From assembly GCF_017876655.1 (NCBI RefSeq), contig NZ_JAGIOK010000001.1, positions 1,736,001-1,800,000 of the forward strand: DNA of 64,000 nt, read 5' to 3'. The translations under genes and the position numbers were made by a program. This DNA comes from Microbacterium imperiale. GTDB taxonomy: Bacteria; Actinomycetota; Actinomycetes; Actinomycetales; Microbacteriaceae. Numbering within the stretch: the stretch's first letter is position 1; the number at the start of each line of letters is the position of its first letter. Shown here piece by piece: positions 1 to 64,000 of this stretch. The notes under the pieces are model-generated. The model was not told where the DNA came from and made no database searches. It was given only the letters and a program-made list of their open reading frames with translations.

Positions 1-1
1 C

Positions 2-415
2 GCCGGCGGCGATTCGAGCCCGGCCGGTGCGATCGTGCTGAACATCGCGGTGTGGGGAGCGGTCCTGGCGTACTTCCTGCAGATGGTCTCGTTCATCATC
101 CTGCGGCGGAAGTTCCCGAACGCCCAGCGCCCCTACAAGAGCCCGTGGGGACTCTTCGGCGCGTACTCGGCGGCGGCCATCGCGGCCATCGTCTTCGTCG
201 GCCTGCTGCTCAATCCGACCTTCTTCCTCGCGATCGTCGCCATCATCGTCGTGTACGCGGTGATCTTCCTCGGTTTCGCGCTCTACGGTCGCAAGCGCCT
301 GATCCTCTCGCCCGAAGAGGAGTACGCCATCTCGGGCGGGCTGCACGGCGACCCGCAGCGCGAGGGCTATGAGTCGCTGAAGACCGAGGTACTCGGCGAG
401 GGACCTCGCGGCTGA
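2..415 (+). CDS. APC-family amino acid/ethanolamine-type permease, C-terminal fragment
   Basis: The open frame enters from the left edge, so only the last ~137 residues are seen. They contain the end of a polytopic carrier: a helix around AVWGAVLAYFLQMVSFIIL, a basic loop with FPNAQRPYKSPWG, two more strongly hydrophobic helices, then a charged cytoplasmic tail rich in Glu. The loop motif (R-P-Y-x-S/T-P-x-G) is typical of the APC superfamily, and the tail resembles ethanolamine permeases, but substrate cannot be assigned from this fragment. The gene ends just before a strong hairpin shared with convergent clpC. The true start lies outside the window. Confidence 0.75.
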   Translation, partial: AGGDSSPAGAIVLNIAVWGAVLAYFLQMVSFIILRRKFPNAQRPYKSPWGLFGAYSAAAIAAIVFVGLLLNPTFFLAIVAIIVVYAVIFLGFALYGRKRLILSPEEEYAISGGLHGDPQREGYESLKTEVLGEGPRG

Positions 416-458
416 CCCGCGGCCGTCAGCACGCCCGCGCCACCATCCCGCGCACACG

Positions 459-494
459 ACGAAGGGGCGGATGCCTCAGCATCCGCCCCTTCGT
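459..494. terminator. Bidirectional intrinsic terminator between permease and clpC
   Basis: A perfect 16-bp inverted repeat (ACGAAGGGGCGGATGC and its complement) with a 4-base loop lies between two convergent genes, 44 bases after the permease stop and 13 bases beyond the clpC stop. Its arms contain the GGATGC word that recurs throughout the window. Confidence 0.85.
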
Positions 495-506
495 AATCGC
501 TCGGTG

Positions 507-3032
507 TCAGCTCCCGCTGGCCGTGATGTCGGGGGTCGCGGCGATCTCGCCCGCGGCTCCGACACCGATCGCGACCTTGTCCTCGCGGGGCGCGGTCTCG
601 AACACGAACCGACCGTTCTCGGCGTCGACCTTCACGTGGTCGCCGCTGTTGAGCTCGCCGTGCAGGATGCGCTCGCTCAGCTGGTCCTCGACCTCGCGCT
701 GCATGGCCCGACGCAGCGGACGAGCGCCGAGCGCCGGGTCGAAGCCGATCTCGATGAGGCGGTCCTTCGCGGCATCCGAGAGCTCCACCGTCATGTCGCG
801 GTCGAGCAGGCGGTCGCTCAGGCGCTTCGTGAACAGGCCCACGATCTGGCGCAGCTCGTCCTTGTTCAGCTGCGGGAAGACGATGACGTCATCGACGCGG
901 TTGAGGAACTCGGGCTTGAAGTGGCGCTTGAGCTCCTCGTCGACCTTGCCCTTCATCCGCTCGTAGCTGGTCTGCGCGTTGCCCTCGACCTGGAAGCCGA
1001 CCGGACCACCCGCGATCGCCGACGAACCGAGGTTGGTCGTCATGATGATCACGGTGTTCTTGAAGTCGACCACGCGGCCCTGACCGTCGGTCAGACGACC
1101 CTCTTCGAGGATCTGCAGCAGCGAGTTGAAGATGTCGGGGTGGGCCTTCTCGATCTCGTCGAAAAGCACGACCGAGAACGGCTTGCGGCGCACCTTCTCG
1201 GTGAGCTGGCCGCCCTCTTCGAATCCGACGAATCCAGGAGGGGCGCCGAACAGACGCGAGACGGTGTGCTTCTCGCCGAACTCCGACATGTCGAGGGAGA
1301 TCAGTGCACCCTCGTCGTCGAAGAGGAACTCGGCGAGCGCCTTGGCCAGCTCGGTCTTTCCGACACCCGTGGGGCCGGCGAAGATGAACGAGCCGGAGGG
1401 ACGCTTGGGGTCCTTGAGGCCCGCGCGCTGACGACGGATCGTGCGCGAGAGCGCGGCGATCGCCTCTTCCTGACCGATGACCCGCTGGTGCAGCGCCTTC
1501 TCCATGAAGACGAGACGGCTGGTCTCCTCTTCCGTGAGCTTGAACACCGGGATGCCGGTGGCCTGGGCGAGCACTTCGGCGATCAGGCCCTCGTCGACGA
1601 CGGCGTGGCTGGCCACGTCGCCCGAGCGCCACTGCTTCTCGAGACGCAGACGCTCCGCGAGCAGCGACTTCTCCTCGTCGCGCAGGGCGGCGGCCTTCTC
1701 GAAGTCCTGCTCCTCGCTCGCGCGCTCCTTGTCCTCGCGGACCTTCGCGATCTTCTCGTCGAACTCGCGCAGCTCCGGCGGCGACGACAGGATCGACAGA
1801 CGCAGGCGGGCGCCGGCTTCGTCGATCAGGTCGATGGCCTTGTCGGGCAGGAAGCGGTCGCTGATGTAGCGGTCGGCCAGGTTGGTCGCCGCGACGATCG
1901 CGCCGTCGGTGATCTGCACCTTGTGGTGCGCCTCGTACCGGTCGCGCAGACCCTTCAGGATGTTGATCGCGTGAGGGATGCTCGGCTCGCCGACCTGGAT
2001 CGGCTGGAACCGGCGCTCGAGCGCGGCGTCCTTCTCGAAGTGCTTGCGGTACTCGTCGAGGGTCGTGGCACCGATCGTCTGGAGCTCACCGCGGGCGAGC
2101 AGCGGCTTGAGGATCGACGCGGCGTCGATCGCGCCCTCGGCCGCACCGGCACCCACGAGCGAGTGGATCTCGTCGATGAAGACGATGATGTCGCCGCGCG
2201 TGCGGATCTCCTTCGTGACCTTCTTCAGGCGCTCCTCGAAGTCACCGCGGTAGCGGGAACCGGCGATGAGCGAGCCGAGGTCGAGCGAGTAGACCTGCTT
2301 GTCCTTGAGCGTCTCGGGCACATCGCCCTTGACGATGGCCTGCGCGAGGCCCTCGACGACGGCGGTCTTGCCGACGCCGGGCTCGCCGATCAGCACGGGG
2401 TTGTTCTTCGAGCGGCGCGAGAGGATCTGCATGACCCGCTCGATCTCCTTCTCGCGGCCGATGACGGGGTCGAGCTTGTTGTCGCGCGCTGCCTGCGTGA
2501 GGTTGCGGCCGAACTGGTCGAGCACCGCCGAGCCGCCCTGAGGCGCCTGAGCCTGCTCGCCCGCACCGACGGTCGCGCCGGCGGGCTCCTTGCCCTGGTA
2601 CCCGCTGAGCAGCTGGATGACCTGCTGGCGCACCTTGTTCAGGTCGGCGCCGAGCTTGACGAGCACCTGAGCGGCCACGCCCTCACCCTCGCGGATGAGG
2701 CCGAGGAGGATGTGCTCGGTGCCGATGTAGTTGTGGCCGAGCTGCAGCGCTTCGCGCAGCGACAGCTCCAGCACCTTCTTCGCGCGCGGCGTGAAGGGGA
2801 TGTGACCGGTCGGCTGCTGCTGCCCCTGACCGATGATGTCCTGCACCTGCTCGCGCACGGCGTCGAGCGAGATGCCCAGACTCTCGAGGGCCTTGGCAGC
2901 GACGCCTTCACCCTCGTGGATCAGACCCAGGAGGATGTGCTCGGTCCCGATGTAGTTGTGGTTCAGCATCTTCGCCTCTTCTTGGGCGAGCACGACCACG
3001 CGACGGGCACGATCCGTGAATCTCTCGAACAT
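507..3032 (-). CDS. clpC: ATP-dependent Clp protease ATP-binding subunit ClpC
   Basis: AAA+ unfoldase that feeds proteins to the ClpP peptidase in the cytoplasm. The 841-residue length is normal for ClpC. Visible in order: duplicated Clp N-domain repeats (both with [13 protein letters not shown]), first AAA module with Walker A GEPGVGKT near residue 215, a middle coiled-coil with a UVR-like segment, second AAA module with [11 protein letters not shown], and a PPGFVGF segment typical of ClpP-partnered Hsp100 proteins. The ATG at 3032 is chosen over upstream in-frame starts because it begins with the family sequence [13 protein letters not shown] and follows a textbook AAGGAGG ribosome site. 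A small hairpin (3048-3068) sits just upstream of that site. ClgR control is common for clpC in actinobacteria, but I could not identify a convincing box. Confidence 0.97.
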
Positions 3033-3160
3033 CGTCAGCCTCCTTAGAGCGCCGGGACTCCGGGCGCTTACGAAAGAGAGTAACCAGGCGCGGATACGGG
3101 TATGCCCGTGTTCGCCGTCGGCATAGCGACCGCGGGCTTGCGCCGGCGGCATCCGCGTCA

Positions 3161-3191
3161 TATCGTTTTTCGATAACAACGACTATCGATA
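3161..3191 (+). promoter_or_regulatory. Candidate operator/promoter of the DUF2975-XRE gene pair (four TATCG half-sites)
   Basis: TATCG-TTTTT-CGATA is a perfect inverted repeat with a 5-base spacer. Eight bases later comes the palindrome TATCGATA, giving four TATCG half-sites in 31 bases of unusually AT-rich DNA. It lies 16 bases before the start of the membrane protein gene. Autoregulation by the small XRE protein encoded two genes on is the natural inference. Confidence 0.55.
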
Positions 3192-3206
3192 AACGAGGAG
3201 GCGCGG

Positions 3207-3869
3207 ATGTCGAACGTGCGGGCGGTCGGACGGGCGACCCAGGTTCTCGCTGTGGCGATCGGCGCGATCGTCGTCGCTGGCGGCATCCTCTTCACGATCT
3301 TGCGGGCGACGGAGTCGCTCATGTTCACCGTGAACATCGTGCCGCCGGAGGATCGCGAGCCCCGCATCGGCGGAGATGCCGATCTCGAGACCTTCTATCG
3401 CACGGTCACCGTCATCGACGAGGACGCGTCGGGGTGGGTCCGCTTCTTGGCCTGGCTTCCCAACGCCGGCATGGGGCTGCTCATCCTCGCGGGGTGCGTG
3501 TTCGTCTTCGTCCAGACCCGGCGGATGCTGCGCGGCACGATGTTCGGCCGCTTCACCACCGTCGGCCTCGCCGTCCTCGGCCTGCTGGCCATCGCCGTCG
3601 CGGTGCTCGCGCCGGTCATCGATTCGCACGCGACCGTCGTCGCCCTCGGCGACCTCGGCGTCAACATGCTCGACTCACGGTCGGCACTGTACGACTCCCC
3701 CGATCTCGCGGGCGCCGACTACGTCGTCCCCGACCCCGTCGGCTCGCCCCGCCAGCTGCTCGCCCGAACGAACTGGCTGCTCGCGGGCGTCGGCGGCATC
3801 CTGCTGCTGCTGGCCGTCGCGGCCGGTCGCGGCGAGCGCCTGCAGCGCGACAGCGAGGGGCTCGTATGA
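3207..3869 (+). CDS. DUF2975-type integral membrane protein
   Basis: 220 residues with four predicted membrane helices: one near the N-terminus (VLAVAIGAIVVAGGILF), one around residues 75-98, one around 110-130 (VGLAVLGLLAIAVAVLAPV) and one near 190-210. The arrangement and the immediately following small XRE regulator match the DUF2975/YozG-type pair common in Gram-positive bacteria. Function is unknown. The ATG at 3207 follows GAGGAGG. Its last codon and stop share bases with the next start (ATGA), so the two genes are translationally coupled. Confidence 0.75.
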   Translation: MSNVRAVGRATQVLAVAIGAIVVAGGILFTILRATESLMFTVNIVPPEDREPRIGGDADLETFYRTVTVIDEDASGWVRFLAWLPNAGMGLLILAGCVFVFVQTRRMLRGTMFGRFTTVGLAVLGLLAIAVAVLAPVIDSHATVVALGDLGVNMLDSRSALYDSPDLAGADYVVPDPVGSPRQLLARTNWLLAGVGGILLLLAVAAGRGERLQRDSEGLV

Positions 3870-4096
3870 CCCCCGCCGACGACATCGAGCCCAGCGGCGT
3901 GCACTGCCGCCTCGACGAGCTGCTGACCGAGCGCGGGATGACGCTCACCCGCCTGTCGGAGATCGTCGGCGTCTCGGTGGTGAACCTGTCCATCCTCAAG
4001 AACGATCGCGCCCGCGCCATCCGCTATTCGACGCTCTCGGCGATCTGCCGCGCGCTCGACTGCGAGATCGGCGACCTGCTGGTGCGCACCGACTGA
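3866..4096 (+). CDS. Small XRE-family helix-turn-helix regulator (YozG-like)
   Basis: A 76-residue single-domain DNA-binding protein. The helix-turn-helix covers roughly residues 25-60, with MTLTRLSEIVGVSVVNLSIL as the core and the characteristic tail CRALDCEIGDLLV near the end. This tail is typical of the short XRE proteins paired with DUF2975 proteins. The ATG at 3866 overlaps the stop of the preceding gene by four bases. It probably represses its own two-gene operon through the TATCG repeats at 3161-3191; that is inference. Confidence 0.8.
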   Translation: MTPADDIEPSGVHCRLDELLTERGMTLTRLSEIVGVSVVNLSILKNDRARAIRYSTLSAICRALDCEIGDLLVRTD

Positions 4097-4110
4097 ACCG
4101 GAGACACGTC

Positions 4111-4890
4111 ATGCTCGGCCCCCTTCCCGCCGCCCCGGCGACGCCGCCCGACATCGAGGATCGCTTCGCCGACGGCCCCGACCCCCGCCTGTGGATCGAC
4201 AGCTACCTGCCGCACTGGACCACCCCCGAGCGAGCCCGGGCCCGCTACTCCCGCCGATCCGAGGGGCTCGTGCTGCACATCGACGCGGATCAACCGGATT
4301 GGCGGACCGCCGACGCCCCGCTGCGGGTATCGAACCTGCAGACGGGCTCGTTCAGCGGGCCGCTCGGCTCGACCCGTGGCACCCATCGCCATCGACCCGA
4401 CGGGCTGACCGTGCAGACTCCCACGCCGCTGCAGCTGCTCTGGGCTCCGGCCGCGGGCCGCGTCGACATCGAAGTCAGCGCCAGCCGCGATCCGGACTGC
4501 ATGCTGGCGGCCTGGCTCGTCGGCACGGAGCATCGCGACCCGCGCGAGAGCGGCGAAGTGTGCATCTTCGAGATCGACGCCCGTGAAAGCGGCGACGGAT
4601 GGACGGCGCGTACCGGCATCAAGGCGCACCACGACGAGCGGCTGACGACTCGGATGACGCAGGTCAGCCTGCCGTTCGACGCCGGCACCCCGCACGTGTG
4701 GACCGCGATCTGGGGCAACGACGAGACGATCATCGGATGCAATGGCGAGATCGTCCAGCGCGTGCCGCAGGCGCCGGACTACCCGCTGTTCCTCCTGATC
4801 GACCTGTTCGAGATCGGGGCGCCGCGCGGCACCTACCCAAAGACGGCGATGCTTCACTCCGTGCGAGGCTGGGGCCGAACCGTCGCCTGA
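4111..4890 (+). CDS. Concanavalin A-like / GH16-like protein with altered catalytic motif
   Basis: 259 residues with no signal peptide. The pattern of short beta strands, the jelly-roll style sequence and the segment GEVCIFEID (around residues 150-158) resemble the GH16 glucanase/lectin-like fold. In active GH16 enzymes the strand reads E-[ILV]-D-x-x-E; here the middle Asp is Cys (E-V-C-I-F-E). The late segment WTAIWGNDETII also fits the family's sugar-binding face. The protein may bind a glucan or hydrolyse it poorly. ATG at 4111 lies 14 bases after the XRE gene; the ribosome site GGAGA is modest. Family assignment is by motif resemblance only. Confidence 0.5.
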   Translation: MLGPLPAAPATPPDIEDRFADGPDPRLWIDSYLPHWTTPERARARYSRRSEGLVLHIDADQPDWRTADAPLRVSNLQTGSFSGPLGSTRGTHRHRPDGLTVQTPTPLQLLWAPAAGRVDIEVSASRDPDCMLAAWLVGTEHRDPRESGEVCIFEIDARESGDGWTARTGIKAHHDERLTTRMTQVSLPFDAGTPHVWTAIWGNDETIIGCNGEIVQRVPQAPDYPLFLLIDLFEIGAPRGTYPKTAMLHSVRGWGRTVA

Positions 4891-4920
4891 TGTGCGGGCG
4901 CGCCGACCCTCGCCGCAGGA

Positions 4921-5790
4921 TCAGCCGAGACTGAACCCGCCGTCGCTCGTGAGGACCTGCCCGACCATCCACGCCCCCGCGGGACTGCAGAGCCACGCGA
5001 TGAGCTCGGCCGGATCCGCCGGCCGGCCGACACGTCCGAACGGCGTCGTCGCGAGGTAGCGGTCGAGGTCGTCGAGCGATCGGTCGGTTGTCTCGGGGTC
5101 GAGGTAGCCCGTGTTGACCGGCCCCGGGTTCACGGTGTTGAGGATGATGCCGAGCTCGAGCAGCTCCGCCGCCACGGTCGGGGTGATGCCGGCGAGCGCG
5201 GCCTTGCTCGTCGCGTAGGCGACCTCGCCGACCATCGGCCCATGGATCTGGCCCGACGTCATCCAGACGACGCGACCGCGCGGAGCGGCGTACGGCTTGT
5301 CTCCCGTGATCCGGTCGCCCGGGCGCCGAGGCGATTCGAGTGCGGGCGCGAGGCGCCGGGCGAACTCCGCGGTCAGCAGCAGGGTCGAGCGCGCGTTGAC
5401 GTCCCAGAACGCATCGAGTCGCTCCGGCGTCATGTCGAGGATGCTGCCGTCGTCGCCGCTCTTGGCGTGGTTGCAGATCAGGATGTCGAGGCGGCCGGTC
5501 CGGGCCGCCGCCCGCTCGACGAGGCCGGGGATGACCGAGGCGTCGGCGAGGTCGCCACCGACGTCCTCGAATCGCCCACCGTCGACGAGGTGCTCGCGGA
5601 TGCCGGCGCGCACGGCATCGAGGTCGTCACCACCCCAAGGCAGGTCGAGGTCGTGCGGACGGTGGTGGTGGATGACGATGTTCGCGCCGAGATCGGCGAG
5701 TCGGGTGGCAACGGCGAAGCCGATGCCACGCCGGCGCGAGACGCCGGTGACGAGGGCGGTTTGACCGCGAAGGGAAGCGGAAGAGTGCAT
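4921..5790 (-). CDS. SDR-family NAD(P)-dependent oxidoreductase
   Basis: 289 residues, classical short-chain dehydrogenase. The Rossmann glycine motif is TGVSRRRGIGFA near residue 13. The NNAG-like strand reads ICNHAKSG, and the catalytic Tyr-Lys pair is YATSK near residue 190, preceded by VVWMTSGQ with the catalytic Ser. The tail VGQVLTSDGGFSLG is typical of SDR reductases. An acidic insert with paired His residues after the cofactor strand (HHHRPHDLDL) is less usual. Substrate unknown. The start at 5790 is preferred over upstream in-frame codons because it follows GAAAGG and begins directly before the Rossmann fold. Confidence 0.85.
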   Translation of the reverse strand: MHSSASLRGQTALVTGVSRRRGIGFAVATRLADLGANIVIHHHRPHDLDLPWGGDDLDAVRAGIREHLVDGGRFEDVGGDLADASVIPGLVERAAARTGRLDILICNHAKSGDDGSILDMTPERLDAFWDVNARSTLLLTAEFARRLAPALESPRRPGDRITGDKPYAAPRGRVVWMTSGQIHGPMVGEVAYATSKAALAGITPTVAAELLELGIILNTVNPGPVNTGYLDPETTDRSLDDLDRYLATTPFGRVGRPADPAELIAWLCSPAGAWMVGQVLTSDGGFSLG

Positions 5791-5891
5791 GGGCGAGCCT
5801 TTCGATGACGTCGACGACGACGTGCGGGAGGGGTCGAAGAGGGGGCTCACCGGCATTGCATGACGCCATGCTAGCGGCGGCTGCAGGCGCG

Positions 5892-6647
5892 TCAGGTCGC
5901 TCGCAGCAGCGGCACGCGGCGCTTCTCGAGCGCGTCGAGCCCGGTCGGCGCCGCGTCGGGATCGACGACGACGCCGGCGACATCCTCGAGCGGGAGCACG
6001 GCGAACCGCGACACGGCCCCGATCTTCTCCGCGCTGCCCAGCACGAACGTCTCGGCGGACTGCGCCGCGAGCGCGCGCTTCATCGCCGCCTCGTCGGGAT
6101 CGCCCGTCGTCAGCCCGGCCTCGTGGTGGACGCCGGTCACGCCGAGCAGGAACCGGTCGGCGCGCAGGCCGCGCACGGCCTCGACCGCCGCGGCTCCACT
6201 GGCGACGGCGGAGTGCTTGAACAGGCGGCCGCCGATGATGATGACGTCTGCCGCGTGCTCGAGCAGGGCCGCCGCGATCGTGGGGCTGTGGGTGATGATC
6301 GTGCACGAGAGAGCACGATCGAGCGCTTGGATCGTGGCGAGCGCCGTCGTGCCGCCGTCGATGATGACGGTGCTGCCGGGCTCGATCAACGACGCGGCGA
6401 AACGGGCGACGCGACGCTTGCTGTCGGTCGCGACCGACTGGCGCGCCCCGTAATCGACGACCGCGGGCGACGCCGGGACCGCCCCACCGTAGACGCGGAC
6501 CGCGAGGCCGGCGGCATCCAGCTCGCGCAGGTCGCGCCGGATGCTGTCTTCCGAGACGCCGAGCTCGACGGCGAGGTCCTTGGCGACGATTCGCCCGTCG
6601 GCTCGCAGTCGGGCGAGCAGCAGGTCTTTGCGTGACGCAGCGAGCAT
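5892..6647 (-). CDS. DeoR-family transcriptional regulator
   Basis: 251 residues. The N-terminal winged helix-turn-helix (residues ~3-58) has the DeoR signature around VAKDLAVELGVSEDSIRRDL. The C-terminal sugar-phosphate sensor domain shows IDGGTTALA near residue 95 and a later DEAAMKRAL helix. Such proteins usually repress sugar, nucleoside or polyol genes. It is divergent from the DUF4406 gene, and the 46-base gap between them holds two tandem 10-base repeats that make a good operator. GAAGGAA precedes the chosen ATG at 6647. Confidence 0.9.
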   Translation of the reverse strand: MLAASRKDLLLARLRADGRIVAKDLAVELGVSEDSIRRDLRELDAAGLAVRVYGGAVPASPAVVDYGARQSVATDSKRRVARFAASLIEPGSTVIIDGGTTALATIQALDRALSCTIITHSPTIAAALLEHAADVIIIGGRLFKHSAVASGAAAVEAVRGLRADRFLLGVTGVHHEAGLTTGDPDEAAMKRALAAQSAETFVLGSAEKIGAVSRFAVLPLEDVAGVVVDPDAAPTGLDALEKRRVPLLRAT

Positions 6648-6658
6648 TCCTGTTCCTT

Positions 6659-6678
6659 CACGTTTGTGCACGTTTATG
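6659..6678. promoter_or_regulatory. Tandem 10-base repeats, candidate DeoR operator
   Basis: CACGTTTGTG is followed immediately by CACGTTTATG, so one helical turn separates two near-identical half-sites. The pair lies in the short gap between the divergent DeoR and DUF4406 starts. Several DeoR-family proteins are known to use directly repeated sites, so autoregulation plus control of the divergent gene is the simplest reading. Confidence 0.5.
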
Positions 6679-6693
6679 CATAATATCGGAACC

Positions 6694-7092
6694 ATGACTG
6701 AATCGCTCATGATCCTCATCGCCGGCCCCTATGCATCCGGCACCGGCGGCGACCCGGCGCTGATGCGCCGCAACCTCGACCGACTCGAAGAGGCGGCATG
6801 GCCGCTGTTCGCCGCGGGGCACATCCCCATGATCGGGGAATGGGTCGCCCTTCCCGTCCTCGCGAGCGCCGGAGCGTCCGGGCCGACCGACCCGCTGGCG
6901 AAGGACGTCATGTATCCCGTTGCCCATCGCCTGCTGCAGCGGTGCGACGCCGTCCTGCGCCTGCCCGGCGAGTCCCGCGGTGCCGACCAGGACGTCGCGA
7001 TCGCCCGCGAGCGCGGCATCCCGGTGTACACCGCCCTCGACGAGGTGCCCGGCGTGTCCGCGACGACCCGCGGGGTCGCGGCATCCAGCTGA
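6694..7092 (+). CDS. DUF4406 domain protein (nucleoside 2-deoxyribosyltransferase-like fold)
   Basis: 132 residues. The opening MILIAGPYASGTGGDP, the aromatic/acidic middle (HIPMIGEWVALP) and RCDAVLRLPGESRGADQDV near residues 89-107 match the DUF4406/nucleoside deoxyribosyltransferase-like fold, in which the GPY and acidic GES-x-GAD motifs line a nucleotide pocket. Biochemical role unproven. Divergent from and probably controlled by the DeoR regulator, which hints at nucleoside or sugar-phosphate salvage. An alternative internal start (MILIAG) lies five codons in. Confidence 0.75.
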   Translation: MTESLMILIAGPYASGTGGDPALMRRNLDRLEEAAWPLFAAGHIPMIGEWVALPVLASAGASGPTDPLAKDVMYPVAHRLLQRCDAVLRLPGESRGADQDVAIARERGIPVYTALDEVPGVSATTRGVAASS

Positions 7093-7139
7093 GTCATAAA
7101 TAGCTCTCAGGAAGCTCGTGGAATCGATAGCATTTCGCC

Positions 7140-7646
7140 GTGACTACGACACGTCGACTCTTCGCTCTGCCCATCGCCGCCCTCGCCGTCGCCCTCGTGG
7201 CGACCGGATGCTCCAGCTCGCCCTTCACGACCGCGCAGGCGCCCGTGCGCGACGAGTCGGGTGCCATCACCGAGACCAATGAGAGCACCGACGTGTTCGC
7301 GATCCGGGTCGGCGACTGCCTGCTCGACGCCGGCACGATGGAGACCGAGGTCACGGAGGCCCCGACCGTTCCGTGCACCGAGCCGCACGACTTCGAGGCG
7401 TTCCACGCGCAGAACATCGAGGGCGACGAGTACCCGGGCACCGAGGGAGTCCAGACGCAGGCCGAGCAGGTCTGCTACGACGCCTTCGCCGCGTTCGTCG
7501 GGATGTCGTACGAGGAGTCGGTGCTCGACTTCAACTACTACGTGCCGACCACGGGCAGCTGGGATGCCGGTGACCGCGAGATCCTGTGCATGATCGGTGA
7601 CCCGCAGGGCCAGGTCACCGGCACCCTCGCCGGCGCCGCGCGCTGA
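7140..7646 (+). CDS. Septum-formation-family (Septum_form) lipoprotein
   Basis: 168 residues. It begins with a lipoprotein signal peptide whose lipobox is LVATGC (Cys ~ residue 24), so the protein should be anchored to the outer membrane face. The mature part contains RVGDCL, PCTEPHDFEAF and REILCMI, the three-Cys pattern of the actinobacterial Septum_form domain. Despite the name, a direct division role is not established for most members. GTG start at 7140. Ends in front of a hairpin shared with the convergent VOC gene. Confidence 0.8.
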   Translation: MTTTRRLFALPIAALAVALVATGCSSSPFTTAQAPVRDESGAITETNESTDVFAIRVGDCLLDAGTMETEVTEAPTVPCTEPHDFEAFHAQNIEGDEYPGTEGVQTQAEQVCYDAFAAFVGMSYEESVLDFNYYVPTTGSWDAGDREILCMIGDPQGQVTGTLAGAAR

Positions 7647-7667
7647 CCGGCCCTCGGCTCGACGGGC

Positions 7668-7699
7668 GACCCGGCGTCGTGACAGCACGTCGCCGGGTC
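7668..7699. terminator. Convergent intrinsic terminator
   Basis: GACCCGGCG and its complement, extended by a CGTG/CACG arm across one T-T mismatch, form a hairpin with a 4-base loop. It lies 21 bases after the Septum_form gene and reaches the stop codon of the opposing VOC gene. Confidence 0.7.
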
Positions 7700-8096
7700 A
7701 GCTCTCCGAGAAGCCGATCAGCCAGGTGATCCCCCAGCCGTCGCGCACCTGACCATCGTGGTCGCCCCACGCGCGTCGCTGCAGCGGGTCGACGACGGTT
7801 CCCGCTTCTGCGAGCGCGTCGAACCAGCGCCGCGATGTCTCGGCGTCCGCGGCGCCCAGCAGCGCGAGCATCAGGCCGCTGACGGCCACCGGCTCGTCCG
7901 TCGCGGCCGCATCGGCGCCGAACAGGTCGACGGGTCCGCGCAGCTCGCCGTGGGCGATGAGCGTCGGCGCGCCGTCCTCGCGCCCGAAGTCCGCGAAGGT
8001 GTGCAGTTGCAGCTCGCCGCCGAACACGGATCGGTAGAACGACAGCGCCTCGGCGGCTCGTCCGGCGAAGTGGATGTACGGCACGGGAGCGGGCAT
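7698..8096 (-). CDS. VOC-superfamily protein (PhnB / glyoxalase-like)
   Basis: 132 residues with the PhnB-type arrangement: start PYIHFAGRAAEALSFYRSVFGG, then DLFGAD near residue 56 and the closing DGWGITWLIGF. This is the paired beta-alpha-beta-beta-beta fold of the vicinal-oxygen-chelate superfamily. PhnB-like proteins are widespread and mostly uncharacterised; catalytic function cannot be assigned. It converges with the lipoprotein gene on its left and shares its terminator. Confidence 0.85.
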   Translation of the reverse strand: MPAPVPYIHFAGRAAEALSFYRSVFGGELQLHTFADFGREDGAPTLIAHGELRGPVDLFGADAAATDEPVAVSGLMLALLGAADAETSRRWFDALAEAGTVVDPLQRRAWGDHDGQVRDGWGITWLIGFSES

Positions 8097-8164
8097 GCCC
8101 GAACGCTACGCCGCCGGCGAGCGCGGTGCCAGTGCGGCGACGGAGCTCAGCGCAGCGGGCGGCG

Positions 8165-8617
8165 TCAGGGCTGCTCGTCCTCGGCCTCGGCCTCGGCCGC
8201 GGGGGTCCAGGCGTAGAACGTGCCGTCCTGCTGCGCGACGGCCCATGTGCCGCACGCGAAGACGCTGGAGATCTCGTACACGTCGGGCGCGGCATCCACC
8301 TCCATCGTGGGAGCGGACTCGCGGGGAACCTCCTCGCAGCCGGTGAGCCCGTCATCGCTGACGAAGACGAGCGACTCCGCGGTCTCGTCGCGCGTGGACG
8401 CGACCCGCTGGATCGATCGCGCGTCGCTCGGCAGCCACTCCGGCACGTCGCCGCGGGCCTGGGCGAGACTGCGGGCGTCGTCGTAGGTCGTCTCGGCGCG
8501 CCCATAGGCCAGGTTGTCGACGACGGAGCAGCCCGCCACCGTCGTCATCACAGCGATGAGGCCGAGCAGCGCTGCCCCCGGCGGAACCTCGCGAGGGAGG
8601 CGTCGTGTTTTCGTCAT
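8165..8617 (-). CDS. Hypothetical lipoprotein
   Basis: 150 residues, not recognised. A signal peptide (GAALLGLIAVMTTVAGC) ends in a lipobox with Cys near residue 30, so it is likely membrane-anchored outside the cell. The mature region contains two further Cys (GCEEV and FACGTW) that could form a disulfide. A Glu/Ala-rich tail follows. Preceded by an unusual C/A-rich intergenic stretch; no clear partner gene. Confidence 0.65.
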   Translation of the reverse strand: MTKTRRLPREVPPGAALLGLIAVMTTVAGCSVVDNLAYGRAETTYDDARSLAQARGDVPEWLPSDARSIQRVASTRDETAESLVFVSDDGLTGCEEVPRESAPTMEVDAAPDVYEISSVFACGTWAVAQQDGTFYAWTPAAEAEAEDEQP

Positions 8618-8942
8618 GCCCTCGACGCTACGGAGCGCCGCCCGCGCCGTCGTCGCCCGCTCGGATGACCGGCATCCCTCGCGAGAATGACCGTGCCCGC
8701 CTCGCCGTGGCGGACGTCACCGCTCACCTGACACCTCGCACCCCCACCCCCGGCGCGAAGCGACACCAACCGCCAACCCAACCCCGCGCCACCAAACCCC
8801 ACACAACCCAACCCCCGCACCCCAACCCCTCGCCACGCCGCGCCCGCGCCGCACAATGCACGGCGCTCGACCCGGGCGGATCGCCGCGGGATTGGTAGCC
8901 TCGGGCTCGCATACCGCCCGCCCGATCGAAAGCAGGTCGAAC
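8618..8942. other. Non-coding C/A-rich stretch with a G-quadruplex motif on the minus strand
   Basis: This 325-base gap between divergent genes has no plausible gene. From about 8730 to 8845 the plus strand is almost only C and A, with very little G or T. At 8807-8829 the minus strand has four G-runs (4, 4, 5 and 3) separated by loops of 2, 3 and 2 bases, a canonical intramolecular G-quadruplex pattern. Frames that cross it give low-complexity Gly/Arg or Pro/Thr peptides and are not credible proteins. Confidence 0.6.
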
Positions 8943-9878
8943 GTGCGCACCGAACAGCACGCCCTCCGCCTCTCGCTCGCGATGATCCTGCTGCTCGGCA
9001 CGCTCGGGATCACGTTCGGCACGATCACCGGTTCGCAGGCGATCCTGTTCGACGGGATGTTCTCGTTGGCGGATGCCGCGATGTCGCTGCTGGCTATCGG
9101 CGCGGCATCCCTCATCACCCGCTCGACGCGGCAGACGGCGGACTCGCAGCTGAACCAACGGTTCTCGTTCGGCGTGTGGCAGCTCGAGCCGCTCGTCGTC
9201 GCCGCGACGGCCCTCGTGATGGTGACCGTCGCCGTCTACGCGCTCGTGCAGGCCGTGCTGTCGCTGACCTCGGGGGGACGGCCGATCGAGTTCGGCCCCG
9301 CCGTGCTGTACGCCGTGGTGGTCGTGATCCTCACCGCGACGGCGGCGATCGTCGAGTGGCGGGCGAATCGCCGGCTGCGGTCGGCCCTCGTCGCGATCGA
9401 CGTCAAGGGGTGGGTGATGGCGGGCTCGGTGACGCTCGCTCTGCTCGTCGCGTACGTCGTGGGGTGGTTCCTGCAGGGGACGGATGCCGCGTGGCTGACG
9501 CCCTACGTCGACCCCGGCATCCTCGCCGTGGTGGCCTCGGTGCTCGTGTTCGTCCCGCTTCCCGACCTCATCCGCGCCTTCTCGCAGATCGCGCTGCTGA
9601 CGCCCGCGGCGCTCGCCCGCGAGGTCGACACCGCAGCCGCCGTGGTGCAGGAGCGCCACCGGCTCTCGGGCTTCCAGCGCTCCGTCGCCCAGGTCGGACG
9701 ATCGCCGCAGGCCGAGGTCGAGTTCTCGGTGGCGCCGGAGCACGCGACGCGACCGCTCGCGGAGTGGGATGCGATCCGCCGCGACTTCGCCCGCGAGCTG
9801 GGGTGGGATCCGCAGCACAGCTGGGTGACGGTCTTCTTCACCGAGCAGCGGCAGGTACCCGCCGACATCACCGACTAG
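8943..9878 (+). CDS. Cation diffusion facilitator family transporter
   Basis: 311 residues with five to six membrane helices. Metal-site Asp residues of the CDF family are seen in FDGMFSLADA (residues ~40-49) and in IDVKGWVMAG (near 157-165). A cytoplasmic C-terminal domain of about 100 residues follows. CDF proteins export Zn, Mn, Fe or Co using the proton gradient; the metal is not clear here. I chose the GTG at 8943 (following AAAGCAGG) over an upstream frame that would add an unlikely basic leader. Its stop codon overlaps that of the convergent aldehyde dehydrogenase. Confidence 0.85.
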   Translation: MRTEQHALRLSLAMILLLGTLGITFGTITGSQAILFDGMFSLADAAMSLLAIGAASLITRSTRQTADSQLNQRFSFGVWQLEPLVVAATALVMVTVAVYALVQAVLSLTSGGRPIEFGPAVLYAVVVVILTATAAIVEWRANRRLRSALVAIDVKGWVMAGSVTLALLVAYVVGWFLQGTDAAWLTPYVDPGILAVVASVLVFVPLPDLIRAFSQIALLTPAALAREVDTAAAVVQERHRLSGFQRSVAQVGRSPQAEVEFSVAPEHATRPLAEWDAIRRDFARELGWDPQHSWVTVFFTEQRQVPADITD

Positions 9879-11347
9879 ACCGTCAGCACGCCGTCCACAC
9901 GGCGCGGGATGCCGAGGGGGTTCGCGTCGCGCAGGGCCTCGGGCAGCAGCGCATCGGGCACGTTCTGGTAGGCGACGGGTCGCAGGAACCGCGTCATCGC
10001 CGCGGTTCCGACCGAGGTCGTCCCGACGGCGGTGGTCGCGGGGTACGGACCGCCGTGCTGCTGCGCCCACGTGACCGAGACGCCGGTCGGCCACTGATTC
10101 CACAGCACACGGCCGGCCTTCGTCGCGAGCACGGGAAGCAGGTCGCGCGCGACCTCGTCGGAGTCGTCTGCCACGAGGGTCGCGGTCAGCTGTCCGTCGA
10201 GCAGCTCGGCCGCCGTCACCAGCTGCGACTCCTCGTCGTACTCGACGACGAGCGCCGCGGGTCCGAACATCTCCGACACGAGCGTCTCGGGGTCGGCGAT
10301 CACCGCCGCGACGTCGGCGCGCAGCAGCGCCGGCGCGGGAACGGGACCATCGGATGCCGGCGAGGCGGCGAGCACCGCGACGCCCTCGTGGTCGGCGGTG
10401 CGCTCGAACGCCCGGCGGAACCCGGAAGCGATGTCCTCGTTGAGCAGCGGCGCGGGCTCGGGCAGCGCGGCAGCGGCCAGCGCGTCGACGAGGCCCGACC
10501 CGCGCGGGACGAACAGGACGCCCGGCTTCGTGCACAGCTGGCCTGCACTGCCGGTCACCGATGCGACGAACTGCTCCGCGATCTCGGCGCCCCGAGAGGC
10601 GGCGGCGCTGCGGGTGACGAACGCCGGGTTCACGCTGCCGAGCTCGCCGTAGAACGGGATGGGCTCGGGGCGCGACATCGCGATGTCGAACAGGGCCCGT
10701 CCGCCGGCGATCGAGCCGGTGAAGGCGGCCGCCCGGATCTGGGGTGCGCGGAGCGCGTGCACACCGGCATCCGTTCCGTGGATGACCGTGAACAGGCCCG
10801 CGGGCGCGCCGGCCGCCGACAGCGCCGCGATGACGATCTCGCCGGTGAGCGCCGAGAGCTGCGGGTGCCCGGGGTGCGCCTTCAGCACGACGGCGTTGCC
10901 GGCGGCCAGAGCGCTGGCGGTGTCGCCGCCGGCGACCGAGAACGCGAACGGGAAGTTGCTCGCGGCGAAGACGAGCACCGGCCCGATTCCCTCGAGCTGG
11001 CGACGGATGTCGGGGCGCGGCGCCCCCATCGGGTAGTCGGCGTCGGGGTGGTCGATGCGCGCGTCGAGCCACGAGCCCTCGGCGAGGACCTCGGTGAACA
11101 GCCGCAGCTGGAACGTCGTGCGCCGCAGCTCGCCGCGCAGCCGGCCTTCGGCGAGGTGGGTCTCGCGCTGCGCGAGCTCGACCAGGTCGTCGGCTCGCGC
11201 GTCGAGTCCGTCGGCCACGGCGCGCAGCGCCTCACCGCGCTCGACGATGCTCGATGCCCGCCAGGCGACGGATGCCGCCGCAGCGAGCCCGACGAAAGCG
11301 TCGACCTCGGCGATGGGGGTGTCGGCGATGGGCGCGGGAGCGTTCAT
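9875..11347 (-). CDS. Alpha-ketoglutarate semialdehyde dehydrogenase-type aldehyde dehydrogenase
   Basis: 490 residues, ALDH superfamily. The catalytic Cys lies in GSAGQLCTKPG near residue 273 and the general-base Glu in YGELGSVNPAF near 233. Both sequence contexts are those of the NADP-using ketoglutarate semialdehyde dehydrogenases. It would perform the last step of hydroxyproline breakdown, giving 2-oxoglutarate for the TCA cycle. It is the last gene of the long minus-strand operon, and its ATG overlaps the stop of the FAD/NAD subunit gene (ATGA). The substrate is inferred from the complete pathway next door. Confidence 0.88.
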   Translation of the reverse strand: MNAPAPIADTPIAEVDAFVGLAAAASVAWRASSIVERGEALRAVADGLDARADDLVELAQRETHLAEGRLRGELRRTTFQLRLFTEVLAEGSWLDARIDHPDADYPMGAPRPDIRRQLEGIGPVLVFAASNFPFAFSVAGGDTASALAAGNAVVLKAHPGHPQLSALTGEIVIAALSAAGAPAGLFTVIHGTDAGVHALRAPQIRAAAFTGSIAGGRALFDIAMSRPEPIPFYGELGSVNPAFVTRSAAASRGAEIAEQFVASVTGSAGQLCTKPGVLFVPRGSGLVDALAAAALPEPAPLLNEDIASGFRRAFERTADHEGVAVLAASPASDGPVPAPALLRADVAAVIADPETLVSEMFGPAALVVEYDEESQLVTAAELLDGQLTATLVADDSDEVARDLLPVLATKAGRVLWNQWPTGVSVTWAQQHGGPYPATTAVGTTSVGTAAMTRFLRPVAYQNVPDALLPEALRDANPLGIPRRVDGVLTV

Positions 11348-12897
11348 GAGCTTTCCTTTCCGAGTGCTGCGAGGTCGGCGGGGGCGACGCCGGCGGGGGC
11401 GACCGGGTCGTCGGGGTCGGCCGGTGCCACGGGGGCGGCGGCGGGCGCGAGGGCGGCGATGTCGGCGACGCGGATCGGCGTGCCGACCGGGCGGCGCACG
11501 AGGGGTTCGAGGTCGGCCGAGCCCGCCGGTCGACCGGTCTGCTCCGACACCAGGCACGACAGCGCGAATCCGCACACCCGGCCCTGGCACATGCCCATTC
11601 CGGGCCGGGCGGTGACGCGGACGTCGCGCGCGTCGTCGGCCGCGAGGTCGCCGACGGTGCGGCGCACGGCCGACACGGGCACTTCTTCGCACCGGCAGAC
11701 GAGCGTGTCGTCCTCGAGCCACGTCGACCAGGCCGCGGGAATCGGACTCGCCCGGTGCATGCCCACGGCGAAGCGGCGGCCGCGCGCGATGCGGCGACGC
11801 AGGCCGCGGGCGCGAGCCGACGGCACCCCGAACCCGGCGTCGATCGCGGCGGCGAGGGCGGCGAGCTCTCCTTCGGCGCACGACTGCACCGCTCCCCCGA
11901 TCCCGGTCGCCTCGCCGGCGGCGTAGACCCCGGGCACGCTGGTGCGCTGGTCGTCGTCGACGACGGCCACGAGGGATCCGTCGACATCGACCCGCGTGCG
12001 GGCCCCGATGCCCACGACGAGCTCGAGCTGCGGCGTGAACCCCCAGCCGAGCGCGACGAGGTCGGCCTCGACCGTGCGCTCACTGCCGAGGCGCACACGC
12101 CCGGCGGCATCCACGCGCCCGATCGTGACGTGCGAGACCCGACCGTCGCCCGAGATGCGGGTGACGACGGAGCGGGTGCGCAGCGGAATGCGTTCGCGCA
12201 GGAAGGTCGCCGCATAGCCCGCGCCCTCGAGCAGCTTGCCGGGCTCCTGCAGGGCGCGCACCGGCGTCGCCGCCCAGCGCGACAGGGCGTTGGCCTCGCA
12301 CACGGCGACGACCTCGACGCCCGCGCGGGCCAGGCCCGCGGCGACCGAGAGCAGGAACGGCCCCGTACCGGCGACGACGGCGCGACGCCCGGCGCGCACC
12401 TGGTTCGCCTTCAGCATCGCCTGCACCCCGCCCGCCGCCATCACGCCCGGCAGCGTCCAGCCGGGCAGCGGCAACTGCCGGTCGTACGCGCCCGGCGCGA
12501 GCACGACGCGGCGAGCGCGGATCGCGCGCTCGTCCGGGCTCACGGCGTCGCGTCCGGCGACCGCGGTCGTTCGCAGCAGGAAGGCCGCCGCGTCGCCCGG
12601 CCCGTCGGTGCGCCAGACCTGGCGGCCCGCGCGATGGTCCACGCGCCCGGCGGCGACCTGTCGGCGCAGGCGGTCGCGCAGGTCGCGGTAGTGGCCCCAA
12701 TGGTGGTGGCCCGTGTGCTCGGGCTGGGCGAAGGCGTCGAGGTGGTGCTCGTCCGGGTGGCGCCAGTACTGTCCGCCGGTCTGCGTTCCCGCGTCGATCA
12801 GCGCGACGCGCAGGCCGGTCTCGGCGGCGACGACCGCGGCCGAGAGCCCGGCCGGGCCGGCGCCGACGACGGCGAGGTCGAACACGGTCCCGCTCAT
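11344..12897 (-). CDS. D-hydroxyproline dehydrogenase, FAD/NAD(P)-binding subunit
   Basis: 517 residues. Dinucleotide site GAGPAGLSAA near residue 12, second Rossmann motif GTGPFLLSVAAG in the middle, and a C-terminal BFD-like iron-sulfur segment with CRCEEV followed by MGMCQGRVCG (C-x-C and C-x4-C). This is the alpha subunit of hetero-oligomeric opine/proline-type dehydrogenases. With the small [2Fe-2S] protein and the DadA-like subunit upstream it should oxidise cis-4-hydroxy-D-proline to the pyrroline and pass electrons onward. ATG at 12897 overlaps the preceding gene's stop. The Ala/Pro-rich tail is unusual but probably a linker. Confidence 0.85.
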   Translation of the reverse strand: MSGTVFDLAVVGAGPAGLSAAVVAAETGLRVALIDAGTQTGGQYWRHPDEHHLDAFAQPEHTGHHHWGHYRDLRDRLRRQVAAGRVDHRAGRQVWRTDGPGDAAAFLLRTTAVAGRDAVSPDERAIRARRVVLAPGAYDRQLPLPGWTLPGVMAAGGVQAMLKANQVRAGRRAVVAGTGPFLLSVAAGLARAGVEVVAVCEANALSRWAATPVRALQEPGKLLEGAGYAATFLRERIPLRTRSVVTRISGDGRVSHVTIGRVDAAGRVRLGSERTVEADLVALGWGFTPQLELVVGIGARTRVDVDGSLVAVVDDDQRTSVPGVYAAGEATGIGGAVQSCAEGELAALAAAIDAGFGVPSARARGLRRRIARGRRFAVGMHRASPIPAAWSTWLEDDTLVCRCEEVPVSAVRRTVGDLAADDARDVRVTARPGMGMCQGRVCGFALSCLVSEQTGRPAGSADLEPLVRRPVGTPIRVADIAALAPAAAPVAPADPDDPVAPAGVAPADLAALGKESS

Positions 12898-13205
12898 CGT
12901 CGCTCGCCCCCGTCGGTCGTGGTCGGCGACGCGAGCGGCGCGCCCGGATCGTCGCTGCGGACGTCCTGGCCCGCGCCCGCCGGTGTCACGCACGCGCGCT
13001 GCGACCGCAGCCCGTCGACCGTCAGCAGGCAGTCGTAGCAGACGCCGATGCCGCAGAACAGGCCGCGCGGTTCGCCCGCCCCCCTGGTCGTGCGCCAGGC
13101 CGTGACGCCGGATGCCGCGAGCGCGGCGCCCACGCTCTGCCCCGGCTGGAACGGCACCGGCGTACCGTCGAACGCGAACATTCCGCCCGCGGCATCCCCG
13201 CTCAT
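12894..13205 (-). CDS. D-hydroxyproline dehydrogenase, small [2Fe-2S] subunit
   Basis: 103 residues, ferredoxin-like. The cluster ligands are in CGIGVCYDC (C-x4-C-x2-C) with a fourth Cys about 12 residues later in SQRAC. The N-terminal half (VPFQPGQSVGAALAASG) matches the beta-grasp fold of the gamma subunits of three-component amine/proline dehydrogenases. It relays electrons between the two flavoproteins. Both ends overlap neighbouring genes by four bases, which supports a stable 1:1:1 complex. Confidence 0.87.
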   Translation of the reverse strand: MSGDAAGGMFAFDGTPVPFQPGQSVGAALAASGVTAWRTTRGAGEPRGLFCGIGVCYDCLLTVDGLRSQRACVTPAGAGQDVRSDDPGAPLASPTTTDGGERR

Positions 13206-14368
13206 GCGGCCACCGCGTCGGCGAAGCGCTCGGGCCGGAAGGCGTCGAGCGGCAGGTCGGTCGGCTCGCCGCGGAGCGCCTGCACGATGAGCTGCGCCGT
13301 GCCGACCGACAGCCCGATGCCGGCGCCCTCGTGTCCGGCGGCGTGCCACATCCCGGGCAGGCGCGCGTCGGGACCGATGACGGGGAGGTGATCGGGGCAG
13401 TAGGGGCGGAAGCCGGAGTAGGTCCGCAGAATCTGGACGTCGGCGAGCACGGGGAACAGCTCGGCGCCGGCGCGCGCCACCCGACCGACCGCCTCGGCGG
13501 AGAAGGTCGCGTCGAAGCCCACGCGTTCGCGGCTGGCGCCCATGAGGATCGTGCCGCTCGGGGTGCCCTCGACGACCGATGACACCTGCAGACCCGCATC
13601 CGACGAGGCGACATTCTGGACGTACTCGGCCGCGTAGACCTTGTGGTGCACGGTGATGGGCACGGGCTCGGTGACGAGCACGAAGCCGCGGCGGGGCAGC
13701 ACCGGCAGCTCGAGCCCCGCGAGCGCGGCGATCTCGCCCGCCCACGGCCCCGCGCAGTTGATGACGGCGCCGGCGTCGAGCGCGCCCGCGCTCGAGTCGA
13801 CGCCGATCACGCGGCCGGCGCGCGTGCGGATGCCGGTCACCGTGACGCCCGTGAGCAGGCGCGCTCCCCGGTCGCGGGCGAGCCGGAGCAGGTGGTGGGC
13901 GGCGAGCACGGGCTGCACCTGCGCGTCGTCGGGGTAGAACACGCCGCCGGCCATCGCCGGGTTCAGGTGCGGCTCGATGTCGTGCAGCGCGGCGACATCG
14001 GGCACGTCCTCGGCCCGGATCCCGAGCCCGCGCTGGTGCTCGGCCAGCGCGTCGAGCGCGCTCTTGCCCGCGGTGCTCGCCGCCACGACGAGCCCGCCCT
14101 TGGACTCGAACTCCCAGCGGGCGGCGTGCTCGGCGAGCTCGCCGCGCCAGATGCGCTGCGAGTGCAGCGCCAGCTCGAGCTCGGGTCCGACCTCCTTGTC
14201 GCTGACGAGGAGGTTGCCCTCGCAGCGGCTCGTCGTGCCCGCGGCGATCGATCCGCGTTCGACCACCGTGACCGAGAAGCCCGCGGCCGAGGCGAAGTGC
14301 GCGACGGCGGCGCCGACGATGCCCGCGCCGATGGCGAGGATGTCGGGGCGTGCGGTGCCCCCGCTCAC
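13202..14368 (-). CDS. D-hydroxyproline dehydrogenase, DadA-like FAD oxidoreductase subunit
   Basis: 388 residues, DAO/DadA superfamily. The FAD motif GAGIVGAAVAHF lies near residue 14, and the late motif TYSGFRPYCPDHLPVIGPD plus HAAGHEGAGIGLS near 350 is the flavin-capping region of glycine/D-amino acid oxidases. It is the substrate-oxidising beta subunit of the three-part dehydrogenase, expected to act on cis-4-hydroxy-D-proline made by the epimerase of this operon. GTG start at 14368 overlaps the GntR gene stop. Confidence 0.87.
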   Translation of the reverse strand: MSGGTARPDILAIGAGIVGAAVAHFASAAGFSVTVVERGSIAAGTTSRCEGNLLVSDKEVGPELELALHSQRIWRGELAEHAARWEFESKGGLVVAASTAGKSALDALAEHQRGLGIRAEDVPDVAALHDIEPHLNPAMAGGVFYPDDAQVQPVLAAHHLLRLARDRGARLLTGVTVTGIRTRAGRVIGVDSSAGALDAGAVINCAGPWAGEIAALAGLELPVLPRRGFVLVTEPVPITVHHKVYAAEYVQNVASSDAGLQVSSVVEGTPSGTILMGASRERVGFDATFSAEAVGRVARAGAELFPVLADVQILRTYSGFRPYCPDHLPVIGPDARLPGMWHAAGHEGAGIGLSVGTAQLIVQALRGEPTDLPLDAFRPERFADAVAA

Positions 14369-15072
14369 GTGCCGACGCTCTCGTCGGCGGCATCCGGCGC
14401 GGGCGCCTCGCCCGACCAGTCGGTGAGCACGTGCTCGATGTGGCGGTGCACGAGGTCGCGGGCACCGGCGGCGTCGCCGGCCTCGATCGCGTCGAGCATC
14501 AGGTCGTGCTCGTGCGCCGAAGCGACCAGACGCCCCTGCTCGTGCAGGCCCGCGAGGCCGAACAGCCGCGTCTGCGACCGCAGCCCCGCGACGAGCTCGA
14601 CGAGTCGGGCGTTGCCGGCGTACTGCAGCAGCGCGAGGTGGAAGTCGCTGTCGGCGGCGAGGTACTCGACGAGGTCGCCCGACTGCGCGCCGGCGACGAT
14701 GTCGGCGGCCTTGCGCCGCAGCTCAGGCAGCGCCGACGGCGGGATGAGGGGCGTCGCCCGCTCGACGGCGGGCGGCTCGAGCATCAGCCGCAGCTCGGTG
14801 ACCTCGCGCAGGTCGCGCTCGGACACCTCGGTGATCTGGAAGCCGCGGTTGGGGATCGTCACGACCAGGCCCTCGCGCGCGAGGTCGAGCATCGCCTCGC
14901 GGATGGGCGTGGCCGAGACGCCGAACTGCTCGCCCAGGCTCGGCGCGGAGTACACCCGGCCCGGCTGCAGCTCGCCGCTGATGACCGCGGCGCGCAGCGC
15001 CCGTGTGACGGTCGATCGGATGCTCGGCTGCTTGTTCAGTCGCACCACGTTGCGGAACTCGGGCGTGCTCAT
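14365..15072 (-). CDS. GntR-family (FCD domain) transcriptional regulator
   Basis: 235 residues. The N-terminal winged helix-turn-helix (residues ~18-80) has the GntR signature SAPSLGEQFGVSATPIREAM. The C-terminal helical FCD ligand-binding domain carries metal-coordinating residues D-x-x-FH (SDFHLAL) and later His residues in HEHDLMLDAI and HRHIEHVL. It sits inside the hydroxyproline operon, so hydroxyproline or a pathway acid is the likely effector. The TGCAATTGCA palindromes at 18025-18034 and 28947-28956 are the best candidate operators. ATGA-type overlap with both neighbours. Confidence 0.92.
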   Translation of the reverse strand: MSTPEFRNVVRLNKQPSIRSTVTRALRAAVISGELQPGRVYSAPSLGEQFGVSATPIREAMLDLAREGLVVTIPNRGFQITEVSERDLREVTELRLMLEPPAVERATPLIPPSALPELRRKAADIVAGAQSGDLVEYLAADSDFHLALLQYAGNARLVELVAGLRSQTRLFGLAGLHEQGRLVASAHEHDLMLDAIEAGDAAGARDLVHRHIEHVLTDWSGEAPAPDAADESVGT

Positions 15073-16037
15073 GTCGTCTCCTCCGGCGCGGCCCCCCGCC
15101 GCATGACTCCCATGATCCCCTGCACGACCGCGAGGTCCTCCCAGGCCATGCCGACGCCGCTGTACACCGCTGGCACGCCCGGGCGGCGCACGACCGCGCC
15201 CCGCACGAGCTCGACCAGGTTGGCCGGGGCGGCGAGCTCGGCACCGTCGGATGCCGCGGCGGCGAGGTTGCCGCTCTCGCGGGCGGCCGACGCGCGGGCC
15301 TCGACGACGACGTCCGCGGCGCGGACCAGGTCGGCTGCCAGTTCGCGGTGGGCGATGCCGTGGGCGCCGATCGCCGCGACGACGGCGTCGGAGCGGACGT
15401 CGCCGAGCCCCAGCACGGGAGTGCTCGACGAGGTCGCGGTCACGACGACGTCGGCACGGCGGAGGTCGTCGGGCGTACCGGAGCGCGCATCGAGGCCGCG
15501 CTCGCGCAGCGCCGCGACCGCCGTCGCGACCCGGTCGGGCGTGCGGCCGATGAGCGCGACGCGACCGACCGGCAGGACCGCCGCGAGGGTCGTCGCGTGC
15601 TCGATCGCCTGCGGTCCCGAACCGAGCACGACGAGCTCCGCGATCTCGGTGCGCGCACCGCCGGGGTCGGCTGCCAGCAGGCCGCGGACGGCGACGGCGG
15701 TGACCGCGGGCGTTCGCAGTGTCGTCAGCCGGGTCCCGTCGACAATCGCCGCCGGCTGCAGCGTGGCGGCGTCGAAGATGAGGTACCAGGCGCTGATCTT
15801 CGGCAGCCCGAGCCGCGTGTTGCCCGGGGCGATCGTGGCAACCTTGATGCCCACGGCATCCGGCGTCTCGGTCGGCATCAGCAGGAACTCGCCCGCGGCC
15901 AGGGGCGCGAAGATGCGCTCGTGGTCCGTTTCGACGTCGAGACCCGACTGCAGCGCGGCGGTCACGGCCTCGACGGCGTCGGCGGGGCTGAAGACCCGCT
16001 CGATGTCGGCGGCCGAGACGACGGGGATGCCGGTCAC
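15069..16037 (-). CDS. Ornithine cyclodeaminase / mu-crystallin family protein (possible pyrroline-carboxylate reductase)
   Basis: 322 residues of the OCD/mu-crystallin family. Rossmann motif VVLGSGPQAIEHA is near residue 136, substrate-side Lys is in GIKVATIAPGN near residue 68, and ATSSSTPVLG lies near 205. Family members in hydroxyproline clusters include Delta1-pyrroline-2-carboxylate reductases that salvage cyclic imines to L-proline. No trans-3-hydroxyproline dehydratase is visible here, so its exact substrate is open. GTG start at 16037 overlaps the epimerase stop. Confidence 0.8.
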   Translation of the reverse strand: MTGIPVVSAADIERVFSPADAVEAVTAALQSGLDVETDHERIFAPLAAGEFLLMPTETPDAVGIKVATIAPGNTRLGLPKISAWYLIFDAATLQPAAIVDGTRLTTLRTPAVTAVAVRGLLAADPGGARTEIAELVVLGSGPQAIEHATTLAAVLPVGRVALIGRTPDRVATAVAALRERGLDARSGTPDDLRRADVVVTATSSSTPVLGLGDVRSDAVVAAIGAHGIAHRELAADLVRAADVVVEARASAARESGNLAAAASDGAELAAPANLVELVRGAVVRRPGVPAVYSGVGMAWEDLAVVQGIMGVMRRGAAPEETT

Positions 16038-17035
16038 AGGACGAATCCGCGCGGGAACGGGTCGCTCGGGTCAAGCATGTACTGCGCCGTGCCGGTGACC
16101 CACGCCCGACCGGTGATGGTCGGGACGACGGCGGGGATGCCGGCCACCTCGGTCTCTTCGACCAGCCGGCCGGTGAAGGCCGTGCCGATGTACGACTCGT
16201 TGACGAAGTCGGTGTGCAGCGGCAGCTCACCGCGAGCGTGCAGCTGCGCCATGCGCGCGCTCGTGCCGGTGCCGCAGGGCGAGCGGTCGAACCATCCGGG
16301 ATGGATCGCCATCGCGTGGCGCGAGTGCCGGACGGTGGAGCCGGGCGCCTCGAGGTACACGTGGTGGCAGCCGCGGATCGTGGAGTCGACCGGGTGCACG
16401 GGCGCCTCGGCGGCATCCACGGCGTCCATGATCGCGAGACCGGCGGCGAGCAGATCGTCTTTGCGGGCGCGATCGAACGGCAGCCCGAGGTCGTCGAGGC
16501 GCACGATCGCGTAGAAGTTGCCGCCGAAGGCGAGGTCGTACCGGACCTCGCCGAATCCCGGCACCTCGACCGTGCGTCCGAGGGCGACGGCGAACGAGGG
16601 GACGTTGCGGATGGTCACCCGGTCGGCGTGACCGTCCGACACCGCGACGTCGGCGATCACGAGACCGGCCGGGGTATCGAGCCGGATGGTCGTGACGGGT
16701 TCGACGACAGGCACCATGCCGGTCTCGACCAGCACCGTCGCGACGCCGATCGTGCCGTGGCCGCACATGGGCAGGCATCCCGACACCTCGATGTAGAGCA
16801 CGCCGAAGTCGGCGTCCGGACGGGTCGGCGGCTGCAGGATCGCGCCGCTCATGGCGCTGTGCCCGCGCGGCTCGTTCATGAGCAGCTGGCGCAGCCCGTC
16901 GTTCTCGGCCATGAAGCGCTGGCGGCGCTCCTCCATCGTGGCGCCCGGCAGCGTGCCGACGCCGCCGACGATCACGCGCGTGGGCATCCCCTCGGTGTGG
17001 GAGTCCACGGCGTGGAAGACACGCGTCGTGCGCAT
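16034..17035 (-). CDS. 4-hydroxyproline epimerase (proline racemase family)
   Basis: 333 residues. Both catalytic Cys of two-base proline racemase-type epimerases are present: MCGHGTIG near residue 91 and SPCGTGTSA near 253. The related trans-3-hydroxyproline dehydratases usually replace the second Cys, so an epimerase is favoured. The opening FHAVDSHTEGMPTRV is typical. It converts trans-4-hydroxy-L-proline to cis-4-hydroxy-D-proline, the first pathway step. A 45-base gap to the upstream dapA-like gene is the only sizeable break in the operon's catabolic half; GAAAGGCC precedes the ATG. Confidence 0.92.
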   Translation of the reverse strand: MRTTRVFHAVDSHTEGMPTRVIVGGVGTLPGATMEERRQRFMAENDGLRQLLMNEPRGHSAMSGAILQPPTRPDADFGVLYIEVSGCLPMCGHGTIGVATVLVETGMVPVVEPVTTIRLDTPAGLVIADVAVSDGHADRVTIRNVPSFAVALGRTVEVPGFGEVRYDLAFGGNFYAIVRLDDLGLPFDRARKDDLLAAGLAIMDAVDAAEAPVHPVDSTIRGCHHVYLEAPGSTVRHSRHAMAIHPGWFDRSPCGTGTSARMAQLHARGELPLHTDFVNESYIGTAFTGRLVEETEVAGIPAVVPTITGRAWVTGTAQYMLDPSDPFPRGFVL

Positions 17036-17080
17036 GCGGGGCCTTTCGGTCGTCGGCGGCGGGTCAGGTCGGCGGTCGGC

Positions 17081-17983
17081 TCAGCGGTAGCCCTTGCTGA
17101 GCACGGCCTCGGTGTCGGCGATGATACGCGCGGCCACCTCGTCGGGCAGGCGCAGGCGGGGCGGACGCGTCGTGATGTTGCTCAGCACACCGGCCACCTG
17201 CTGCGAGAGCTTGATGGCCTGCACGAACCAGGTCTTCGAGTCCCAGCGCAGCAGCGGGTGCAGGTCGCGGTAGATCTCGCGGGCGCGCACCCAGTCCTGC
17301 GGGTCGTCCGACGTCGACAGCGTGTACAGCTCGACCGTCGCGGCGGGGATCGCGTTGGGGTAACCGGCAACCCACCCGACGGCGCCGTTCAGACCGAGCT
17401 CGAACACGACGTCGTCCGACCCGATCGAGATGTCGAGGCCCGGCGCGAGCTCGCGGATCTCGTAGGCGTGACGGACGTCGCCCGAGAACTCCTTGACCGA
17501 GACGATCAGGCCTTCGTCGAACAGGCGGGCGAGCAGGTCGGGACGCAGGTCGACCTTCGTGTCGATCGGGTTGTTGTAGGCGAGGATCGGCAGCCCGACG
17601 GCCGCGACGCGGCGGTAGTGGTCGACGACCTCGTCGTCGCTCGCGCGGTACGCGTTCGGGGGCAGCAGCATGACGGCCGGGGCGCCGTTCTCTGCCGCGT
17701 GCTCGGCGAATCGCACGCTCTCGAGTGCGCCGTAGGCACCGACGCCCGGGATGACCGCCGCGCCATCCGCCGCCTCGACGGCGGTGAGGAAGACGCGCTT
17801 GCGCTCCTCGTCGGTGAGGGTCTGGTACTCGCCGAGCGAGCCGTTGGGGATGATGCCGGTCACCCCGTTGCTCGTCGTGAAACGGACGAGCTCGGCGTAC
17901 GCGTCGTAGTCGACGGAGAGGTCGTCGCGGAACGGCAGGGTGGTCGCGAGGTTGACGCCGTGCCAGGGCTTGCGGTCGGTCAT
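17081..17983 (-). CDS. DapA-family lyase, likely Delta1-pyrroline-4-hydroxy-2-carboxylate deaminase
   Basis: 300 residues, a DHDPS/NAL-superfamily TIM barrel. The Schiff-base Lys is in VSVKEFSGD near residue 164, the catalytic Tyr in LAYNNP near 135, and the substrate-carboxylate motif is NGSLGEYQTL. In this context it should open and deaminate Delta1-pyrroline-4-hydroxy-2-carboxylate to 2-oxoglutarate semialdehyde, the step between the dehydrogenase and the ALDH. The ATG overlaps the GH127 stop. A rare palindrome lies about 40-60 bases upstream, inside the end of GH127, and may make this the start of a separately controlled half-operon. Confidence 0.85.
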   Translation of the reverse strand: MTDRKPWHGVNLATTLPFRDDLSVDYDAYAELVRFTTSNGVTGIIPNGSLGEYQTLTDEERKRVFLTAVEAADGAAVIPGVGAYGALESVRFAEHAAENGAPAVMLLPPNAYRASDDEVVDHYRRVAAVGLPILAYNNPIDTKVDLRPDLLARLFDEGLIVSVKEFSGDVRHAYEIRELAPGLDISIGSDDVVFELGLNGAVGWVAGYPNAIPAATVELYTLSTSDDPQDWVRAREIYRDLHPLLRWDSKTWFVQAIKLSQQVAGVLSNITTRPPRLRLPDEVAARIIADTEAVLSKGYR

Positions 17984-20722
17984 GAGTCGTTCTCCGATCT
18001 GGCGGCGCGAGGCGCCGGTGTCAGTGCAATTGCAATGGTATCTGGTTTCGGGGCGGGGGGAAGAGTGAGACGGTTCCGTGGCTCTTCGTTGCCGGCACGG
18101 TCGACGGCGGCGAACTCGATGACCTGCTCGCGGTCGGTGAGCGCGCGGACGAACGCCTCCTGGAACGTCGCCCAGAAGGTGCCCTCACCCTCCCAGCGGA
18201 TGCCGTCGACGCCCGACACGTCGTCGGTCGCCACGAGGGTGATCTCGACGGCCGCGCCGAGGTCTTTCACCCGCGCCGTGCTCTGCGGCGGTGCGGTGTC
18301 GATCGACAGCTCGCGCCCCGCCGTGGTGGTGCGGCCCTCCCGGTCGGTCGCGCGCGCCTCGACCCGCACGACGCCCTCGCGATCGATGGCGACCGGGCCG
18401 TCGGCGGCGAGCCAGGCTCCGCCGTCGACGCGGACCTCGGCGCGAGCGTCCGCCGAGGTGCGCACCGCGATCGTCGGCGGCCGGGTGAACCACCCGGATG
18501 CCGCGGGGGCCGGGGTCACCGCGATCTCGAGGGTCGGCGGCATGGCGGCATCCGGTTCCGCCGCGGTCGCCGCGATGAATGCCTGCGCGCGGGCGGCCGC
18601 GTCCGCCACAGCGGGTGACGCTCCGAGCGCCTCGACGGCGGCGGTCACGATGGCCCGCGCCTCGGATCCGTTCACGAGAGCGCCCGCCAGCCCGTCGCGG
18701 CACACCGCGACGATCCGATCGAGCAGATCGGCGTCGTCCCGGGGTGCCGGCTCGGACCACAGGTCGTCCAGGAGCGAGGTGCCGTCGGTGCGTCGGCGGG
18801 CCGGGACGCCCGTGTCGACGCCGGCGAACCCGATCGTGGGGTCGACCGCGCGCCCGTACAGGTGATAGCGCTCGTCCGAGCCGTTCCACACCGGCTCGAA
18901 GCGCAACCCCGCGACCGGAACCGCGCCGGCCCCGGCGAGCGCGGCGGCGACATCCTCGACGTCGGCGCGGATCGCCCCCGCCGGCATGCGACGCCCGTCC
19001 CACGGCCGCTCGATCGCTGTCGTGCCACCGTCGCGGGCGACGAGGACATGCGGGCCGAACGCGAGACTGCGCAGCGCGGGGTCGTCGATCGTCGGTTCGG
19101 CCCGCAGCGTTGCGGGCAGCGTCAGCTCGACCGTGTCACCGTCGCGCCAGTCCTGCTCGACCGTCGCAAAGCCGCCGGCCGCGGGGGTGAGCGCGAGCTC
19201 GCCGACCACGACGCCGGCCTCGCCCGCCACCCAGTCGGGGATGCGCAGGTGCAGCCGCAGCCGAACCGGCTGCGGAGAGTCGACTTGCACGCGCAGCGTC
19301 ACCCGATCCGCGAAGGGATGCTCCTGCTCGATCGCGATGCGCAGTCCGCGCTCGGGCCAGCGCAGCTCGGCCGGTGTGTAGCGGGCCACCCACAGCTCGG
19401 CGCGGTCGCCCGACCCGGCGAAGAAGATGCCGCCGTGGTGGCCCACGTGGTTCTCGAGTCCGGTGCCGCCGCAGCAGGTGCCGATGTTGTCGTACTCGGG
19501 CAGCGCCCCCGCGTGCACGGGGAACATGTAGGTCACCTCGGGGCTCTCGTCCGAGAACACGTCACGGCGCGAGCCGAGGATGTGGTTGAGGCGCGCCCGC
19601 TCGGCGTACGCGAGGAAGCGGGGCTCGAGGGTGTGGGCGAACAGCAGCTCGGCCAGCTTCACCAGGTTGTAGGTCGCGCAGGTCTCGGCGTTGCGTCGTC
19701 CGATGTCGCCGGCGACGGTGCGGGCCGGACCCCACAGCTCGCTCTCGCCGGTGCCGCCGTGGGCGTACATCCGACCCGGCACGACCTGGTCGAAGATGCC
19801 GATCGCCGCGTCGAGGTAGCGGCGCTCGCCGGTGCGCTCGTACTCGTGGACGTAGCCGACGAGCTGCGGCAGGTGCTGGTTGGCGTGCATCCCGTCGAGG
19901 ATGTCGCGGCCCGCGGCCCCCGCATCGATGAGGTCGCGCTGATCGAACCAGCGGGCGGCCGCGAGGAAACGCGGCTCGTCAGCCACGACACTCAGGCGGG
20001 TCAGCGTCTCGTTCATCCCGCCGAACTCGCCGGCGATGTAGAGCGACCACATCCGCTGCCGCCGCTCGTTGTCGAGCTTCTCGAGCCGGCCCGCGACCCA
20101 GTGGCCCATCCGCGTGACGACGGTGAGCGCCTGCGCGTTCCCGGCCAGCTCGAACGCGTCGAGCAGCCCCGCCATGATCTTGTGGCACGTGTAGTACGGC
20201 GCCCAGATCTCGCCGTAGGGGGCGAAGTGCTCGAGGCGCGAGAACTGCCACTCGCCCGAGGCGCTGAGGAAGCCCGGATGGGAGTACCGGCCGGTCGCGG
20301 CGAGCGCCGCCTGCACCTCCGCCAGTCCCGAGACCATCTCGTCGACCTTCGCCCGCAGCAGCGGATCGTCCTCCGTCGCCCGCGGCGAGCGCGAGCATCG
20401 ACAGGAAGTGCCCCGCGTAGTGGCCGCGCAGCAGGTTGGCCGTCTGCGCGGCCTCGCGCCCGGGGTAGTCGTCCGGACCCCAGGCGTCCTCGGCGGGGTG
20501 GCCGAACCCCTCCCACGCTCCGGGCGGCTGGGCACCCCGGGTGTCGAGACCGGCGTTGGCGCGGAAGACCGCGAGCAGCCGGTCGACGGGATACACGCGG
20601 GCCAGGTGCAGCATCTGCTCGCGTGCCCGCGCGAAGGGACTGCGCGAGCTGAGCCGCACACTGCCGGGAGGGAACGGATGCGCGCGAGGCGCGGTCACGG
20701 TTTCTCCCACGGACGCGATCAT
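17980..20722 (-). pseudogene. GH127 (DUF1680) beta-L-arabinofuranosidase-family protein, frameshifted in this sequence
   Basis: The frame from 20722 encodes the natural N-terminus (MIASVGETVTAPRAHPFPPG ... ANLLRGHYAGHFLSMLALAA). The rest of the protein continues in the next frame (ATEDDPLLRAKVDEMVSG onward). One surplus base in the CCC run at 20379-20381 explains the shift; without it the gene encodes about 913 residues. The zinc-thiolate active site of GH127 is intact: ETC near residue 345-347 and TCC near 414-416, matching Glu338, Cys340, Cys417 and Cys418 of Bifidobacterium HypBA1. No signal peptide, so the enzyme is cytoplasmic. The C-terminal 150 residues form Ig/OmpL47-like modules. Expected role: removing beta-L-arabinofuranose from hydroxyproline glycopeptides. 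The downstream frame is otherwise clean, so a sequencing error or very recent mutation is likely. Confidence 0.8.
18024..18036. promoter_or_regulatory. Palindrome TGCAATTGCA before the catabolic half of the operon
   Basis: GTGCAATTGCAAT lies inside the last codons of GH127, about 42-60 bases before the dapA-like start. The codons it uses (ATT, GCA, with AAA and GAT just before) are rare in the surrounding gene, which suggests the DNA sequence itself is constrained. The same 10-bp palindrome occurs before the importer gene, so it is a candidate GntR operator. Confidence 0.55.
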
Positions 20723-22161
20723 CCGCGCTGCCCCAGCTGAGCCTGCGTCCACGCCTCGACCTCGCCCGCCGCGATCGGCAGCGCCGCGGACAGCACCTCC
20801 GAACCGGCGTCGGTCACGAGGACGTCGTCCTCGAGGCGCACGCCGATGCCGCGGAGCTCCGGCGGCAGCGTGAGGTCGTGGGCGTGGAAGTAGAGCCCCG
20901 GCTCGACCGTCATGACGACCCCGGGCTCGAGTGCGGCGCCCATGTAGTCCTCGTAGTGGGCCTGGCTGCAGTCATGCACGTCGAGCCCGAGGTGATGGCC
21001 GATGCCGCAGGCGAGGTACCGGCGATGCTGCTGCCCCGCGGGCGAGAGCGCCTCGTCGACCGACACCGGCAGCAGCCCCCAGTCGTGCAGGCCCTGCGCG
21101 ACGACCTCCATCGCCGCGAAATGGAAGTCGAGGTACTCCACGCCGGGACGGATGCGGTCGAGCCCCGCGCGATGCGCCTTCTCGACCAGGTCGTGCACCT
21201 CGCGCTGCGCCGCCGAGAAGCGTCCGCTCGCCGGTACGGTGCGGGTGACGTCGGCGGTGTAGAGCGACCGGGCCTCGACCCCCATGTCGAGCAGCAGGGC
21301 GGCGTCGGGATCGATGTCGCCGTCGCAGCGCACCCAGTGCAGGATCGGGGCGTGGGCACCCGAGCCGACGATCGTGGAGTAGCCGGGGCCGTTGCCGAAG
21401 GTGCGGGCGTGCCGGTCGAAGGTGCCCTGCAGCCAGCGCTCTCCGAGCCCCTCGGCGACGGCCCGCGGCACCTCGGCGACGACCGCCGCGAAGCCGGCGA
21501 CGGTCGCGTCGACCGCCTCGCGCAGCTGTGTGATCTCCCACGCGTCCTTGACCATCCGCAGCCGCGACAGCGTGCTCTCGAGCTCGGCCGACACCTCCGC
21601 GCCGGCGGTCGCGGCGAGGGTCGACGCCGATCGCGCCGCCCACGCTCCCCGCAGGTCGCCGTGCCGGGCGGCGAGGGCGTCGAGCGGTTCCACGACGACG
21701 CCGAGAGCCTCGCCCCACTCGGGCAGCCCGGCAGACGGGCCGACCCACAGCTCGCCGTGGTTGGCGTCGGCGAAGAAACCCGTATCGCCGGGACGGAAGG
21801 GCGGCGGCAGGTAGAGCACCGGGTCGTGCCCGCCCGGCACGGCCCACATCACCAGCACGGCGCCCTCGACCTGGCACCCGGTGAGCCAGACGAAGCTGCT
21901 GTCGGCCCGGAACCCGTAGTGGGCGTCGTCGTTGCGGACGGGCGCGTGCCCCGCGGCGGCGACGAGCGTGCGCCCGGGCAGGGCCGCGCTCAGCCGCTCG
22001 CGGTGGACGGATGCCGCCGCCGCGGCGCCCGGCGGCAGATCAGGGGCCGTTCGCACGTCGGCCCAATCGCGGGCGATGAAGGCGGTGAAGGCGGGCACCT
22101 GCCCGAGGCGCGGGTACCGCGTCCCCGCGTAGGGCGGGCGCAGGGCGTCGGTGCCGGTCAT
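20719..22161 (-). CDS. M24-family Xaa-Pro aminopeptidase-like metallopeptidase
   Basis: 480 residues. N-terminal aminopeptidase P-like domain (residues ~1-210) followed by the pita-bread catalytic domain. The five metal ligands are visible in order: LLLDMGVE, YTADVTRT, GIGHHLGLDVHD, TVEPGLY and VRLEDDV. Such enzymes remove an N-terminal residue preceding proline or hydroxyproline. No signal peptide, so it works on imported peptides. It overlaps both the S33 peptidase gene and GH127 by four bases. In this operon it would free residues N-terminal to Pro/Hyp. Confidence 0.9.
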   Translation of the reverse strand: MTGTDALRPPYAGTRYPRLGQVPAFTAFIARDWADVRTAPDLPPGAAAAASVHRERLSAALPGRTLVAAAGHAPVRNDDAHYGFRADSSFVWLTGCQVEGAVLVMWAVPGGHDPVLYLPPPFRPGDTGFFADANHGELWVGPSAGLPEWGEALGVVVEPLDALAARHGDLRGAWAARSASTLAATAGAEVSAELESTLSRLRMVKDAWEITQLREAVDATVAGFAAVVAEVPRAVAEGLGERWLQGTFDRHARTFGNGPGYSTIVGSGAHAPILHWVRCDGDIDPDAALLLDMGVEARSLYTADVTRTVPASGRFSAAQREVHDLVEKAHRAGLDRIRPGVEYLDFHFAAMEVVAQGLHDWGLLPVSVDEALSPAGQQHRRYLACGIGHHLGLDVHDCSQAHYEDYMGAALEPGVVMTVEPGLYFHAHDLTLPPELRGIGVRLEDDVLVTDAGSEVLSAALPIAAGEVEAWTQAQLGQRG

Positions 22162-23447
22162 CGCTTCTCTCCTCCGCGGTCGCGCACGAGCTCTCGCAGC
22201 CGGGTGAACGTCCGGCCCGAACCGATCCCGTCGTGCTCGAACTCATTGGTCACCCACGACTGCGCGTTGCCGATGCGGGACAGCGTGTCGAGCTGCAGGC
22301 CCGCGTCGACGTACATGTCGTCGAAGTACACGGCGGCGGCGAGCGGCACGTCGTTCGCCGCGAGGCGCTCGGCGTCGTACAGCGGCGTCCAGTCGGTGCG
22401 CTCGGCGAGCGCGTGCACGGCGCCGCGGAAGCCGCGGAGCAGCCGCACCTCGTCGAACATCCATGGGAACGCCATCTCGCCGGTGAACAGCAGGGGCCGC
22501 CGGTCCTCGTCGAACTCCGGGCGCCGATCGCGCTCGTGCTGCGCCGCCCAGGCGGTCGCGCCGCTGCCCGGGTCGCCGTAGATCGACTCCTGCAAGGTCC
22601 AGAACAGCGGGTTGCCCGCGCTGGAGCTCAGGGCCTGCACGTCGGCGAGGAAGGCCTCCGAGAATCGGCCGGGACGCGCGAACGCTCGCTCGACGAGCCA
22701 GTGCAGCCGCTCGTGCCCGGGCTTCATCCCCAGGTCGATGCCGAGCGACTGGAAGCGGTGGACGGTGAGGACGTCGCCGTCCGGCAGGACCACGTCGCCC
22801 TCCGCGATGCGGTCGGCGATGCGCGTGATCGCCTCGGCGTCTCCGGGGAAGCGCCGGTACAGCTCGGCGGTCTTCGCCGCGACGCGGTCGAAGGTGCGGG
22901 CGTAGACCTCGGCGGCGCGGGGCGGGGTACCCGGGATGCCGCCGCAGACGTAGCAGGCGGTGAGGGCCCGCGGGGCCTGCGACAGGTAGGTCAGCGTGAG
23001 GAAGCCGCCGTAGCTCTGCCCGAGCGTCGCCCAGCGGCGGCCGCCGTACAGCGTCTCGCGGACGTGCTCGAGGTCGCGCACGATCGAATCGGCGCGGTGC
23101 AGCGCGAGCAGGTCGGCTCCGGCGGCGGCGTCGAGTCCCGCGACGTCGACGGCCTCGAGCGGCGTGCTGCCGCCGGTGCCGCGCTGATCGACGAGCACCA
23201 CGCGGTAATCCCGCAGCGCCTCGTCGACCCAGCCGTCGCGGCGCAGGGGCCGCGGGTTCGCGCCTCCCGGTCCGCCCTGGAGGTACACCAGCAGCGGCAG
23301 GTCGTCGCGGGCGCGATCGGGGTCGACGAGCTCGCGCACCAGCAGCTCGATCGTGCCCGCGGCATCCGTGTCGGCACGCCAGTCGAGGGGGACGTCGATG
23401 CGTCGCTCGGCGACGCGGATGCCGGGCAGGTGGTACTCGACGGTCAT
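22158..23447 (-). CDS. S33-family alpha/beta-hydrolase, prolyl aminopeptidase-like
   Basis: 429 residues. Oxyanion-hole motif QGGPGG near residue 60, DQRGTGGS near 90, nucleophile elbow GQSYGGF near 143, and a C-terminal segment with DDMYVD and EFEHDG supplying the likely acid and His. This is the layout of proline iminopeptidases, which release N-terminal Pro (some also Hyp). Cytoplasmic. Translationally coupled to the ABC ATPase upstream and to the M24 peptidase downstream. The ATG at 23447 is used because it gives the ATGA overlap seen throughout this operon. Confidence 0.88.
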   Translation of the reverse strand: MTVEYHLPGIRVAERRIDVPLDWRADTDAAGTIELLVRELVDPDRARDDLPLLVYLQGGPGGANPRPLRRDGWVDEALRDYRVVLVDQRGTGGSTPLEAVDVAGLDAAAGADLLALHRADSIVRDLEHVRETLYGGRRWATLGQSYGGFLTLTYLSQAPRALTACYVCGGIPGTPPRAAEVYARTFDRVAAKTAELYRRFPGDAEAITRIADRIAEGDVVLPDGDVLTVHRFQSLGIDLGMKPGHERLHWLVERAFARPGRFSEAFLADVQALSSSAGNPLFWTLQESIYGDPGSGATAWAAQHERDRRPEFDEDRRPLLFTGEMAFPWMFDEVRLLRGFRGAVHALAERTDWTPLYDAERLAANDVPLAAAVYFDDMYVDAGLQLDTLSRIGNAQSWVTNEFEHDGIGSGRTFTRLRELVRDRGGEKR

Positions 23448-24328
23448 GATGCCTCCGGGCGGGTCTCGGGGGCGCGCGCCGCGCGACGCCGGGCGTTCTC
23501 GGCGGCGCGGCGACGGCGGTCCCATTCGGGGTTGATGCGCGGCACGGCCGCGAGCAGGGTGCGGGTGTACTCGTGCTGCGGGTTCTCGAAGATGCGGTCG
23601 CGTTCGCCCGTCTCGACGATCGAGCCACGGCTCATCACCGCGATGCGGGTGGCGATCTGCCGGACGACCGCCAGATCGTGCGCGATGAACAGGTAAGCGA
23701 ATCCCTCGTCGCGCTGCAGCGACGTGAGGAGGTTCACCACCTGCGCCTGCACCGACACGTCGAGGGCCGACACGGCCTCGTCGCAGATGACGAGCTTCGG
23801 GCCGACGGCGAGGGCTCGGGCGATCCCGATGCGCTGCGCCTGCCCGCCGGAGAACTGCGCCGGGTAGCGGTCGGAGTGGTCGGGGTTGAGACCGACGCGC
23901 TCCATGAGCGAGCGGGTGAAGGCGCGCGCGCCGCCGGGGACCTTTCGGTTCTGGTAGCGCAGCGGCGCGGTCACGAGACGCTCGACCGTGTGCTTGGGGT
24001 TGAGCGACGAGTACGGGTCCTGGAAGATCACCTGCACGTCGCTGCGGAAGGCGAGCAGGTCGCGTCCCTGCAGCCGGGTGACGTCGCGGCCCTCGAACTC
24101 GATCGTGCCGGCGGTCGTCTCCATGAGGCGGGCCACGAGCCGCGCGACGGTCGACTTGCCCGAGCCGGACTCGCCGACGAGGGCGAGGGTCTCACCGCGG
24201 CGGATGTCGAGGTCGACCTCGTCGACCGCGCGGAACCGGCTGCTGCGCGAGAAGAGCGCGCCGCCCGAGCTCGTGAACTCCTTGACGAGTCCGGTGGCCC
24301 GGCACAGCGGGGCGGTGTGCTCGGTCAT
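23444..24328 (-). CDS. Peptide ABC transporter ATP-binding protein (DppF/OppF-like)
   Basis: 294 residues. Walker A GESGSGKST near residue 53, Q-loop in FQDPYSSLNPKHTV, signature FSGGQAQRIGIARAL, Walker B LVICDEAVSALDVS. The C-terminal segment with HEYTRTLLAAVPRINPE is the oligopeptide/dipeptide importer-specific extension. Pairs with the next ATPase to energise the DppB/DppC pore. The extreme Ala/Arg-rich tail is poorly conserved. Overlaps both neighbours. Confidence 0.92.
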   Translation of the reverse strand: MTEHTAPLCRATGLVKEFTSSGGALFSRSSRFRAVDEVDLDIRRGETLALVGESGSGKSTVARLVARLMETTAGTIEFEGRDVTRLQGRDLLAFRSDVQVIFQDPYSSLNPKHTVERLVTAPLRYQNRKVPGGARAFTRSLMERVGLNPDHSDRYPAQFSGGQAQRIGIARALAVGPKLVICDEAVSALDVSVQAQVVNLLTSLQRDEGFAYLFIAHDLAVVRQIATRIAVMSRGSIVETGERDRIFENPQHEYTRTLLAAVPRINPEWDRRRRAAENARRRAARAPETRPEAS

Positions 24329-25215
24329 GCGATCTCCTCCTCGGCGAGGACCGGGATGTCGGTCGTGCGCAGCTGCCCGATCGCGTCGTCGATGCGCGGC
24401 ACGGCGTCGAGCAGGCGCCGCGTGTACTCCTCCTGCGGATCGCTGAAGACGTCTTCGACCGAGCCGCTCTCGATCATGCGGCCCGCGCGCATGACCACGA
24501 TGTGCTCGGTGACCTCGCTCACGACGGCCAGGTCGTGGGTGATGAGGATGAGCCCGGCGCCGGTGTCGCGACGGATCTCGGCGAGCAGATCGAGGATCTG
24601 CGCCTGCACCGTCACGTCGAGGGCCGTCGTCGGCTCATCCGCGATGATCAGCTCGGGCTCCATGCTCAACGCCATCGCGATCATGATGCGCTGCCGCATG
24701 CCGCCCGAGAACTGATGCGGGTAGTGGTCGACGCGCTTCGCGGCATCCCGGATGTGCACGCGTTCCATCGCCTCGATCGCCACCCGCCGCGCCTCGCGGC
24801 GCGAGACGCCCGAGCGGTGCGACCGATAGGCCTCCGCGATCTGCGTGCCCACCGTGTAGTACGGGTTCAGCGACGACAGCGGGTCCTGGAAGATCATCGC
24901 GATCCGGTCGCCGCGCACGTGCCGCATCTCGCGGGAGGGCAGCGTCAGCAGGTCTCGACCGTCGAAGCCGACCCTCCCCGAGGCGGTGCCGCCCTTCGGC
25001 AGCAGACCCATGACGGCGAGGCTGGTCATCGACTTGCCCGATCCCGACTCGCCGACGATGCCCAGCGCACCGCCGCGGGGCACCGCGAAGCTCAGGCCGT
25101 CGACGACGCTGACCGCGCCGCCGGCCGTGCGGAACTGCACCGTGAGGTCGTCGACCCGCAGCAGGTCGTCGGACGAAGCGGGCGTGGTCGTCATCGGCAT
25201 CCCTCCGCCGGTCAT
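24325..25215 (-). CDS. Peptide ABC transporter ATP-binding protein (DppD/OppD-like)
   Basis: 296 residues. Walker A GESGSGKSM near residue 50, QDPLSSLNPYYTVG, signature FSGGMRQRIMIAMAL and Walker B LIIADEPTTALDV. The end QEEYTRRLLDAVPRID is the peptide-importer extension. The start at 25215 (MTGGGMPMTTTP) is chosen because it overlaps the DppB stop by four bases; an internal Met six codons later is possible. Confidence 0.92.
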   Translation of the reverse strand: MTGGGMPMTTTPASSDDLLRVDDLTVQFRTAGGAVSVVDGLSFAVPRGGALGIVGESGSGKSMTSLAVMGLLPKGGTASGRVGFDGRDLLTLPSREMRHVRGDRIAMIFQDPLSSLNPYYTVGTQIAEAYRSHRSGVSRREARRVAIEAMERVHIRDAAKRVDHYPHQFSGGMRQRIMIAMALSMEPELIIADEPTTALDVTVQAQILDLLAEIRRDTGAGLILITHDLAVVSEVTEHIVVMRAGRMIESGSVEDVFSDPQEEYTRRLLDAVPRIDDAIGQLRTTDIPVLAEEEIA

Positions 25216-26210
25216 GCGCGCGCCGCCGTCCGGACGCGCGGGTCGATCGCGGCGTAGAGCAGGTCGACGACGAGGTTGCCGACGATCACGAAGAACGCCG
25301 ACAGCAGCGTCACCGCCATGATGACCGGCTGGTCGTTCGACGAGATCGAGTCGGCGGTCAGCTTGCCCACGCCGTTGAGTCCGAACACGGTCTCGGTGAT
25401 GACGGCACCGCCGAGCAGACCCGCGACGTCCATGCCGAAGATGGTCACGATGGGCGTGAGCGCGGGCCGCAGCGCGTGGCGGCGCCAGACGAGGCTCGGA
25501 CGCAGGCCCTTCGCGTGCGCGCTGCGGACGAAGTTCTCCTGCAGCGTGTCGATGACGTTGGCGCGCGTGAGCCGCGTGTACACCGCCGCGTAGCCGACGG
25601 CCAGCACGATCCACGGCATGAGGAAGTTCAGGAACCAGCGCGCCGGGTCGTCGCCGAAGGGCACCGCCTGAGGGAAGGGCAGCCAGCCCAGCGAGACCAC
25701 GAGGACGAACTGCAGCGCGAGGGCGAGCACGTAGTTGGGGATCGACATCGAGCCGAGCGTGAGGCCCGCGACGAACCGGTCGGCGAAGCGACCCTCGCGC
25801 ACGGCGCTGAGCACGCCGCCGACGACACCGCCGACGAGCCAGAGCACCGCGGCGCCGATCGCGATCGTCGCCGAGATCGGCAGCCGCTGCACGATCATGT
25901 CGCCGACGAGCTGGCCCGTCTGGAACGAGTAGCCCAGGCACGGGGCCCCGCACACGACGGTGGCGCCGGCGACCTCGTACTCGCGGCCGACGAACAGGCC
26001 CGACAGGTACGTGAAGAACTGCGTGAGGAAGGGCTGGTCGAGGCCGAGGTTCGCGCGGATCTGGTCGATGCGCTCGGGCGTGCAGTTCTTGCCGCAGATC
26101 TGCACCGCGGGGTCGGGCGAGAGCACGAAGAAGATCACGAAGGTGAACAGGGTCACCAGGAACAGCACGACCGCCATGCCGGCGACGCGCGAGAGGACGA
26201 AGCGGGTCAC
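25212..26210 (-). CDS. Peptide ABC transporter permease (DppB-like)
   Basis: 332 residues with six membrane helices. The N-terminal helix is followed by a long outer loop with CGKNCTPERIDQIRANLGLDQP, a DppB hallmark, here with two Cys plus a further Cys pair (VVCGAPCLG) that may form external disulfides. The EAA loop reads FVRSAHAKGLRPSLVWRRHA. GTG start at 26210 overlaps the DppC stop. Confidence 0.92.
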   Translation of the reverse strand: MTRFVLSRVAGMAVVLFLVTLFTFVIFFVLSPDPAVQICGKNCTPERIDQIRANLGLDQPFLTQFFTYLSGLFVGREYEVAGATVVCGAPCLGYSFQTGQLVGDMIVQRLPISATIAIGAAVLWLVGGVVGGVLSAVREGRFADRFVAGLTLGSMSIPNYVLALALQFVLVVSLGWLPFPQAVPFGDDPARWFLNFLMPWIVLAVGYAAVYTRLTRANVIDTLQENFVRSAHAKGLRPSLVWRRHALRPALTPIVTIFGMDVAGLLGGAVITETVFGLNGVGKLTADSISSNDQPVIMAVTLLSAFFVIVGNLVVDLLYAAIDPRVRTAARA

Positions 26211-27181
26211 GCGCGCACCTCCGTGCTGCCCACGAGCGCGCGGATGCGGTCGCCGAGGGTCGTGAAGGAGAGCACGAGCAGGAACAGGAACGCGCCCGGG
26301 ATGAGGAAGTACATCGGGTCGACGGCGTACCAGGGCGCCGCCGACGCGATCATCTGGCCCCAGCTGGGGGTCGGCGGCACGACCCCCACGCCGAGGAACG
26401 ACAGCCCCGCCTCGGTGCCGACGTACCCCGGAACGGCGAGCGTGGCCATCACGATGATCGTCGACGAGAGGTTCGGCAGGATCTCGCGGAAGATGATCTG
26501 CACGCTCGAGGCTCCCGACGCCCGGGCCGATTCGACGAACTCGCGCTCCTTGAGCGAGAGCGTCTGCGAGCGCACGATGCGGGCGAGGTAGGGCCAGCCG
26601 AACAGCGAGATGACGACGACGAGCAGCAGCACGCGGTTGTCGGCGGGGAGCGCCGAGAGGATCGCGATCATGAAGATGAGCGCGGGGAAGGCCATGAGGA
26701 ACTCCATGACCCGCGAGATGACCGTGTCGACCCAGCCGCCGAGGTAGCCCGCCAGCATCCCGAACACGACGCCCAGGACGGTCGTCAGCAGAGTGGCCGA
26801 CAGCGCCACCGTCATCGACACCTGCGCGCCGTAGACGATGCGCGCGAAGATGTCGCGGCCGTTGCCCGGCTCGACGCCGAACCAGTGCTCGGCGCTGATG
26901 CCGCCGAGCGGGCCGATCGGGATCGCGCCCATGTTCGGGTCGATCGCGCTCTGGTCGAACTCGTACGGTGACCAGCCACTCAGGCGCACGATCAGGGGGG
27001 CGAAGACGGCCATGAGCAGGACGAGCACGATGTACCCGAGCGAAAGCATCGCGGGGACGTCGGTGAGGAAGCCTCTGAGGAGTTTCCGGCCGGACGCCGG
27101 GTGGGATTCCACGGACTCGTCGAGTGTGGAATCACCGCCCGGAGTGGCCTCGACCTCGAGGGGGGCCGAGCTGAAGGTCAT
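26207..27181 (-). CDS. Peptide ABC transporter permease (DppC-like)
   Basis: 324 residues. A cytoplasmic N-terminal tail of about 35 residues, first helix at MLSLGYIVLVLLMAVFAPLI, then the DppC-specific extracellular segment with EHWFGVEPGNGRDIFAR. The EAA loop is FVESARASGASSVQIIFREI. Six helices in total. Starts one base after the substrate-binding protein's stop, so the two are cotranscribed and probably coupled. Confidence 0.92.
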   Translation of the reverse strand: MTFSSAPLEVEATPGGDSTLDESVESHPASGRKLLRGFLTDVPAMLSLGYIVLVLLMAVFAPLIVRLSGWSPYEFDQSAIDPNMGAIPIGPLGGISAEHWFGVEPGNGRDIFARIVYGAQVSMTVALSATLLTTVLGVVFGMLAGYLGGWVDTVISRVMEFLMAFPALIFMIAILSALPADNRVLLLVVVISLFGWPYLARIVRSQTLSLKEREFVESARASGASSVQIIFREILPNLSSTIIVMATLAVPGYVGTEAGLSFLGVGVVPPTPSWGQMIASAAPWYAVDPMYFLIPGAFLFLLVLSFTTLGDRIRALVGSTEVRA

Positions 27182-27182
27182 G

Positions 27183-28877
27183 TCAGCCCTTCGACGGGTC
27201 CTTCAGACCGACGATGGTGAGGTCGGTCATGTTGGTGTTCGGGATGTAGCCGGCGATGTTCTCACCCGGCAGGAAGATGCCGTTCTCGAACACCATCGGG
27301 GCGATGGGCGCGAGCTCCATGATCTGCTGGTCGAGCTCGCCCCAGGCCTCGTTGGCGGCGTCGACGTCGGTCATCGCCCGGATCTCGGCGATGCGCTCGT
27401 TGACGGCCGGGTCGTCGAGCTGGGCGAGGTTCTGGTTGCCCTTCTCGGCGATCGCTGCACCGTCGAACAGCGGCGGGATGAACGTGCTCGCGCTCGAGGC
27501 CCAGTCGGGGCACCATCCGGTGATCGCGGCGTTGTTCTGCTGCGAGGGGGTGGCGATCGTCTCGTAGTAAATCGACGTGTCGATGACGTTGAGCTTCACG
27601 GTCGCCCCGATCCGTTCGAGGCCCTGCTGCACGGCCTCCGCCTGCGCCTGCGCGACGGGGTTCGTGCGGATGTCGAGGGTGAACTCGAACCCGTCACCCA
27701 ACCCGGCCTCCTCGAGCAGCGCCATGGCCTCGTCGACGTCGCCGGTGCTGCCGTCGGAGGGGTAGAGGTCGTAGTCGAGGTGGCCGCTGACGGCCGGCGG
27801 GATGATCGTCGTCGCGACATCCGCCAGCTGATTGCCGCCCGAGGCGTTCTGGATGCTGGCACGGTCGAGCGCCCAGTTGACCGCCTGGCGCACGCGGACG
27901 TCATCGAAGGGCGGCTTGGTCGTGTTCAGCGACATGTAGGTCGTGCAGTACGCCGGGGCGGTGATCGCGCGCTCCTGCAGCTGCGGCGTCTGGATGCGGG
28001 GCAGCGTGGCGCCCGCGATCTTGCCCGCGATCGCGTTCTGATCGGCGCCCTGTCCGGCGATCATGCGCTCGTCGATCGTCGCGCCGTCGATGCCGATGTC
28101 GAACTGCCACTGGTCGGGGTAGGCCTTGCGGACCTCATCGGTCTCGGGCTCCCAGTGCTCGTTGCGCACGAGCGTGATGGTGCTGCCGGGGGTATAGGCG
28201 TCGAGCGTGTACGGGCCCGAGGCGATGACGTCGTTGATGAACTCGTCGCCCCCGCCGGACCCGACCGGGAAGGGCACCGCGTTGGGCTGGGCGAGGACGT
28301 TGTCGAACTCGGGGAAGGGAGCCTTGAGGTGGAAGACGATCGTCTTCTCGTCGGGGGTCTCGATGGTCGGCAGGTCGCCCGAGACGTAGGGGCCCTGATA
28401 GTCCTCGGGGGCGTCGATGACGCTCTTGAGGTACGGCGAGCCGATGCCGATCTGCGGGTCCCACGCCCGCGAGATGCCGAACTCCATCTCGGCCGAGGTG
28501 ATGGGCGCACCGTCGTCGAAGAAGATGTCGTCCTTGAGGGTGTAGGTCCAGGTGAGCCCGTCGTCGGACACCTCGCCGAGACCCGTCGCGAGGTCGGGCA
28601 CGATCGCGTTCGGGTCGTTGGAGTCGCCCGCGGCCTGCATCGTGAGTCCGCGGTAGAGCAGCCGGTAGAACGCGTTCACGCCGCCGTCCCACCCGCGGGC
28701 GGGATCGAGGTACGAGAAGTCGGCGTTCTGGAGCATGTGGACGGTTCCGCCGGTCTGCGGCTCACCGGCGGTGCCGCTCTGCTGCGGCGAGCCGCCGCCC
28801 GCGCCGCACGCCGTGAGGGCCAGTGACACGGCTGCGCCCGCGGCGAGGATGCCGGCGAGTCTCCTAGTGGTGGTCAT
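27183..28877 (-). CDS. Peptide ABC transporter substrate-binding lipoprotein (family 5)
   Basis: 564 residues. Lipoprotein signal with lipobox LALTACG (Cys ~ residue 24), then a family 5 binding protein: the SYLDPARGWDGGVNAFYRLLYRGL region near residue 60 and GLTWTYTLKDDIFFDDG, the conserved signature near 120, are typical of DppA/OppA-type proteins. It is the first gene of the operon and probably selects short, possibly arabinosylated, hydroxyproline peptides; specificity is inferred from context. GGGAAGG precedes ATG 28877, and a rare palindrome lies about 70 bases upstream. Confidence 0.92.
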   Translation of the reverse strand: MTTTRRLAGILAAGAAVSLALTACGAGGGSPQQSGTAGEPQTGGTVHMLQNADFSYLDPARGWDGGVNAFYRLLYRGLTMQAAGDSNDPNAIVPDLATGLGEVSDDGLTWTYTLKDDIFFDDGAPITSAEMEFGISRAWDPQIGIGSPYLKSVIDAPEDYQGPYVSGDLPTIETPDEKTIVFHLKAPFPEFDNVLAQPNAVPFPVGSGGGDEFINDVIASGPYTLDAYTPGSTITLVRNEHWEPETDEVRKAYPDQWQFDIGIDGATIDERMIAGQGADQNAIAGKIAGATLPRIQTPQLQERAITAPAYCTTYMSLNTTKPPFDDVRVRQAVNWALDRASIQNASGGNQLADVATTIIPPAVSGHLDYDLYPSDGSTGDVDEAMALLEEAGLGDGFEFTLDIRTNPVAQAQAEAVQQGLERIGATVKLNVIDTSIYYETIATPSQQNNAAITGWCPDWASSASTFIPPLFDGAAIAEKGNQNLAQLDDPAVNERIAEIRAMTDVDAANEAWGELDQQIMELAPIAPMVFENGIFLPGENIAGYIPNTNMTDLTIVGLKDPSKG

Positions 28878-28939
28878 CGGTGGACCTTCCCTTTCTCTGC
28901 TCCATTGCGTCGAGTGCTGTCCATGAAACAACATCACGG

Positions 28940-28957
28940 TGCAATGTGCAATTGCAC
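28940..28957. promoter_or_regulatory. Palindrome GTGCAATTGCAC with adjacent half-site before the importer operon
   Basis: A perfect 12-bp palindrome (28946-28957) is directly preceded by another TGCAAT half-site. It lies 69-80 bases upstream of the binding-protein start, in the 210-base gap that must hold the operon promoter. The core TGCAATTGCA is identical to the one before the dapA-like gene. In such GC-rich DNA this word is expected very rarely. Confidence 0.6.
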
Positions 28958-29087
28958 GATCACGCTGAAACAGTTCTACGCAATCGGCGAGACGCACGCT
29001 GGCGCCGTGACACGATCGTCACGCGCGGGCCGGATTTCTTCACACCCGCGTAACACGGCGCCGCGCAGAGGCGACGGGAACCGCGGA

Positions 29088-30335
29088 TTACGGGATCGGG
29101 CAGGTCGCGACGGACGCGAGGTCGCCGTCGAGCTGCTCGGGCGTCCACGGCAGGCCCGACGGCGGAGCCGTCTCGCCCTCGGCCGCGGGGGCCTTCGAGG
29201 CGATGGCGGCGAGCTGCCACCCCAGCACGCGGATGGCCTCGGCCGACGCGCGCGAGTTGTTGAGCACGGCTACGACCGTCAGGCCGGTGTCGCGATCGGC
29301 GAACGCGACGGTCTGGTAGCCCGGCACCGATCCGTACTGTCCGATGAGGGTTCCCGCCTGATACGTGCCGCCGTCGACGGTGTACCAGGTCGGCGCACCC
29401 TCGTCGACCGGCAGCGGCGCGGCGAACCGCTCCTCGCCGTCGAAGGGGCGCAGGCCGGTCGCGAGCGCGCGGGCGTACCGGCCCAGGTCGTCCGCCGTGG
29501 TGACCGCGCCGGACGCGGTGAAGCCCGCGGTGGGCGACAGGGAGGTCAGGTCGACGGCCGTGGCGCAGTCCACCGCGCCTTCGGGCGTGAAGACCGACTG
29601 CGTGCCGTGCAGACCGAGCTCGGCGGTGGCGCCCGGCAGCGACGAGGCCGACATGCCGAGCGGTCCGAACACGTACCGCTCGAACAGCTCGGCGGCGGTG
29701 CTGCCCGAGGCGCGTTCGAGCGCGATGCCGAGCATCACGTACCCGGCGTCCGAGCTGGCGTACGTTCCGGCACCGGTCGGCGCGCCGGCGGCCAGGCCGT
29801 AGGCGAGCAGTTCGTGCGGCGCCCACGTCCGCGACGGGTTGGACTCCCACCGCCCCTGGAGCTTGGGCTGGTACGAACCGAGGCCGCTCGTGCTGTCGCA
29901 CAGCTGCTCGAGGGTCACCACCGGTGTCGCGGGGAACCCGACGACCCAGTTGGTCACGGGATCGTCGAGTTCGACGACCCCGTCCGCCGCGAGGCCGTAG
30001 AGGACGTCGCAGGTCATCGCGCGGGTGACGGGTCCCGCCTTGAAGGTGTCATCGGCGGCGACGGCCGATCCGTCGGGGTTGGCGCCGAAGCCGCTCACCC
30101 ACTGTCCGGCCCAGGGCACCCACACTCCGGCGATGGCGCCGCCCGATCCGGTCGCGGCCATGGCCCGCTCGACCGCAGCGGTGAGCTGCGCCTGCGTGTC
30201 GTCGCCCAGCTCGCCTTCCACCTGGGGCGGAGCCGCCACCGTGTCGATGCCGCCGGGAGCGCACGCGGACAGGGTCAAGCCGAGAGCGATCGCAACGACG
30301 ACACCCGCGCTTCGAAGCCGTCGGCTCGCACGCAT
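29088..30335 (-). CDS. Serine beta-lactamase/DD-peptidase-fold lipoprotein with degenerate active site
   Basis: 415 residues. Lipoprotein signal with lipobox LTLSACA, then a class C beta-lactamase-like fold. The sequence follows the family (DDTFKAGPVTRAMTCDVL, LCDSTSGLGSY, DAGYVMLGIALERASG, SVPGYQTVAFADRD), but the catalytic pieces are changed. The usual S-x-x-K reads P-V-T-R, the Tyr-x-Asn position reads S-S-D, and the H-x-G triad position reads Q-Y-G. It is therefore probably a non-catalytic surface protein, perhaps a cell-wall or ligand binder. Alone on its strand; relation to the neighbouring operon unclear. Confidence 0.8.
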   Translation of the reverse strand: MRASRRLRSAGVVVAIALGLTLSACAPGGIDTVAAPPQVEGELGDDTQAQLTAAVERAMAATGSGGAIAGVWVPWAGQWVSGFGANPDGSAVAADDTFKAGPVTRAMTCDVLYGLAADGVVELDDPVTNWVVGFPATPVVTLEQLCDSTSGLGSYQPKLQGRWESNPSRTWAPHELLAYGLAAGAPTGAGTYASSDAGYVMLGIALERASGSTAAELFERYVFGPLGMSASSLPGATAELGLHGTQSVFTPEGAVDCATAVDLTSLSPTAGFTASGAVTTADDLGRYARALATGLRPFDGEERFAAPLPVDEGAPTWYTVDGGTYQAGTLIGQYGSVPGYQTVAFADRDTGLTVVAVLNNSRASAEAIRVLGWQLAAIASKAPAAEGETAPPSGLPWTPEQLDGDLASVATCPIP

Positions 30336-30411
30336 TACTCAGCCACCCCCTGATGTGTTCCTCCAGTGAATCACACCGGTGCGCTGGTTCCTGCGAATCT
30401 AGGGTGGACGC

Positions 30412-30720
30412 ATGACCCACCGTTTCGACGAGGCCGCCCTGGCGGGCGTGCTCGGCCACATGAACGAGGACCACCGCGACGACAACCTCCTGATCGTCCG
30501 CGCTTTCGGTGAACCGGGCGCCGTGGCCGCCGCGATGCGCTCGTTCGACGGCTCCGGCGGCTCGTGGGTCGCGACGCGCGAGGACGGCTCGACGCACGAC
30601 GTGCGCGTCACGTGGCTCGGCGGTCCGATCACCGAGCGTCGCGAGGTGCGCCGCGAGATCGTCGCGCTGTACGACGCCGCGTGCGCGCACCTGGGCGTCG
30701 AACCGCGCCCGCACGACTGA
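30412..30720 (+). CDS. DUF2470 domain protein (heme-utilisation associated)
   Basis: 102 residues. The motif VLGHMNEDHRDDNLLIVRAF (residues ~10-29) is the signature of DUF2470, a domain also found as the C-terminal part of HugZ/HutZ-type heme oxygenases and plant relatives. It lies directly upstream of a canonical heme oxygenase gene, so a role in heme or iron handling is likely though unproven. The iron box is downstream of this gene, so it is not obviously under the same control. Confidence 0.85.
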   Translation: MTHRFDEAALAGVLGHMNEDHRDDNLLIVRAFGEPGAVAAAMRSFDGSGGSWVATREDGSTHDVRVTWLGGPITERREVRREIVALYDAACAHLGVEPRPHD

Positions 30721-30753
30721 GCACCACCGCGGCGGATGCCGCCTGAAAAACCT

Positions 30754-30772
30754 TCAGGTTAGCTGCACCTAA
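30754..30772 (+). promoter_or_regulatory. DtxR/IdeR-type iron box before heme oxygenase
   Basis: TCAGGTTAGCTGCACCTAA matches the actinobacterial iron-box consensus TTAGGTTAGSCTAACCTAA at 15 of 19 positions, including both AGGTTA-type and ACCTAA arms. It ends 16 bases before the heme oxygenase ATG, where bound repressor would block transcription when iron is plentiful. Confidence 0.8.
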
Positions 30773-30788
30773 GTGCTACTCTCGGGCC

Positions 30789-31445
30789 ATGAACGCACCG
30801 ATCCCGTTCTCGACGGCTCTGCGCGAGCGCTCCAGCTCGGCCCACTCCGGCAGCGAGGGCGCCGGCTTCATGTCGGATCTCATGCGCGGTGCGGGCAGCC
30901 GCGACGACTACACGGCGCTCGTCGCGCAGCACTGGTTCATCTACGAGGCGCTCGAGGACGCGGCATCCCGCATGGCCGCCGACCCCGTGGCGGCGATGTT
31001 CATCAGTGCGAAGCTCACGCGGCTGCCGGCCCTCGAAGCCGACCTCGAGTTCCTCATCGGCCCGGACTGGCGCGAGCGGATCGCGCCACTGCCCGCCACA
31101 CGCCGCTACGTCGCCCGCATCCGCGAGGTCGGCGCCAGCTGGCCCGGCGGGTTCGTCGCGCACCACTACACCCGCTACCTCGGCGATCTCTCGGGCGGGC
31201 TCTTCATCGGCAAGCTCATGGCGCGGCGGTTCGGCTTCGAGACCAACGGCATCGGGTTCTACCTCTTCGCCGAGATCGGTGATCCCGCGGCGTTCAAGGA
31301 GCACTACCGCGCTCAGCTCGACGCCGCTCCCTGGGACGCGGCGGAGCAGCAGCGCGTCATCGACGAGGTGCTCGCGGCGTACCAGTTCAACACCGACCTG
31401 TTCACCGACCTGGCCGCTGCGAAGGCGGCATCCGTCGTCGCCTGA
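30789..31445 (+). CDS. Biliverdin-producing heme oxygenase (HmuO-like)
   Basis: 218 residues, normal for the HmuO/HO family. The proximal heme ligand is expected at His19 (SSSAHSGSEG). The distal-helix motif YLGDLSGG is near residues 130-137, with conserved HWFIYEALE near 52 and YRAQLDAAPW near 175. It opens heme to biliverdin, CO and ferrous iron, using host heme as an iron source. Control by iron is strongly suggested by the box immediately upstream. Confidence 0.95.
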   Translation: MNAPIPFSTALRERSSSAHSGSEGAGFMSDLMRGAGSRDDYTALVAQHWFIYEALEDAASRMAADPVAAMFISAKLTRLPALEADLEFLIGPDWRERIAPLPATRRYVARIREVGASWPGGFVAHHYTRYLGDLSGGLFIGKLMARRFGFETNGIGFYLFAEIGDPAAFKEHYRAQLDAAPWDAAEQQRVIDEVLAAYQFNTDLFTDLAAAKAASVVA

Positions 31446-31470
31446 CCCGACTTCGCCCGCCGGACGCGGA

Positions 31471-32853
31471 TCACATCCCGGCGGCACGCACGGCGGCCAT
31501 GAAGCGGCGCACGTCATGGTCGACGAGGATGTCGCTCGGTCGCAGCGGCCGCGACAGGTAGAGGCCCTCGAGCGAGGTCAGCCGCGACAGCGCCACATAG
31601 GTCTGCCCCGGCGCGAAGGCCCCGCTGCCGAGGTCGACGATGGCGCGGTCGTAGGTCTTGCCCTGCGACTTGTGGATCGTCACCGCCCACGCCAGCCGCA
31701 GCGGGAACTGCGTGAACTCGGCCACGACCTCGCGGGTGAGCTTGCGCGAGCCCGGGTCGTACGCGTAGCGGAACCTCTCCCAGACGACCGGTTCGACGTC
31801 GTGCTCCTCGCCGTCGAGCTCGACCCGCACCGATGAGCCGGCGATGCGGGTGACGGTGCCGATCGAGCCGTTCACCCAGCGCGGCCCGTCACCGCTGAAC
31901 CCGCCGCCGACGTCGTTGCGCAAGAACATCACCTGCGCCCCCACCTTGAGCTGCAGCTCCGGGTCGGCGGGGTACGAGGCGTCGCCGCGGCCGAAGTCCC
32001 CGCTCACGTCGGCCTTCGCCGTCTGCACCGGACCCGTCAGGGCGTCGAGGTGACGCTGGTTGATGCGGTTGACGGCGTCGTTGCGGGTGGCGAGCGTGAT
32101 GACCGGCGGCTCGTCGCCGGTCGGCGGGGGCGGCGTGCGGGCTCCGGCGGCGTTGAGCGCCGCGGCGATGTCGGCGGTGACGACGCCGTAGCGGACGGCG
32201 TTGAGCATCTCTTTGAACGCGACGTCCGACTGGCGGTGGATCTCGCCCAGCTCCGCGATGTGCAGCGGCGCGCCCACGCGGCCGAGGTCGAGCAGTCCGT
32301 CGGAACGGATGGCGCCGGCATCGGCCTTCGGGCCTGCCCACACCTGCGCGTCGAAGAACCAGAACGAGCGGTAGTGGTCGCGGATGTAGCGCAGCTCGTC
32401 GCCGCGGGGCGGCACGGGCGACAACTGGTACGGGTCGCCGAACATCACGACCTGCACGCCGCCGAAGGGCTCGGAGCGCCGCCGACGGGCCTGCCGCAAC
32501 GAGCGGTCGATCGCGTCCATGACGTCGGCGTTGACCATCGAGATCTCATCGATGATCAGGGTGTCGATCGCGTTGAGGATGCGACGCGTGGGCTCGGACT
32601 GCTCGAGCTCGCTGTCGGCGACCAGGCCGATCGGCAGCCGGAAGAGCGAGTGGATCGTCTGACCTTCGACGTTGAGGGCGGCCACCCCGGTCGGGGCGCA
32701 GATCGCGATCTGCTTGTCGGTGTTCCAGGCCAGGTGCTGCAGCAGCGTCGACTTGCCCGTGCCCGCCCGCCCCGTGACGAAGACGTGGTCGCGCGTGCTC
32801 TCGATGCGACGGAACAGGGCCTCCTGCTCGGCGGAAAGAGGCGGCAAGGTCAC
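31471..32853 (-). CDS. PIF1/RecD-like AAA helicase
   Basis: 460 residues, superfamily 1B helicase. Walker A GRAGTGKST near residue 26, motif Ia CAPTGVAALNVEGQTIHSLF, Walker B LIIDEISMV, motif III GDPYQLSPV, and the C-terminal UvrD_C_2-type motif AWAVTIHKSQGKTYD with YVALSRLTSLEGL. Such enzymes unwind DNA 5' to 3' in replication or recombination. I place the start at GTG 32853, just before the conserved core; upstream in-frame codons add no recognisable sequence. There is no strong ribosome site, so the mRNA may be leaderless. Divergent from the next gene with a 42-base gap. Confidence 0.85.
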   Translation of the reverse strand: MTLPPLSAEQEALFRRIESTRDHVFVTGRAGTGKSTLLQHLAWNTDKQIAICAPTGVAALNVEGQTIHSLFRLPIGLVADSELEQSEPTRRILNAIDTLIIDEISMVNADVMDAIDRSLRQARRRRSEPFGGVQVVMFGDPYQLSPVPPRGDELRYIRDHYRSFWFFDAQVWAGPKADAGAIRSDGLLDLGRVGAPLHIAELGEIHRQSDVAFKEMLNAVRYGVVTADIAAALNAAGARTPPPPTGDEPPVITLATRNDAVNRINQRHLDALTGPVQTAKADVSGDFGRGDASYPADPELQLKVGAQVMFLRNDVGGGFSGDGPRWVNGSIGTVTRIAGSSVRVELDGEEHDVEPVVWERFRYAYDPGSRKLTREVVAEFTQFPLRLAWAVTIHKSQGKTYDRAIVDLGSGAFAPGQTYVALSRLTSLEGLYLSRPLRPSDILVDHDVRRFMAAVRAAGM

Positions 32854-32895
32854 CGATTCATGGTAGCCACAGGCATGCCTTCCTAGACTTGACCC

Positions 32896-34029
32896 GTGCA
32901 TGAGGCGCAGACGACGGCGGATGCCGCGGGCGGCGAGGCGACGGACAGCGATCCGTCCCCGTCGGCGCGCGGTCGCCGGAGCGCGCCCGCGCGCAAGCGC
33001 CACCGCAGCCTCGCCCTCGAGCTGACGGCGATCGGCGTCCTCGGCGTGCTGCTGCTCGGCGGGCTCGCCGCCGGCGGTGTCGTCGTGTACCGCCAGCTGT
33101 ACAGCCCGTCGGCCTTCGTCGAGCGGTACCTGTCGCTGCTGAGCACCGGCAGCGCCGCCGACGCACTGCAGATCCCCGGCGTCGCGCTGGACTCCGCCGA
33201 CCTCGCCGCGGCCGAGCTCCCCTCGACGGCATCCGAGGTGCTGCTGCGCCGTGCCGCCCTCGCGCCCCTCTCGGAGGTCTCGGTCATCGGCGAGCGCCCT
33301 CGCGGCGACGTCACCGAGGTGACCGTCACGTACCTCGCGAACGGCCACCGGGGCCGGACGCAGTTCGACGTCGAACGCAACGGCTGGATCGGGGTCGCGC
33401 CGGCGTGGCGTTTCGCGAGCAGCCCGCTCGCGGCGATCGACCTCACCGTGCGGGGCGCCACGCGCTTCACCGTGAACGGCTTCGAGCTCGACACCCGGCA
33501 GGTCGCGCCCGAGGGGCTCGACGCCGACCCGCTCGTGCCGGTGTCGATGCTGGTGTTCTCGCCCGGCGCCTACTCGATCTCGGTCGACACCGCGACCGCC
33601 GCGACAGCGGGCGTCGCCGTGCTCTCGGACGCGCCGATGAAGTCCGTCCCCGTCGACCTGCAGGCCGAGCCGACGCCGGAGTTCGTCGGGGTCGTGCAGG
33701 AGCGCGTCGACGAGTTCCTCGCGTCGTGCGCGACGCAGCAGGTGCTGCAGCCCACCGGCTGCCCCTTCGGCTACTTCGTGCGCAACCGCGTCGAGGGCGC
33801 GCCGCAGTGGTCGATCGCCGAGAACCCGCAGATCGAGGTCGTGCCCGACGGCGCCCAGTGGGCGATCCCCCGCACCCGAGCCGTCGCGCACATCGACGTC
33901 GACATCCGCTCGCTCTACGACGGCCGACTGAACACGGTGTCGGAGGACGTGGAGTTCTTCCTCACCGGCAAGATCACGATCCTGCCCGACGGCACCGCGT
34001 CGATCCAGGTCTCGGCCGACCAGGGCTGA
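32896..34029 (+). CDS. Hypothetical single-pass membrane protein
   Basis: 377 residues, not recognised. A basic, low-complexity cytoplasmic N-terminus (~35 residues) precedes one membrane helix (IGVLGVLLLGGLAAGGVVVY, residues ~42-62). The rest is an extracellular region of about 310 residues with two Cys (SCATQQ and GCPFGYF) likely joined by a disulfide. The domain order resembles actinobacterial proteins with tandem NTF2-like/Ig-like modules, but no family can be named with confidence. GTG start. Confidence 0.6.
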   Translation: MHEAQTTADAAGGEATDSDPSPSARGRRSAPARKRHRSLALELTAIGVLGVLLLGGLAAGGVVVYRQLYSPSAFVERYLSLLSTGSAADALQIPGVALDSADLAAAELPSTASEVLLRRAALAPLSEVSVIGERPRGDVTEVTVTYLANGHRGRTQFDVERNGWIGVAPAWRFASSPLAAIDLTVRGATRFTVNGFELDTRQVAPEGLDADPLVPVSMLVFSPGAYSISVDTATAATAGVAVLSDAPMKSVPVDLQAEPTPEFVGVVQERVDEFLASCATQQVLQPTGCPFGYFVRNRVEGAPQWSIAENPQIEVVPDGAQWAIPRTRAVAHIDVDIRSLYDGRLNTVSEDVEFFLTGKITILPDGTASIQVSADQG

Positions 34030-34051
34030 GGGCAGCGACGCGACCCGGGCG

Positions 34052-36025
34052 TCAGCGTCGCGCGACGTCGCGACGGGCCAGCTCGGCCAGTCGCTCGTTG
34101 TACTGCTCGAGCTCCGCGTCGCCGGCGCGGTCGACCTGCCGGTCGCGGCGGCGCTGCATCCGGTCGTCGGAACGGCTCCACTGGATGGCGACGGTGATCG
34201 CGAGGATGAGCGTCGGGATCTCGCCCACCGACCAGGCGACGCCGCCGCCGATGTACTGGTCCTCGAGCGGCGTCGGCCCCCAGGTGCGTCCCATCGCGCC
34301 GAACCACTCCGCGGCGAACAGCCCCGACGACATCATGATCGCCATGCCGAAGAAGGCGTGCATGGCCATGACGGCGATGAGGGTCAGCAGGCGGAACGGG
34401 TACGGCAGCCGGTACGGGACCGGATCGATGCCGATGAGCGACAGGACGAACAGGTACCCCGAGAGCAGGAAGTGGACGACCATCCACTCGTGCCCGAGGT
34501 GGTCGTACAGCGTCCACCGGAACAGATCGGTGTAGTAGAACACCCAGAGCGATCCGATGAACATCAGCGACGCGAACGCCGGATGCGTCACGACCCGCGA
34601 GAACGGCGTGTGCACCGCCCACAGGATCCACTCGCGGCCGCCGCGGGTGCCGTCGTCGCGCTTGCGGATGGCCCGTGCGGCGAGGGTGACCGGCGCGCCG
34701 GCGACGAGGCAGAGCGGGATCGCCATCGACAGCAGCATGTGGCCGACCATGTGCAGGCTGAACAGGTAGTCCTGGTAGGCGTTGATCGGACCGCACGTCA
34801 CCCACAGCAACAGCAGCATGCCGAAGGCCCAGAGCAGGGTGCGGTAGAGCGGCCAGCGGTCGCCGCGCCGGCGCATCCGCCACACGCCGGCGAGGTAGAA
34901 GAACAGACCGAAGCCGACGACGAAGACCCACAGCAGGTCGATGTCCCACATCGTGAACCAGCGGTCGATCGTCAGCTCGGGGGGCAGCGCCGCGCCCGTG
35001 AGCACCTGGGCCGGCGTCGCCTCTTCGGGCAGCGCCGTGTCGACGGGCGGAGGCGTGCGCGCGAGCGCGGCCGCCGCACCGCTGGCGATGCCCATGAAGG
35101 CGATCTCGACCGTGACGAGGAGCCAGAAGATCCGTGCCGCGCCCGCCGACGCGAGCTTGGCGATCAGGCGACGCCGATACGACGCCCCGAGCACACCCAT
35201 CGCGATGAGCGCCACGACCTTCACGGCCAGCAGGGCACCGTAGGGCGAGAGCAGGTTCTCGGGCGACACGAGGCCCACGGCCGCGCGTACGGTGCCCGAG
35301 ACGGCGACGACGACGAAGGCCGCGAGCGCGATGCTCGAGTACCGCGACACGACCCTGACCATGTCGGCGCGATCGACGACGGGACGGATCACCACGAGCA
35401 GGATCAGGCCCCCGAGCCACACCGCCGCCGCGACGATGTGCAGGGCGAGGGCGACCACGGCGGTGTTGTGGTTCGCCTCCTCGCCGGAGTGGCCCTGCGT
35501 GGCCATCGGGACGAGGGATGCCGCGGCCAGCACGGCCACGAGCAGGGTGCTGGTCCAGCCGCGCACGGCGAAGGTCAGCACCGTCAGCACCGCGCCGGCG
35601 ATGGTCGTCAGCAGCCAGGCCCGCCCGGCCTCGGTCTCGACGAGGAAGCGGCCGAGCTGCTGGCCGAACTCGGCCCCGGCGCTGGGAGCGGAGCCGAAGA
35701 GGTTGAGGAACGTGAAGAAGGCGGTCGCGGCGCTGGCCACGGTGAAGATCGCCGCCGATACCGACGCCGTGTCGAGCGCGACCTCGAACGGCCGCTGACC
35801 CGCCCGCAGCGCGAAGAGCGCGACGACGAGCGAGCCGACCATGCCGGCGGCCGTGAGGTTGACCACGAGCTTGATGACCGGCAGACCCCAGCGCACGACG
35901 GGGCCGGGGTCGAGCAGCTGCAGCGGCGCCGCGCCGCCACCGGCAGCGAGTCCGATGAGGACGACGATGAGGGCCGACACGGCGAGGATCGCCGGTCCGG
36001 CGATGCGCTGCGCTCGGGATTCCAC
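34052..36025 (-). CDS. CopD-CtaG fusion: copper import domain plus cytochrome oxidase assembly factor
   Basis: 657 residues with many membrane helices. The N-terminal half (~1-330) resembles the CopD copper-resistance domain, with HIVAAAVWLGGLILLVV containing a His pair typical of its metal site. The C-terminal half (~350-620) is a CtaG/caa3 oxidase assembly domain: MVGHMLLSMAIPLCLVAGAP and HFLLSGYLFVLSLIGIDP carry conserved His residues. Fusion of the two is common in actinobacteria and links copper uptake to CuA/CuB insertion. Cytoplasmic basic tail of about 40 residues. Confidence 0.88.
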   Translation of the reverse strand: MESRAQRIAGPAILAVSALIVVLIGLAAGGGAAPLQLLDPGPVVRWGLPVIKLVVNLTAAGMVGSLVVALFALRAGQRPFEVALDTASVSAAIFTVASAATAFFTFLNLFGSAPSAGAEFGQQLGRFLVETEAGRAWLLTTIAGAVLTVLTFAVRGWTSTLLVAVLAAASLVPMATQGHSGEEANHNTAVVALALHIVAAAVWLGGLILLVVIRPVVDRADMVRVVSRYSSIALAAFVVVAVSGTVRAAVGLVSPENLLSPYGALLAVKVVALIAMGVLGASYRRRLIAKLASAGAARIFWLLVTVEIAFMGIASGAAAALARTPPPVDTALPEEATPAQVLTGAALPPELTIDRWFTMWDIDLLWVFVVGFGLFFYLAGVWRMRRRGDRWPLYRTLLWAFGMLLLLWVTCGPINAYQDYLFSLHMVGHMLLSMAIPLCLVAGAPVTLAARAIRKRDDGTRGGREWILWAVHTPFSRVVTHPAFASLMFIGSLWVFYYTDLFRWTLYDHLGHEWMVVHFLLSGYLFVLSLIGIDPVPYRLPYPFRLLTLIAVMAMHAFFGMAIMMSSGLFAAEWFGAMGRTWGPTPLEDQYIGGGVAWSVGEIPTLILAITVAIQWSRSDDRMQRRRDRQVDRAGDAELEQYNERLAELARRDVARR

Positions 36026-36072
36026 CCGACAAGCCTAGGCGCTCGCGCGGTGACCGAGCCGGGCGCGAACGA

Positions 36073-36104
36073 CGGAGGGGGATGCCGCGCGGCATCCCCC
36101 TCCG
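36073..36104. terminator. Intrinsic terminator after HU gene
   Basis: A perfect 16-bp inverted repeat built from CGGAGGGGGATGCCGC and its complement lies just beyond the HU stop at 36120. Both arms contain the GGATGCC/GGCATCC word that is abundant in this window. Confidence 0.8.
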
Positions 36105-36119
36105 ATGAATCGTCGTCGA

Positions 36120-36407
36120 TTACTTGACGGCGGCCTTGAGCTTCGAGCCGGCGGTCACCTTGACGCGCTTGCCCGCGGCGATCTTGATCTCTTCGCCGGT
36201 CTGCGGGTTGCGGCCGGTGCGAGCGGCGGTGTCGACCTGCTCGAAGGCGATCCAGCCCGGGATCGAGACCTTGCTGCCCTTGGCGACGGCCTCGGAGACG
36301 GTCGTGAAGAGCGAGTCGAGCACGCCCGAAACGGCGGCCTGGCTCTGACCGGTGGCGCTGGCGATGCTCGCAACGAGCTCGGTCTTGGTGATGGACTTGT
36401 CAGCCAT
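36120..36407 (-). CDS. HU-family nucleoid DNA-binding protein
   Basis: 95 residues, standard HU length. ADKSITKTELVASIA at the N-terminus, dimer core SVLDSLFTTVSEAVAKG-like helix, then the DNA-binding arm TGRNPQTGEEIKI with the conserved RNPxTG turn and a lysine-rich end. It lacks the long basic tail of mycobacterial HupB. TGGAGGA lies 8 bases before ATG 36407. Architectural protein; a helically phased TCCGCG triplet sits at its promoter. Confidence 0.95.
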   Translation of the reverse strand: MADKSITKTELVASIASATGQSQAAVSGVLDSLFTTVSEAVAKGSKVSIPGWIAFEQVDTAARTGRNPQTGEEIKIAAGKRVKVTAGSKLKAAVK

Positions 36408-36505
36408 AGGGTTGTCCTCCAGACGGCGGACGACGGACGCGCCGCCGACAGCGTGGGTGGTTCCCGGGGACTCGCGTCCCGCGGTTGGTCGTTCGACCGG
36501 TCCCG

Positions 36506-36536
36506 AATATACGCGGATTCCGCGGAATTTCGCGGA
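36506..36536 (-). promoter_or_regulatory. Candidate HU promoter with three phased TCCGCG repeats
   Basis: On the minus strand TCCGCG occurs three times with periods of 10 and 9 bases, immediately followed by TATATT, a good -10 element about 95 bases before the HU start. The repeats overlap the expected -35 zone, so a regulator or HU itself may bind there. Confidence 0.45.
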
Positions 36537-36617
36537 TTTCCGGGCCTGCACGACCCGTTTGACCCGGCGTGTCGCCCGATTCGGGGGCGGGTGGGGCAGA
36601 TGTGACGTCGAAATCGG

Positions 36618-37721
36618 TCAGATCCGCCGCAGCGCCGCGACCACCTCGGCCTCCCACCGCCGCGCCGCGGGAAGGGCCCCCACGAAGATCGGGGTGTCGT
36701 GCGTCACCCCGAGGTACCGGGTCGCGCTCGCCTCGACGCCCGAGCGGCGCAGCGCGGCCGCGTACGCCGCGCCGTCGCGCCGCAGCGGGTCGTACTCGGC
36801 GGTGAGCACGACCGCGGGCGGCAGGTCTGCGTGCGACGCGGCCCGCATCGGCGACGCGTACGACTCGTGAGCGCGACGGCGGTCGCCGAGGTAGGTGCGC
36901 GCGACCGACACCAGTTCGCGCACGGCGATGAATGCGGGGATGCCGAGCGCGTAGGTCGCGCGCAGGTCGATCCAGCGGCCGGTGAGGTCGGTGACGGGCA
37001 CCTCGAGGATCTGCACCGCGATGGGATGGCGCGAGCGGTCGCGGTTCATGAGGGTCAGGGCGGCGGCGATGTTGCCGCCCGCCGAGGCCCCCGACACCCC
37101 CAGGCGGCGCGGGTCGATCCCGAGCGCCTCGGCCTCGTCGTGGACCCACTCCCACGCGGCGTGCGCCTGCTCGATCTGCGTCGGATAGCGGTGCTCGGGC
37201 GCGAGCGAGTAGTCGACCGCGATGAGGACGACACCGGATGCCTCAGCACGGCGCCGGCAGGCGGCATCCGCCGTCGGGTAGTCGATGCCGCCGATGCGGA
37301 ACGCCCCGCCGCCGAAGACGAGGCACGCGGGGGCGGGCTCACCGGCGACGAGCGTGCTGGGCCGGTACACGCGCACCCGCACGTCGGGGTAGCCGGGCAC
37401 CGGCACGAGGTGCTCGGTCGTCGCGATGGGCGGGCCGGGGGTGCCGACGGTGCGCAGCTCCTGCCGGTCCCACGACAGCGCGGCCTTGCGGTGGCGCTCG
37501 CGCGGGGTCATCACCCGCTTCGGGGCGGACTTCGCGGGGGCGGCGGGGGCGGTCTCGGTCGGCGGCGTCGACGCGGCGCCCGGGACGCCGTCCGCCGCGG
37601 GGGGACGGCCCGCGCTCGGCCGCACCGCGGCGAACCGGGAGGTCAGCGAGCGCCACGCCTGCCGCAGCAGGTAGCGACGGTGGGTGCGCAGGCGCTCGGC
37701 GAAGAATGGATCCAGCGGCAT
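36618..37721 (-). CDS. Alpha/beta-hydrolase (HSL-like esterase)
   Basis: 367 residues. An Ala/Pro-rich N-terminal ~85 residues is followed by an HSL/acetyl-hydrolase-like fold. The oxyanion segment is VFGGGAFRIGG (the usual His of HGGG is Phe), nucleophile elbow GASAGGN, then EYDPLRRDGAAYA with the acid and THDTPIF with the His. Substrate unknown; probably a small acyl ester. ATG 37721 follows GGGAGGAG. A hairpin terminator lies upstream, separating it from the SLC13 carrier. Confidence 0.82.
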   Translation of the reverse strand: MPLDPFFAERLRTHRRYLLRQAWRSLTSRFAAVRPSAGRPPAADGVPGAASTPPTETAPAAPAKSAPKRVMTPRERHRKAALSWDRQELRTVGTPGPPIATTEHLVPVPGYPDVRVRVYRPSTLVAGEPAPACLVFGGGAFRIGGIDYPTADAACRRRAEASGVVLIAVDYSLAPEHRYPTQIEQAHAAWEWVHDEAEALGIDPRRLGVSGASAGGNIAAALTLMNRDRSRHPIAVQILEVPVTDLTGRWIDLRATYALGIPAFIAVRELVSVARTYLGDRRRAHESYASPMRAASHADLPPAVVLTAEYDPLRRDGAAYAAALRRSGVEASATRYLGVTHDTPIFVGALPAARRWEAEVVAALRRI

Positions 37722-37764
37722 GATGCTCCTCCCGGTCCGTCGAGGATATCGAGGGCGCACGCGT

Positions 37765-37800
37765 CGATGGCCCGGGTCTCGAGTGAGATCCGGGCCATCG
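37765..37800 (-). terminator. Intrinsic terminator after SLC13 carrier gene
   Basis: CGATGGCCCGGGTCTC pairs with GAGATCCGGGCCATCG (one G-T type wobble) around a 4-base loop, about 20 bases beyond the stop of the minus-strand carrier gene. Confidence 0.75.
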
Positions 37801-37819
37801 CGGCGTGCGGTGCGCGGTG

Positions 37820-39148
37820 TCAGGCTCCGAGGAAGGGCACGACGAACAGCAGGATGGTGATCACCGGGCCGATGACGACCATCGACAGACCCCAGATCAT
37901 GAGGTGCCGGTACAGCCGGGGTCGGTCCTCCTCGGGACCCGAGGCGACGATCGTCGCACCGGTCGTCCCGAACGGGGCGCAGTCGACGAGGGACGCCGAG
38001 ATCGCCAGCGCGTAGATGAAGCCGGTCATCTCGAGGCCACCGCCGGGCACGAGCAGCGGCACCGCGAGCGGGACGAGCGCGCCGATGATGCCGATGGTCG
38101 AGGCGAACGCCGACACGAGGGCCGCGATGACGCACAGGACGACGGCCGCGATGATCGGCACGCTGACCGAGCGGGCCGCCTCGCCGAGCTGGTCGATCGC
38201 ACCGAGGCGGGTGAGGACGCCGACGTACGTGATGATGCCGCCGAGCAGCAGGATGGTGCCCCAGTCGACCTTGCCGAGCGCCTCGCGGCCGACCTTCGGG
38301 TTGATGAACGCCAGCAGGACGGCGATCGTGAGCGCGACGGCGCCGAGGTTGAGGTCGACGTCGTTGATCGTCAGCGTGAAGAAGGCGATGACCAGGACCG
38401 GGATCGAGATCAGCGTCAGCAGCTGGTAGCCGGTGAGCTTCTGCGTAGCGGTCTGGGGAAGGACGCCCGTCACACCGCTGCCGCCCCCGACCCCGCCGAG
38501 CGAGGCCGCGCCGCCGGAGGTCCGCGCCGCCTTGGCGGCACGTCCGCGCGCGATCAGCTCGCGTCCGCCGAACATGAAGAACGCGACGAGCACGACGAGG
38601 GCGTTGACGCCGATCGACAGAGCGAACATGAGGCCGGCGTTGTAGGGGATCTCGGCCGCGTTCGCGACGGTCATGACGGTGATACCGACGATGCTCGTCG
38701 GGGCGAGGGCGCCGCCCACGATCGCCGAGCTCATCACGATGCCCATCATCGTCGTGTGGATGCGGTGCTTGTGCGCGAGGCTCATCGCGATGGGCACGAT
38801 GGTGAACGCGGCGTGCGAGGTGCCCAGGCACGCGACCAGCGTGCCGACGACGAGCATCGCCCACGGGATCAGGGCGACGCGGTCGCCGATGAGTCGCACC
38901 GAGCGGTCGACGAGCCAGTCCACCGCTCCGACCGTGCGCGCGATGCCGAACAGGTAGGTGATGCCCAGCAGGATCAGCAGGGCGTCCACGGGGAAGCCGC
39001 CGAGGACGTCGTCGAGGGGCTCGCCCACGAGCAGCACCCCCACAAGCACGGCGGCCACGAGCGCGAGCGCGCCCATGTGGACGTTGCGGATCGCCGAGAT
39101 GGCGAAGACGGCAACGAGGACGACCAGGGCGATGATCTCCACGGTCAT
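37820..39148 (-). CDS. SLC13/MatC-like organic anion permease
   Basis: 442 residues with about 11-12 membrane helices. Two hydrophobic halves are joined by a cytoplasmic Gly-rich loop (residues ~210-245). Each half contains a re-entrant SNT-type turn region: CLGTSHAAFTIVP and the later ASTIGIIGALVPLAVPLL, fitting the ion transporter superfamily of dicarboxylate carriers. Beside acid-sugar catabolic genes, it may import a four-carbon sugar acid. GGGAGGGG precedes ATG 39148, and a LacI-like palindrome lies 46 bases upstream. Confidence 0.8.
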   Translation of the reverse strand: MTVEIIALVVLVAVFAISAIRNVHMGALALVAAVLVGVLLVGEPLDDVLGGFPVDALLILLGITYLFGIARTVGAVDWLVDRSVRLIGDRVALIPWAMLVVGTLVACLGTSHAAFTIVPIAMSLAHKHRIHTTMMGIVMSSAIVGGALAPTSIVGITVMTVANAAEIPYNAGLMFALSIGVNALVVLVAFFMFGGRELIARGRAAKAARTSGGAASLGGVGGGSGVTGVLPQTATQKLTGYQLLTLISIPVLVIAFFTLTINDVDLNLGAVALTIAVLLAFINPKVGREALGKVDWGTILLLGGIITYVGVLTRLGAIDQLGEAARSVSVPIIAAVVLCVIAALVSAFASTIGIIGALVPLAVPLLVPGGGLEMTGFIYALAISASLVDCAPFGTTGATIVASGPEEDRPRLYRHLMIWGLSMVVIGPVITILLFVVPFLGA

Positions 39149-39193
39149 GCGGGATCCCCTCCCCCGGTCGGAAGGGCGGTCAGGTCACGGTGC

Positions 39194-39205
39194 ATCAACG
39201 TTGAT
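39194..39205. promoter_or_regulatory. LacI-type palindrome upstream of the SLC13 carrier
   Basis: ATCAACGTTGAT is a perfect 12-bp palindrome with the central CG and AACGTT core typical of LacI-family operators. It lies in the 89-base gap between the SAF-domain oxidoreductase gene and the carrier gene. No LacI protein is encoded nearby. Confidence 0.4.
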
Positions 39206-39237
39206 CTCCAGGTCGAAGGGGTCGGTTGTCGGGTGGA

Positions 39238-40599
39238 TCAGTGGCCGAGCGCGAGGCCGGCCCGGTAAGCGGCGAGCGCCCCCGTCGGCACTCCCTCGAG
39301 GTCGGCGAGCGTGACGAGCGAGCCGGCAGCGACATCGCGACGCAGGCGGGCTCCCGACAGCAGGTAGTACGGTGCGACCTCGCCCGCGTCGGGCGCGACG
39401 ATCACCGGCGCGACGCCGGAGATCTCGTGGTGGTGGCCCTCAACGCGGAACACGGTGTCGGCGGCGAGGTCGGCGGTCGTGCGCGCGGCGAGCACGGTGT
39501 GCTGGCGGGGCTCCGGCGTCGCAGCTGTTCCGTCGACGGCGGCCGCGACGGTGAGGGGAGTCTCGACGCCCATGAAGTGATAGGGCCAGTAGATGCAGGC
39601 GTAGCGGCCGTTGCGGCTCACCACGTGGCCCTTGCCGCGCAGGATGTCCCACGTGACGTCATCGCCGGTGCGGACGATGGCGAACACACCGCCCGCGAAG
39701 CTCGCCTCGCCCGGCAGGCGCAGCATCGAGAACACGTCGATGACGCCGGTGGACGCGAGGATGCCGCCGTCCGCGCGCTCGGCGTAGATGTCGGCGAGCT
39801 CGTCGGGGCGGGCGACCGGGTAGTGCATCGCCTCGATGTCGGCCACCGCCCCCGTGTAGAGCGAGACCACGTTCATCTCGCACGAGTCGGCGGCCGCGGC
39901 GCGCTTGAGGTCGGCGACCGCCGCCGCTCGGGCGGCGAGCGTCGCGGGCAGATCGTCGCCGAGCGAGAGCAGGTCGGCGAGAGCCGGGGCCGACACGGCG
40001 ACGCCGTTCTGGTTCACGATCCCCGTCTCGGGATCGAACACCAGGTCGTACTCGCCCGACTTGCCGAGCGCGACGATGTCGAACCCGACGCCGAGCACCC
40101 ATTCGACCAGGCGGAGGAGGTTGGCGGGCTGGTCGCCGTCGCCGGGAAGGTACCGGAGGCCCCGCTCACGTGCCCGGGCGCTGAGCGCGACGCCGGCCAC
40201 CGACTCGATCTCCTTGCTGACCATGACCACGTGGGTGCCCGAGTCGAGGGCTGCCTCGGCGTACGCGTGACCCGCCTCGATGCGCCCAGTCGCCTCGACC
40301 AGCACGTCCGCGTGCGTCCAGGCGATGTGGGCGCCGTCGCCGATGACGGCGATCTTGCCCGCGTCGACGGCGGCAGCCGCCTCGGCGACGGATGCCGCGT
40401 GCACGAAGCCGTCCTCGCTCACGCCGAGCGCGGTCAGCATGCGCACGACGCCGTCGACGTCGGGGTCGACGAGCTGAGCCGCGGTCATGTCGGGAAGACG
40501 TTGCAGCTGGTCGAGAAGGGTGCGTCCGTACCCGCCGTTCGCGCCGGTGAGCGCGATGCGGATGACGGCGGTACGGCGGGGCGCCGGGCTCTGGATCAC
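39238..40599 (-). CDS. Homoserine dehydrogenase-like oxidoreductase with C-terminal SAF domain
   Basis: 453 residues. N-terminal Rossmann domain starting RIALTGANGGYGRTLLDQL, then VLVEATGRIEAGHAYAEAAL and VVMVSKEIESV, as in NAD-binding homoserine dehydrogenase-like proteins. The C-terminal ~70 residues (YYLLSGARLRRDVAAGSLVTL) are a SAF domain, common in sugar-acid enzymes. It sits divergently from otnK, where four-carbon acid pathways normally have a LtnD/DenD dehydrogenase, so it probably oxidises the sugar acid. D-apionate oxidoisomerase-like enzymes are another possibility. GTG 40599 follows CAGGAA. Confidence 0.65.
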   Translation of the reverse strand: MIQSPAPRRTAVIRIALTGANGGYGRTLLDQLQRLPDMTAAQLVDPDVDGVVRMLTALGVSEDGFVHAASVAEAAAAVDAGKIAVIGDGAHIAWTHADVLVEATGRIEAGHAYAEAALDSGTHVVMVSKEIESVAGVALSARARERGLRYLPGDGDQPANLLRLVEWVLGVGFDIVALGKSGEYDLVFDPETGIVNQNGVAVSAPALADLLSLGDDLPATLAARAAAVADLKRAAAADSCEMNVVSLYTGAVADIEAMHYPVARPDELADIYAERADGGILASTGVIDVFSMLRLPGEASFAGGVFAIVRTGDDVTWDILRGKGHVVSRNGRYACIYWPYHFMGVETPLTVAAAVDGTAATPEPRQHTVLAARTTADLAADTVFRVEGHHHEISGVAPVIVAPDAGEVAPYYLLSGARLRRDVAAGSLVTLADLEGVPTGALAAYRAGLALGH

Positions 40600-40688
40600 C
40601 GTTGTTCCTGGTTTCGTCGTCGAGAGTTGTCGAGGATCCGGCACGGACCTCGGGGAGCGCCTGCAACTGTAACGGGTTCTCACAGATT

Positions 40689-40718
40689 GTCAAAAATAGT
40701 CTCAAATAATCACATACA
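40689..40718. promoter_or_regulatory. Three tandem 10-base repeats between the divergent acid-sugar genes
   Basis: GTCAAAAATA, GTCTCAAATA and ATCACATACA follow one another without gaps in a strikingly AT-rich patch between the SAF oxidoreductase and otnK. The 10-base period puts half-sites on one helix face, as expected for DeoR-family binding. The DeoR regulator at the end of the plus-strand operon is the obvious candidate. Confidence 0.5.
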
Positions 40719-40782
40719 CTGGTCTCGTCGCCCGCTGGCGGCATCGCAGTCCCCCCGGCCGAACCGAACGAAGAGGTTTCCC

Positions 40783-42015
40783 ATGTACATCGGCGCCGTC
40801 GCCGACGACTTCACCGGCGCGACCGACCTGGCAACGACCCTCCGCGCACGCGGGATGCGTGCCGTCGTCGTGATCGAGGACCGCCCCGTCGATCCCGCTC
40901 GACTCGCGGACGCCGACGCGGTCGTCGTCGCTCTCAAAACCCGCACCGCGCCCGTCGCGACCGCGATCGCCGCATCGCTGCGGGCCGTGGACCGCCTCGT
41001 GGACGCCGGAGCCGAACGCGTCTACGTGAAGTACTGCTCGACGTTCGACTCGACCGACGAGGGCAACATCGGTCCGGTCCTCGACGCCGTGCTGGCGCGG
41101 CTGGAAGCGGACCGCACCGTCGTCGTCCCGTCGTTCCCCGCGAATGGTCGGACGGTCCGCGAGGGGCTGCTCTACGTCGGCGACGACCTCCTCGAGGACT
41201 CGTCCATGCGGCACCACCCATTGACGCCCATGACCAAGTCGCGGGTGCGCGACATCCTGGCGCCGCAGACCAGCGCGGCGATCACCGAGATCCCGCTGCA
41301 CGTGGTTCACGAGGGGGTCGGGGCGCTTCGGACCGCCATCGACGACGCCCAGCCCGGCTACGTGATCATCGACGCCGTCACGGACGAGGACCTCGCGGTG
41401 ATCGCCGCCGCCTCCTCGCACCTGCGCGTCCTCTCGGGCGGGGCGGCGCTGGCCGCCGGCATCGACGCTCCCGTCGGAGCCGCGACAGGCGCCCTCGCCC
41501 CGGTCGGCCCGGGTCGCCTCGTCGTGTGCGGCTCGGCCTCACGCAAGACGCGAGCGCAGCTGGCTGACGCCGCGGCGGGCGGTGCGGCGATGCGCCGGAT
41601 CGACCTGGACCGCGCCGTCGATCACCCGCAGGACGAAGCGGCCGCCGTCGCCGCCTGGGTGCGCGGACTGCCGACGGATGCCGTCCCGGTCGTGTACTCG
41701 GTCGCGGAGCTTACCGACGTGCGGGCCGGCTCCGCCGACGTGTCGTCCGCCGTCGAGGACGTGCTCGCCTCGGTCGTGTCGCAGCTCGTCGCGAGCAACG
41801 ACGTGCACCGCATCATCGTGGCGGGAGGCGAGACGAGCGGAGCGGTCGTGCAGCGCCTGGGCATCTCAATGCTCGAGATCGGGCCCCAGCTGGCGCCGGG
41901 GGTCTGCTGGAGCACCGCTTCGACGGGCGATGGGCACCGCGTCGCGCTGGCGCTCAAGAGCGGCAACTTCGGCGCGGACGATCTCTTCACGACGGCATGG
42001 GAGGTTCTCGCATGA
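40783..42015 (+). CDS. otnK: Four-carbon acid sugar kinase (DUF1537 family)
   Basis: 410 residues. N-terminal motif VADDFTGATDLA (residues ~6-17) and KYCSTFDST near 85-93, and C-terminal nucleotide-binding motif IIVAGGETSGAVVQRLG with GSASRKTRAQL in the middle, all typical of OtnK/OiaK-type kinases. It phosphorylates a 3-oxo acid sugar (3-oxo-tetronate or a branched analogue). First gene of a three-gene plus-strand operon; its stop overlaps otnC. AAGAGG precedes the ATG. Confidence 0.9.
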   Translation: MYIGAVADDFTGATDLATTLRARGMRAVVVIEDRPVDPARLADADAVVVALKTRTAPVATAIAASLRAVDRLVDAGAERVYVKYCSTFDSTDEGNIGPVLDAVLARLEADRTVVVPSFPANGRTVREGLLYVGDDLLEDSSMRHHPLTPMTKSRVRDILAPQTSAAITEIPLHVVHEGVGALRTAIDDAQPGYVIIDAVTDEDLAVIAAASSHLRVLSGGAALAAGIDAPVGAATGALAPVGPGRLVVCGSASRKTRAQLADAAAGGAAMRRIDLDRAVDHPQDEAAAVAAWVRGLPTDAVPVVYSVAELTDVRAGSADVSSAVEDVLASVVSQLVASNDVHRIIVAGGETSGAVVQRLGISMLEIGPQLAPGVCWSTASTGDGHRVALALKSGNFGADDLFTTAWEVLA

Positions 42016-42659
42016 ACGCCGCCGACGCACTGATCCAGGCGGGCCGTGCCCTCGTCGAGGCCGGCCTCAGTCCCGGAAGCTCGGGCAACGTCAGCATCCG
42101 CACGGGCGACCGCGTGCTCATGTCGGGCACCGGCACCCGGCTGGGCGCGCTCGAGCCGACCGACCTCGCCGAGCTCTCGCTCGACGGCACGCACGTCGGC
42201 GGCGCCCGTCCGTCGAAGGAGGTGTCGCTGCACCTCGCGCTGTACGCGAAGAACCCGACGCACACCGCCGTCGTGCACGTGCACTCCCCCTCGGCGGTCG
42301 CGCTGTCGTGCCTCGAACCGTGGTCCGAGCACAGCGCCGTCCCGCCCCTGACCCCGTACGCGCTGATGCGCGTCGGCCAGGTGCCCCTGCTCGACTTCGT
42401 GCCTCCGGGCGACCCCGCCATGGGCGAGCTCATCACCGGCAGCCGGCATCCGTTCCGCGCGGCACTGCTGGCCAATCACGGCGCCGTCGTGAGCGGCGAG
42501 GACGCCCCGACCGCGGTCGACAGTACGATCGAGCTGGAGGAGGCGTGCCGCATCGCCCTGATGACCCTGGGAGCGCCCCGACGCCTCATCGCCGCGGACC
42601 AGGTGGCGGCCATCACGCAGCGCTGGAACATGCCCTGGACCGACGACGCGCATCAGTAG
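42012..42659 (+). CDS. otnC: 3-oxo-tetronate 4-phosphate decarboxylase-like class II aldolase
   Basis: 215 residues, class II aldolase/adducin fold. SPGSSGNVSIRTGDRVLMSGTG gives the phosphate site; metal His residues are in VVHVHSPSA and LLANHGAVVSG, with the catalytic Glu in SKEVSLH. OtnC-type members decarboxylate 3-oxo-tetronate 4-phosphate to dihydroxyacetone phosphate rather than split aldols. Start ATG 42012 overlaps the otnK stop. Followed after a few bases by the DeoR gene. Confidence 0.85.
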   Translation: MNAADALIQAGRALVEAGLSPGSSGNVSIRTGDRVLMSGTGTRLGALEPTDLAELSLDGTHVGGARPSKEVSLHLALYAKNPTHTAVVHVHSPSAVALSCLEPWSEHSAVPPLTPYALMRVGQVPLLDFVPPGDPAMGELITGSRHPFRAALLANHGAVVSGEDAPTAVDSTIELEEACRIALMTLGAPRRLIAADQVAAITQRWNMPWTDDAHQ

Positions 42660-42684
42660 GCTGATGACGACGGAAGGGATGTCG

Positions 42685-43470
42685 ATGACGGATGCTGCAC
42701 CGATGATCCCCGACCAGCGGCGAGCGACCATCATCCAGCACCTGCACCGCGAACGCGTGCTGAGCTTCCGTCAGCTCAGTGATCTGCTCGGCGTGAGCCA
42801 GATGACGGTGCGGCGGGATGTCGCGGCGCTCGAGGAGCAGGGGCTGGCCCACTCCACGACCGGTGGCGTCAAGCTCGCCCCCCGTCTGCTGTCGGAGCCG
42901 CCCCGCGCCGAGAAGGCCGCTACGGATGTCGCCGAGAAGTCCGCGATCGCGCGGAGCGCCGCCGGCCTCGTCCGCGACACCATGACGGTCTACCTCGACG
43001 CCGGAACGACCGTCCAGGCGATGCGGCCGCACCTCGACCACGTCGTCGATCTGACGGTCGTCTCGAACGACCTCGCCACCGTCCAGGCGTTCATCGATCA
43101 TCCGAGCGTCGACCTCATCTGCGTCGGCGGCCGCGTCGACAAGACCAATCTCTCCACGATCGGCAGGCTCACCCGGCTCTCGCTGGCGGAGCTCTCCCTC
43201 GATCTCGCGTTCATCTCATCGAGTTCATGGGACCTCAGCCACGGCGTCACGACGCCGGTCGAGGCGAAGATCGAGGCCAAGCGCGCGGCCGTGGAGTCGG
43301 CGGAACGGTCGGTGCTGATGGCCGACAGCTCGAAGTACGGCCGTTTCGCCAAGTACCGGGCTCTGCGTCTCGACGAGGTCGGCACCGTCATCACCGACGC
43401 CGGACTGCCCGATGCCGCGGCCGCGGACCTGGGTGCGGCCGGCGTGGACGTCGTCCGCGCCCCGCGCTGA
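42685..43470 (+). CDS. DeoR-family transcriptional regulator of the acid-sugar locus
   Basis: 261 residues from ATG 42685, which follows GGAAGG with a 7-base spacer; an in-frame ATG at 42664 would add seven residues. Winged helix-turn-helix FRQLSDLLGVSQMTVRRDVA near residues 28-47, and a sugar-phosphate sensor domain with YLDAGTTVQA near 100 and MADSSKYGRF near 210. Probably represses both divergent transcripts through the tandem repeats at 40689-40718. Confidence 0.9.
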   Translation: MTDAAPMIPDQRRATIIQHLHRERVLSFRQLSDLLGVSQMTVRRDVAALEEQGLAHSTTGGVKLAPRLLSEPPRAEKAATDVAEKSAIARSAAGLVRDTMTVYLDAGTTVQAMRPHLDHVVDLTVVSNDLATVQAFIDHPSVDLICVGGRVDKTNLSTIGRLTRLSLAELSLDLAFISSSSWDLSHGVTTPVEAKIEAKRAAVESAERSVLMADSSKYGRFAKYRALRLDEVGTVITDAGLPDAAAADLGAAGVDVVRAPR

Positions 43471-43512
43471 GCCTGCGCCCGGCAGCATCCGCCGACCCGA
43501 GCCCGGGAACGG

Positions 43513-43552
43513 CGAAACCCCCGCCCCGAGGAATCTCGGAACGGGGGTTTCG
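43513..43552. terminator. Bidirectional intrinsic terminator
   Basis: CGAAACCCCCG and CGGGGGTTTCG form an 11-bp outer stem, with an inner CCGAG/CTCGG stem. It lies between the convergent DeoR regulator and rpsN, and each orientation ends with a short A/T run. Confidence 0.8.
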
Positions 43553-43571
43553 GTGCTGTGATGCAGGCCGC

Positions 43572-43877
43572 TTACCAGCTCGACTTGGTCACGCCGGGCA
43601 GCTCGCCCTTGTGCGCCATGTCGCGGAAGCGGACGCGGGAGATGCCGAACTTCGACAGGTGGCCGCGGGGGCGACCGTCGATGGCGTCACGCTTGCGGAT
43701 GCGCACCGGCGACGCGTTGCGCGGGAGCTTCTGCAGGCCGACGCGGGCGGCCTCACGGGCCTCGTCGGTCGCGTTGGGGTCGACGAGCGTCTTCTTCAGC
43801 TCGGCACGCTTCTCGGCGTAGCGGGCGACGACCTCTTCACGCTGGTTGTTGCGCGCGATCTTGCTCTTCTTAGCCAT
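43572..43877 (-). CDS. rpsN: 30S ribosomal protein S14 (long, zinc-free form)
   Basis: 101 residues. Starts [20 protein letters not shown] and ends [23 protein letters not shown]. No Cys residues are present where the short zinc-binding form has two CxxC pairs, so this is the zinc-independent version. Third gene of the L28-L33-S14 cluster. Confidence 0.97.
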
Positions 43878-43881
43878 GAGA

Positions 43882-44052
43882 TCAGCGCTCCTCTCGGAAT
43901 TCGACGTGCTTGCGGATCACCGGGTCGTACTTCTTGAGCACGATGCGGTCGGGGTTGTTGCGACGGTTCTTGCGCGTCACGTAGGTGTACCCCGTACCGG
44001 CGGTCGAACGGAGCTTGATGATCGGACGGACGTCCTGAGCCTTCTTCGCCAT
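43882..44052 (-). CDS. rpmG: 50S ribosomal protein L33 (zinc-free form)
   Basis: A 56-residue protein read directly from the sequence: it begins [19 protein letters not shown] and ends KHVEFREER. The Cys pairs of the zinc-ribbon form are absent ([10 protein letters not shown] occupies the second site). Its start overlaps the last base region of rpmB's stop, and rpsN begins 4 bases after its stop. Confidence 0.95.
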
Positions 44053-44288
44053 TAGAGCTTCACACCCTTCGCGATGAGGTCCTTCACGACCGACTCGATG
44101 CCGCGGGCGTCGATGACCTTGATGCCCTTAGCCGAGACGTTCAGCGTGATCTTGCGACCAAGCGAAGGAACGTAGTAGGTCTTCTTCTGCACGTTCGGGT
44201 CGAAGCGGCGCTTCGTCCGGCGGTGCGAGTGCGAGATGTTGTGACCGAAGCCGGGAACCGCTCCGGTCACCTGGCACACTGCTGCCAT
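44052..44288 (-). CDS. rpmB: 50S ribosomal protein L28 (zinc-free form)
   Basis: 78 residues from ATG 44288 ([20 protein letters not shown]) through [16 protein letters not shown]. Only one Cys remains; the partner Cys residues of the zinc form are replaced (C-x-x-C reads C-Q-V-T). AAGGAGA precedes the ATG. First gene of the three-gene ribosomal operon. Confidence 0.95.
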
Positions 44289-44531
44289 AGTGATTCTCCT
44301 TAGTACCGTGACACCGGACGATGCCACCCAAGATCCCTTGTCTGCACCCGCGCCTCATCCGGCCGTTTCGGGCCGCGTGATGGGGAGTGGGTACGTACTG
44401 CGTGCTGGAGTGCGCGCAGACAAACAGTCAGTCTAGCACGGCGCGTCCCCGCGGCCGGGCGGGCGACGCGGCATCCGGCCCGGCGCCTCGGAGCGTCCGC
44501 CATGCGGTGACGCGGATGGGATGCTGTCCGC

Positions 44532-45029
44532 ATGAGCCTTCCGCATCGCGACGAGTGGAACGCCCGGCCGGGCGGCTTCCGCCGGTTCGAGAAGACCGTT
44601 CCCGTGGGCTCGGGCGACGCCGTCTGGCAGCGGGCGCGCGCCGATCTGCTGGCCTGGCGGGTCAAGACGCGCAGCGGGTTCCGCGTGGTGCCGGACCTGC
44701 CGGCGGCCGAGGGCGGACGGCACTGGCTCGAGGTCGGGTGGGGCCCGCTCACGCTCCGCGAGCCGGTCGAGGTCGTCGCGTTCGCGGATGAGCGCGACCG
44801 GGTGGGCTACGTCTACCTGGCACTCCCCGGCCACCCGCTCGAGGGCGAGGAAGCGTTCCTTCTCACGCGACACGGCGACGACGTTCGCTTCACGCTGCGC
44901 TCACTGTCCCGGCCGGCGCCGACACCGATCTGGCGGCTCGCCTACCCGGCCGTCCGCATCGTGCAGGTGATCGTGCGGACGCGCTACCTCAGCGCCCTTC
45001 GGCGCGAGGATCGGATTCCCGGTCGGTGA
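44532..45029 (+). CDS. DUF1990-like conserved protein
   Basis: 165 residues. The pattern FEKTVPVGSGDAVWQRARADLLAWRV near the start, GFRV and the central LEVGWGPLTLREPVEVVAFADERDRVGYVYLAL segment match DUF1990, a lipocalin-like family of unknown function found in actinobacteria. Residues around GHPLEGEEAFLL and the closing SRPAPTPIWRLAYP also fit. No signal peptide. Stands alone between the ribosomal operon and an unremarkable gap. Confidence 0.75.
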   Translation: MSLPHRDEWNARPGGFRRFEKTVPVGSGDAVWQRARADLLAWRVKTRSGFRVVPDLPAAEGGRHWLEVGWGPLTLREPVEVVAFADERDRVGYVYLALPGHPLEGEEAFLLTRHGDDVRFTLRSLSRPAPTPIWRLAYPAVRIVQVIVRTRYLSALRREDRIPGR

Positions 45030-45185
45030 GCCGAGGGCGAGTGGCCCATGGTGGCTCCCTCGGGGAGCGAGTCGTCGATCATGTCGACGACGCGGTGATC
45101 GGTTTTCCTCTCGCAACTAGCGGAACTGTGCCAACCGCGGCGCGATTTCTTGCAGCATGGCAACGCGACGCCCAAGAATTCGACC

Positions 45186-45434
45186 GTGACCACATCGCCG
45201 CCGGAACTATCTCGACTGGGTGCGGCGGCTCTGATCTGCCTGGGCGCCGCGGTGGCCCTGGCGTGGGCGCTGTTCTCCGCCGCCCACGTCGACACCCCAC
45301 GGGAAGCACGTGCGGTAGCGGGGTACTACTGGGTCGCCGACGTTGACGCGATCGCGGGCGCGGTGCTCGCCGTCATCGCCTTCGTCAGTCGGCGCCGGCA
45401 GCCGGCGGCGGGCGCGCGCCGTCGGAGCAATTGA
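45186..45434 (+). CDS. Small hypothetical membrane protein
   Basis: 82 residues from GTG 45186, not recognised. Two membrane helices (ALICLGAAVALAWALFSAAHV and the later VDAIAGAVLAVIAFVS) with a short positively charged end (SRRRQPAAGARRRS). Ribosome site weak; a TTG 36 bases upstream is an alternative. Codon use is consistent with a gene, but evidence is limited. The rest of 45030-45628 shows no other credible gene. Confidence 0.4.
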   Translation: MTTSPPELSRLGAAALICLGAAVALAWALFSAAHVDTPREARAVAGYYWVADVDAIAGAVLAVIAFVSRRRQPAAGARRRSN

Positions 45435-45622
45435 CCGCTCCGGCGGATCAGTTGCGGGAGGGTGACTGTTGCGACTGCAGCGGCATCTCGAGCAGTCGCT
45501 TCACGTGACCTTCATCGCCCGGGCGATGTGAAAGAACTCATCCGACCCCATCGCCTTCTTGTCCGTGGCCGCAGCGGCATGTCACACGCCCGGATCGCGA
45601 CGTCGGAGGTTCATGGCATTAT

Positions 45623-45638
45623 TCGAACATGCATTCGA
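45623..45638 (+). promoter_or_regulatory. LexA (SOS) box overlapping the DUF222-HNH start
   Basis: TCGAAC-ATGC-ATTCGA differs at one position from the Gram-positive/actinobacterial SOS box TCGAAC-N4-GTTCGA. The start codon at 45629 lies inside it, so LexA would cover the start of a possibly leaderless mRNA. Confidence 0.7.
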
Positions 45639-47065
45639 ATGGCGAGGTCGGTAGCGACAGCGGGAGCGGGAGCGACGCGGATGTCGCCGCACTCGCGGAA
45701 CTCGTCGCCGACGCCGCCGGTGTCACGGATGCCGCACGCGCGGTGCAGATCCGCGAGGTGCGGGTGCTCGCCGCGGCGGGACGGCTGGCCGAGCAGCAGA
45801 CGGCCGGGGCCGACGAGAGGGTCAAGGCCCGCGAGATGGCACTGCGAAGCATCGCAGCGGAACTCGCGGGAGTGTTCGTCACCACGGACCGGACGCTGCA
45901 ACGACGGATCGACGAAGCGCGAGACCTCGTCGAGCACTACCCCGCGACGATGGACGCCTGGGAAGCGGGTCGCATCACCCGGGGGCATGTGCGGGTGATC
46001 CAAGACGCCGGGTGTGTCGTGCCGATCGAGGTGCTCGGCGAGTTCGAGCGGGCCGCGATCGAGCGGTGCGAGGGCGAGACGCCGAACCGGGTGCGAGACG
46101 CGCTGGTGCACCTCGCGGAGAGATTGCATCCACGGTCATTCAGCGAGCGGCACGAGGCTGCTGCGGCCGGGCGATGCGTGCGCGTGCAGCCGGGGGCGGA
46201 CGGGATGTCGGACCTGATCGCGACGCTGCCGACCGTGATCGCCGAAGGGGTCGTCGACCGGTTGACGCGACAGGCACGGGAGATCATCGACGCCCGCCCG
46301 CAGGCCGATTCGGCCGGGAATGACGACGGGGCGGCGTCGGGCACGGTCGAAGGGGCGACGAGTGACGCAACTGCGGCGGGAGCAGCGAGGGCGGGCGGTT
46401 TGTCGTTCGCTGGCGACACCCGCACGATGGACCAAGTCCGCGCCGACGTGTTCGCCGACCTGCTGCTCGCGGGAACGCCCGCGGTCGACCCCACGGCGAC
46501 CGGCGACGGAGACGGGACGCTCGGCGCAATCCGCGCCAAAGTGCAGGTCGTCGTCTCCGCCCTCACCCTGACCGGTGAAGACGACGGGCCGGCCGACCTC
46601 GTCGGACGCTCCCCCATCGACGCCGCCACCGCCCGCGAACTCGCCGGCGACAACACCGTCTGGGACCGACTCCTCACCCACCCCGTCACCGGAACCGTCC
46701 TCGAGTGCGACGCCTATCAACCGACCGCGGCGATGCGGCGCCTCCTGCGAGCACGAGACCGGCACTGCCGATTCCCCGGATGCCGGCAACCCGCCATCCG
46801 GTGCGAAATAGACCACACTCATGCGGCATCGGGCGGCGGACCCACCCATGTGTGCAATCTCGCGCAGCTGTGCAAAAGACATCACGACGTCAAACACCAC
46901 ACCCGCTGGCGAGTGAGACAGCTCGCGGGAGGACTGCTCGTGTGGACTTCACCCACCGGGAGGGTCTACCGCGAAGACGCACCACCACCGCTGGTCGCAT
47001 TCGCGCCGGCGATCGATCCGCCACCGCGGACCTCACCACCGTTGGGTGACGCACCGCCGTTCTGA
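45629..47065 (+). CDS. DUF222 / HNH endonuclease domain protein (13E12-repeat type)
   Basis: 478 residues. N-terminal DUF222 helical region (residues ~20-340) and C-terminal HNH nuclease: CRFPGCRQPAIRCEIDHTHA and LCKRHHDVKH supply the CxxC-HNH zinc-and-metal site. The family is the actinobacterial 13E12 repeat group, often in many genome copies and inducible by DNA damage. The linker around residues 215-260 is low complexity. ATG 45629 is inside a LexA-type box. A proline-rich tail ends the protein. Confidence 0.9.
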   Translation: MHSNGEVGSDSGSGSDADVAALAELVADAAGVTDAARAVQIREVRVLAAAGRLAEQQTAGADERVKAREMALRSIAAELAGVFVTTDRTLQRRIDEARDLVEHYPATMDAWEAGRITRGHVRVIQDAGCVVPIEVLGEFERAAIERCEGETPNRVRDALVHLAERLHPRSFSERHEAAAAGRCVRVQPGADGMSDLIATLPTVIAEGVVDRLTRQAREIIDARPQADSAGNDDGAASGTVEGATSDATAAGAARAGGLSFAGDTRTMDQVRADVFADLLLAGTPAVDPTATGDGDGTLGAIRAKVQVVVSALTLTGEDDGPADLVGRSPIDAATARELAGDNTVWDRLLTHPVTGTVLECDAYQPTAAMRRLLRARDRHCRFPGCRQPAIRCEIDHTHAASGGGPTHVCNLAQLCKRHHDVKHHTRWRVRQLAGGLLVWTSPTGRVYREDAPPPLVAFAPAIDPPPRTSPPLGDAPPF

Positions 47066-47112
47066 CCCGAGGACCCGAGGACCCGAGGACTCAAGGACAC
47101 TGAGGACCCGGG
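47064..47112 (+). repeat. Short tandem repeat GACCCGAG after the HNH gene
   Basis: Three perfect copies of GACCCGAG, then three degenerate units (GACTCAAG, GACACTGAG, GACCCGGG), starting at the HNH stop codon. No terminator-like fold is evident. The following stretch to 47392 is GC-rich and I see no gene or clear signal there. Confidence 0.7.
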
Positions 47113-47392
47113 TGCCCACGCGCGCGCCCGCGCAGATGCGCTCGGCGACGCCGCATCTCCTTCGGCGGGACGTACCTGCGTGCCCCCGGGACACCACGGT
47201 CACCTGGTGACGACGCCCGCTGGCGTGCCGCCTCCGCATCACGCGAAGCGCGCGGGCGGCGGCTCCCCGTGTGTGACCCACTGCGCGCGTCGCGACGCAA
47301 TCACCCCGCGCGGCGTTCACGGGCTGCGGGACTGCGCGGGACTTCGCGATCACCCCACGGCCGCCTTCGGGTGTTTCACGCGCGCGCTGGGA

Positions 47393-48112
47393 TCACTCCG
47401 CCCCGGCGCTCGCGGCGCCATCGGCGGCCTCGGCGGCCTCGGCGGCCTCCGCGGCGCCGCGGCCCCAGCGGAACGCCGACACGGTCGGGTCTCCGGCGAT
47501 CCAGAAGCGCCACGGGAACGCCACCGTTCCGGCCACACCCGCAACCCCGACGCGCGGCCCCGTCGCCACCGCGACCTCCGGGTCGTCGCGCAGCAGCAGG
47601 CGCGCCACCGCACCGGCCCGCTCGGCGCCCGTCACCGCGTCGATGCCGTCATGCACCGGATACCGCAACCCGACCGCGTCGCCGAGCCGCCCCGGTCCCC
47701 GCGCCAGGTCGCGCGCCACCCGTGCCGCGGGACGCCGCGCGTGGGCAGCATCCGCCCCCTCGACGATCTCCGCGGCCCGCAGCAGCACTCCACCGGCGAC
47801 GCCGGCCGGCCCGCAGACGACGTTCACGCACGAGTGGATGCCGTGACTGAGGTACACGTACAGATGCCCCGGCTCGCCCCACATCGTCGCGTTGCGCGCC
47901 GTCGGACCCATGCGAGCGTGCGACCCCGGATCCGGCCGGTCGCCGGTGTCGCGGCCGTGATACGCCTCGACCTCCGTCAACCGCGCCGTCACGGCGATCC
48001 CGTCGACCGACACCCGCAGCAGACCGCCGAGCAGGCGTGGCGCAACGTCGACCGGCAGCGACGCCAGCTCCGCGCGCGTCGTGGGGTGGAACCCGGCCGG
48101 GACGGAGGTCAC
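47393..48112 (-). CDS. DNA-3-methyladenine glycosylase (AAG/MPG family)
   Basis: 239 residues. LTEVEAYHGRDTGDRPDPGSHA contains the catalytic Glu and the Tyr/His of the flipped-base pocket near residues 45-66; GHLYVYLSHGIHSCVNVVC follows near 82, and RGPGRLGDAVGL lies later. This is the alkyl-adenine glycosylase fold. It starts alkylation repair by removing damaged purines. GTG 48112 overlaps the stop of the upstream gene, so the two are coupled. The Ala/Glu tail is low complexity. Confidence 0.88.
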   Translation of the reverse strand: MTSVPAGFHPTTRAELASLPVDVAPRLLGGLLRVSVDGIAVTARLTEVEAYHGRDTGDRPDPGSHARMGPTARNATMWGEPGHLYVYLSHGIHSCVNVVCGPAGVAGGVLLRAAEIVEGADAAHARRPAARVARDLARGPGRLGDAVGLRYPVHDGIDAVTGAERAGAVARLLLRDDPEVAVATGPRVGVAGVAGTVAFPWRFWIAGDPTVSAFRWGRGAAEAAEAAEAADGAASAGAE

Positions 48113-49539
48113 GGCCGCGGCGCGCTCTGGCACCACGAGATGTCGAAGCCGCTGAGGGCCTGAACCTCCTCGCCGGTGCCGAGGTCGACGATGTGCGTCT
48201 GCAGCCGCTCCGGCAGCGGCAGCAGATACGCGTCGTACGGGTTCGAGACGGCATCCGGTGCGACCAGGAACGCCGCGTACCGGCTGCTCGGCGACACGCA
48301 GGTGTGCAGCAGCAGGTCATCGGAGTCGACCGAGAAGACTTCGCGCGCCGACCCGTCGGCGCCGACCAGCGCGACCGACGTCGACAGCACGGTGAAGCCC
48401 TCGACCTGCGACAGCACCCGCAGGGTCTCGTCGGCGGTGCCGGGCAGCGCCGTGACCGACTGCGTCTCGCCGAGCGCGGGGTCGGTGGGCGTGAGGGTGC
48501 GCTCCTCGGCCGTCGCCAGGTCGATCGCCACGAGGCCGGCCGCGCGCTGCACGATCGCCTCGGTCGACCCGCGCGCGATGCCGTCGATCGTGATCGCGTT
48601 GCCGAGGGCCACGGGCGCTCCGCCCGCCGTCGAGACGAGGGTCAGCGCGCTGTCGAACGTCAGCAGCAGCACGGCGTCGGTGCCCGGCACGAACCGCCAG
48701 TCGTCGGTGCGCGAGTCGGCGCCCTGGATCTCCAGCTGCGTCGGTTCGTCGTCGGCGCGCGCGTCCGCGAGTGATGCGGTGAACAGCGCGCTCTCGAGGC
48801 CACCGCCGGCGCCGATGTCGGCGTCGGTGAAGGTGTAGCCGATGAGGTCGCCGCGGTCGGCGGTCTGCAGATTCGTCACGGTGCCGCGCCCGGGCAGCGG
48901 CAGCTCCCGCTCCCGCTGGCCGTCGCGGTCGGTGACGATGAGGGTCGACGTCCCGTCCTCCCCCGTCGACACGATCGCGAGGTGGGTCGTGGTCGCCCGG
49001 AAGTCCTCGATCCGCGGGTGCGTGAAGACCGGCACCGCGCCCTCGCCGTCGAGACCCGTGCGGAAGATCGTGTCTTCATCGCCGCCCCGCTGAAGCAGGA
49101 AGGTCTCGAGCGGCGGCGTCGTGAACGTCTGCTCGACCGTCCCGGCCGGACCGCCGCCGAGTCCGCGCAGCCCCTCGATCCGGACCGAGTACTCGGTGTC
49201 GTCGCGCAGCGGCAGCGTGAACCGGATGCCGATCTGCCGGCCGGACGTGTCGACCGTGAAGTCCGCGGCCGGCTCGATGCTCACCTGCGCGGGATCGACC
49301 TCGACGAGCGACTGCGTCGTCGTGACGATCATGCGCGACCCCGCCGACTCGATCGCCGCCTGCGGATCGATGCTCGTCGACGTGGCCCGCGGTCCCTGGA
49401 TGGTGGTGAGGATGCCGCTGGCACCGCCGACCAGCGCCAGAGCGCCGATGACCGCGGCCATCGCGACCACGAACCGGCGGGATCGGCGGTGGCGCGAGCG
49501 CGCGCGGCGCGACCCGGTCGGCGCGGCCTCAGTACTCAT
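48109..49539 (-). CDS. Hypothetical membrane-anchored beta-propeller-like protein
   Basis: 476 residues. Basic N-terminus (~22 residues), one membrane helix (VVAMAAVIGALALVGGASGIL), then a large extracellular part with an Ig-like module (ADFTVDTSGRQIGIRFTLPL, ending QTFTTPP) and repeated beta-blade motifs such as TLIVTDRDGQRERELPLPG and LVAIDLATAEERTLTP. This resembles WD/TolB-like propellers. Two Cys near the end. Function unknown. Overlaps the preceding TIGR03943 gene's end by 11 bases and the glycosylase by four. Confidence 0.65.
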   Translation of the reverse strand: MSTEAAPTGSRRARSRHRRSRRFVVAMAAVIGALALVGGASGILTTIQGPRATSTSIDPQAAIESAGSRMIVTTTQSLVEVDPAQVSIEPAADFTVDTSGRQIGIRFTLPLRDDTEYSVRIEGLRGLGGGPAGTVEQTFTTPPLETFLLQRGGDEDTIFRTGLDGEGAVPVFTHPRIEDFRATTTHLAIVSTGEDGTSTLIVTDRDGQRERELPLPGRGTVTNLQTADRGDLIGYTFTDADIGAGGGLESALFTASLADARADDEPTQLEIQGADSRTDDWRFVPGTDAVLLLTFDSALTLVSTAGGAPVALGNAITIDGIARGSTEAIVQRAAGLVAIDLATAEERTLTPTDPALGETQSVTALPGTADETLRVLSQVEGFTVLSTSVALVGADGSAREVFSVDSDDLLLHTCVSPSSRYAAFLVAPDAVSNPYDAYLLPLPERLQTHIVDLGTGEEVQALSGFDISWCQSAPRP

Positions 49540-50329
49540 ACGGGTCCTCGGGCTCGTCGATGGTCTGCACGCCGGTGGCCTCGACGACGAGCGCTCCGTC
49601 GCGGTCGCGGATGACGCCCGTGACCGTGACCCAGTCGCCGGTCGCCGGCACGGACTCGAGGGCGCCGCCGATCGGGATGCTCGCGGGCTGCGCGTCGATG
49701 ACGCAGTGCGTGATCACGAGGCGCGTGAGTCCGAAGCCGTCGCCGCCGGACGGCGTGACGAAGCCGGTGAGCGTGATCTCGTTGCCCTCGAACGCCTCGG
49801 GGTTCGTGGCCGTCGCGAACACGCTCGCCCACTCGCCGACACCGAACGCGGCGGTGTCGCCCGTCGTGGCCAGTGCGACCGTGTCGGCACCCTGGAACAG
49901 CGGCGGCGCGCCCGTGTCGCGCGACATCGCGAGCTCCGCCGACAGCGTGGCGGGCGGGGTGACCAGCGCGACCGCGACGAGTCCCGTCGCGAGGATGCCA
50001 CCGCTCGCCGTCGCGAGGAACCGCAACGGGGTTCCCGCCTCGAGGTCCGCGTGATCGTGCCCGTGTCCGGTGTCACCGTCATGGGCGGCATCGTGCGCCG
50101 CGCCCGCGGGAGCATGCGCATCGCCGTGGTCGTGCCCGTGATCGGCCTCGGCGCCCAAAGGCAGCGCGAAGCTCACGACGGCTCCGATCAGGCCGAGCAC
50201 CGACATCCCCACGGCGAACCAGGCGGAGTCGGGGTTGATGTACAGGCCGATGCGGCCGGTCACCGCGAGGGTCACGGTGATTGCCGCGAGGGCGGCGGCC
50301 AGCCCCACGCCGAACAGGCGCGTGAGCAT
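49529..50329 (-). CDS. TIGR03943-family putative permease subunit, His-rich
   Basis: 266 residues from ATG 50329. Two or three N-terminal membrane helices, then a striking metal-binding loop with HGHDHGDAH and HGHDHADLE, another helix, and an extracellular C-terminal domain with TLTGFVTPSGGDGFGLTRLVITHCVIDAQ, typical of TIGR03943. The pair of this protein and the adjacent permease is often under Zur control. Likely takes part in zinc handling. A TTG start at 50347 is possible but less convincing. Confidence 0.82.
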   Translation of the reverse strand: MLTRLFGVGLAAALAAITVTLAVTGRIGLYINPDSAWFAVGMSVLGLIGAVVSFALPLGAEADHGHDHGDAHAPAGAAHDAAHDGDTGHGHDHADLEAGTPLRFLATASGGILATGLVAVALVTPPATLSAELAMSRDTGAPPLFQGADTVALATTGDTAAFGVGEWASVFATATNPEAFEGNEITLTGFVTPSGGDGFGLTRLVITHCVIDAQPASIPIGGALESVPATGDWVTVTGVIRDRDGALVVEATGVQTIDEPEDPYEY

Positions 50330-50339
50330 GGCGGACGAC

Positions 50340-51356
50340 TTAGGCAAGGAGGTTCACCACCCCACCGAGCGCGATGGCGAACAGCACGACGATGACGACC
50401 AGCCCCACCAGCACGCGCGAGCGCAGCGTCGTGCGCATGAGCGCGAGCATCTTCACGTCGACGAGCGGCCCGACCAGCAGGAACGCCACGATCGACCCGG
50501 GGGTGAAGGTCGATGCGAACGACAGCGCGAAGAACGAGTCGACGTTCGAGCAGATCGACACGATCATCGCCAGCGCGATCATCGCGAGGATCGACAGCGC
50601 CGGGTTCGACCCGATCGCCAGCAGCGTGTCACGCGGCACGAGCACCTGCACCGCTCCGGCGATGGCCGAGCCGAGCACCAGCGCCGGCATGACCGCCCGC
50701 AGCTCGACGACGAACTGCGCCAGGCTGCGCCGCCCCCGTCCACCCGGGTCTTCGGCCGCGAGCTCGCACGTCGCGAGGAAGCGCTCGGTGAGCAGAGCGT
50801 CCGGGTCGGGATGCCGCGAGTACAGCCACCCGATGAGGTTGGCCACGACGTAGCCGCCGACGAGACGGGCGACGAGGATGCCGTCGTCGAACCCGAACGC
50901 CTGATGCGTCGTGATGATCACGATGGGGTTCACGATGGGGGCGGCGATGAGGAACGTCATCGTCTCGGGCACCGAGAATCCGCGGATCATCAAGCCGCGG
51001 GCGAAGGGCAGGTTGCCGCACTCGCACACCGGGATCAGCATGCCCAGCAGCGACAGCACCGCCCGGCGAGCCCATGCGCGCCGCGGCATCCACCGCTCGA
51101 TGACGCTCGGCGGCACCCACACCTGCACGACGATCGAGAGCGCGACGCCCAGCAGCACGAAGGGCAGAGACTCGATGAGCACGCTCAGCCCGAGCGTGAC
51201 GCCGTCCTGCGCGCGCAGCGGCAGCGAGGGCCCGGGAGTCAGGACGGCGACACCCAGCAGCGCGGCGATGACGACCGCACCGATCCCCAGCAGGACGACG
51301 GTGCGCGTCGCCGGCGAGGGTGCGAGCCGTGCGGTTCTAGGAGCCGTCACGCTCAT
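50340..51356 (-). CDS. ArsP_1/COG0701-type permease, zinc-locus partner
   Basis: 338 residues, about eight membrane helices. The conserved IPVCECGNLPFARGL motif with a Cys-x-Cys pair near residue 110 and the mirrored VSICSNVDSFFALSF near 270 are signatures of this permease family. FLIAAPIVNPIVIITTHQAFG is another conserved block. It is organised with the His-rich TIGR03943 subunit and zur. Its N-terminus overlaps zur by 20 bases, so translation is coupled. Confidence 0.85.
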   Translation of the reverse strand: MSVTAPRTARLAPSPATRTVVLLGIGAVVIAALLGVAVLTPGPSLPLRAQDGVTLGLSVLIESLPFVLLGVALSIVVQVWVPPSVIERWMPRRAWARRAVLSLLGMLIPVCECGNLPFARGLMIRGFSVPETMTFLIAAPIVNPIVIITTHQAFGFDDGILVARLVGGYVVANLIGWLYSRHPDPDALLTERFLATCELAAEDPGGRGRRSLAQFVVELRAVMPALVLGSAIAGAVQVLVPRDTLLAIGSNPALSILAMIALAMIVSICSNVDSFFALSFASTFTPGSIVAFLLVGPLVDVKMLALMRTTLRSRVLVGLVVIVVLFAIALGGVVNLLA

Positions 51357-51753
51357 CGTCGCGCCGCAGTGCCGAGCACGCGGCGCAGAGGCCGAAGATG
51401 TCGACGACGTGCTCTGCGCGGGTGAACCCGTTGGCGGCGGCCGTGCGGTGCGCCCACTCCTCGACGTCGGACGCCTGGATCTCGACGGTGAGGCCGCACG
51501 AACGGCAGATCAGGTGGTGGTGATGCCCTTCGCTCGAGCAGGCCCGGTAGATGGCCTCGCCGTCGGGGCTCTGCAGCTGGTCGGCCTCACCCGAGGCGGC
51601 GAGCGTCGCCAGCGCACGGTAGACGGTGGCCAACCCGATGCCGGTGTTGTCGTCGCGCAGCGACGCGTGCAGGTCTTGAGCCGAGACGAAACCGCGCGCA
51701 TCCGACAGCGCCGTGCGCACGCGCTCGCGCTGCCATGTGTTCCGCTGGGCCAT
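51337..51753 (-). CDS. zur: Fur-family zinc uptake regulator Zur
   Basis: 138 residues. Winged helix near residues 10-75 with NTGIGLATVYRALATLA as recognition helix. Metal-sensing motif EGHHHHLICRSCG, then VDIFGLCAACSAL with the second CxxC of the structural zinc site. Its place between znuB and a zinc-linked permease identifies it as Zur rather than Fur. Lies 10 bases after znuB, in the same operon. Confidence 0.92.
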   Translation of the reverse strand: MAQRNTWQRERVRTALSDARGFVSAQDLHASLRDDNTGIGLATVYRALATLAASGEADQLQSPDGEAIYRACSSEGHHHHLICRSCGLTVEIQASDVEEWAHRTAAANGFTRAEHVVDIFGLCAACSALRRDDERDGS

Positions 51754-51763
51754 GGCGGCGAGT

Positions 51764-52645
51764 CTACTCGGCCGTCCTCGGCATCGGCTGGGTGCGCAGC
51801 ACGCGGCCGCGACGCGATCCGACGATGCGGCAGACCAGGTAGATCGCGAACGAGATCGTCGTGATGTAGGGGCTCACGGGCAGTGTGCCGGCGACGGCCA
51901 GCAGGATGCCGCCGACGGCCGACACGACGCCGAACAGCGCGGCCAGCAGCGGCACCGCGAGCGGTCCGGTGGCGACCCGCACCGCCGCGGCGGCGGGCGT
52001 GACCAGCAGCGCCATCACGAGCAGCGCGCCGATGATGTGGACGGCGACGGCGACGATGAGTCCGAGCAGCAGCATGAAGCCCAGCGAGACGGCGACCGTC
52101 GGCACGCCGCGTGCCGCCGCCGACTGCGGGTCGAGCGAGTCGAACCGCAGCGGCCGCCAGATCAGCAGCAGCGCGATCAGCACGAATGCCCCGATCGCGA
52201 TGAGCCAGCCGAGCTGGCCGGACTGCACCGACACGATCTGCCCGGTCAGCAGGCTGAACCGGTTGGCGCTGCGGCCGTCGTAGAGCGACAGGAACAGGAT
52301 GCCGAGCCCCAACCCGAACGGCATGAGCACGCCGATGATCGAGTTGCGGTCGCGCGCTCGCGAGCCGAGCCATCCGATGAGCGCCGCGGCGATGAGCGAG
52401 CCCACGATCGACCCGGTGACGACGTCGACGCCGATCAGCAGCGCCGCCGCGGCGCCCGCGAACGACAGCTCGCTGATGCCGTGGACGGCGAACGCCATGT
52501 CGCGCTGCAGCACGAAGACGCCGATGAGCCCGCCGACCAGCCCCAGCACGGCACCGGCCCAGACCGAGTTCTGCACGAGCGCGAGGATGTCGCCGTACAC
52601 CGGCAGTCCGCCGAACATCGCGTCCCAGACGTCCGCCCAGCTCAT
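51764..52645 (-). CDS. znuB: Zinc/manganese ABC transporter permease (ZnuB-like)
   Basis: 293 residues, eight or so membrane helices, ABC-3 family. FVLQRDMAFAVHGISELSFAGAAAALL near residues 50-76 and DPQSAAARGVP in the cytoplasmic coupling region near 175 are typical. Forms the pore for a metal importer with the adjacent ATPase. ATG overlaps the znuC stop by four bases. Confidence 0.9.
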   Translation of the reverse strand: MSWADVWDAMFGGLPVYGDILALVQNSVWAGAVLGLVGGLIGVFVLQRDMAFAVHGISELSFAGAAAALLIGVDVVTGSIVGSLIAAALIGWLGSRARDRNSIIGVLMPFGLGLGILFLSLYDGRSANRFSLLTGQIVSVQSGQLGWLIAIGAFVLIALLLIWRPLRFDSLDPQSAAARGVPTVAVSLGFMLLLGLIVAVAVHIIGALLVMALLVTPAAAAVRVATGPLAVPLLAALFGVVSAVGGILLAVAGTLPVSPYITTISFAIYLVCRIVGSRRGRVLRTQPMPRTAE

Positions 52646-53451
52646 GCGTGCTCTCCGTGATCGTGATCGTGGTGGTGGTGCGACGCATCGGCGTCGGGAG
52701 CACCGACGACGACGAGCCGGTCGCCCGCGCGCAGCACGAACACCGGCGCTCCGTACAGATCGGTGAGGACGGGCGACGTCAGCACCTCTGCGGGCGTGCC
52801 GAGCGTGAAGCGGCCGTTCGCGATGTAGAGGATGCGGTCGACCTTGTCGAGCACGGGGTTGATGTCATGGGTCACGAGCAGGACGGCGGCGCCGGTGCGG
52901 CGGTGCTCGTCGATGAGCCCGACGACCGCCTGCTGGTTCGCCAGGTCGAGGCTCGTCAGCGGTTCGTCGCAGAGCAGCAGCTTCGGATCGTCGGCGAGCG
53001 CCTGACCGACGCGCAGCCGCTGCTGCTCGCCGCCGGACAGCACCCCCACGGGCCGGTCGGCGAAGGACGCCGCCCCGACGTCGGAGATGAGCCGGTCGAT
53101 GCGGTCGCGGTCGCGGCGGCGCGGCAACGGCAGCCCGAAGCGGTGCCCGTCGACGCCGAGGGCGACGAGGTCGCGCGCGCGCAGCGCCGTGTCGCGCGGC
53201 AGCGGACGCGCCTGCGGCAGGTATCCGATCGCCCGGTTGCCGCGGCGGCGCACGGGACGGCCGAGGGCGGTGATCGACCCCTCGCTCAGCGGCTCGAGTC
53301 CGAGGATCGCGCGCAGCAGCGTCGTCTTGCCCGAGCCGCTGGGGCCGAGCACCGCGATCAGCTCACCGGGCGCCACCTCGAGGTCGAGTCCGCTCCACAG
53401 CTCCCGTCCGGAACGGCGCAGGGCGGCACCACGGATCTCGAGCAGGCTCAC
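52642..53451 (-). CDS. znuC: Zinc/manganese ABC transporter ATP-binding protein (ZnuC-like)
   Basis: 269 residues from GTG 53451. Walker A GPSGSGKTT near residue 36, signature LSGGEQQRLRVGQAL, Walker B LLLCDEPLTSLD, and a His-rich C-terminus (HHHHDHDHGEH) expected to bind zinc. There is no ribosome site; TACGCT six bases before the GTG fits a -10 element of a leaderless mRNA. No substrate-binding znuA gene is present beside it, since the flagellin gene follows divergently. Confidence 0.9.
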   Translation of the reverse strand: MSLLEIRGAALRRSGRELWSGLDLEVAPGELIAVLGPSGSGKTTLLRAILGLEPLSEGSITALGRPVRRRGNRAIGYLPQARPLPRDTALRARDLVALGVDGHRFGLPLPRRRDRDRIDRLISDVGAASFADRPVGVLSGGEQQRLRVGQALADDPKLLLCDEPLTSLDLANQQAVVGLIDEHRRTGAAVLLVTHDINPVLDKVDRILYIANGRFTLGTPAEVLTSPVLTDLYGAPVFVLRAGDRLVVVGAPDADASHHHHDHDHGEHA

Positions 53452-53468
53452 CGGGTCAGCGTACCCGC

Positions 53469-53496
53469 CTAACGGATCGCGCCGAGCGGTCGATAG
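53469..53496 (+). promoter_or_regulatory. Sigma-28 (FliA/WhiG-type) promoter of flagellin
   Basis: CTAACG-N14-GTCGATAG. Same elements and exact spacing occur before flgN, fliD and flgB. The -10 element ends 79 bases before the flagellin ATG. Confidence 0.75.
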
Positions 53497-53505
53497 AGGC
53501 ATCCA

Positions 53506-53568
53506 GGAGTCCACGGACGGACTCCGGGAGCCCAGGACGGGCTCCCGCTCATCCCAATCCACGGAGGA
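53506..53568 (+). promoter_or_regulatory. Flagellin mRNA leader with two GGA-loop hairpins (candidate CsrA sites)
   Basis: Hairpin 1: GGAGTCC/GGACTCC, 7-bp perfect stem, loop ACGGAC. Hairpin 2: GGGAGCCC/GGGCTCCC, 8-bp perfect stem, loop AGGAC. Then the ribosome site ACGGAGGA at 53561-53568. CsrA binds A-N-GGA in hairpin loops and at ribosome sites, so all three spots fit, as in the hag leader of Bacillus. Confidence 0.6.
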
Positions 53569-53575
53569 ATGAACC

Positions 53576-54421
53576 ATGGGAATGCAGATCGCCACCAACG
53601 TGGGCGCGCTCAACGCCTACCGCAACCTGTCCAGCACGCAGAACGACGTGTCGAAGTCGCTCGAGAAGCTCTCGAGCGGTCTGCGCATCAACCGCGCTGC
53701 GGACGACGCCGCCGGCCTCGCCATCTCGGAAGGCCTGAAGTCTCAGGTCAACGGACTCAACGTGGCCGCGCGCAACGCTCAGGACGGCATCTCGGTCATC
53801 CAGACCGCGGAAGGCGCCCTGACGGAGGTCCACTCGATCCTCCAGCGCATGCGCGACCTGGCCGTCCAGGCGGGCAACGACTCGAACAACGCCGACTCGC
53901 GCACCGCGATCACCACGGAGGCCACGCAGCTGACCGCCGAGCTGACCCGCATCAGCACGTCGACCAACTTCAACGGCATCAAGCTGCTCGACGGCACCGC
54001 CGGTGCTGACGGCGACGGCGTGCTGTCGTTCCAGATCGGTGCAGACGGCTCGGCGGACAACCGCCTGACCGTCGACCTCGGCGCGGCGAACGTCGCCGAC
54101 GTCGTCACCGGTCTGGGCACGCTCGACTTCAGCTCGGCGACGGGTGCCGCAGCCGCGGTCACCGCGATCAACACGCAGATCACCGCGGTGTCGGCCGGTC
54201 GCTCCGAGCTCGGTGCGGCGCAGAACCGCTTCGAGTCGGCCATCAACAGCCTGAACGTGTCGGCGGAGAACCTGTCGGCTGCCAACAGCCGCATCCGCGA
54301 CACCGACATGGCCGCCGAGATGGTCAAGTACACGGCCGCGAACATCCTGTCGCAGGCGGGCACCGCCATGCTCGCGCAGGCGAACCAGGCCAACCAGGGC
54401 GTGCTGCAGCTGCTGCGGTAA
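53576..54421 (+). CDS. fliC: Flagellin
   Basis: 281 residues. The conserved N-terminal D0/D1 (MQIATNVGALNAYRNLSSTQ ... LEKLSSGLRINRAADDAAG) and C-terminal D1/D0 (SAENLSAANSRIRDTDMAAE, ending QANQGVLQLLR) are intact; the middle is short, so the filament lacks bulky outer domains. Secreted by the flagellar type III route, so no signal peptide. No Cys. Expressed from a sigma-28 promoter and translated through a structured leader with candidate CsrA sites. Lower GC and heavier Asn/Ser use than neighbours reflect the protein's composition. Confidence 0.97.
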   Translation: MGMQIATNVGALNAYRNLSSTQNDVSKSLEKLSSGLRINRAADDAAGLAISEGLKSQVNGLNVAARNAQDGISVIQTAEGALTEVHSILQRMRDLAVQAGNDSNNADSRTAITTEATQLTAELTRISTSTNFNGIKLLDGTAGADGDGVLSFQIGADGSADNRLTVDLGAANVADVVTGLGTLDFSSATGAAAAVTAINTQITAVSAGRSELGAAQNRFESAINSLNVSAENLSAANSRIRDTDMAAEMVKYTAANILSQAGTAMLAQANQANQGVLQLLR

Positions 54422-54433
54422 GTCTCGCGACGG

Positions 54434-54464
54434 TGGGTCTCGCGTCGGCTCGACGCGAGACCCA
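54434..54464 (+). terminator. Flagellin terminator
   Basis: TGGGTCTCGCGTCG and its exact complement form a 14-bp stem around a 3-base loop, 13 bases after the flagellin stop. Confidence 0.8.
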
Positions 54465-54521
54465 TCGCCGTCACGGGCGGCCCTGAGGAATCCGATCCCG
54501 AACACCACCACGAGGACCTCG

Positions 54522-55589
54522 ATGACAACCCCCCAGCCCCTCACCCCCGGCCTCTCCTTCCTCTGGGAGCGCGCCCGCCGGGTCAACGTGGCCGCCCTCG
54601 TCGGCCGCGCCCGCCAGGCCGCCGCCCGTCACGGGCGGAGCACGCCGGCGGTCGTGATCGACATGCTGTGGCAGGCGGGCTTCCGCGGGGTGGGATTCCA
54701 GGACTACGTCGACTACGACTTCGCGATGCTCACGTCCGCCGAGCGATCGACGTACATGACGAGCCCGGTGTCGCACCGGCTCGCGCTGCAGTTCGACGAC
54801 CCCGCGTACCGGCACCTGTTCCACGACAAGATCGCGTTCAACCGCACCTTCGACGAGCACCTCCAGCGGGACTGGATGGTCGTCGCCCCGGGCAACGCCA
54901 CCGAGCTGCGGCGCTTCGCGGAGCGGCACGGCACGATCGTGACGAAGGAGCCGCTCGGGCGCGCGGGACTCGGTGTCCACCGCTACCACGCGAGCGAGGT
55001 CACCGACTGGAGCCGCTTCCACCGCGGCCTGCTCGATCGGGGCGAGACGCTCGTCGAAGAGGTCATCCGTCAGCACGACGACCTCGCCGCGCTGTGCGCG
55101 GGCACCGTCAACACCACGCGCGTCACGACCTACTTCGACGGTGAGCGCACCCACGTCCTGGCCATGGCGCAGAAGTTCGGCCGCGGCGCCGTCAGCGACC
55201 AGAACGCCTTCGGCGGCTTCTACGCCATGCTCGACGAGAGCGGCCGCGCGACCGGCGACGGCTACGACTCGAACGACCGCGTCTACGAGGCGCACCCCGA
55301 CAGCGGCATCCGCATCGCCGACTTCCGCCTGCCGATGCTCGACGAGGTCGTCGCGTTCGTCGACCGCCTCGCCCGCGTCGTGCCGCAGGTGCGGTACGTC
55401 GGGTGGGACATCGCCGTGTCACCGACGGGCCCCGTGCTCGTCGAGGGCAACTGGGCGGCGGGCGTGTACGAGAACAAGCCGAGCGCGACGGGGATCCGCA
55501 CGGGACACAAGCCGCGCTACCTCGCCGCCATCGCGGCCACCGATGCGGCGCCGCGCACCGTGCCCGCGGCCGAGACCGCGGCGGCCTGA
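54522..55589 (+). CDS. Sugar-transfer-associated ATP-grasp domain protein
   Basis: 355 residues. The lid/ATP region GTIVTKEPLGRAGLGVHRY near residue 140, LVEEVIRQHDDLAALCAGTVNTTRVTTYF near 180-210, and YVGWDIAVSPTGPVLVEGNWAAG near 295-315 match the sugar-transfer-associated ATP-grasp family. Family members ligate carboxyl groups to amines or thiols in surface polymer or capsule settings. Its placement between flagellin and fliW, separated from both by little, suggests a part in flagellin or surface modification; that is inference. GAGGACC precedes the ATG. Confidence 0.7.
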   Translation: MTTPQPLTPGLSFLWERARRVNVAALVGRARQAAARHGRSTPAVVIDMLWQAGFRGVGFQDYVDYDFAMLTSAERSTYMTSPVSHRLALQFDDPAYRHLFHDKIAFNRTFDEHLQRDWMVVAPGNATELRRFAERHGTIVTKEPLGRAGLGVHRYHASEVTDWSRFHRGLLDRGETLVEEVIRQHDDLAALCAGTVNTTRVTTYFDGERTHVLAMAQKFGRGAVSDQNAFGGFYAMLDESGRATGDGYDSNDRVYEAHPDSGIRIADFRLPMLDEVVAFVDRLARVVPQVRYVGWDIAVSPTGPVLVEGNWAAGVYENKPSATGIRTGHKPRYLAAIAATDAAPRTVPAAETAAA

Positions 55590-55610
55590 CGCGCGGCCGG
55601 CCGTCGCGGG

Positions 55611-56003
55611 TCAGCCCAGGAGCGCCCGCACCGGCAGGTCCTGCCCCTCGAGGATCACCTGCGCGGCCACGCCCGTGCGCCGGTTGACGACCACGGGGGC
55701 CAGGAGATTCACCCCGATGCCCTCGTCGGTCATCCGCGCGACGACGAACACGCGCGCCTCGGCCGGCTCGGTCAGCGCGAGCGCGTCGACGTGCGCGTCG
55801 GAGAGCACCGGCGCGTAGTCCGACACGACCGCGGCGGGGTCGACGAGGTACAGCCGGGTGTCGGGGTCGTCGACCGCGGTCATCGCGTGCAGGCCGCCGG
55901 TCGCGTCGATCGTCTCGAGCGAGAACGCGGTGTGCGGGGCCAGCCCCGGCGGCGGGGCGATGAACGACAGGACGGATGCCGCCGGCGCGGCCGCGTCGCT
56001 CAC
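55611..56003 (-). CDS. fliW: Flagellar assembly factor FliW
   Basis: 130 residues. Features of FliW: LSFIAPPPGLAPHTAFSL near the start, LYLVDPAAVVSDYAP near residue 51, NLLAPVVVNRRTGVAAQVIL near 99-118. FliW binds flagellin, and when freed from it, binds and inhibits the RNA-binding protein CsrA. No csrA-sized gene follows. GTG start at 56003 overlaps the flgL stop by four bases. Confidence 0.88.
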   Translation of the reverse strand: MSDAAAPAASVLSFIAPPPGLAPHTAFSLETIDATGGLHAMTAVDDPDTRLYLVDPAAVVSDYAPVLSDAHVDALALTEPAEARVFVVARMTDEGIGVNLLAPVVVNRRTGVAAQVILEGQDLPVRALLG

Positions 56004-56881
56004 GAGAGGAAGTCCATGAGCGTCGGCTGCATGACCCGGGCGGTCACGGCGAGCGCCGACTGGTAGACGAGCTCCTGCGACTTGAGGGCGACGAGCACCT
56101 CGACGGTGTCGACGTCCTCGACGGCCGCGCGCTGCGCCTCGAGTGACACGGTGGCGTCGGAGGCCGCCTCTTTCGCTCGCATGATCTGATTCTGCCTCGC
56201 CCCCACCGTGCCCTGCACCCCCAGCATCCCGTCGAGCCGCTGGTCGATCTCGGTCAGACGCGCGCCGACGTCGACGCCCGCGCGCAGATCCGCGACGATC
56301 GCCCCGACGAGCGCGAAGACCGAGTCATCGCCCGAGCCGAACACCTCGGCGCCGTTCGCGTCGACGCGCACCGCCTCACCGTCCGACACGCGTCGGCGCA
56401 CCTCGCCGCCGGCGACACCGGCGAAGGTGAAGTCCGGCGCGAACGCCGGACCGTCCGACGTGCCCGCGAACACCGAGCGCCCGAGCAGGGTCGTGTTGGC
56501 CTGTCCGAGCAGCTCTTCGGCGATGCCCTCGAGCTCGACGGCGATGGCTTCGCGGGATGCGCCGTCGAGGGCGCCCGAGTTCGCGCCGCGCGTCGTGAGG
56601 TCGCGGGCGCGTCCGAGCAGCGCCGTCGACGCCGAGATCGCGTTGTCGATCGTCGTCACCCACGCCAGGCCATCGTCGATGTTGCGCGCGTACTGGTCGT
56701 TGCGGCGCTGCGCCGCGTGCAGGTCGAGCGCCGCCGCAGCGGCGGCGGGGTCGTCCGACGGGGCGAGGAACGCCCGCTGCGAGGTGGCCTGGTTCTGCAG
56801 GCGCGACAGGTCGTTCAGGCCGCCCTGGAGGTTGCGCATCGCCGTCTGCGCGAGGCTCTGCGAGGTCACACGGGTGATCAT
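56000..56881 (-). CDS. flgL: Flagellar hook-associated protein 3, FlgL
   Basis: 293 residues. N-terminal MITRVTSQSLAQTAMRNLQGGL and the sequence AFLAPSDDPAAAAAALDLHAA, with the C-terminal heptad region QAAVEDVDTVEVLVALKSQE-like helix, are typical of FlgL junction proteins. Joins filament to FlgK. Secreted without signal peptide. ATG 56881 lies 14 bases after flgK. Confidence 0.92.
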   Translation of the reverse strand: MITRVTSQSLAQTAMRNLQGGLNDLSRLQNQATSQRAFLAPSDDPAAAAAALDLHAAQRRNDQYARNIDDGLAWVTTIDNAISASTALLGRARDLTTRGANSGALDGASREAIAVELEGIAEELLGQANTTLLGRSVFAGTSDGPAFAPDFTFAGVAGGEVRRRVSDGEAVRVDANGAEVFGSGDDSVFALVGAIVADLRAGVDVGARLTEIDQRLDGMLGVQGTVGARQNQIMRAKEAASDATVSLEAQRAAVEDVDTVEVLVALKSQELVYQSALAVTARVMQPTLMDFLS

Positions 56882-56894
56882 GGCGCTCCCGGGT

Positions 56895-58292
56895 TCAGCG
56901 GCCGACGAGGCCGGTGCGGTTGATGAGGACGTCGAGGGCTTCATCGACGGCGGTCAGCACGCGGGCGGCGGCCTGATACGCCGTCTGATACGTCAGCAGG
57001 CTCATCGTCTCTTCGTCGTTGTCGACGCCGGCCACCGACTGCTGCGCCGCCACGGCGGCGACGGCGGTGGTCTCGGCTCGTGCGGCCCGGCCGGCCTCGG
57101 CCGCCGTGGCGACGGCCAGGCGCGAGACGACGTCGCGCCACAGCGCATCGGGGCCGTCGGAGCGCTTGCCGATGCCCGACAGTGCGTCGGCGTTGCTGCC
57201 GTCGAGGGCCCCGGCGCCCGGCGCTCCGATCGCGAGCTCGTCGCGGCTCGTCGGGACGACGCTCAGCCCCAGTGCCGCCGGCACGCCCGCCGCACGGGCG
57301 AAGAAATCGCCCCCGGCCGCGCCCGCCGCGGTCGCCCCGGCGCGGTGCTGCGCGTTGACGGTGTCGGCGAGCGAGGCCGCGAGCGCGTTGTACGACTCGG
57401 CGAGTCCCGCGAGGGGACCGCCGGCATCCGCGGGAGCCAGCAGCGAAAGAGCACCGGCGAGCTCTCCGCTCGCGACGCCGACGGGCGGGCCGCCCGCGGG
57501 CCGCCAGGCGACCGTGACGGGTTCGTCGGTCCCGATCGCGCTCGGACCGGTGACCTCGAGGGCTCGCGCCTGCGAGCCCGAGACGAGCGCGTTGCCGTCG
57601 ACGCGCAGGGTCATGGTGCCGTCCGCCTCCACCGTGCCGACAGCGCCGGCGAGGCGCGAGACCGTCTGGGCCAGCAGGTTGCGGCGGTCGACGAGCTCGT
57701 TGACGGGGGTTCCGGATGCCGTGCCCTGCCGGATCGTGCCGTTGAGCTCGGCGATCTCGGTGGCAGCGGCGTTGATCTGGTCGACGACCCGGTCGGCGCT
57801 CGAGCGGGTCGATGCCCACTGCTGGGCCACGGCGCGGTAGCCGTCGCCGATGCGCGCGGCGATGGTCTCGCCCCGCGTCAGGACGGCGGCCGCGGCGGCC
57901 GTGGAGTCGGGAGCGTTCGAGAGATCCTGCCAGGCGGTCCACAGCTGCGAGAGCTGATCGGCGATGCCGTTCTTCGTCGGCTCCGCGAGGGCGGCCTCCG
58001 CGGCTGCGGTCGCCGAGGCCCGCGTCGACCAGTAGCCGGATGCCGCCAGGGTGTCGCGCACGCGGGCATCGAGCACCGCGTCGCCGAGCCGGGCGATGCC
58101 GTCGACCGAGACGCCCTGCCCCACGCTCGCGCGGCCCGGCGTCGCGACGCCGCCGATGGCCGAGGTCTCGAGGCGCTGCCGGGTGTAGCCGGGCGTCAGC
58201 TGGTTGGCGACGTTCTGCCCCGCCAGGTCCATGCCGCGGCGCGCCGCAGCCAGGGCGCTCGCGGCGGTCCCCACCCCACTGAATGTCGACAT
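56895..58292 (-). CDS. flgK: Flagellar hook-associated protein 1, FlgK
   Basis: 465 residues. N-terminal rod/hook motif AARRGMDLAGQNVANQLTPGYTRQ, with the conserved ANxxTPGYxRQ turn. A long central region with DLSNAPDSTAAAAAV and RRNLLAQTVSRLAGAVG, and C-terminal NDEETMSLLTYQTAYQAAARVLTAV typical of axial proteins. First HAP at the hook end. Starts 9 bases after flgN, in the same operon. Confidence 0.95.
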   Translation of the reverse strand: MSTFSGVGTAASALAAARRGMDLAGQNVANQLTPGYTRQRLETSAIGGVATPGRASVGQGVSVDGIARLGDAVLDARVRDTLAASGYWSTRASATAAAEAALAEPTKNGIADQLSQLWTAWQDLSNAPDSTAAAAAVLTRGETIAARIGDGYRAVAQQWASTRSSADRVVDQINAAATEIAELNGTIRQGTASGTPVNELVDRRNLLAQTVSRLAGAVGTVEADGTMTLRVDGNALVSGSQARALEVTGPSAIGTDEPVTVAWRPAGGPPVGVASGELAGALSLLAPADAGGPLAGLAESYNALAASLADTVNAQHRAGATAAGAAGGDFFARAAGVPAALGLSVVPTSRDELAIGAPGAGALDGSNADALSGIGKRSDGPDALWRDVVSRLAVATAAEAGRAARAETTAVAAVAAQQSVAGVDNDEETMSLLTYQTAYQAAARVLTAVDEALDVLINRTGLVGR

Positions 58293-58301
58293 GCGGTCCT
58301 C

Positions 58302-58784
58302 TCAGATCTCCCGGTCGACGATGCGCGCGGTGTCCTCGCGCACCCGTCCGCCGCCGGTCGTGTACTCCCCCGTGCTCGCCTCGAGTCCGGCCAGGGTCTC
58401 GTCGACCGCCCGGCTCGCGGCGCGCAGATGGGTCTCGTTCGCGTCCTTCAGCTGCGCCACCTCGGCCATGCGCTCGGTCAGGGCGATCCGGTGCTCCGCG
58501 AACACCTCGCGCCAGGTTCCCGTGGGCGCGGCCTCGAGCAGCTGCGCGAGCGTCGTGGCATCGGGCATGCCCCACTCGCGCGCCACCGCGGCGACCTCCA
58601 CGTCGCGCCCCAGACCCGACTCGCGCAGCTGTTCGAGCACGCGCTCGATCTCGCGCGACGCGAGGTGGATCCACCGCGTGTTCCCCGACTCGAGCAGCAG
58701 TCGCTGCTCCTCGAGCTTGAAGATCAGCAGCTCCAGCAGCTCGCGCTCGCGCCACAACTGCATGGACAGCTCGTTTGCTCCCAA
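58302..58784 (-). CDS. flgN: FlgN-like export chaperone
   Basis: 160 residues from a TTG at 58784 that follows GAGGAGG by nine bases. Mostly helical: MQLWRERELLELLIFKLEEQ in the first helix, then long heptad-rich helices. Small helical protein directly before flgK is the usual place of FlgN, the chaperone for FlgK/FlgL. Sequence similarity within the family is low, so the call leans on position. Transcribed from a sigma-28 site at 58870-58897. Confidence 0.7.
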   Translation of the reverse strand: MGANELSMQLWRERELLELLIFKLEEQRLLLESGNTRWIHLASREIERVLEQLRESGLGRDVEVAAVAREWGMPDATTLAQLLEAAPTGTWREVFAEHRIALTERMAEVAQLKDANETHLRAASRAVDETLAGLEASTGEYTTGGGRVREDTARIVDREI

Positions 58785-58869
58785 GGTGTTCCCCCTCCTC
58801 GAGCAGCCCCCATGGACCGCGTAGAACGGCTCGCTCATCGACGAACTGTTCCGAAGCGATCTTCCTCGT

Positions 58870-58897
58870 CTATCGGCAGGAACGACAGTGCGGTTAT
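58870..58897 (-). promoter_or_regulatory. Sigma-28 promoter of flgN-flgK-flgL-fliW
   Basis: On the minus strand ATAACC-N14-GCCGATAG, about 85 bases before flgN. The spacing equals that of the three plus-strand sites. Confidence 0.7.
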
Positions 58898-58915
58898 GCG
58901 CGCCCTGAATTTTGC

Positions 58916-58931
58916 ATGAGATTCCTCTCAT
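58916..58931. promoter_or_regulatory. Inverted repeat ATGAGA-N4-TCTCAT between divergent flgN and fliA
   Basis: A perfect 6+6 inverted repeat in an AT-rich patch, 7 bases before a TATGAT -10 element (58938-58943) that could drive fliA. It may bind the regulator that switches on the sigma factor gene. Confidence 0.4.
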
Positions 58932-59017
58932 CTTGCTTATGATGGCAATCAGCCGGCGTGACGGCTCCTGCGAATTCGGGCCGCAGGGGTGAGCGCACGC
59001 CACGAAAGAGGCTTACT

Positions 59018-59824
59018 TTGCACATCCTCGGCCACGCGGAACGCAATCGACTCATCGAAGAGAACCTTCCCCTGGTGGGCTACCTGGCGCGCGACCTGCA
59101 TTCGCGGGCGACGCACGTGCCGCTGGAGGAGCTCGCGTCGGTCGGCGCCCTCGCGCTGGTCACCGCCGCCGACGCCTTCGATCCTGCGCTCGGGGTTCCC
59201 TTCGGCGCCTACGCGCGCCGCCGCATCCTCGGTGCCTTCGCCGACGAGATGCGCTCGATGGACTGGGCCTCGCGCGGCATCCGCAAGCGCATCAAAGAGA
59301 CCACGGCGATCCGCGACACTCTCACGGCCCGCCTCGGCCGCAGCGCCACCGCCGACGAGATCGCCGAGACGATGGGCCTGCCCCGCACGGCGGTCGTCGA
59401 AGCCCTCGACGACGCAGCTCGCACCGTCACGAGCCTCGACGACGCGTCGGTGCTCGAGGTGCCGAGCGCCATGACCCTGCCCGACGAGGCCGCGGTGCTG
59501 CGCGAGCGGCGCGACGTCCTCGAGCGCGCGGTCGCCGCCCTCCCCCCGCGCATGCGCGCCATCGTGCAAGCCGTCTACATCGACGAGCGCCCCGTCAAAG
59601 AGATCGCCGCCGAGCTCGGGGTCTCGCACTCCGCCGTGTCGCAGCAGCGCGCCGAGGCGATCCGTCTGCTGCGCGATGCGCTCGAGCGCTTCGCCGCCGA
59701 GGAGCAGGTCGAGCCCATCTCGCGCGTGTCGGTCGAGACCCGCGAGGCGTACTTCACCCGCATCACCGCGATGCTGCCGCGCGCCGGACGAGGGATGACG
59801 CCGGCGGCATCCGTCCCGCTGTGA
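59018..59824 (+). CDS. fliA: Sigma-28 family RNA polymerase sigma factor (FliA/WhiG type)
   Basis: 268 residues from TTG 59018, which follows GAAAGAGG; an upstream GTG at 58958 would add 20 residues without similarity. Region 2 contains RNRLIEENLPLVGYLARDL and FGAYARRRILGAFADEMRSMDW, a FliA hallmark. Region 3 and region 4 (PVKEIAAELGVSHSAVSQQRAEAI) follow. It should read the TAAC-N15-GCCGATAG promoters of this region. No anti-sigma FlgM gene is seen. Confidence 0.92.
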   Translation: MHILGHAERNRLIEENLPLVGYLARDLHSRATHVPLEELASVGALALVTAADAFDPALGVPFGAYARRRILGAFADEMRSMDWASRGIRKRIKETTAIRDTLTARLGRSATADEIAETMGLPRTAVVEALDDAARTVTSLDDASVLEVPSAMTLPDEAAVLRERRDVLERAVAALPPRMRAIVQAVYIDERPVKEIAAELGVSHSAVSQQRAEAIRLLRDALERFAAEEQVEPISRVSVETREAYFTRITAMLPRAGRGMTPAASVPL

Positions 59825-59871
59825 CGTCCCGCTCTGACGTCGCGCTCTGACGTCGCGAACCCGTCCCCGGC

Positions 59872-59899
59872 CTAACGCGGGCCGACGGCGTGCCGATAG
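59872..59899 (+). promoter_or_regulatory. Sigma-28 promoter of fliD
   Basis: CTAACG-N14-GCCGATAG; -10 element ends 50 bases before the fliD ATG. Confidence 0.75.
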
Positions 59900-59949
59900 A
59901 CCCTGCCGACGGCGGGCGCATCCGCCGCACGACGACGACAGGACGGCAC

Positions 59950-61332
59950 ATGGCGATCTCGATCGGCGGTCTGGCCTCCGAGCTGGACACCCAGAAGATC
60001 ATCGACGCCCTCATGAACGTCGAGCGCATCCCGCGCACTCTGCTGAGCGCGAAGTCCGACGACCGCAAAGCCGTCATCGCGCAGCTGCAGTCGCTCAACA
60101 CCTCGCTGCAGGCGCTGGCCACGACCGCGAAGGATGCCGCCGGCCCGACGGCGCTCCTGCAGCGGACGGCGACCAGCTCGGACGAGGCCGTGCGCATCCG
60201 CGCGACCGACGGTGCGCCCGTGCTGCAGACCGACGTCATCGTCGACCGGATCGCGACCGCGCACAGCATCGTGACGGGCAGCTTCACCGCCGCCACCGAC
60301 GATCCGCTCGTGTTCACGGTCGTCCGGCCCGGCGGTGAGCCCGTCGAGGTGCGGCCGGCGTCGGGGAAGGCGGCCGACATCGCGCAGGCTCTCACCGCCG
60401 CGGGCGCCGGCGTCACCGCCTCGGCCGTGTCGGCCGGAGTCGATGCCGAGGGCCGGGCCCAGTGGCGGCTGCAGGTCACCGCGACCGAGACCGGTGCGGC
60501 GGCGGCGTTCCAGGTCTTCCGCGGCGACGCGGCGGCCGTCGCTGCGGGCACCGCGTCGGATCTCGCGACCGAGCCCGGCGGGGCCACCGTCACGGCGGGC
60601 GCCGACGCGCAGGTGCGCCTGTGGGCCGGCACCGCGGCCGAGCAGACCGTCACCTCGGCGAGCAACACCTTCACCCAGCTGTTCGCGGGCGTCGAGGTCA
60701 CCGTCTCGCGCGCCACGACCACGCCCGCGACGCTCTCGGTCGCTGCCGACACGACCAAGAGCACGGCCGCCGCGAAGGCTTTCGTCGGGGCGGTCGGCAC
60801 CTTGCTGGCCGGCATCGCGCGGGGCTCGACCGCGACCGCCGCGAGCGCCCCGGGCGAGCAGACCCGCCTCGGAGTGTTCACCGGCGACAGCACCGTGCGC
60901 AGCCTGAACCAGGCGATGACCGCCGCCGTCCAGCTGCCCATCGACGGCGTCTCGCCCGCGACGGCCGGCATCTCGGTCGACCGGCGAGGCGTCGTCACGC
61001 TCGACGAGAAAGCGTTCACGGCCGCCCTCGCGGCGGATCCCGTGGCGGTGCAGCGGATGTTCGCGGGCGTCGCCGAGCGAGTGCAGGATGTCGCCGAGCG
61101 CTACTCCGACAAGTACGACGGCCTGCTGACGTCACGCATCACGGGTCAGGAGAGCGAGGTCAGGATGCTGGGCGAGCAGCTCAGCCGGTGGGACCTGCGC
61201 CTCGAGCAGCGCCGGGCGACGCTCGAGCGCACCTACGCCTCGATGGAGACGATGCTCTCGCGGCTGCAGTCGCAGTCGTCCTACCTCGAGTCGCAGCTGT
61301 CGGGCCTGTCGGGATCGGGGTCCAACAAGTGA
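59950..61332 (+). CDS. fliD: Flagellar filament cap protein FliD
   Basis: 460 residues. N-terminal ISIGGLASELDTQKIIDALMN with the conserved GLASGLD-like motif, central beta domains with VTASAVSAGVDAEGRAQWRLQVT, and a C-terminal coiled coil (LGEQLSRWDLRLEQRRATLE ... MLSRLQSQSSYLESQLSGL). The protein caps the filament and assists flagellin polymerisation. Starts MAISIGG at 59950. Stop overlaps fliS. Confidence 0.93.
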   Translation: MAISIGGLASELDTQKIIDALMNVERIPRTLLSAKSDDRKAVIAQLQSLNTSLQALATTAKDAAGPTALLQRTATSSDEAVRIRATDGAPVLQTDVIVDRIATAHSIVTGSFTAATDDPLVFTVVRPGGEPVEVRPASGKAADIAQALTAAGAGVTASAVSAGVDAEGRAQWRLQVTATETGAAAAFQVFRGDAAAVAAGTASDLATEPGGATVTAGADAQVRLWAGTAAEQTVTSASNTFTQLFAGVEVTVSRATTTPATLSVAADTTKSTAAAKAFVGAVGTLLAGIARGSTATAASAPGEQTRLGVFTGDSTVRSLNQAMTAAVQLPIDGVSPATAGISVDRRGVVTLDEKAFTAALAADPVAVQRMFAGVAERVQDVAERYSDKYDGLLTSRITGQESEVRMLGEQLSRWDLRLEQRRATLERTYASMETMLSRLQSQSSYLESQLSGLSGSGSNK

Positions 61333-61706
61333 ACGCGGCCCTGCGCGCGCAGCAGCGCTATCGCGAAGAGACGATCCTGTCTGCCAGCCCGGCACGGCTG
61401 GTCACCCTGCTGTACGACCGACTGCTGCTCGACGTCGAGCGGGGCGAGGCCGCCCAGCGCGCGGGCGACTGGCAGCGCGCCAACAGCGAGCTGCAGCATG
61501 CGCAGCAGATCGTCGCCGAGCTCTCCGGCTCGCTCACCGATGACTGGGCCGGGTCGGCGTCGCTGCGCGCCGTCTACGACTATCTCGCTCGCACCCTCGT
61601 GGGGGCGAACATCGGCCGCGATCCGGAACGCACCCGCGAGTGCCGCGACCTGATCGCGCCCCTGCGCGACGCCTGGCACGGCGCGGCCGAGGCGACGGCC
61701 GGATGA
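61329..61706 (+). CDS. fliS: Flagellar export chaperone FliS
   Basis: 125 residues. YREETILSASPARLVTLLYD near residues 11-30 is the FliS signature; later helices RAVYDYLARTLVGANIGRD fit. It keeps flagellin unassembled in the cytoplasm. GTG start at 61329 overlaps fliD's stop (GTGA), and its own stop overlaps the next start (ATGA). Confidence 0.92.
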   Translation: MNAALRAQQRYREETILSASPARLVTLLYDRLLLDVERGEAAQRAGDWQRANSELQHAQQIVAELSGSLTDDWAGSASLRAVYDYLARTLVGANIGRDPERTRECRDLIAPLRDAWHGAAEATAG

Positions 61707-62104
61707 ACGACGGCGGGATGGGCGACGGCGGCATGAACGGCGGCGGGATGAACGACGGCGGACCGTCGCTCCTGGGCGCGGACGAGATCACCCCGCTCGC
61801 GGGCTCGACGGCCCGCCCGCGGGAGCGCGCCTGGCGCGACATGCTCGACCTGTTCGAGACGGATGCCGCCGCGTCAGATGCCGTGGTCGAGGCCGAACCG
61901 GTCGAGCCGTGGCTGCCGCCGCTCGATCTCGGCCCGCTGCCCGAGTCGCTCGCCGACCGCGCCCGGGCCGTGCTCGCGGCGCAGTCCGACCGCACCGCCC
62001 GTTTGCGCACCGACATGACGACCGTCCGATCGCACCTCGACGCGCTCGCGCGGATCCCGGCCGACGCCGTCGAGACCGCGGTGTACCTCGATCGGAACGG
62101 CTGA
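61703..62104 (+). CDS. Hypothetical protein with four MxxGG repeats, at the fliT position
   Basis: 133 residues. The N-terminus is four in-frame 15-base repeats encoding MNDGG, MGDGG, MNGGG and MNDGG, each starting with a Met codon. The rest has a helical C-terminal half (LADRARAVLAAQSDRTARLRTDM, then VRSHLDALARI). It follows fliD-fliS with a 4-base overlap, exactly where Bacillus has fliT, so a FliT-like chaperone is possible. No sequence family recognised. Confidence 0.6.
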   Translation: MNDGGMGDGGMNGGGMNDGGPSLLGADEITPLAGSTARPRERAWRDMLDLFETDAAASDAVVEAEPVEPWLPPLDLGPLPESLADRARAVLAAQSDRTARLRTDMTTVRSHLDALARIPADAVETAVYLDRNG

Positions 62105-62122
62105 GCGCCCGCCCGTCTGCGC

Positions 62123-62150
62123 CTAACGCAGCGGCAGAGCCGGCCGATAG
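62123..62150 (+). promoter_or_regulatory. Sigma-28 promoter of flgB-flgC-fliE-fliF
   Basis: CTAACG-N14-GCCGATAG, 70 bases before the flgB GTG. Finding a sigma-28 site before rod/basal-body genes is unusual. Confidence 0.72.
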
Positions 62151-62220
62151 GTGATCCTGAGCATGGATCGCTCATCCCCCGGCCACGGATCGGCCTCGTC
62201 ATCAGACGGAAGACGCCTGC

Positions 62221-62562
62221 GTGCTCGAATCAGTGACCACCACCGCGCTCACGAGCGCCCTCACGGGCCTCTCGCAGCGGCAACGCGCCATCGCCGACAA
62301 CATCGCGAACGTCAACACCTCGGGCTACCGGGCCCAGGTCGTGAGCTTCGAGGCCGAACTGGCTCGCTCGGTCGAGCGCGGCGACGGCGCGGTCTCGCCC
62401 ACGGTCCGTGCATCGACCGCGCCCACGCGATTGAACGGCAACAACGTCAACCTCGACACCGAGACGCTCGCCAACATCGAGACCGTGCTGCGGTACCAGT
62501 TCGCCGCGCAGGCGGTCGGCGGCACCTTCAGCTCGCTGCAGACGGCGATGAGGACGTCATGA
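62221..62562 (+). CDS. flgB: Flagellar basal-body rod protein FlgB
   Basis: 113 residues. LTGLSQRQRAIADNIANVNTSGYRA contains the axial motif ANVNTxGY near residue 30-38, followed by VSFEAEL and a closing helix ETVLRYQFAAQAVGGTFSSL. Proximal rod component. GTG 62221 after GGAAGACG. Confidence 0.92.
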   Translation: MLESVTTTALTSALTGLSQRQRAIADNIANVNTSGYRAQVVSFEAELARSVERGDGAVSPTVRASTAPTRLNGNNVNLDTETLANIETVLRYQFAAQAVGGTFSSLQTAMRTS

Positions 62563-62951
62563 CCTTCGACGCCATCGGCATCGCCGGGTCGGGTCTGACC
62601 GCGCACCGCACCTGGCTCGACGCCCTCAGCGACAACATCGCCAACGTCAACACCGCCGTCGCGCCCGGCGACGACGCCTTCCGGCAGCGCTTCATCGCGG
62701 TGCAGTCCGCGGGCGACGGGGGCGGCGTCCGCGTCGCGGGCGCCGTCTGGGGGGGCCCCGAGGGGCGCCTCGTGCACGAGCCGAACAACCCCCTCGCCGA
62801 CGCCGACGGCTACGTGCGCTACCCCGACATCGACCTCGGCGAGCAGATGAGCCACCTGATCCTCGCGCAGCGGGGATACCAGGCCAACGCCGCCGTCGTC
62901 GACCGCGCGAAGACGACCTATGAGGCCGCCCTGCAGATCGGACGCCGCTGA
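62559..62951 (+). CDS. flgC: Flagellar basal-body rod protein FlgC
   Basis: 130 residues. N-terminal IGIAGSGLTAHRTWLDALSDNIANVNT and C-terminal YVRYPDIDLGEQMSHLILAQRGYQANAAV match FlgC closely; the central loop is short. Rod protein paired with FlgB. ATG overlaps flgB stop (ATGA). Confidence 0.94.
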   Translation: MTFDAIGIAGSGLTAHRTWLDALSDNIANVNTAVAPGDDAFRQRFIAVQSAGDGGGVRVAGAVWGGPEGRLVHEPNNPLADADGYVRYPDIDLGEQMSHLILAQRGYQANAAVVDRAKTTYEAALQIGRR

Positions 62952-63259
62952 TGCCGCCCCTGTCGGGAGTCGACGCGCTCGGCGCGATCGGCTCGGCCCT
63001 CCCCACCGCCGCGCCGCGATCGACCACGGACGGTGACGCCGCTGGATTCGGCGCGAGCCTCACCGGCGCCGTCGACGAGCTGCGGGCGCTGCAGTCGACC
63101 TCGAACGGGCTCGCCGTCTCGGCCGTCACGGGCGACCTCGACGACATCCACGCCGCGATGATCGCGTCATCGCGCGCCTCGGTGACCCTCGAGCTCGTGG
63201 CAGCCGTCCGCAACAAGGGCATCGACGCGTTCAACGAGATCATGCGGATGCAGGCCTGA
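62951..63259 (+). CDS. fliE: Flagellar hook-basal body protein FliE
   Basis: 102 residues. Closing helix SRASVTLELVAAVRNKGIDAFNEIMRMQ is the FliE signature. FliE links the MS ring to the rod. Start shares one base with flgC's stop (TGATG). Confidence 0.92.
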   Translation: MPPLSGVDALGAIGSALPTAAPRSTTDGDAAGFGASLTGAVDELRALQSTSNGLAVSAVTGDLDDIHAAMIASSRASVTLELVAAVRNKGIDAFNEIMRMQA

Positions 63260-64000
63260 TGCCCGCGGCCGTCACCTCGCTGTGGACCCGACTGCGCACC
63301 ACGGTCGCGGGGTTCACTGTCGCGCAGCGCACGATCGCGATCATCGGCGTCGCCGTGCTCGCCATGGGCGTCTTCGCCCTGGCGAGCTGGATGTCGCGAC
63401 CGACGCTCACCCCGCTGTTCTCGGGCCTGTCGGCCTCCGACGCCAGCGCGGTCGTCGAGCAGCTGCGCTCGGCCTCGGTCGAGTACCAGCTCACTGACGG
63501 CGGCTCGACCGTGCTCGTGCCCGAGCGCGCCGTCTACGAGCAGCGCCTCGCCGCAGCGGCGTCGGGGCTGCCGAGCCCCGAGTCCGCGGGCTACTCGCTG
63601 TTCGACACGATGGGCGTCACCAGCTCCGAGTTCCAGCAGTCGGTGACCTACAAGCGCGCCATCGAGGGCGAGCTCGCCCGCACGATCGGCGCGCTCGAGA
63701 ACATCTCGACCGCGTCGGTGCAGCTGGCCCTGCCCGAAGAGAGCGTTTTCGTCTCGCAGCGGATCGAGCCGACGGCATCCGTGTTCGTCGAGACCGCCCC
63801 GGGCGCCGACCTGAGCGCCGAGCAGGTCGAGGCGATCGTGCACCTCACCTCGGCCGCCGTCAGCGGGATGAAGCCCGAGAACGTCGCCGTCGTCGACGCG
63901 GCCGGTCGCACCCTGTCGGCGATCGGCGGCGCCGGTGCCCGCGGCACCGACCAGCAGGCGGGCGCGTACGAGACCCGCATGACGGCGAGCGTGCAGCAGA
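63259..64000 (+). CDS. fliF: Flagellar MS-ring protein FliF, N-terminal part
   Basis: The first ~247 residues are in the window; the gene runs off the right edge. Start ATG 63259 shares a base with fliE's stop. Visible are the membrane helix IAIIGVAVLAMGVFALASWM near residue 28, LTPLFSGLSASDASAVVEQL, and the ring-building region EFQQSVTYKRAIEGELARTI and VQLALPEESVF, all typical of FliF. It forms the MS ring at the inner membrane. Confidence 0.93.
   Translation, partial: MPAAVTSLWTRLRTTVAGFTVAQRTIAIIGVAVLAMGVFALASWMSRPTLTPLFSGLSASDASAVVEQLRSASVEYQLTDGGSTVLVPERAVYEQRLAAAASGLPSPESAGYSLFDTMGVTSSEFQQSVTYKRAIEGELARTIGALENISTASVQLALPEESVFVSQRIEPTASVFVETAPGADLSAEQVEAIVHLTSAAVSGMKPENVAVVDAAGRTLSAIGGAGARGTDQQAGAYETRMTASVQQ

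Follow-up and report, generated by a model that had tools for sequence, protein, structure and literature searches.

The window analysed here, a 64,000-nt stretch of the Microbacterium imperiale genome, contains a minus-strand run of 16 genes, from 28877 to 9875, which probably encodes a system for the catabolism of peptides carrying arabinosylated hydroxyproline (Hyp), leading from import through Hyp to 2-oxoglutarate. We infer the substrate, flux and regulation of the operon from sequence comparisons; the arrangement is more than chance, as other genera carry the same set of genes. Adjacent genes overlap by 4 bases at 13 of the 15 junctions, the remaining two being +1 and +45. The 16 co-directional genes of the initial annotation were all recovered in the order given there, with the mostly 4-base overlaps, and Pfam matches agree with the gene families it had named, apart from the glycosidase.

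The operon begins with a full family-5 (Opp/Dpp) ABC importer set, as identified by Pfam, comprising a substrate-binding lipoprotein (27183..28877; PF00496, SBP_bac_5, 1e-71) with a lipobox-like LTAC near its N-terminus, an OppC-type permease (26207..27181; PF00528, BPD_transp_1, and PF12911), an OppB-type permease (25212..26210; PF19300 and PF00528) and two ATPases with oligo_HPY tails (24325..25215, PF00005, ABC_tran; 23444..24328, PF00005 and PF08352). It is followed by a prolyl-aminopeptidase-like S33-type peptidase (22158..23447; PF00561, Abhydrolase_1), whose S33 profile match is weaker and slightly below the cut-off, and whose closest solved chains are 8jgm and 8jgn (AT3g61540; E 7e-93). 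The adjacent M24 peptidase is aminopeptidase-P-like (20719..22161; PF00557, Peptidase_M24, and PF05195, AMP_N), with an aminopeptidase P as its closest solved chain (1.1e-48). The next gene (17980..20722; PF07944), frameshifted near 20380 and lacking a signal peptide, is predicted to encode a GH146-like beta-L-arabinofuranosidase.

All four steps of the L-Hyp pathway, namely epimerase, D-Hyp dehydrogenase, deaminase and 2-oxoglutarate semialdehyde (KGSA) dehydrogenase, appear to be encoded, judging by protein family. The DapA-like gene (17081..17983; PF00701, DHDPS) is predicted to be the pyrroline-4-hydroxy-2-carboxylate deaminase from its position and the parallel with Streptomyces coelicolor. 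The product of the next gene (16034..17035), of the 4-hydroxyproline epimerase/proline racemase family (PF05544, Pro_racemase, 7.8e-128), has 4-hydroxyproline epimerase as its top NCBIfam model at 354.7 bits, below the cut-off of 376. Trans-3-Hyp dehydratases differ from epimerases at the two catalytic Cys sites; since the window protein has Cys at both (PMCGHG and SPCGTG in alignments), a dehydratase identity was rejected. An OCD-like protein (15069..16037; PF02423, OCD_Mu_crystall) may be a pyrroline-2-carboxylate reductase, such reductases being its top NCBIfam models, every one below its cut-off. The genes downstream encode a HypR-like GntR-FCD regulator (14365..15072; PF00392 and PF07729), three putative D-Hyp dehydrogenase subunits of DAO type (13202..14368; PF01266), 2Fe-2S Fer2_4 type (12894..13205; PF13510) and pyridine-nucleotide flavoprotein type (11344..12897; PF07992, Pyr_redox_2), and an aldehyde dehydrogenase (9875..11347; PF00171, Aldedh), predicted to act on 2-oxoglutarate semialdehyde, with 1eyy and 3v4c as its closest solved chains.

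The PF07944 family also takes in other activities. Profile comparison of the window glycosidase with solved chains gave E-values of 2e-81 to 8e-66 for GH146, against 7.6e-21 and worse for GH127 chains and about 2e-11 for HypBA1, and GH146 structures occupied ranks 1-6 in a fold search with a model of mean pLDDT 77 that has weak stretches around the active site. Profile and fold ranking thus both place the enzyme nearer GH146, and the GH127 HypBA1-like identity proposed by the initial annotation was dropped. The C-terminal domain PF20737, which the classical GH127-type genes of three loci (L046, L064 and L072) encode, is absent from the Pfam matches of the window enzyme. The Cys3-Glu zinc site with a Cys nucleophile (clan GH-P) corresponds to E346, C348, C416 and C417 of the relative P0001; these residues are invariant in 24 aligned rows and align with GH146. 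The GH146 placement supports action on Ara-Hyp, since this compound is a substrate of two GH146 enzymes, XeHypBA1 and Bll4HypBA1.

In the proposed pathway, the importer would take up short Hyp peptides still bearing beta-linked L-arabinofuranose, from which the GH146-type enzyme would strip the sugar in the cytoplasm, while the M24 and S33 enzymes would cleave the peptide there. Free trans-4-hydroxy-L-proline would be converted by the epimerase to the D form, which would then be oxidised by the three-subunit dehydrogenase and deaminated by the DapA-like enzyme, with the aldehyde dehydrogenase performing the last oxidation to 2-oxoglutarate. The released L-arabinose would enter the ordinary ara pathway (araB and araA lie elsewhere in the same genome), and the GntR protein would regulate the operon.

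Recurrence was assessed by a targeted scan, which detects only relatives carrying two short peptide patterns and from which the best 80 of 159 loci were kept. The glycosidase has an S33 and/or M24 neighbour, our definition of a cassette, in 55 of these 80 loci, and the whole set of binding protein, OppC, OppB, S33, M24 and glycosidase genes is present in 47. Taxa represented include Microbacterium, Glycomyces, Promicromonospora, Streptomyces, Kineosporia and Actinosynnema. For 43 of the 55 cassettes, a Hyp-catabolism gene lies inside the retrieved DNA or no more than 5.2 kb away from it; the other 12 have no such gene nearby in the examined DNA, the separation reaching 105 kb in L077 and 181 kb in L037. 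The initial annotation had named restriction of this co-occurrence to a single genome as a finding that would refute its reading, and no such restriction was seen. Cassette glycosidases lack a Tat signal, which is present in 23 of the 25 non-cassette relatives among the same 80 loci. An epimerase of at least 70% identity was found for 54 of the 55 cassette loci, 25 in the retrieved DNA and 29 of 29 by genome search (one match only partial), L065 being outside the search. Among non-cassette loci, 13 of the 25 were included in the epimerase search and one of these 13 genomes had the gene; the count becomes 2 of 14 with a Nesterenkonia locus (L057) that has a Hyp core near the glycosidase and neither importer nor peptidases. 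Three of the left-out non-cassette loci (L086, L088 and L106) belong to genomes that also carry cassettes (L067, L059 and L043, respectively).

Extensin carries alpha-galactosyl serine. A GH36 gene adjoins 6 of the 55 cassettes from the best 80 of 159 loci, and some cassettes also include a second GH127-type gene or araDBA; among the non-cassette loci, three (L104, L105 and L108) likewise have a second GH127-type gene in their vicinity and two (L096 and L106) have ara genes.

An even sample of the class (394 genomes, with two candidates scored per genome) gave a close glycosidase only in the window's own genome, so that the case for conservation rests on the targeted scan and the sample of relatives. 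The majority of epimerase-bearing genomes in the even sample had no close glycosidase. In 30 genomes of the class sample, an epimerase of at least 60% identity occurred together with a glycosidase match (E up to 1e-20); the two genes, read by hand, were at most 3 kb apart in 10 of the 30, nine of these pairs coming from one genus (f38, g73).

The individual parts of the proposed system are already known, and the combination of import, deglycosylation, peptidolysis and Hyp oxidation, which was not found in the literature searched, seems undescribed there. Bifidobacterium longum has a HypAA-HypBA2-HypBA1 locus of GH43, GH121 and GH127 genes with a sugar ABC importer and likewise uses arabinose from Hyp-rich glycoproteins through an intracellular beta-L-arabinofuranosidase, but its importer takes the free disaccharide beta-Ara2 rather than a peptide, its intracellular enzyme is a GH127, and the available part of its description names neither Hyp catabolism nor peptidases (PMC7263609). 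Neither a GH121 arabinobiosidase nor a sugar importer was found by Pfam among the 16 operon genes. The HypR regulon of S. coelicolor (SCO6289-6294) is induced by L-Hyp, and deletion of its epimerase abolished growth on L-Hyp; it shares with the operon the three-subunit D-Hyp dehydrogenase, the DapA-like deaminase, the epimerase and the GntR-FCD regulator (PMC6608401). Its authors, however, tie it to collagen, the strings glycos- and arabino- are absent from the main text, and the gene table, in the part available, lists no such importer, peptidase pair or glycosidase (PMC6608401). Among the Xanthomonas euvesicatoria enzymes XeHypBA1, XeHypBA2 and XeHypAA, the first prefers Ara-Hyp, but it bears a 43-residue signal peptide, and the word 'transporter' is absent from the main text (PMC6085000). 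XeHypBA1 is assigned to GH146, as is Bll4HypBA1, which also acts on Ara-Hyp (PMC10850190). BT0349, Bll3HypBA1 and Bll4HypBA1 are the closest solved sequences and folds to the window glycosidase and have the Cys3-Glu zinc site (PMC10850190), although identity to Bll3HypBA1 is about 24% and the window enzyme differs in its C-terminal region, which has an OmpL47-type domain. A reconstruction for Latescibacteria predicted release of arabinose from extensins by GH127 enzymes in genomes with oligopeptide transporters, but, as far as the available text goes, as separate functions on genome fragments, with no single operon and no Hyp pathway (PMC4454575).

Points for the glycopeptide reading are the operon layout, the 47 full sets among the best 80 of 159 loci, the Hyp linkage, the epimerase found for 54 of the 55 cassette loci, the lack of Tat signals, the GH146 relatives that act on Ara-Hyp, the GH36, second GH127-type and ara genes of some cassettes, araB and araA elsewhere in the genome, and the Hyp-induced S. 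coelicolor operon with its matching core; points against it are the frameshift, the 12 of 55 unlinked cassettes, the scarcity in the class sample, the many epimerase genomes lacking a close glycosidase, the ara and GH127-type genes near non-cassette relatives and the other activities within PF07944. The operon might instead serve unglycosylated Hyp or Pro peptides, for example from collagen, with the glycosidase acting on an unrelated imported arabinoside and sharing only the transcript. The importer and both peptidases would suit plain peptides, most epimerase genomes of the even sample have no close glycosidase, and the S. coelicolor Hyp regulon is linked to a collagenase (PMC6608401). This nevertheless seems unlikely, given that the glycosidase gene lies between the M24 and DapA-like genes with 4-base overlaps, that it adjoins M24 or S33 in 55 of the best 80 of 159 loci, and that GH36, second GH127-type and ara genes accompany some cassettes. 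A little less likely still, the true substrates would be plant peptide hormones bearing arabinose, or other arabinosylated small peptides with Hyp, instead of extensin fragments. The chemistry would be the same, a peptide importer would accept small peptides, and beta-arabinosylated hormones are named alongside Hyp-rich glycoproteins in PMC7263609; hormones are, however, scarce as a carbon source, and the GH36 genes beside 6 of the 55 cassettes better suit the alpha-galactosyl serine of extensin.

The frameshift near 20380, overlooked in the initial annotation, bears on the strain. The stretch 19441-20379 matches PF07944 profile positions 72-373, and 20381-20662, in a different frame, matches positions 1-71 weakly (E 2e-4, below the cut-off); the translation of that frame is nearly that of the N-terminus in P0001, an intact relative. 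Comparative genomics gives good support to the initial annotation's view of import, deglycosylation, peptide cleavage and oxidation of Hyp as a single system. In this strain, however, removal of the sugar may no longer work, and the proposed consumption of both arabinose and Hyp may therefore fail. It is quite conceivable, if somewhat short of an even chance, that the system is decaying, with the glycosidase a recent pseudogene and the operon now used for bare Hyp peptides. In favour of this, homologs of at least 50% identity cover 24.6 kb of the window, and no other frameshift was detected there. One assembly error would give the same picture, however, and the gene is otherwise 98% identical to an intact relative and has no further damage. 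Such decay concerns the strain and not the system, and can be reconciled with catabolism of arabinosyl-Hyp peptides.

The host is a soil or plant-associated bacterium, and Hyp-rich glycoproteins form a protease-resistant pool of nitrogen and carbon in plant walls, whose recovery by bacteria as glycopeptides is little described. We lean towards a widespread actinobacterial system that would import arabinosyl-Hyp peptides of structural or hormonal origin intact and consume both halves intracellularly, with a cytoplasmic GH146-like branch apart from Tat-secreted relatives; a second design, in another actinobacterial family, would combine the same Hyp operon with a PF07944 enzyme secreted through Tat. 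If correct, this would provide a genetic marker by which glycopeptide use could be recognised in many actinobacteria. It would also predict a substrate for the cytoplasmic GH146-like branch and offer a testable tie between microbial metabolism and the turnover of cell-wall protein in plants, or signalling by arabinosylated peptides.

A search of upstream regions for a single palindromic operator across all genera gave none, as no palindrome with arms of 5 or 6 bases was present in at least 8 regions. The core of TGCAATGT, as well as GTGACAT and ATGTCAC, is missing from the 7 Promicromonospora upstream regions. In the window, TGCAATGT (28940..28947) lies 63-70 bases upstream of the operon's first gene and may be the operator for the GntR regulator; it is present as a single copy on the two strands and has a core in common with the HypR site TGCAATGTCAC (PMC6608401). 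Of 17 Microbacterium regions, 16 keep this core ahead of the first gene, while GTGACAT occurs in 6 of 10 regions of the Streptomyces/Kineosporia/Actinoplanes group and ATGTCAC in 4 of 13 Glycomyces regions.

The operon lies on the minus strand, running from 28877 to 9875, in a genome of two contigs (3.17 Mb), and 13 of its 15 gene junctions are four-base overlaps. The initial annotation had proposed that these 16 genes serve the import, deglycosylation, cleavage and oxidation of arabinosylated hydroxyproline (Hyp) peptides, and the gene families it named are supported by Pfam. The flanking genes for a cation efflux protein (8856-9878), a beta-lactamase-family protein (29088-30335), a heme oxygenase (30789-31445) and a PIF1-like helicase (31471-33891) have no evident link to the operon.

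This operon system is real and conserved. Used as the query of a genome-contig scan, the glycosidase alignment led to 159 confirmed relatives; the gene content of the best 80 loci was determined by tblastn with the window's genes. S33 and/or M24 peptidase homologs with at least 60% identity were found in 55 of these best 80 of 159 loci (hereafter cassette loci), and the binding protein, OppC, OppB, S33, M24 and the glycosidase were all present in 47 of the 80. At least one gene of Hyp catabolism lies inside the fetched DNA in 33 of the 55 cassette loci, and at least three in 24; in 10 further loci an epimerase is located 0.5-5.2 kb past the fetched DNA, on the same contig as confirmed in six cases and by coordinate only in four. 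No Hyp gene was found nearby, within the DNA examined, in 12 of the 55. Such genes are distant on the same contig in loci L037 (181 kb) and L077 (105 kb) and on another contig in L042, L046 and L048; in the remaining ones contig ends intervene or the placement is ambiguous. An epimerase with at least 72% identity is present in the fetched DNA of 25 cassette loci, and genome-wide searches for the other 30 recovered one with at least 70% identity in all 29 genomes examined (one partial); for non-cassette relatives the genome-wide search recovered one in 1 of 13 genomes.

The linkage of the glycosidase to Hyp genes extends beyond one genome. Cassette loci occur in many actinobacterial genera: Microbacterium (17), Glycomyces (13), Promicromonospora (8), Streptomyces (3), Kineosporia (3), Brachybacterium (2), and one each in Pseudoclavibacter, Leucobacter, Actinoplanes, Catenuloplanes, Symbioplanes, Actinosynnema, Kineococcus, a Ruaniaceae bacterium and Nesterenkonia, the last with S33 and the glycosidase alone. 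In the regions read from Streptomyces, Actinosynnema, Catenuloplanes, Kineosporia, Kineococcus and Symbioplanes, the cassette forms one contiguous block with the Hyp core and regulator, but the genes are arranged differently from those in the window; the gene set is thus retained although its order varies. Distribution inside the genus is uneven, with a close enzyme (at least 57% identity) in 6 of 59 genomes (58 relatives and M. imperiale itself); M24 adjoins it in all five other genomes, and DapA and epimerase genes in four.

The glycosidase had been regarded as a GH127 enzyme of the HypBA1 type; by profile and by fold matches of a model it is nearer to GH146. A profile of 24 relatives, whose aligned rows show no variation at the four zinc and nucleophile residues, matched GH146 chains 5opj and 8k7y at 2e-81 and 1.9e-66, whereas GH127 chains scored 7.6e-21 and worse, HypBA1 being at about 2e-11. 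For a model of the intact relative P0001 (mean pLDDT 77, below 50 in stretches around the active site), GH146 chains occupy ranks 1-6 by E-value, ahead of every GH127 chain, with TM-scores near 0.5. This placement strengthens the idea of Ara-Hyp deglycosylation. PMC10850190 assigns XeHypBA1 to GH146 and describes activity of Bll4HypBA1 (GH146) on Araf-beta-Hyp, and PMC6085000 describes a preference of XeHypBA1 for Ara-Hyp.

As assembled, the glycosidase gene is frameshifted, through either a real mutation or an assembly error. PF07944 positions 72-373 matched at 19441-20379, and positions 1-71 matched weakly (E 2e-4) in a different frame at 20381-20662; an ATG at 20722 opens this second frame, whose translation is nearly identical to the N-terminus of P0001. 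The window was scanned against a set of 1900 proteins from gene calls at related loci (893 of them gave matches), and within the 24.6 kb covered by homologs with at least 50% identity frameshift signals occurred solely at 20310-20400. P0001 (913 residues) is 98% identical to the in-frame piece, and M. thalli has an intact relative (88%); the named near relatives are for the most part from Microbacterium. An OmpL47-type domain was matched in the C-terminal part of the glycosidase (17980-20385), which is unusual beside its cytoplasmic prediction.

A pattern search found no Tat signal in cassette enzymes, the sole match (L039) apparently being read-through upstream of the gene; 23 of the 25 non-cassette relatives carry one. 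When the cassette label is mapped onto a quick 85-row tree, two changes suffice, versus a mean of 21.6 when it is shuffled. The genomes of cassette loci L067, L059 and L043 also hold Tat-secreted relatives (L086, L088 and L106, respectively), so secreted and cytoplasmic forms coexist. In the three genomes of bacterial family f38 that were examined (loci L123, L124 and L125), a Tat-bearing PF07944 relative of about 1005-1017 aa (36-37% identity) adjoins a complete Hyp operon that includes GntR and ABC ATPase genes. This arrangement is a second design, where removal of the sugar would be extracellular.

In the Hyp branch, both catalytic positions of the epimerase are Cys, and the DapA-like protein and the aldehyde dehydrogenase (nearest solved chains 1eyy and 3v4c) retain a Schiff-base lysine motif and Cys and Glu motifs, respectively. 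The OCD protein may function in proline salvage; some cassette loci whose Hyp core is otherwise complete (e.g. L041 and L053) lack it. The nearest solved relative of the M24 peptidase is aminopeptidase P. Those of the S33 peptidase (22158-23447) are the plant protein AT3g61540 of Arabidopsis, a prolyl aminopeptidase, and its DM3Hh0 form (8jgn, 8jgm; E 7e-93), with bacterial proline iminopeptidases far behind (2e-7 and worse).

Partner genes point to extensin-like substrates. A GH36 alpha-galactosidase gene lies between M24 and the glycosidase in L046 (Pseudoclavibacter) and L048 (Leucobacter), and a GH36 homolog at the edge of the locus in Glycomyces L045, L077, L078 and L079; a second, classical GH127-type gene occurs in 8 of the 55 cassette loci (Pfam-checked in L046, L064 and L072). 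The basis for this is that extensins classically carry two glycans, alpha-galactosyl serine and beta-arabinosyl Hyp. Genes of araD, araB and araA type come after the cassette in L037 and L048; in the M. imperiale genome of the window araB and araA are adjacent to each other, away from the operon, and araD was not found in the 15 kb around them.

Each part is already known, and as far as literature searches show the description as a unit is absent. Judged by title and abstract start, no account of the combined system was found; the pairing of 'hydroxyproline epimerase' with 'arabinofuranosidase' and the combination of 'arabinosylated', 'hydroxyproline' and 'Actinobacteria' were likewise not found in the literature searched, most subscription papers being outside its scope.

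As a HypR-like candidate site, ACATTGCA is suggestive only. Upstream regions from genera other than Microbacterium contain part of TGCAATGTCAC or none. This is the S. coelicolor HypR site, whose core, as given in PMC6608401, is TGCAATGT, the complement of ACATTGCA. Among 17 Microbacterium regions, 16 carry ACATTGCA upstream of the first gene, in 15 cases at -66 to -76.
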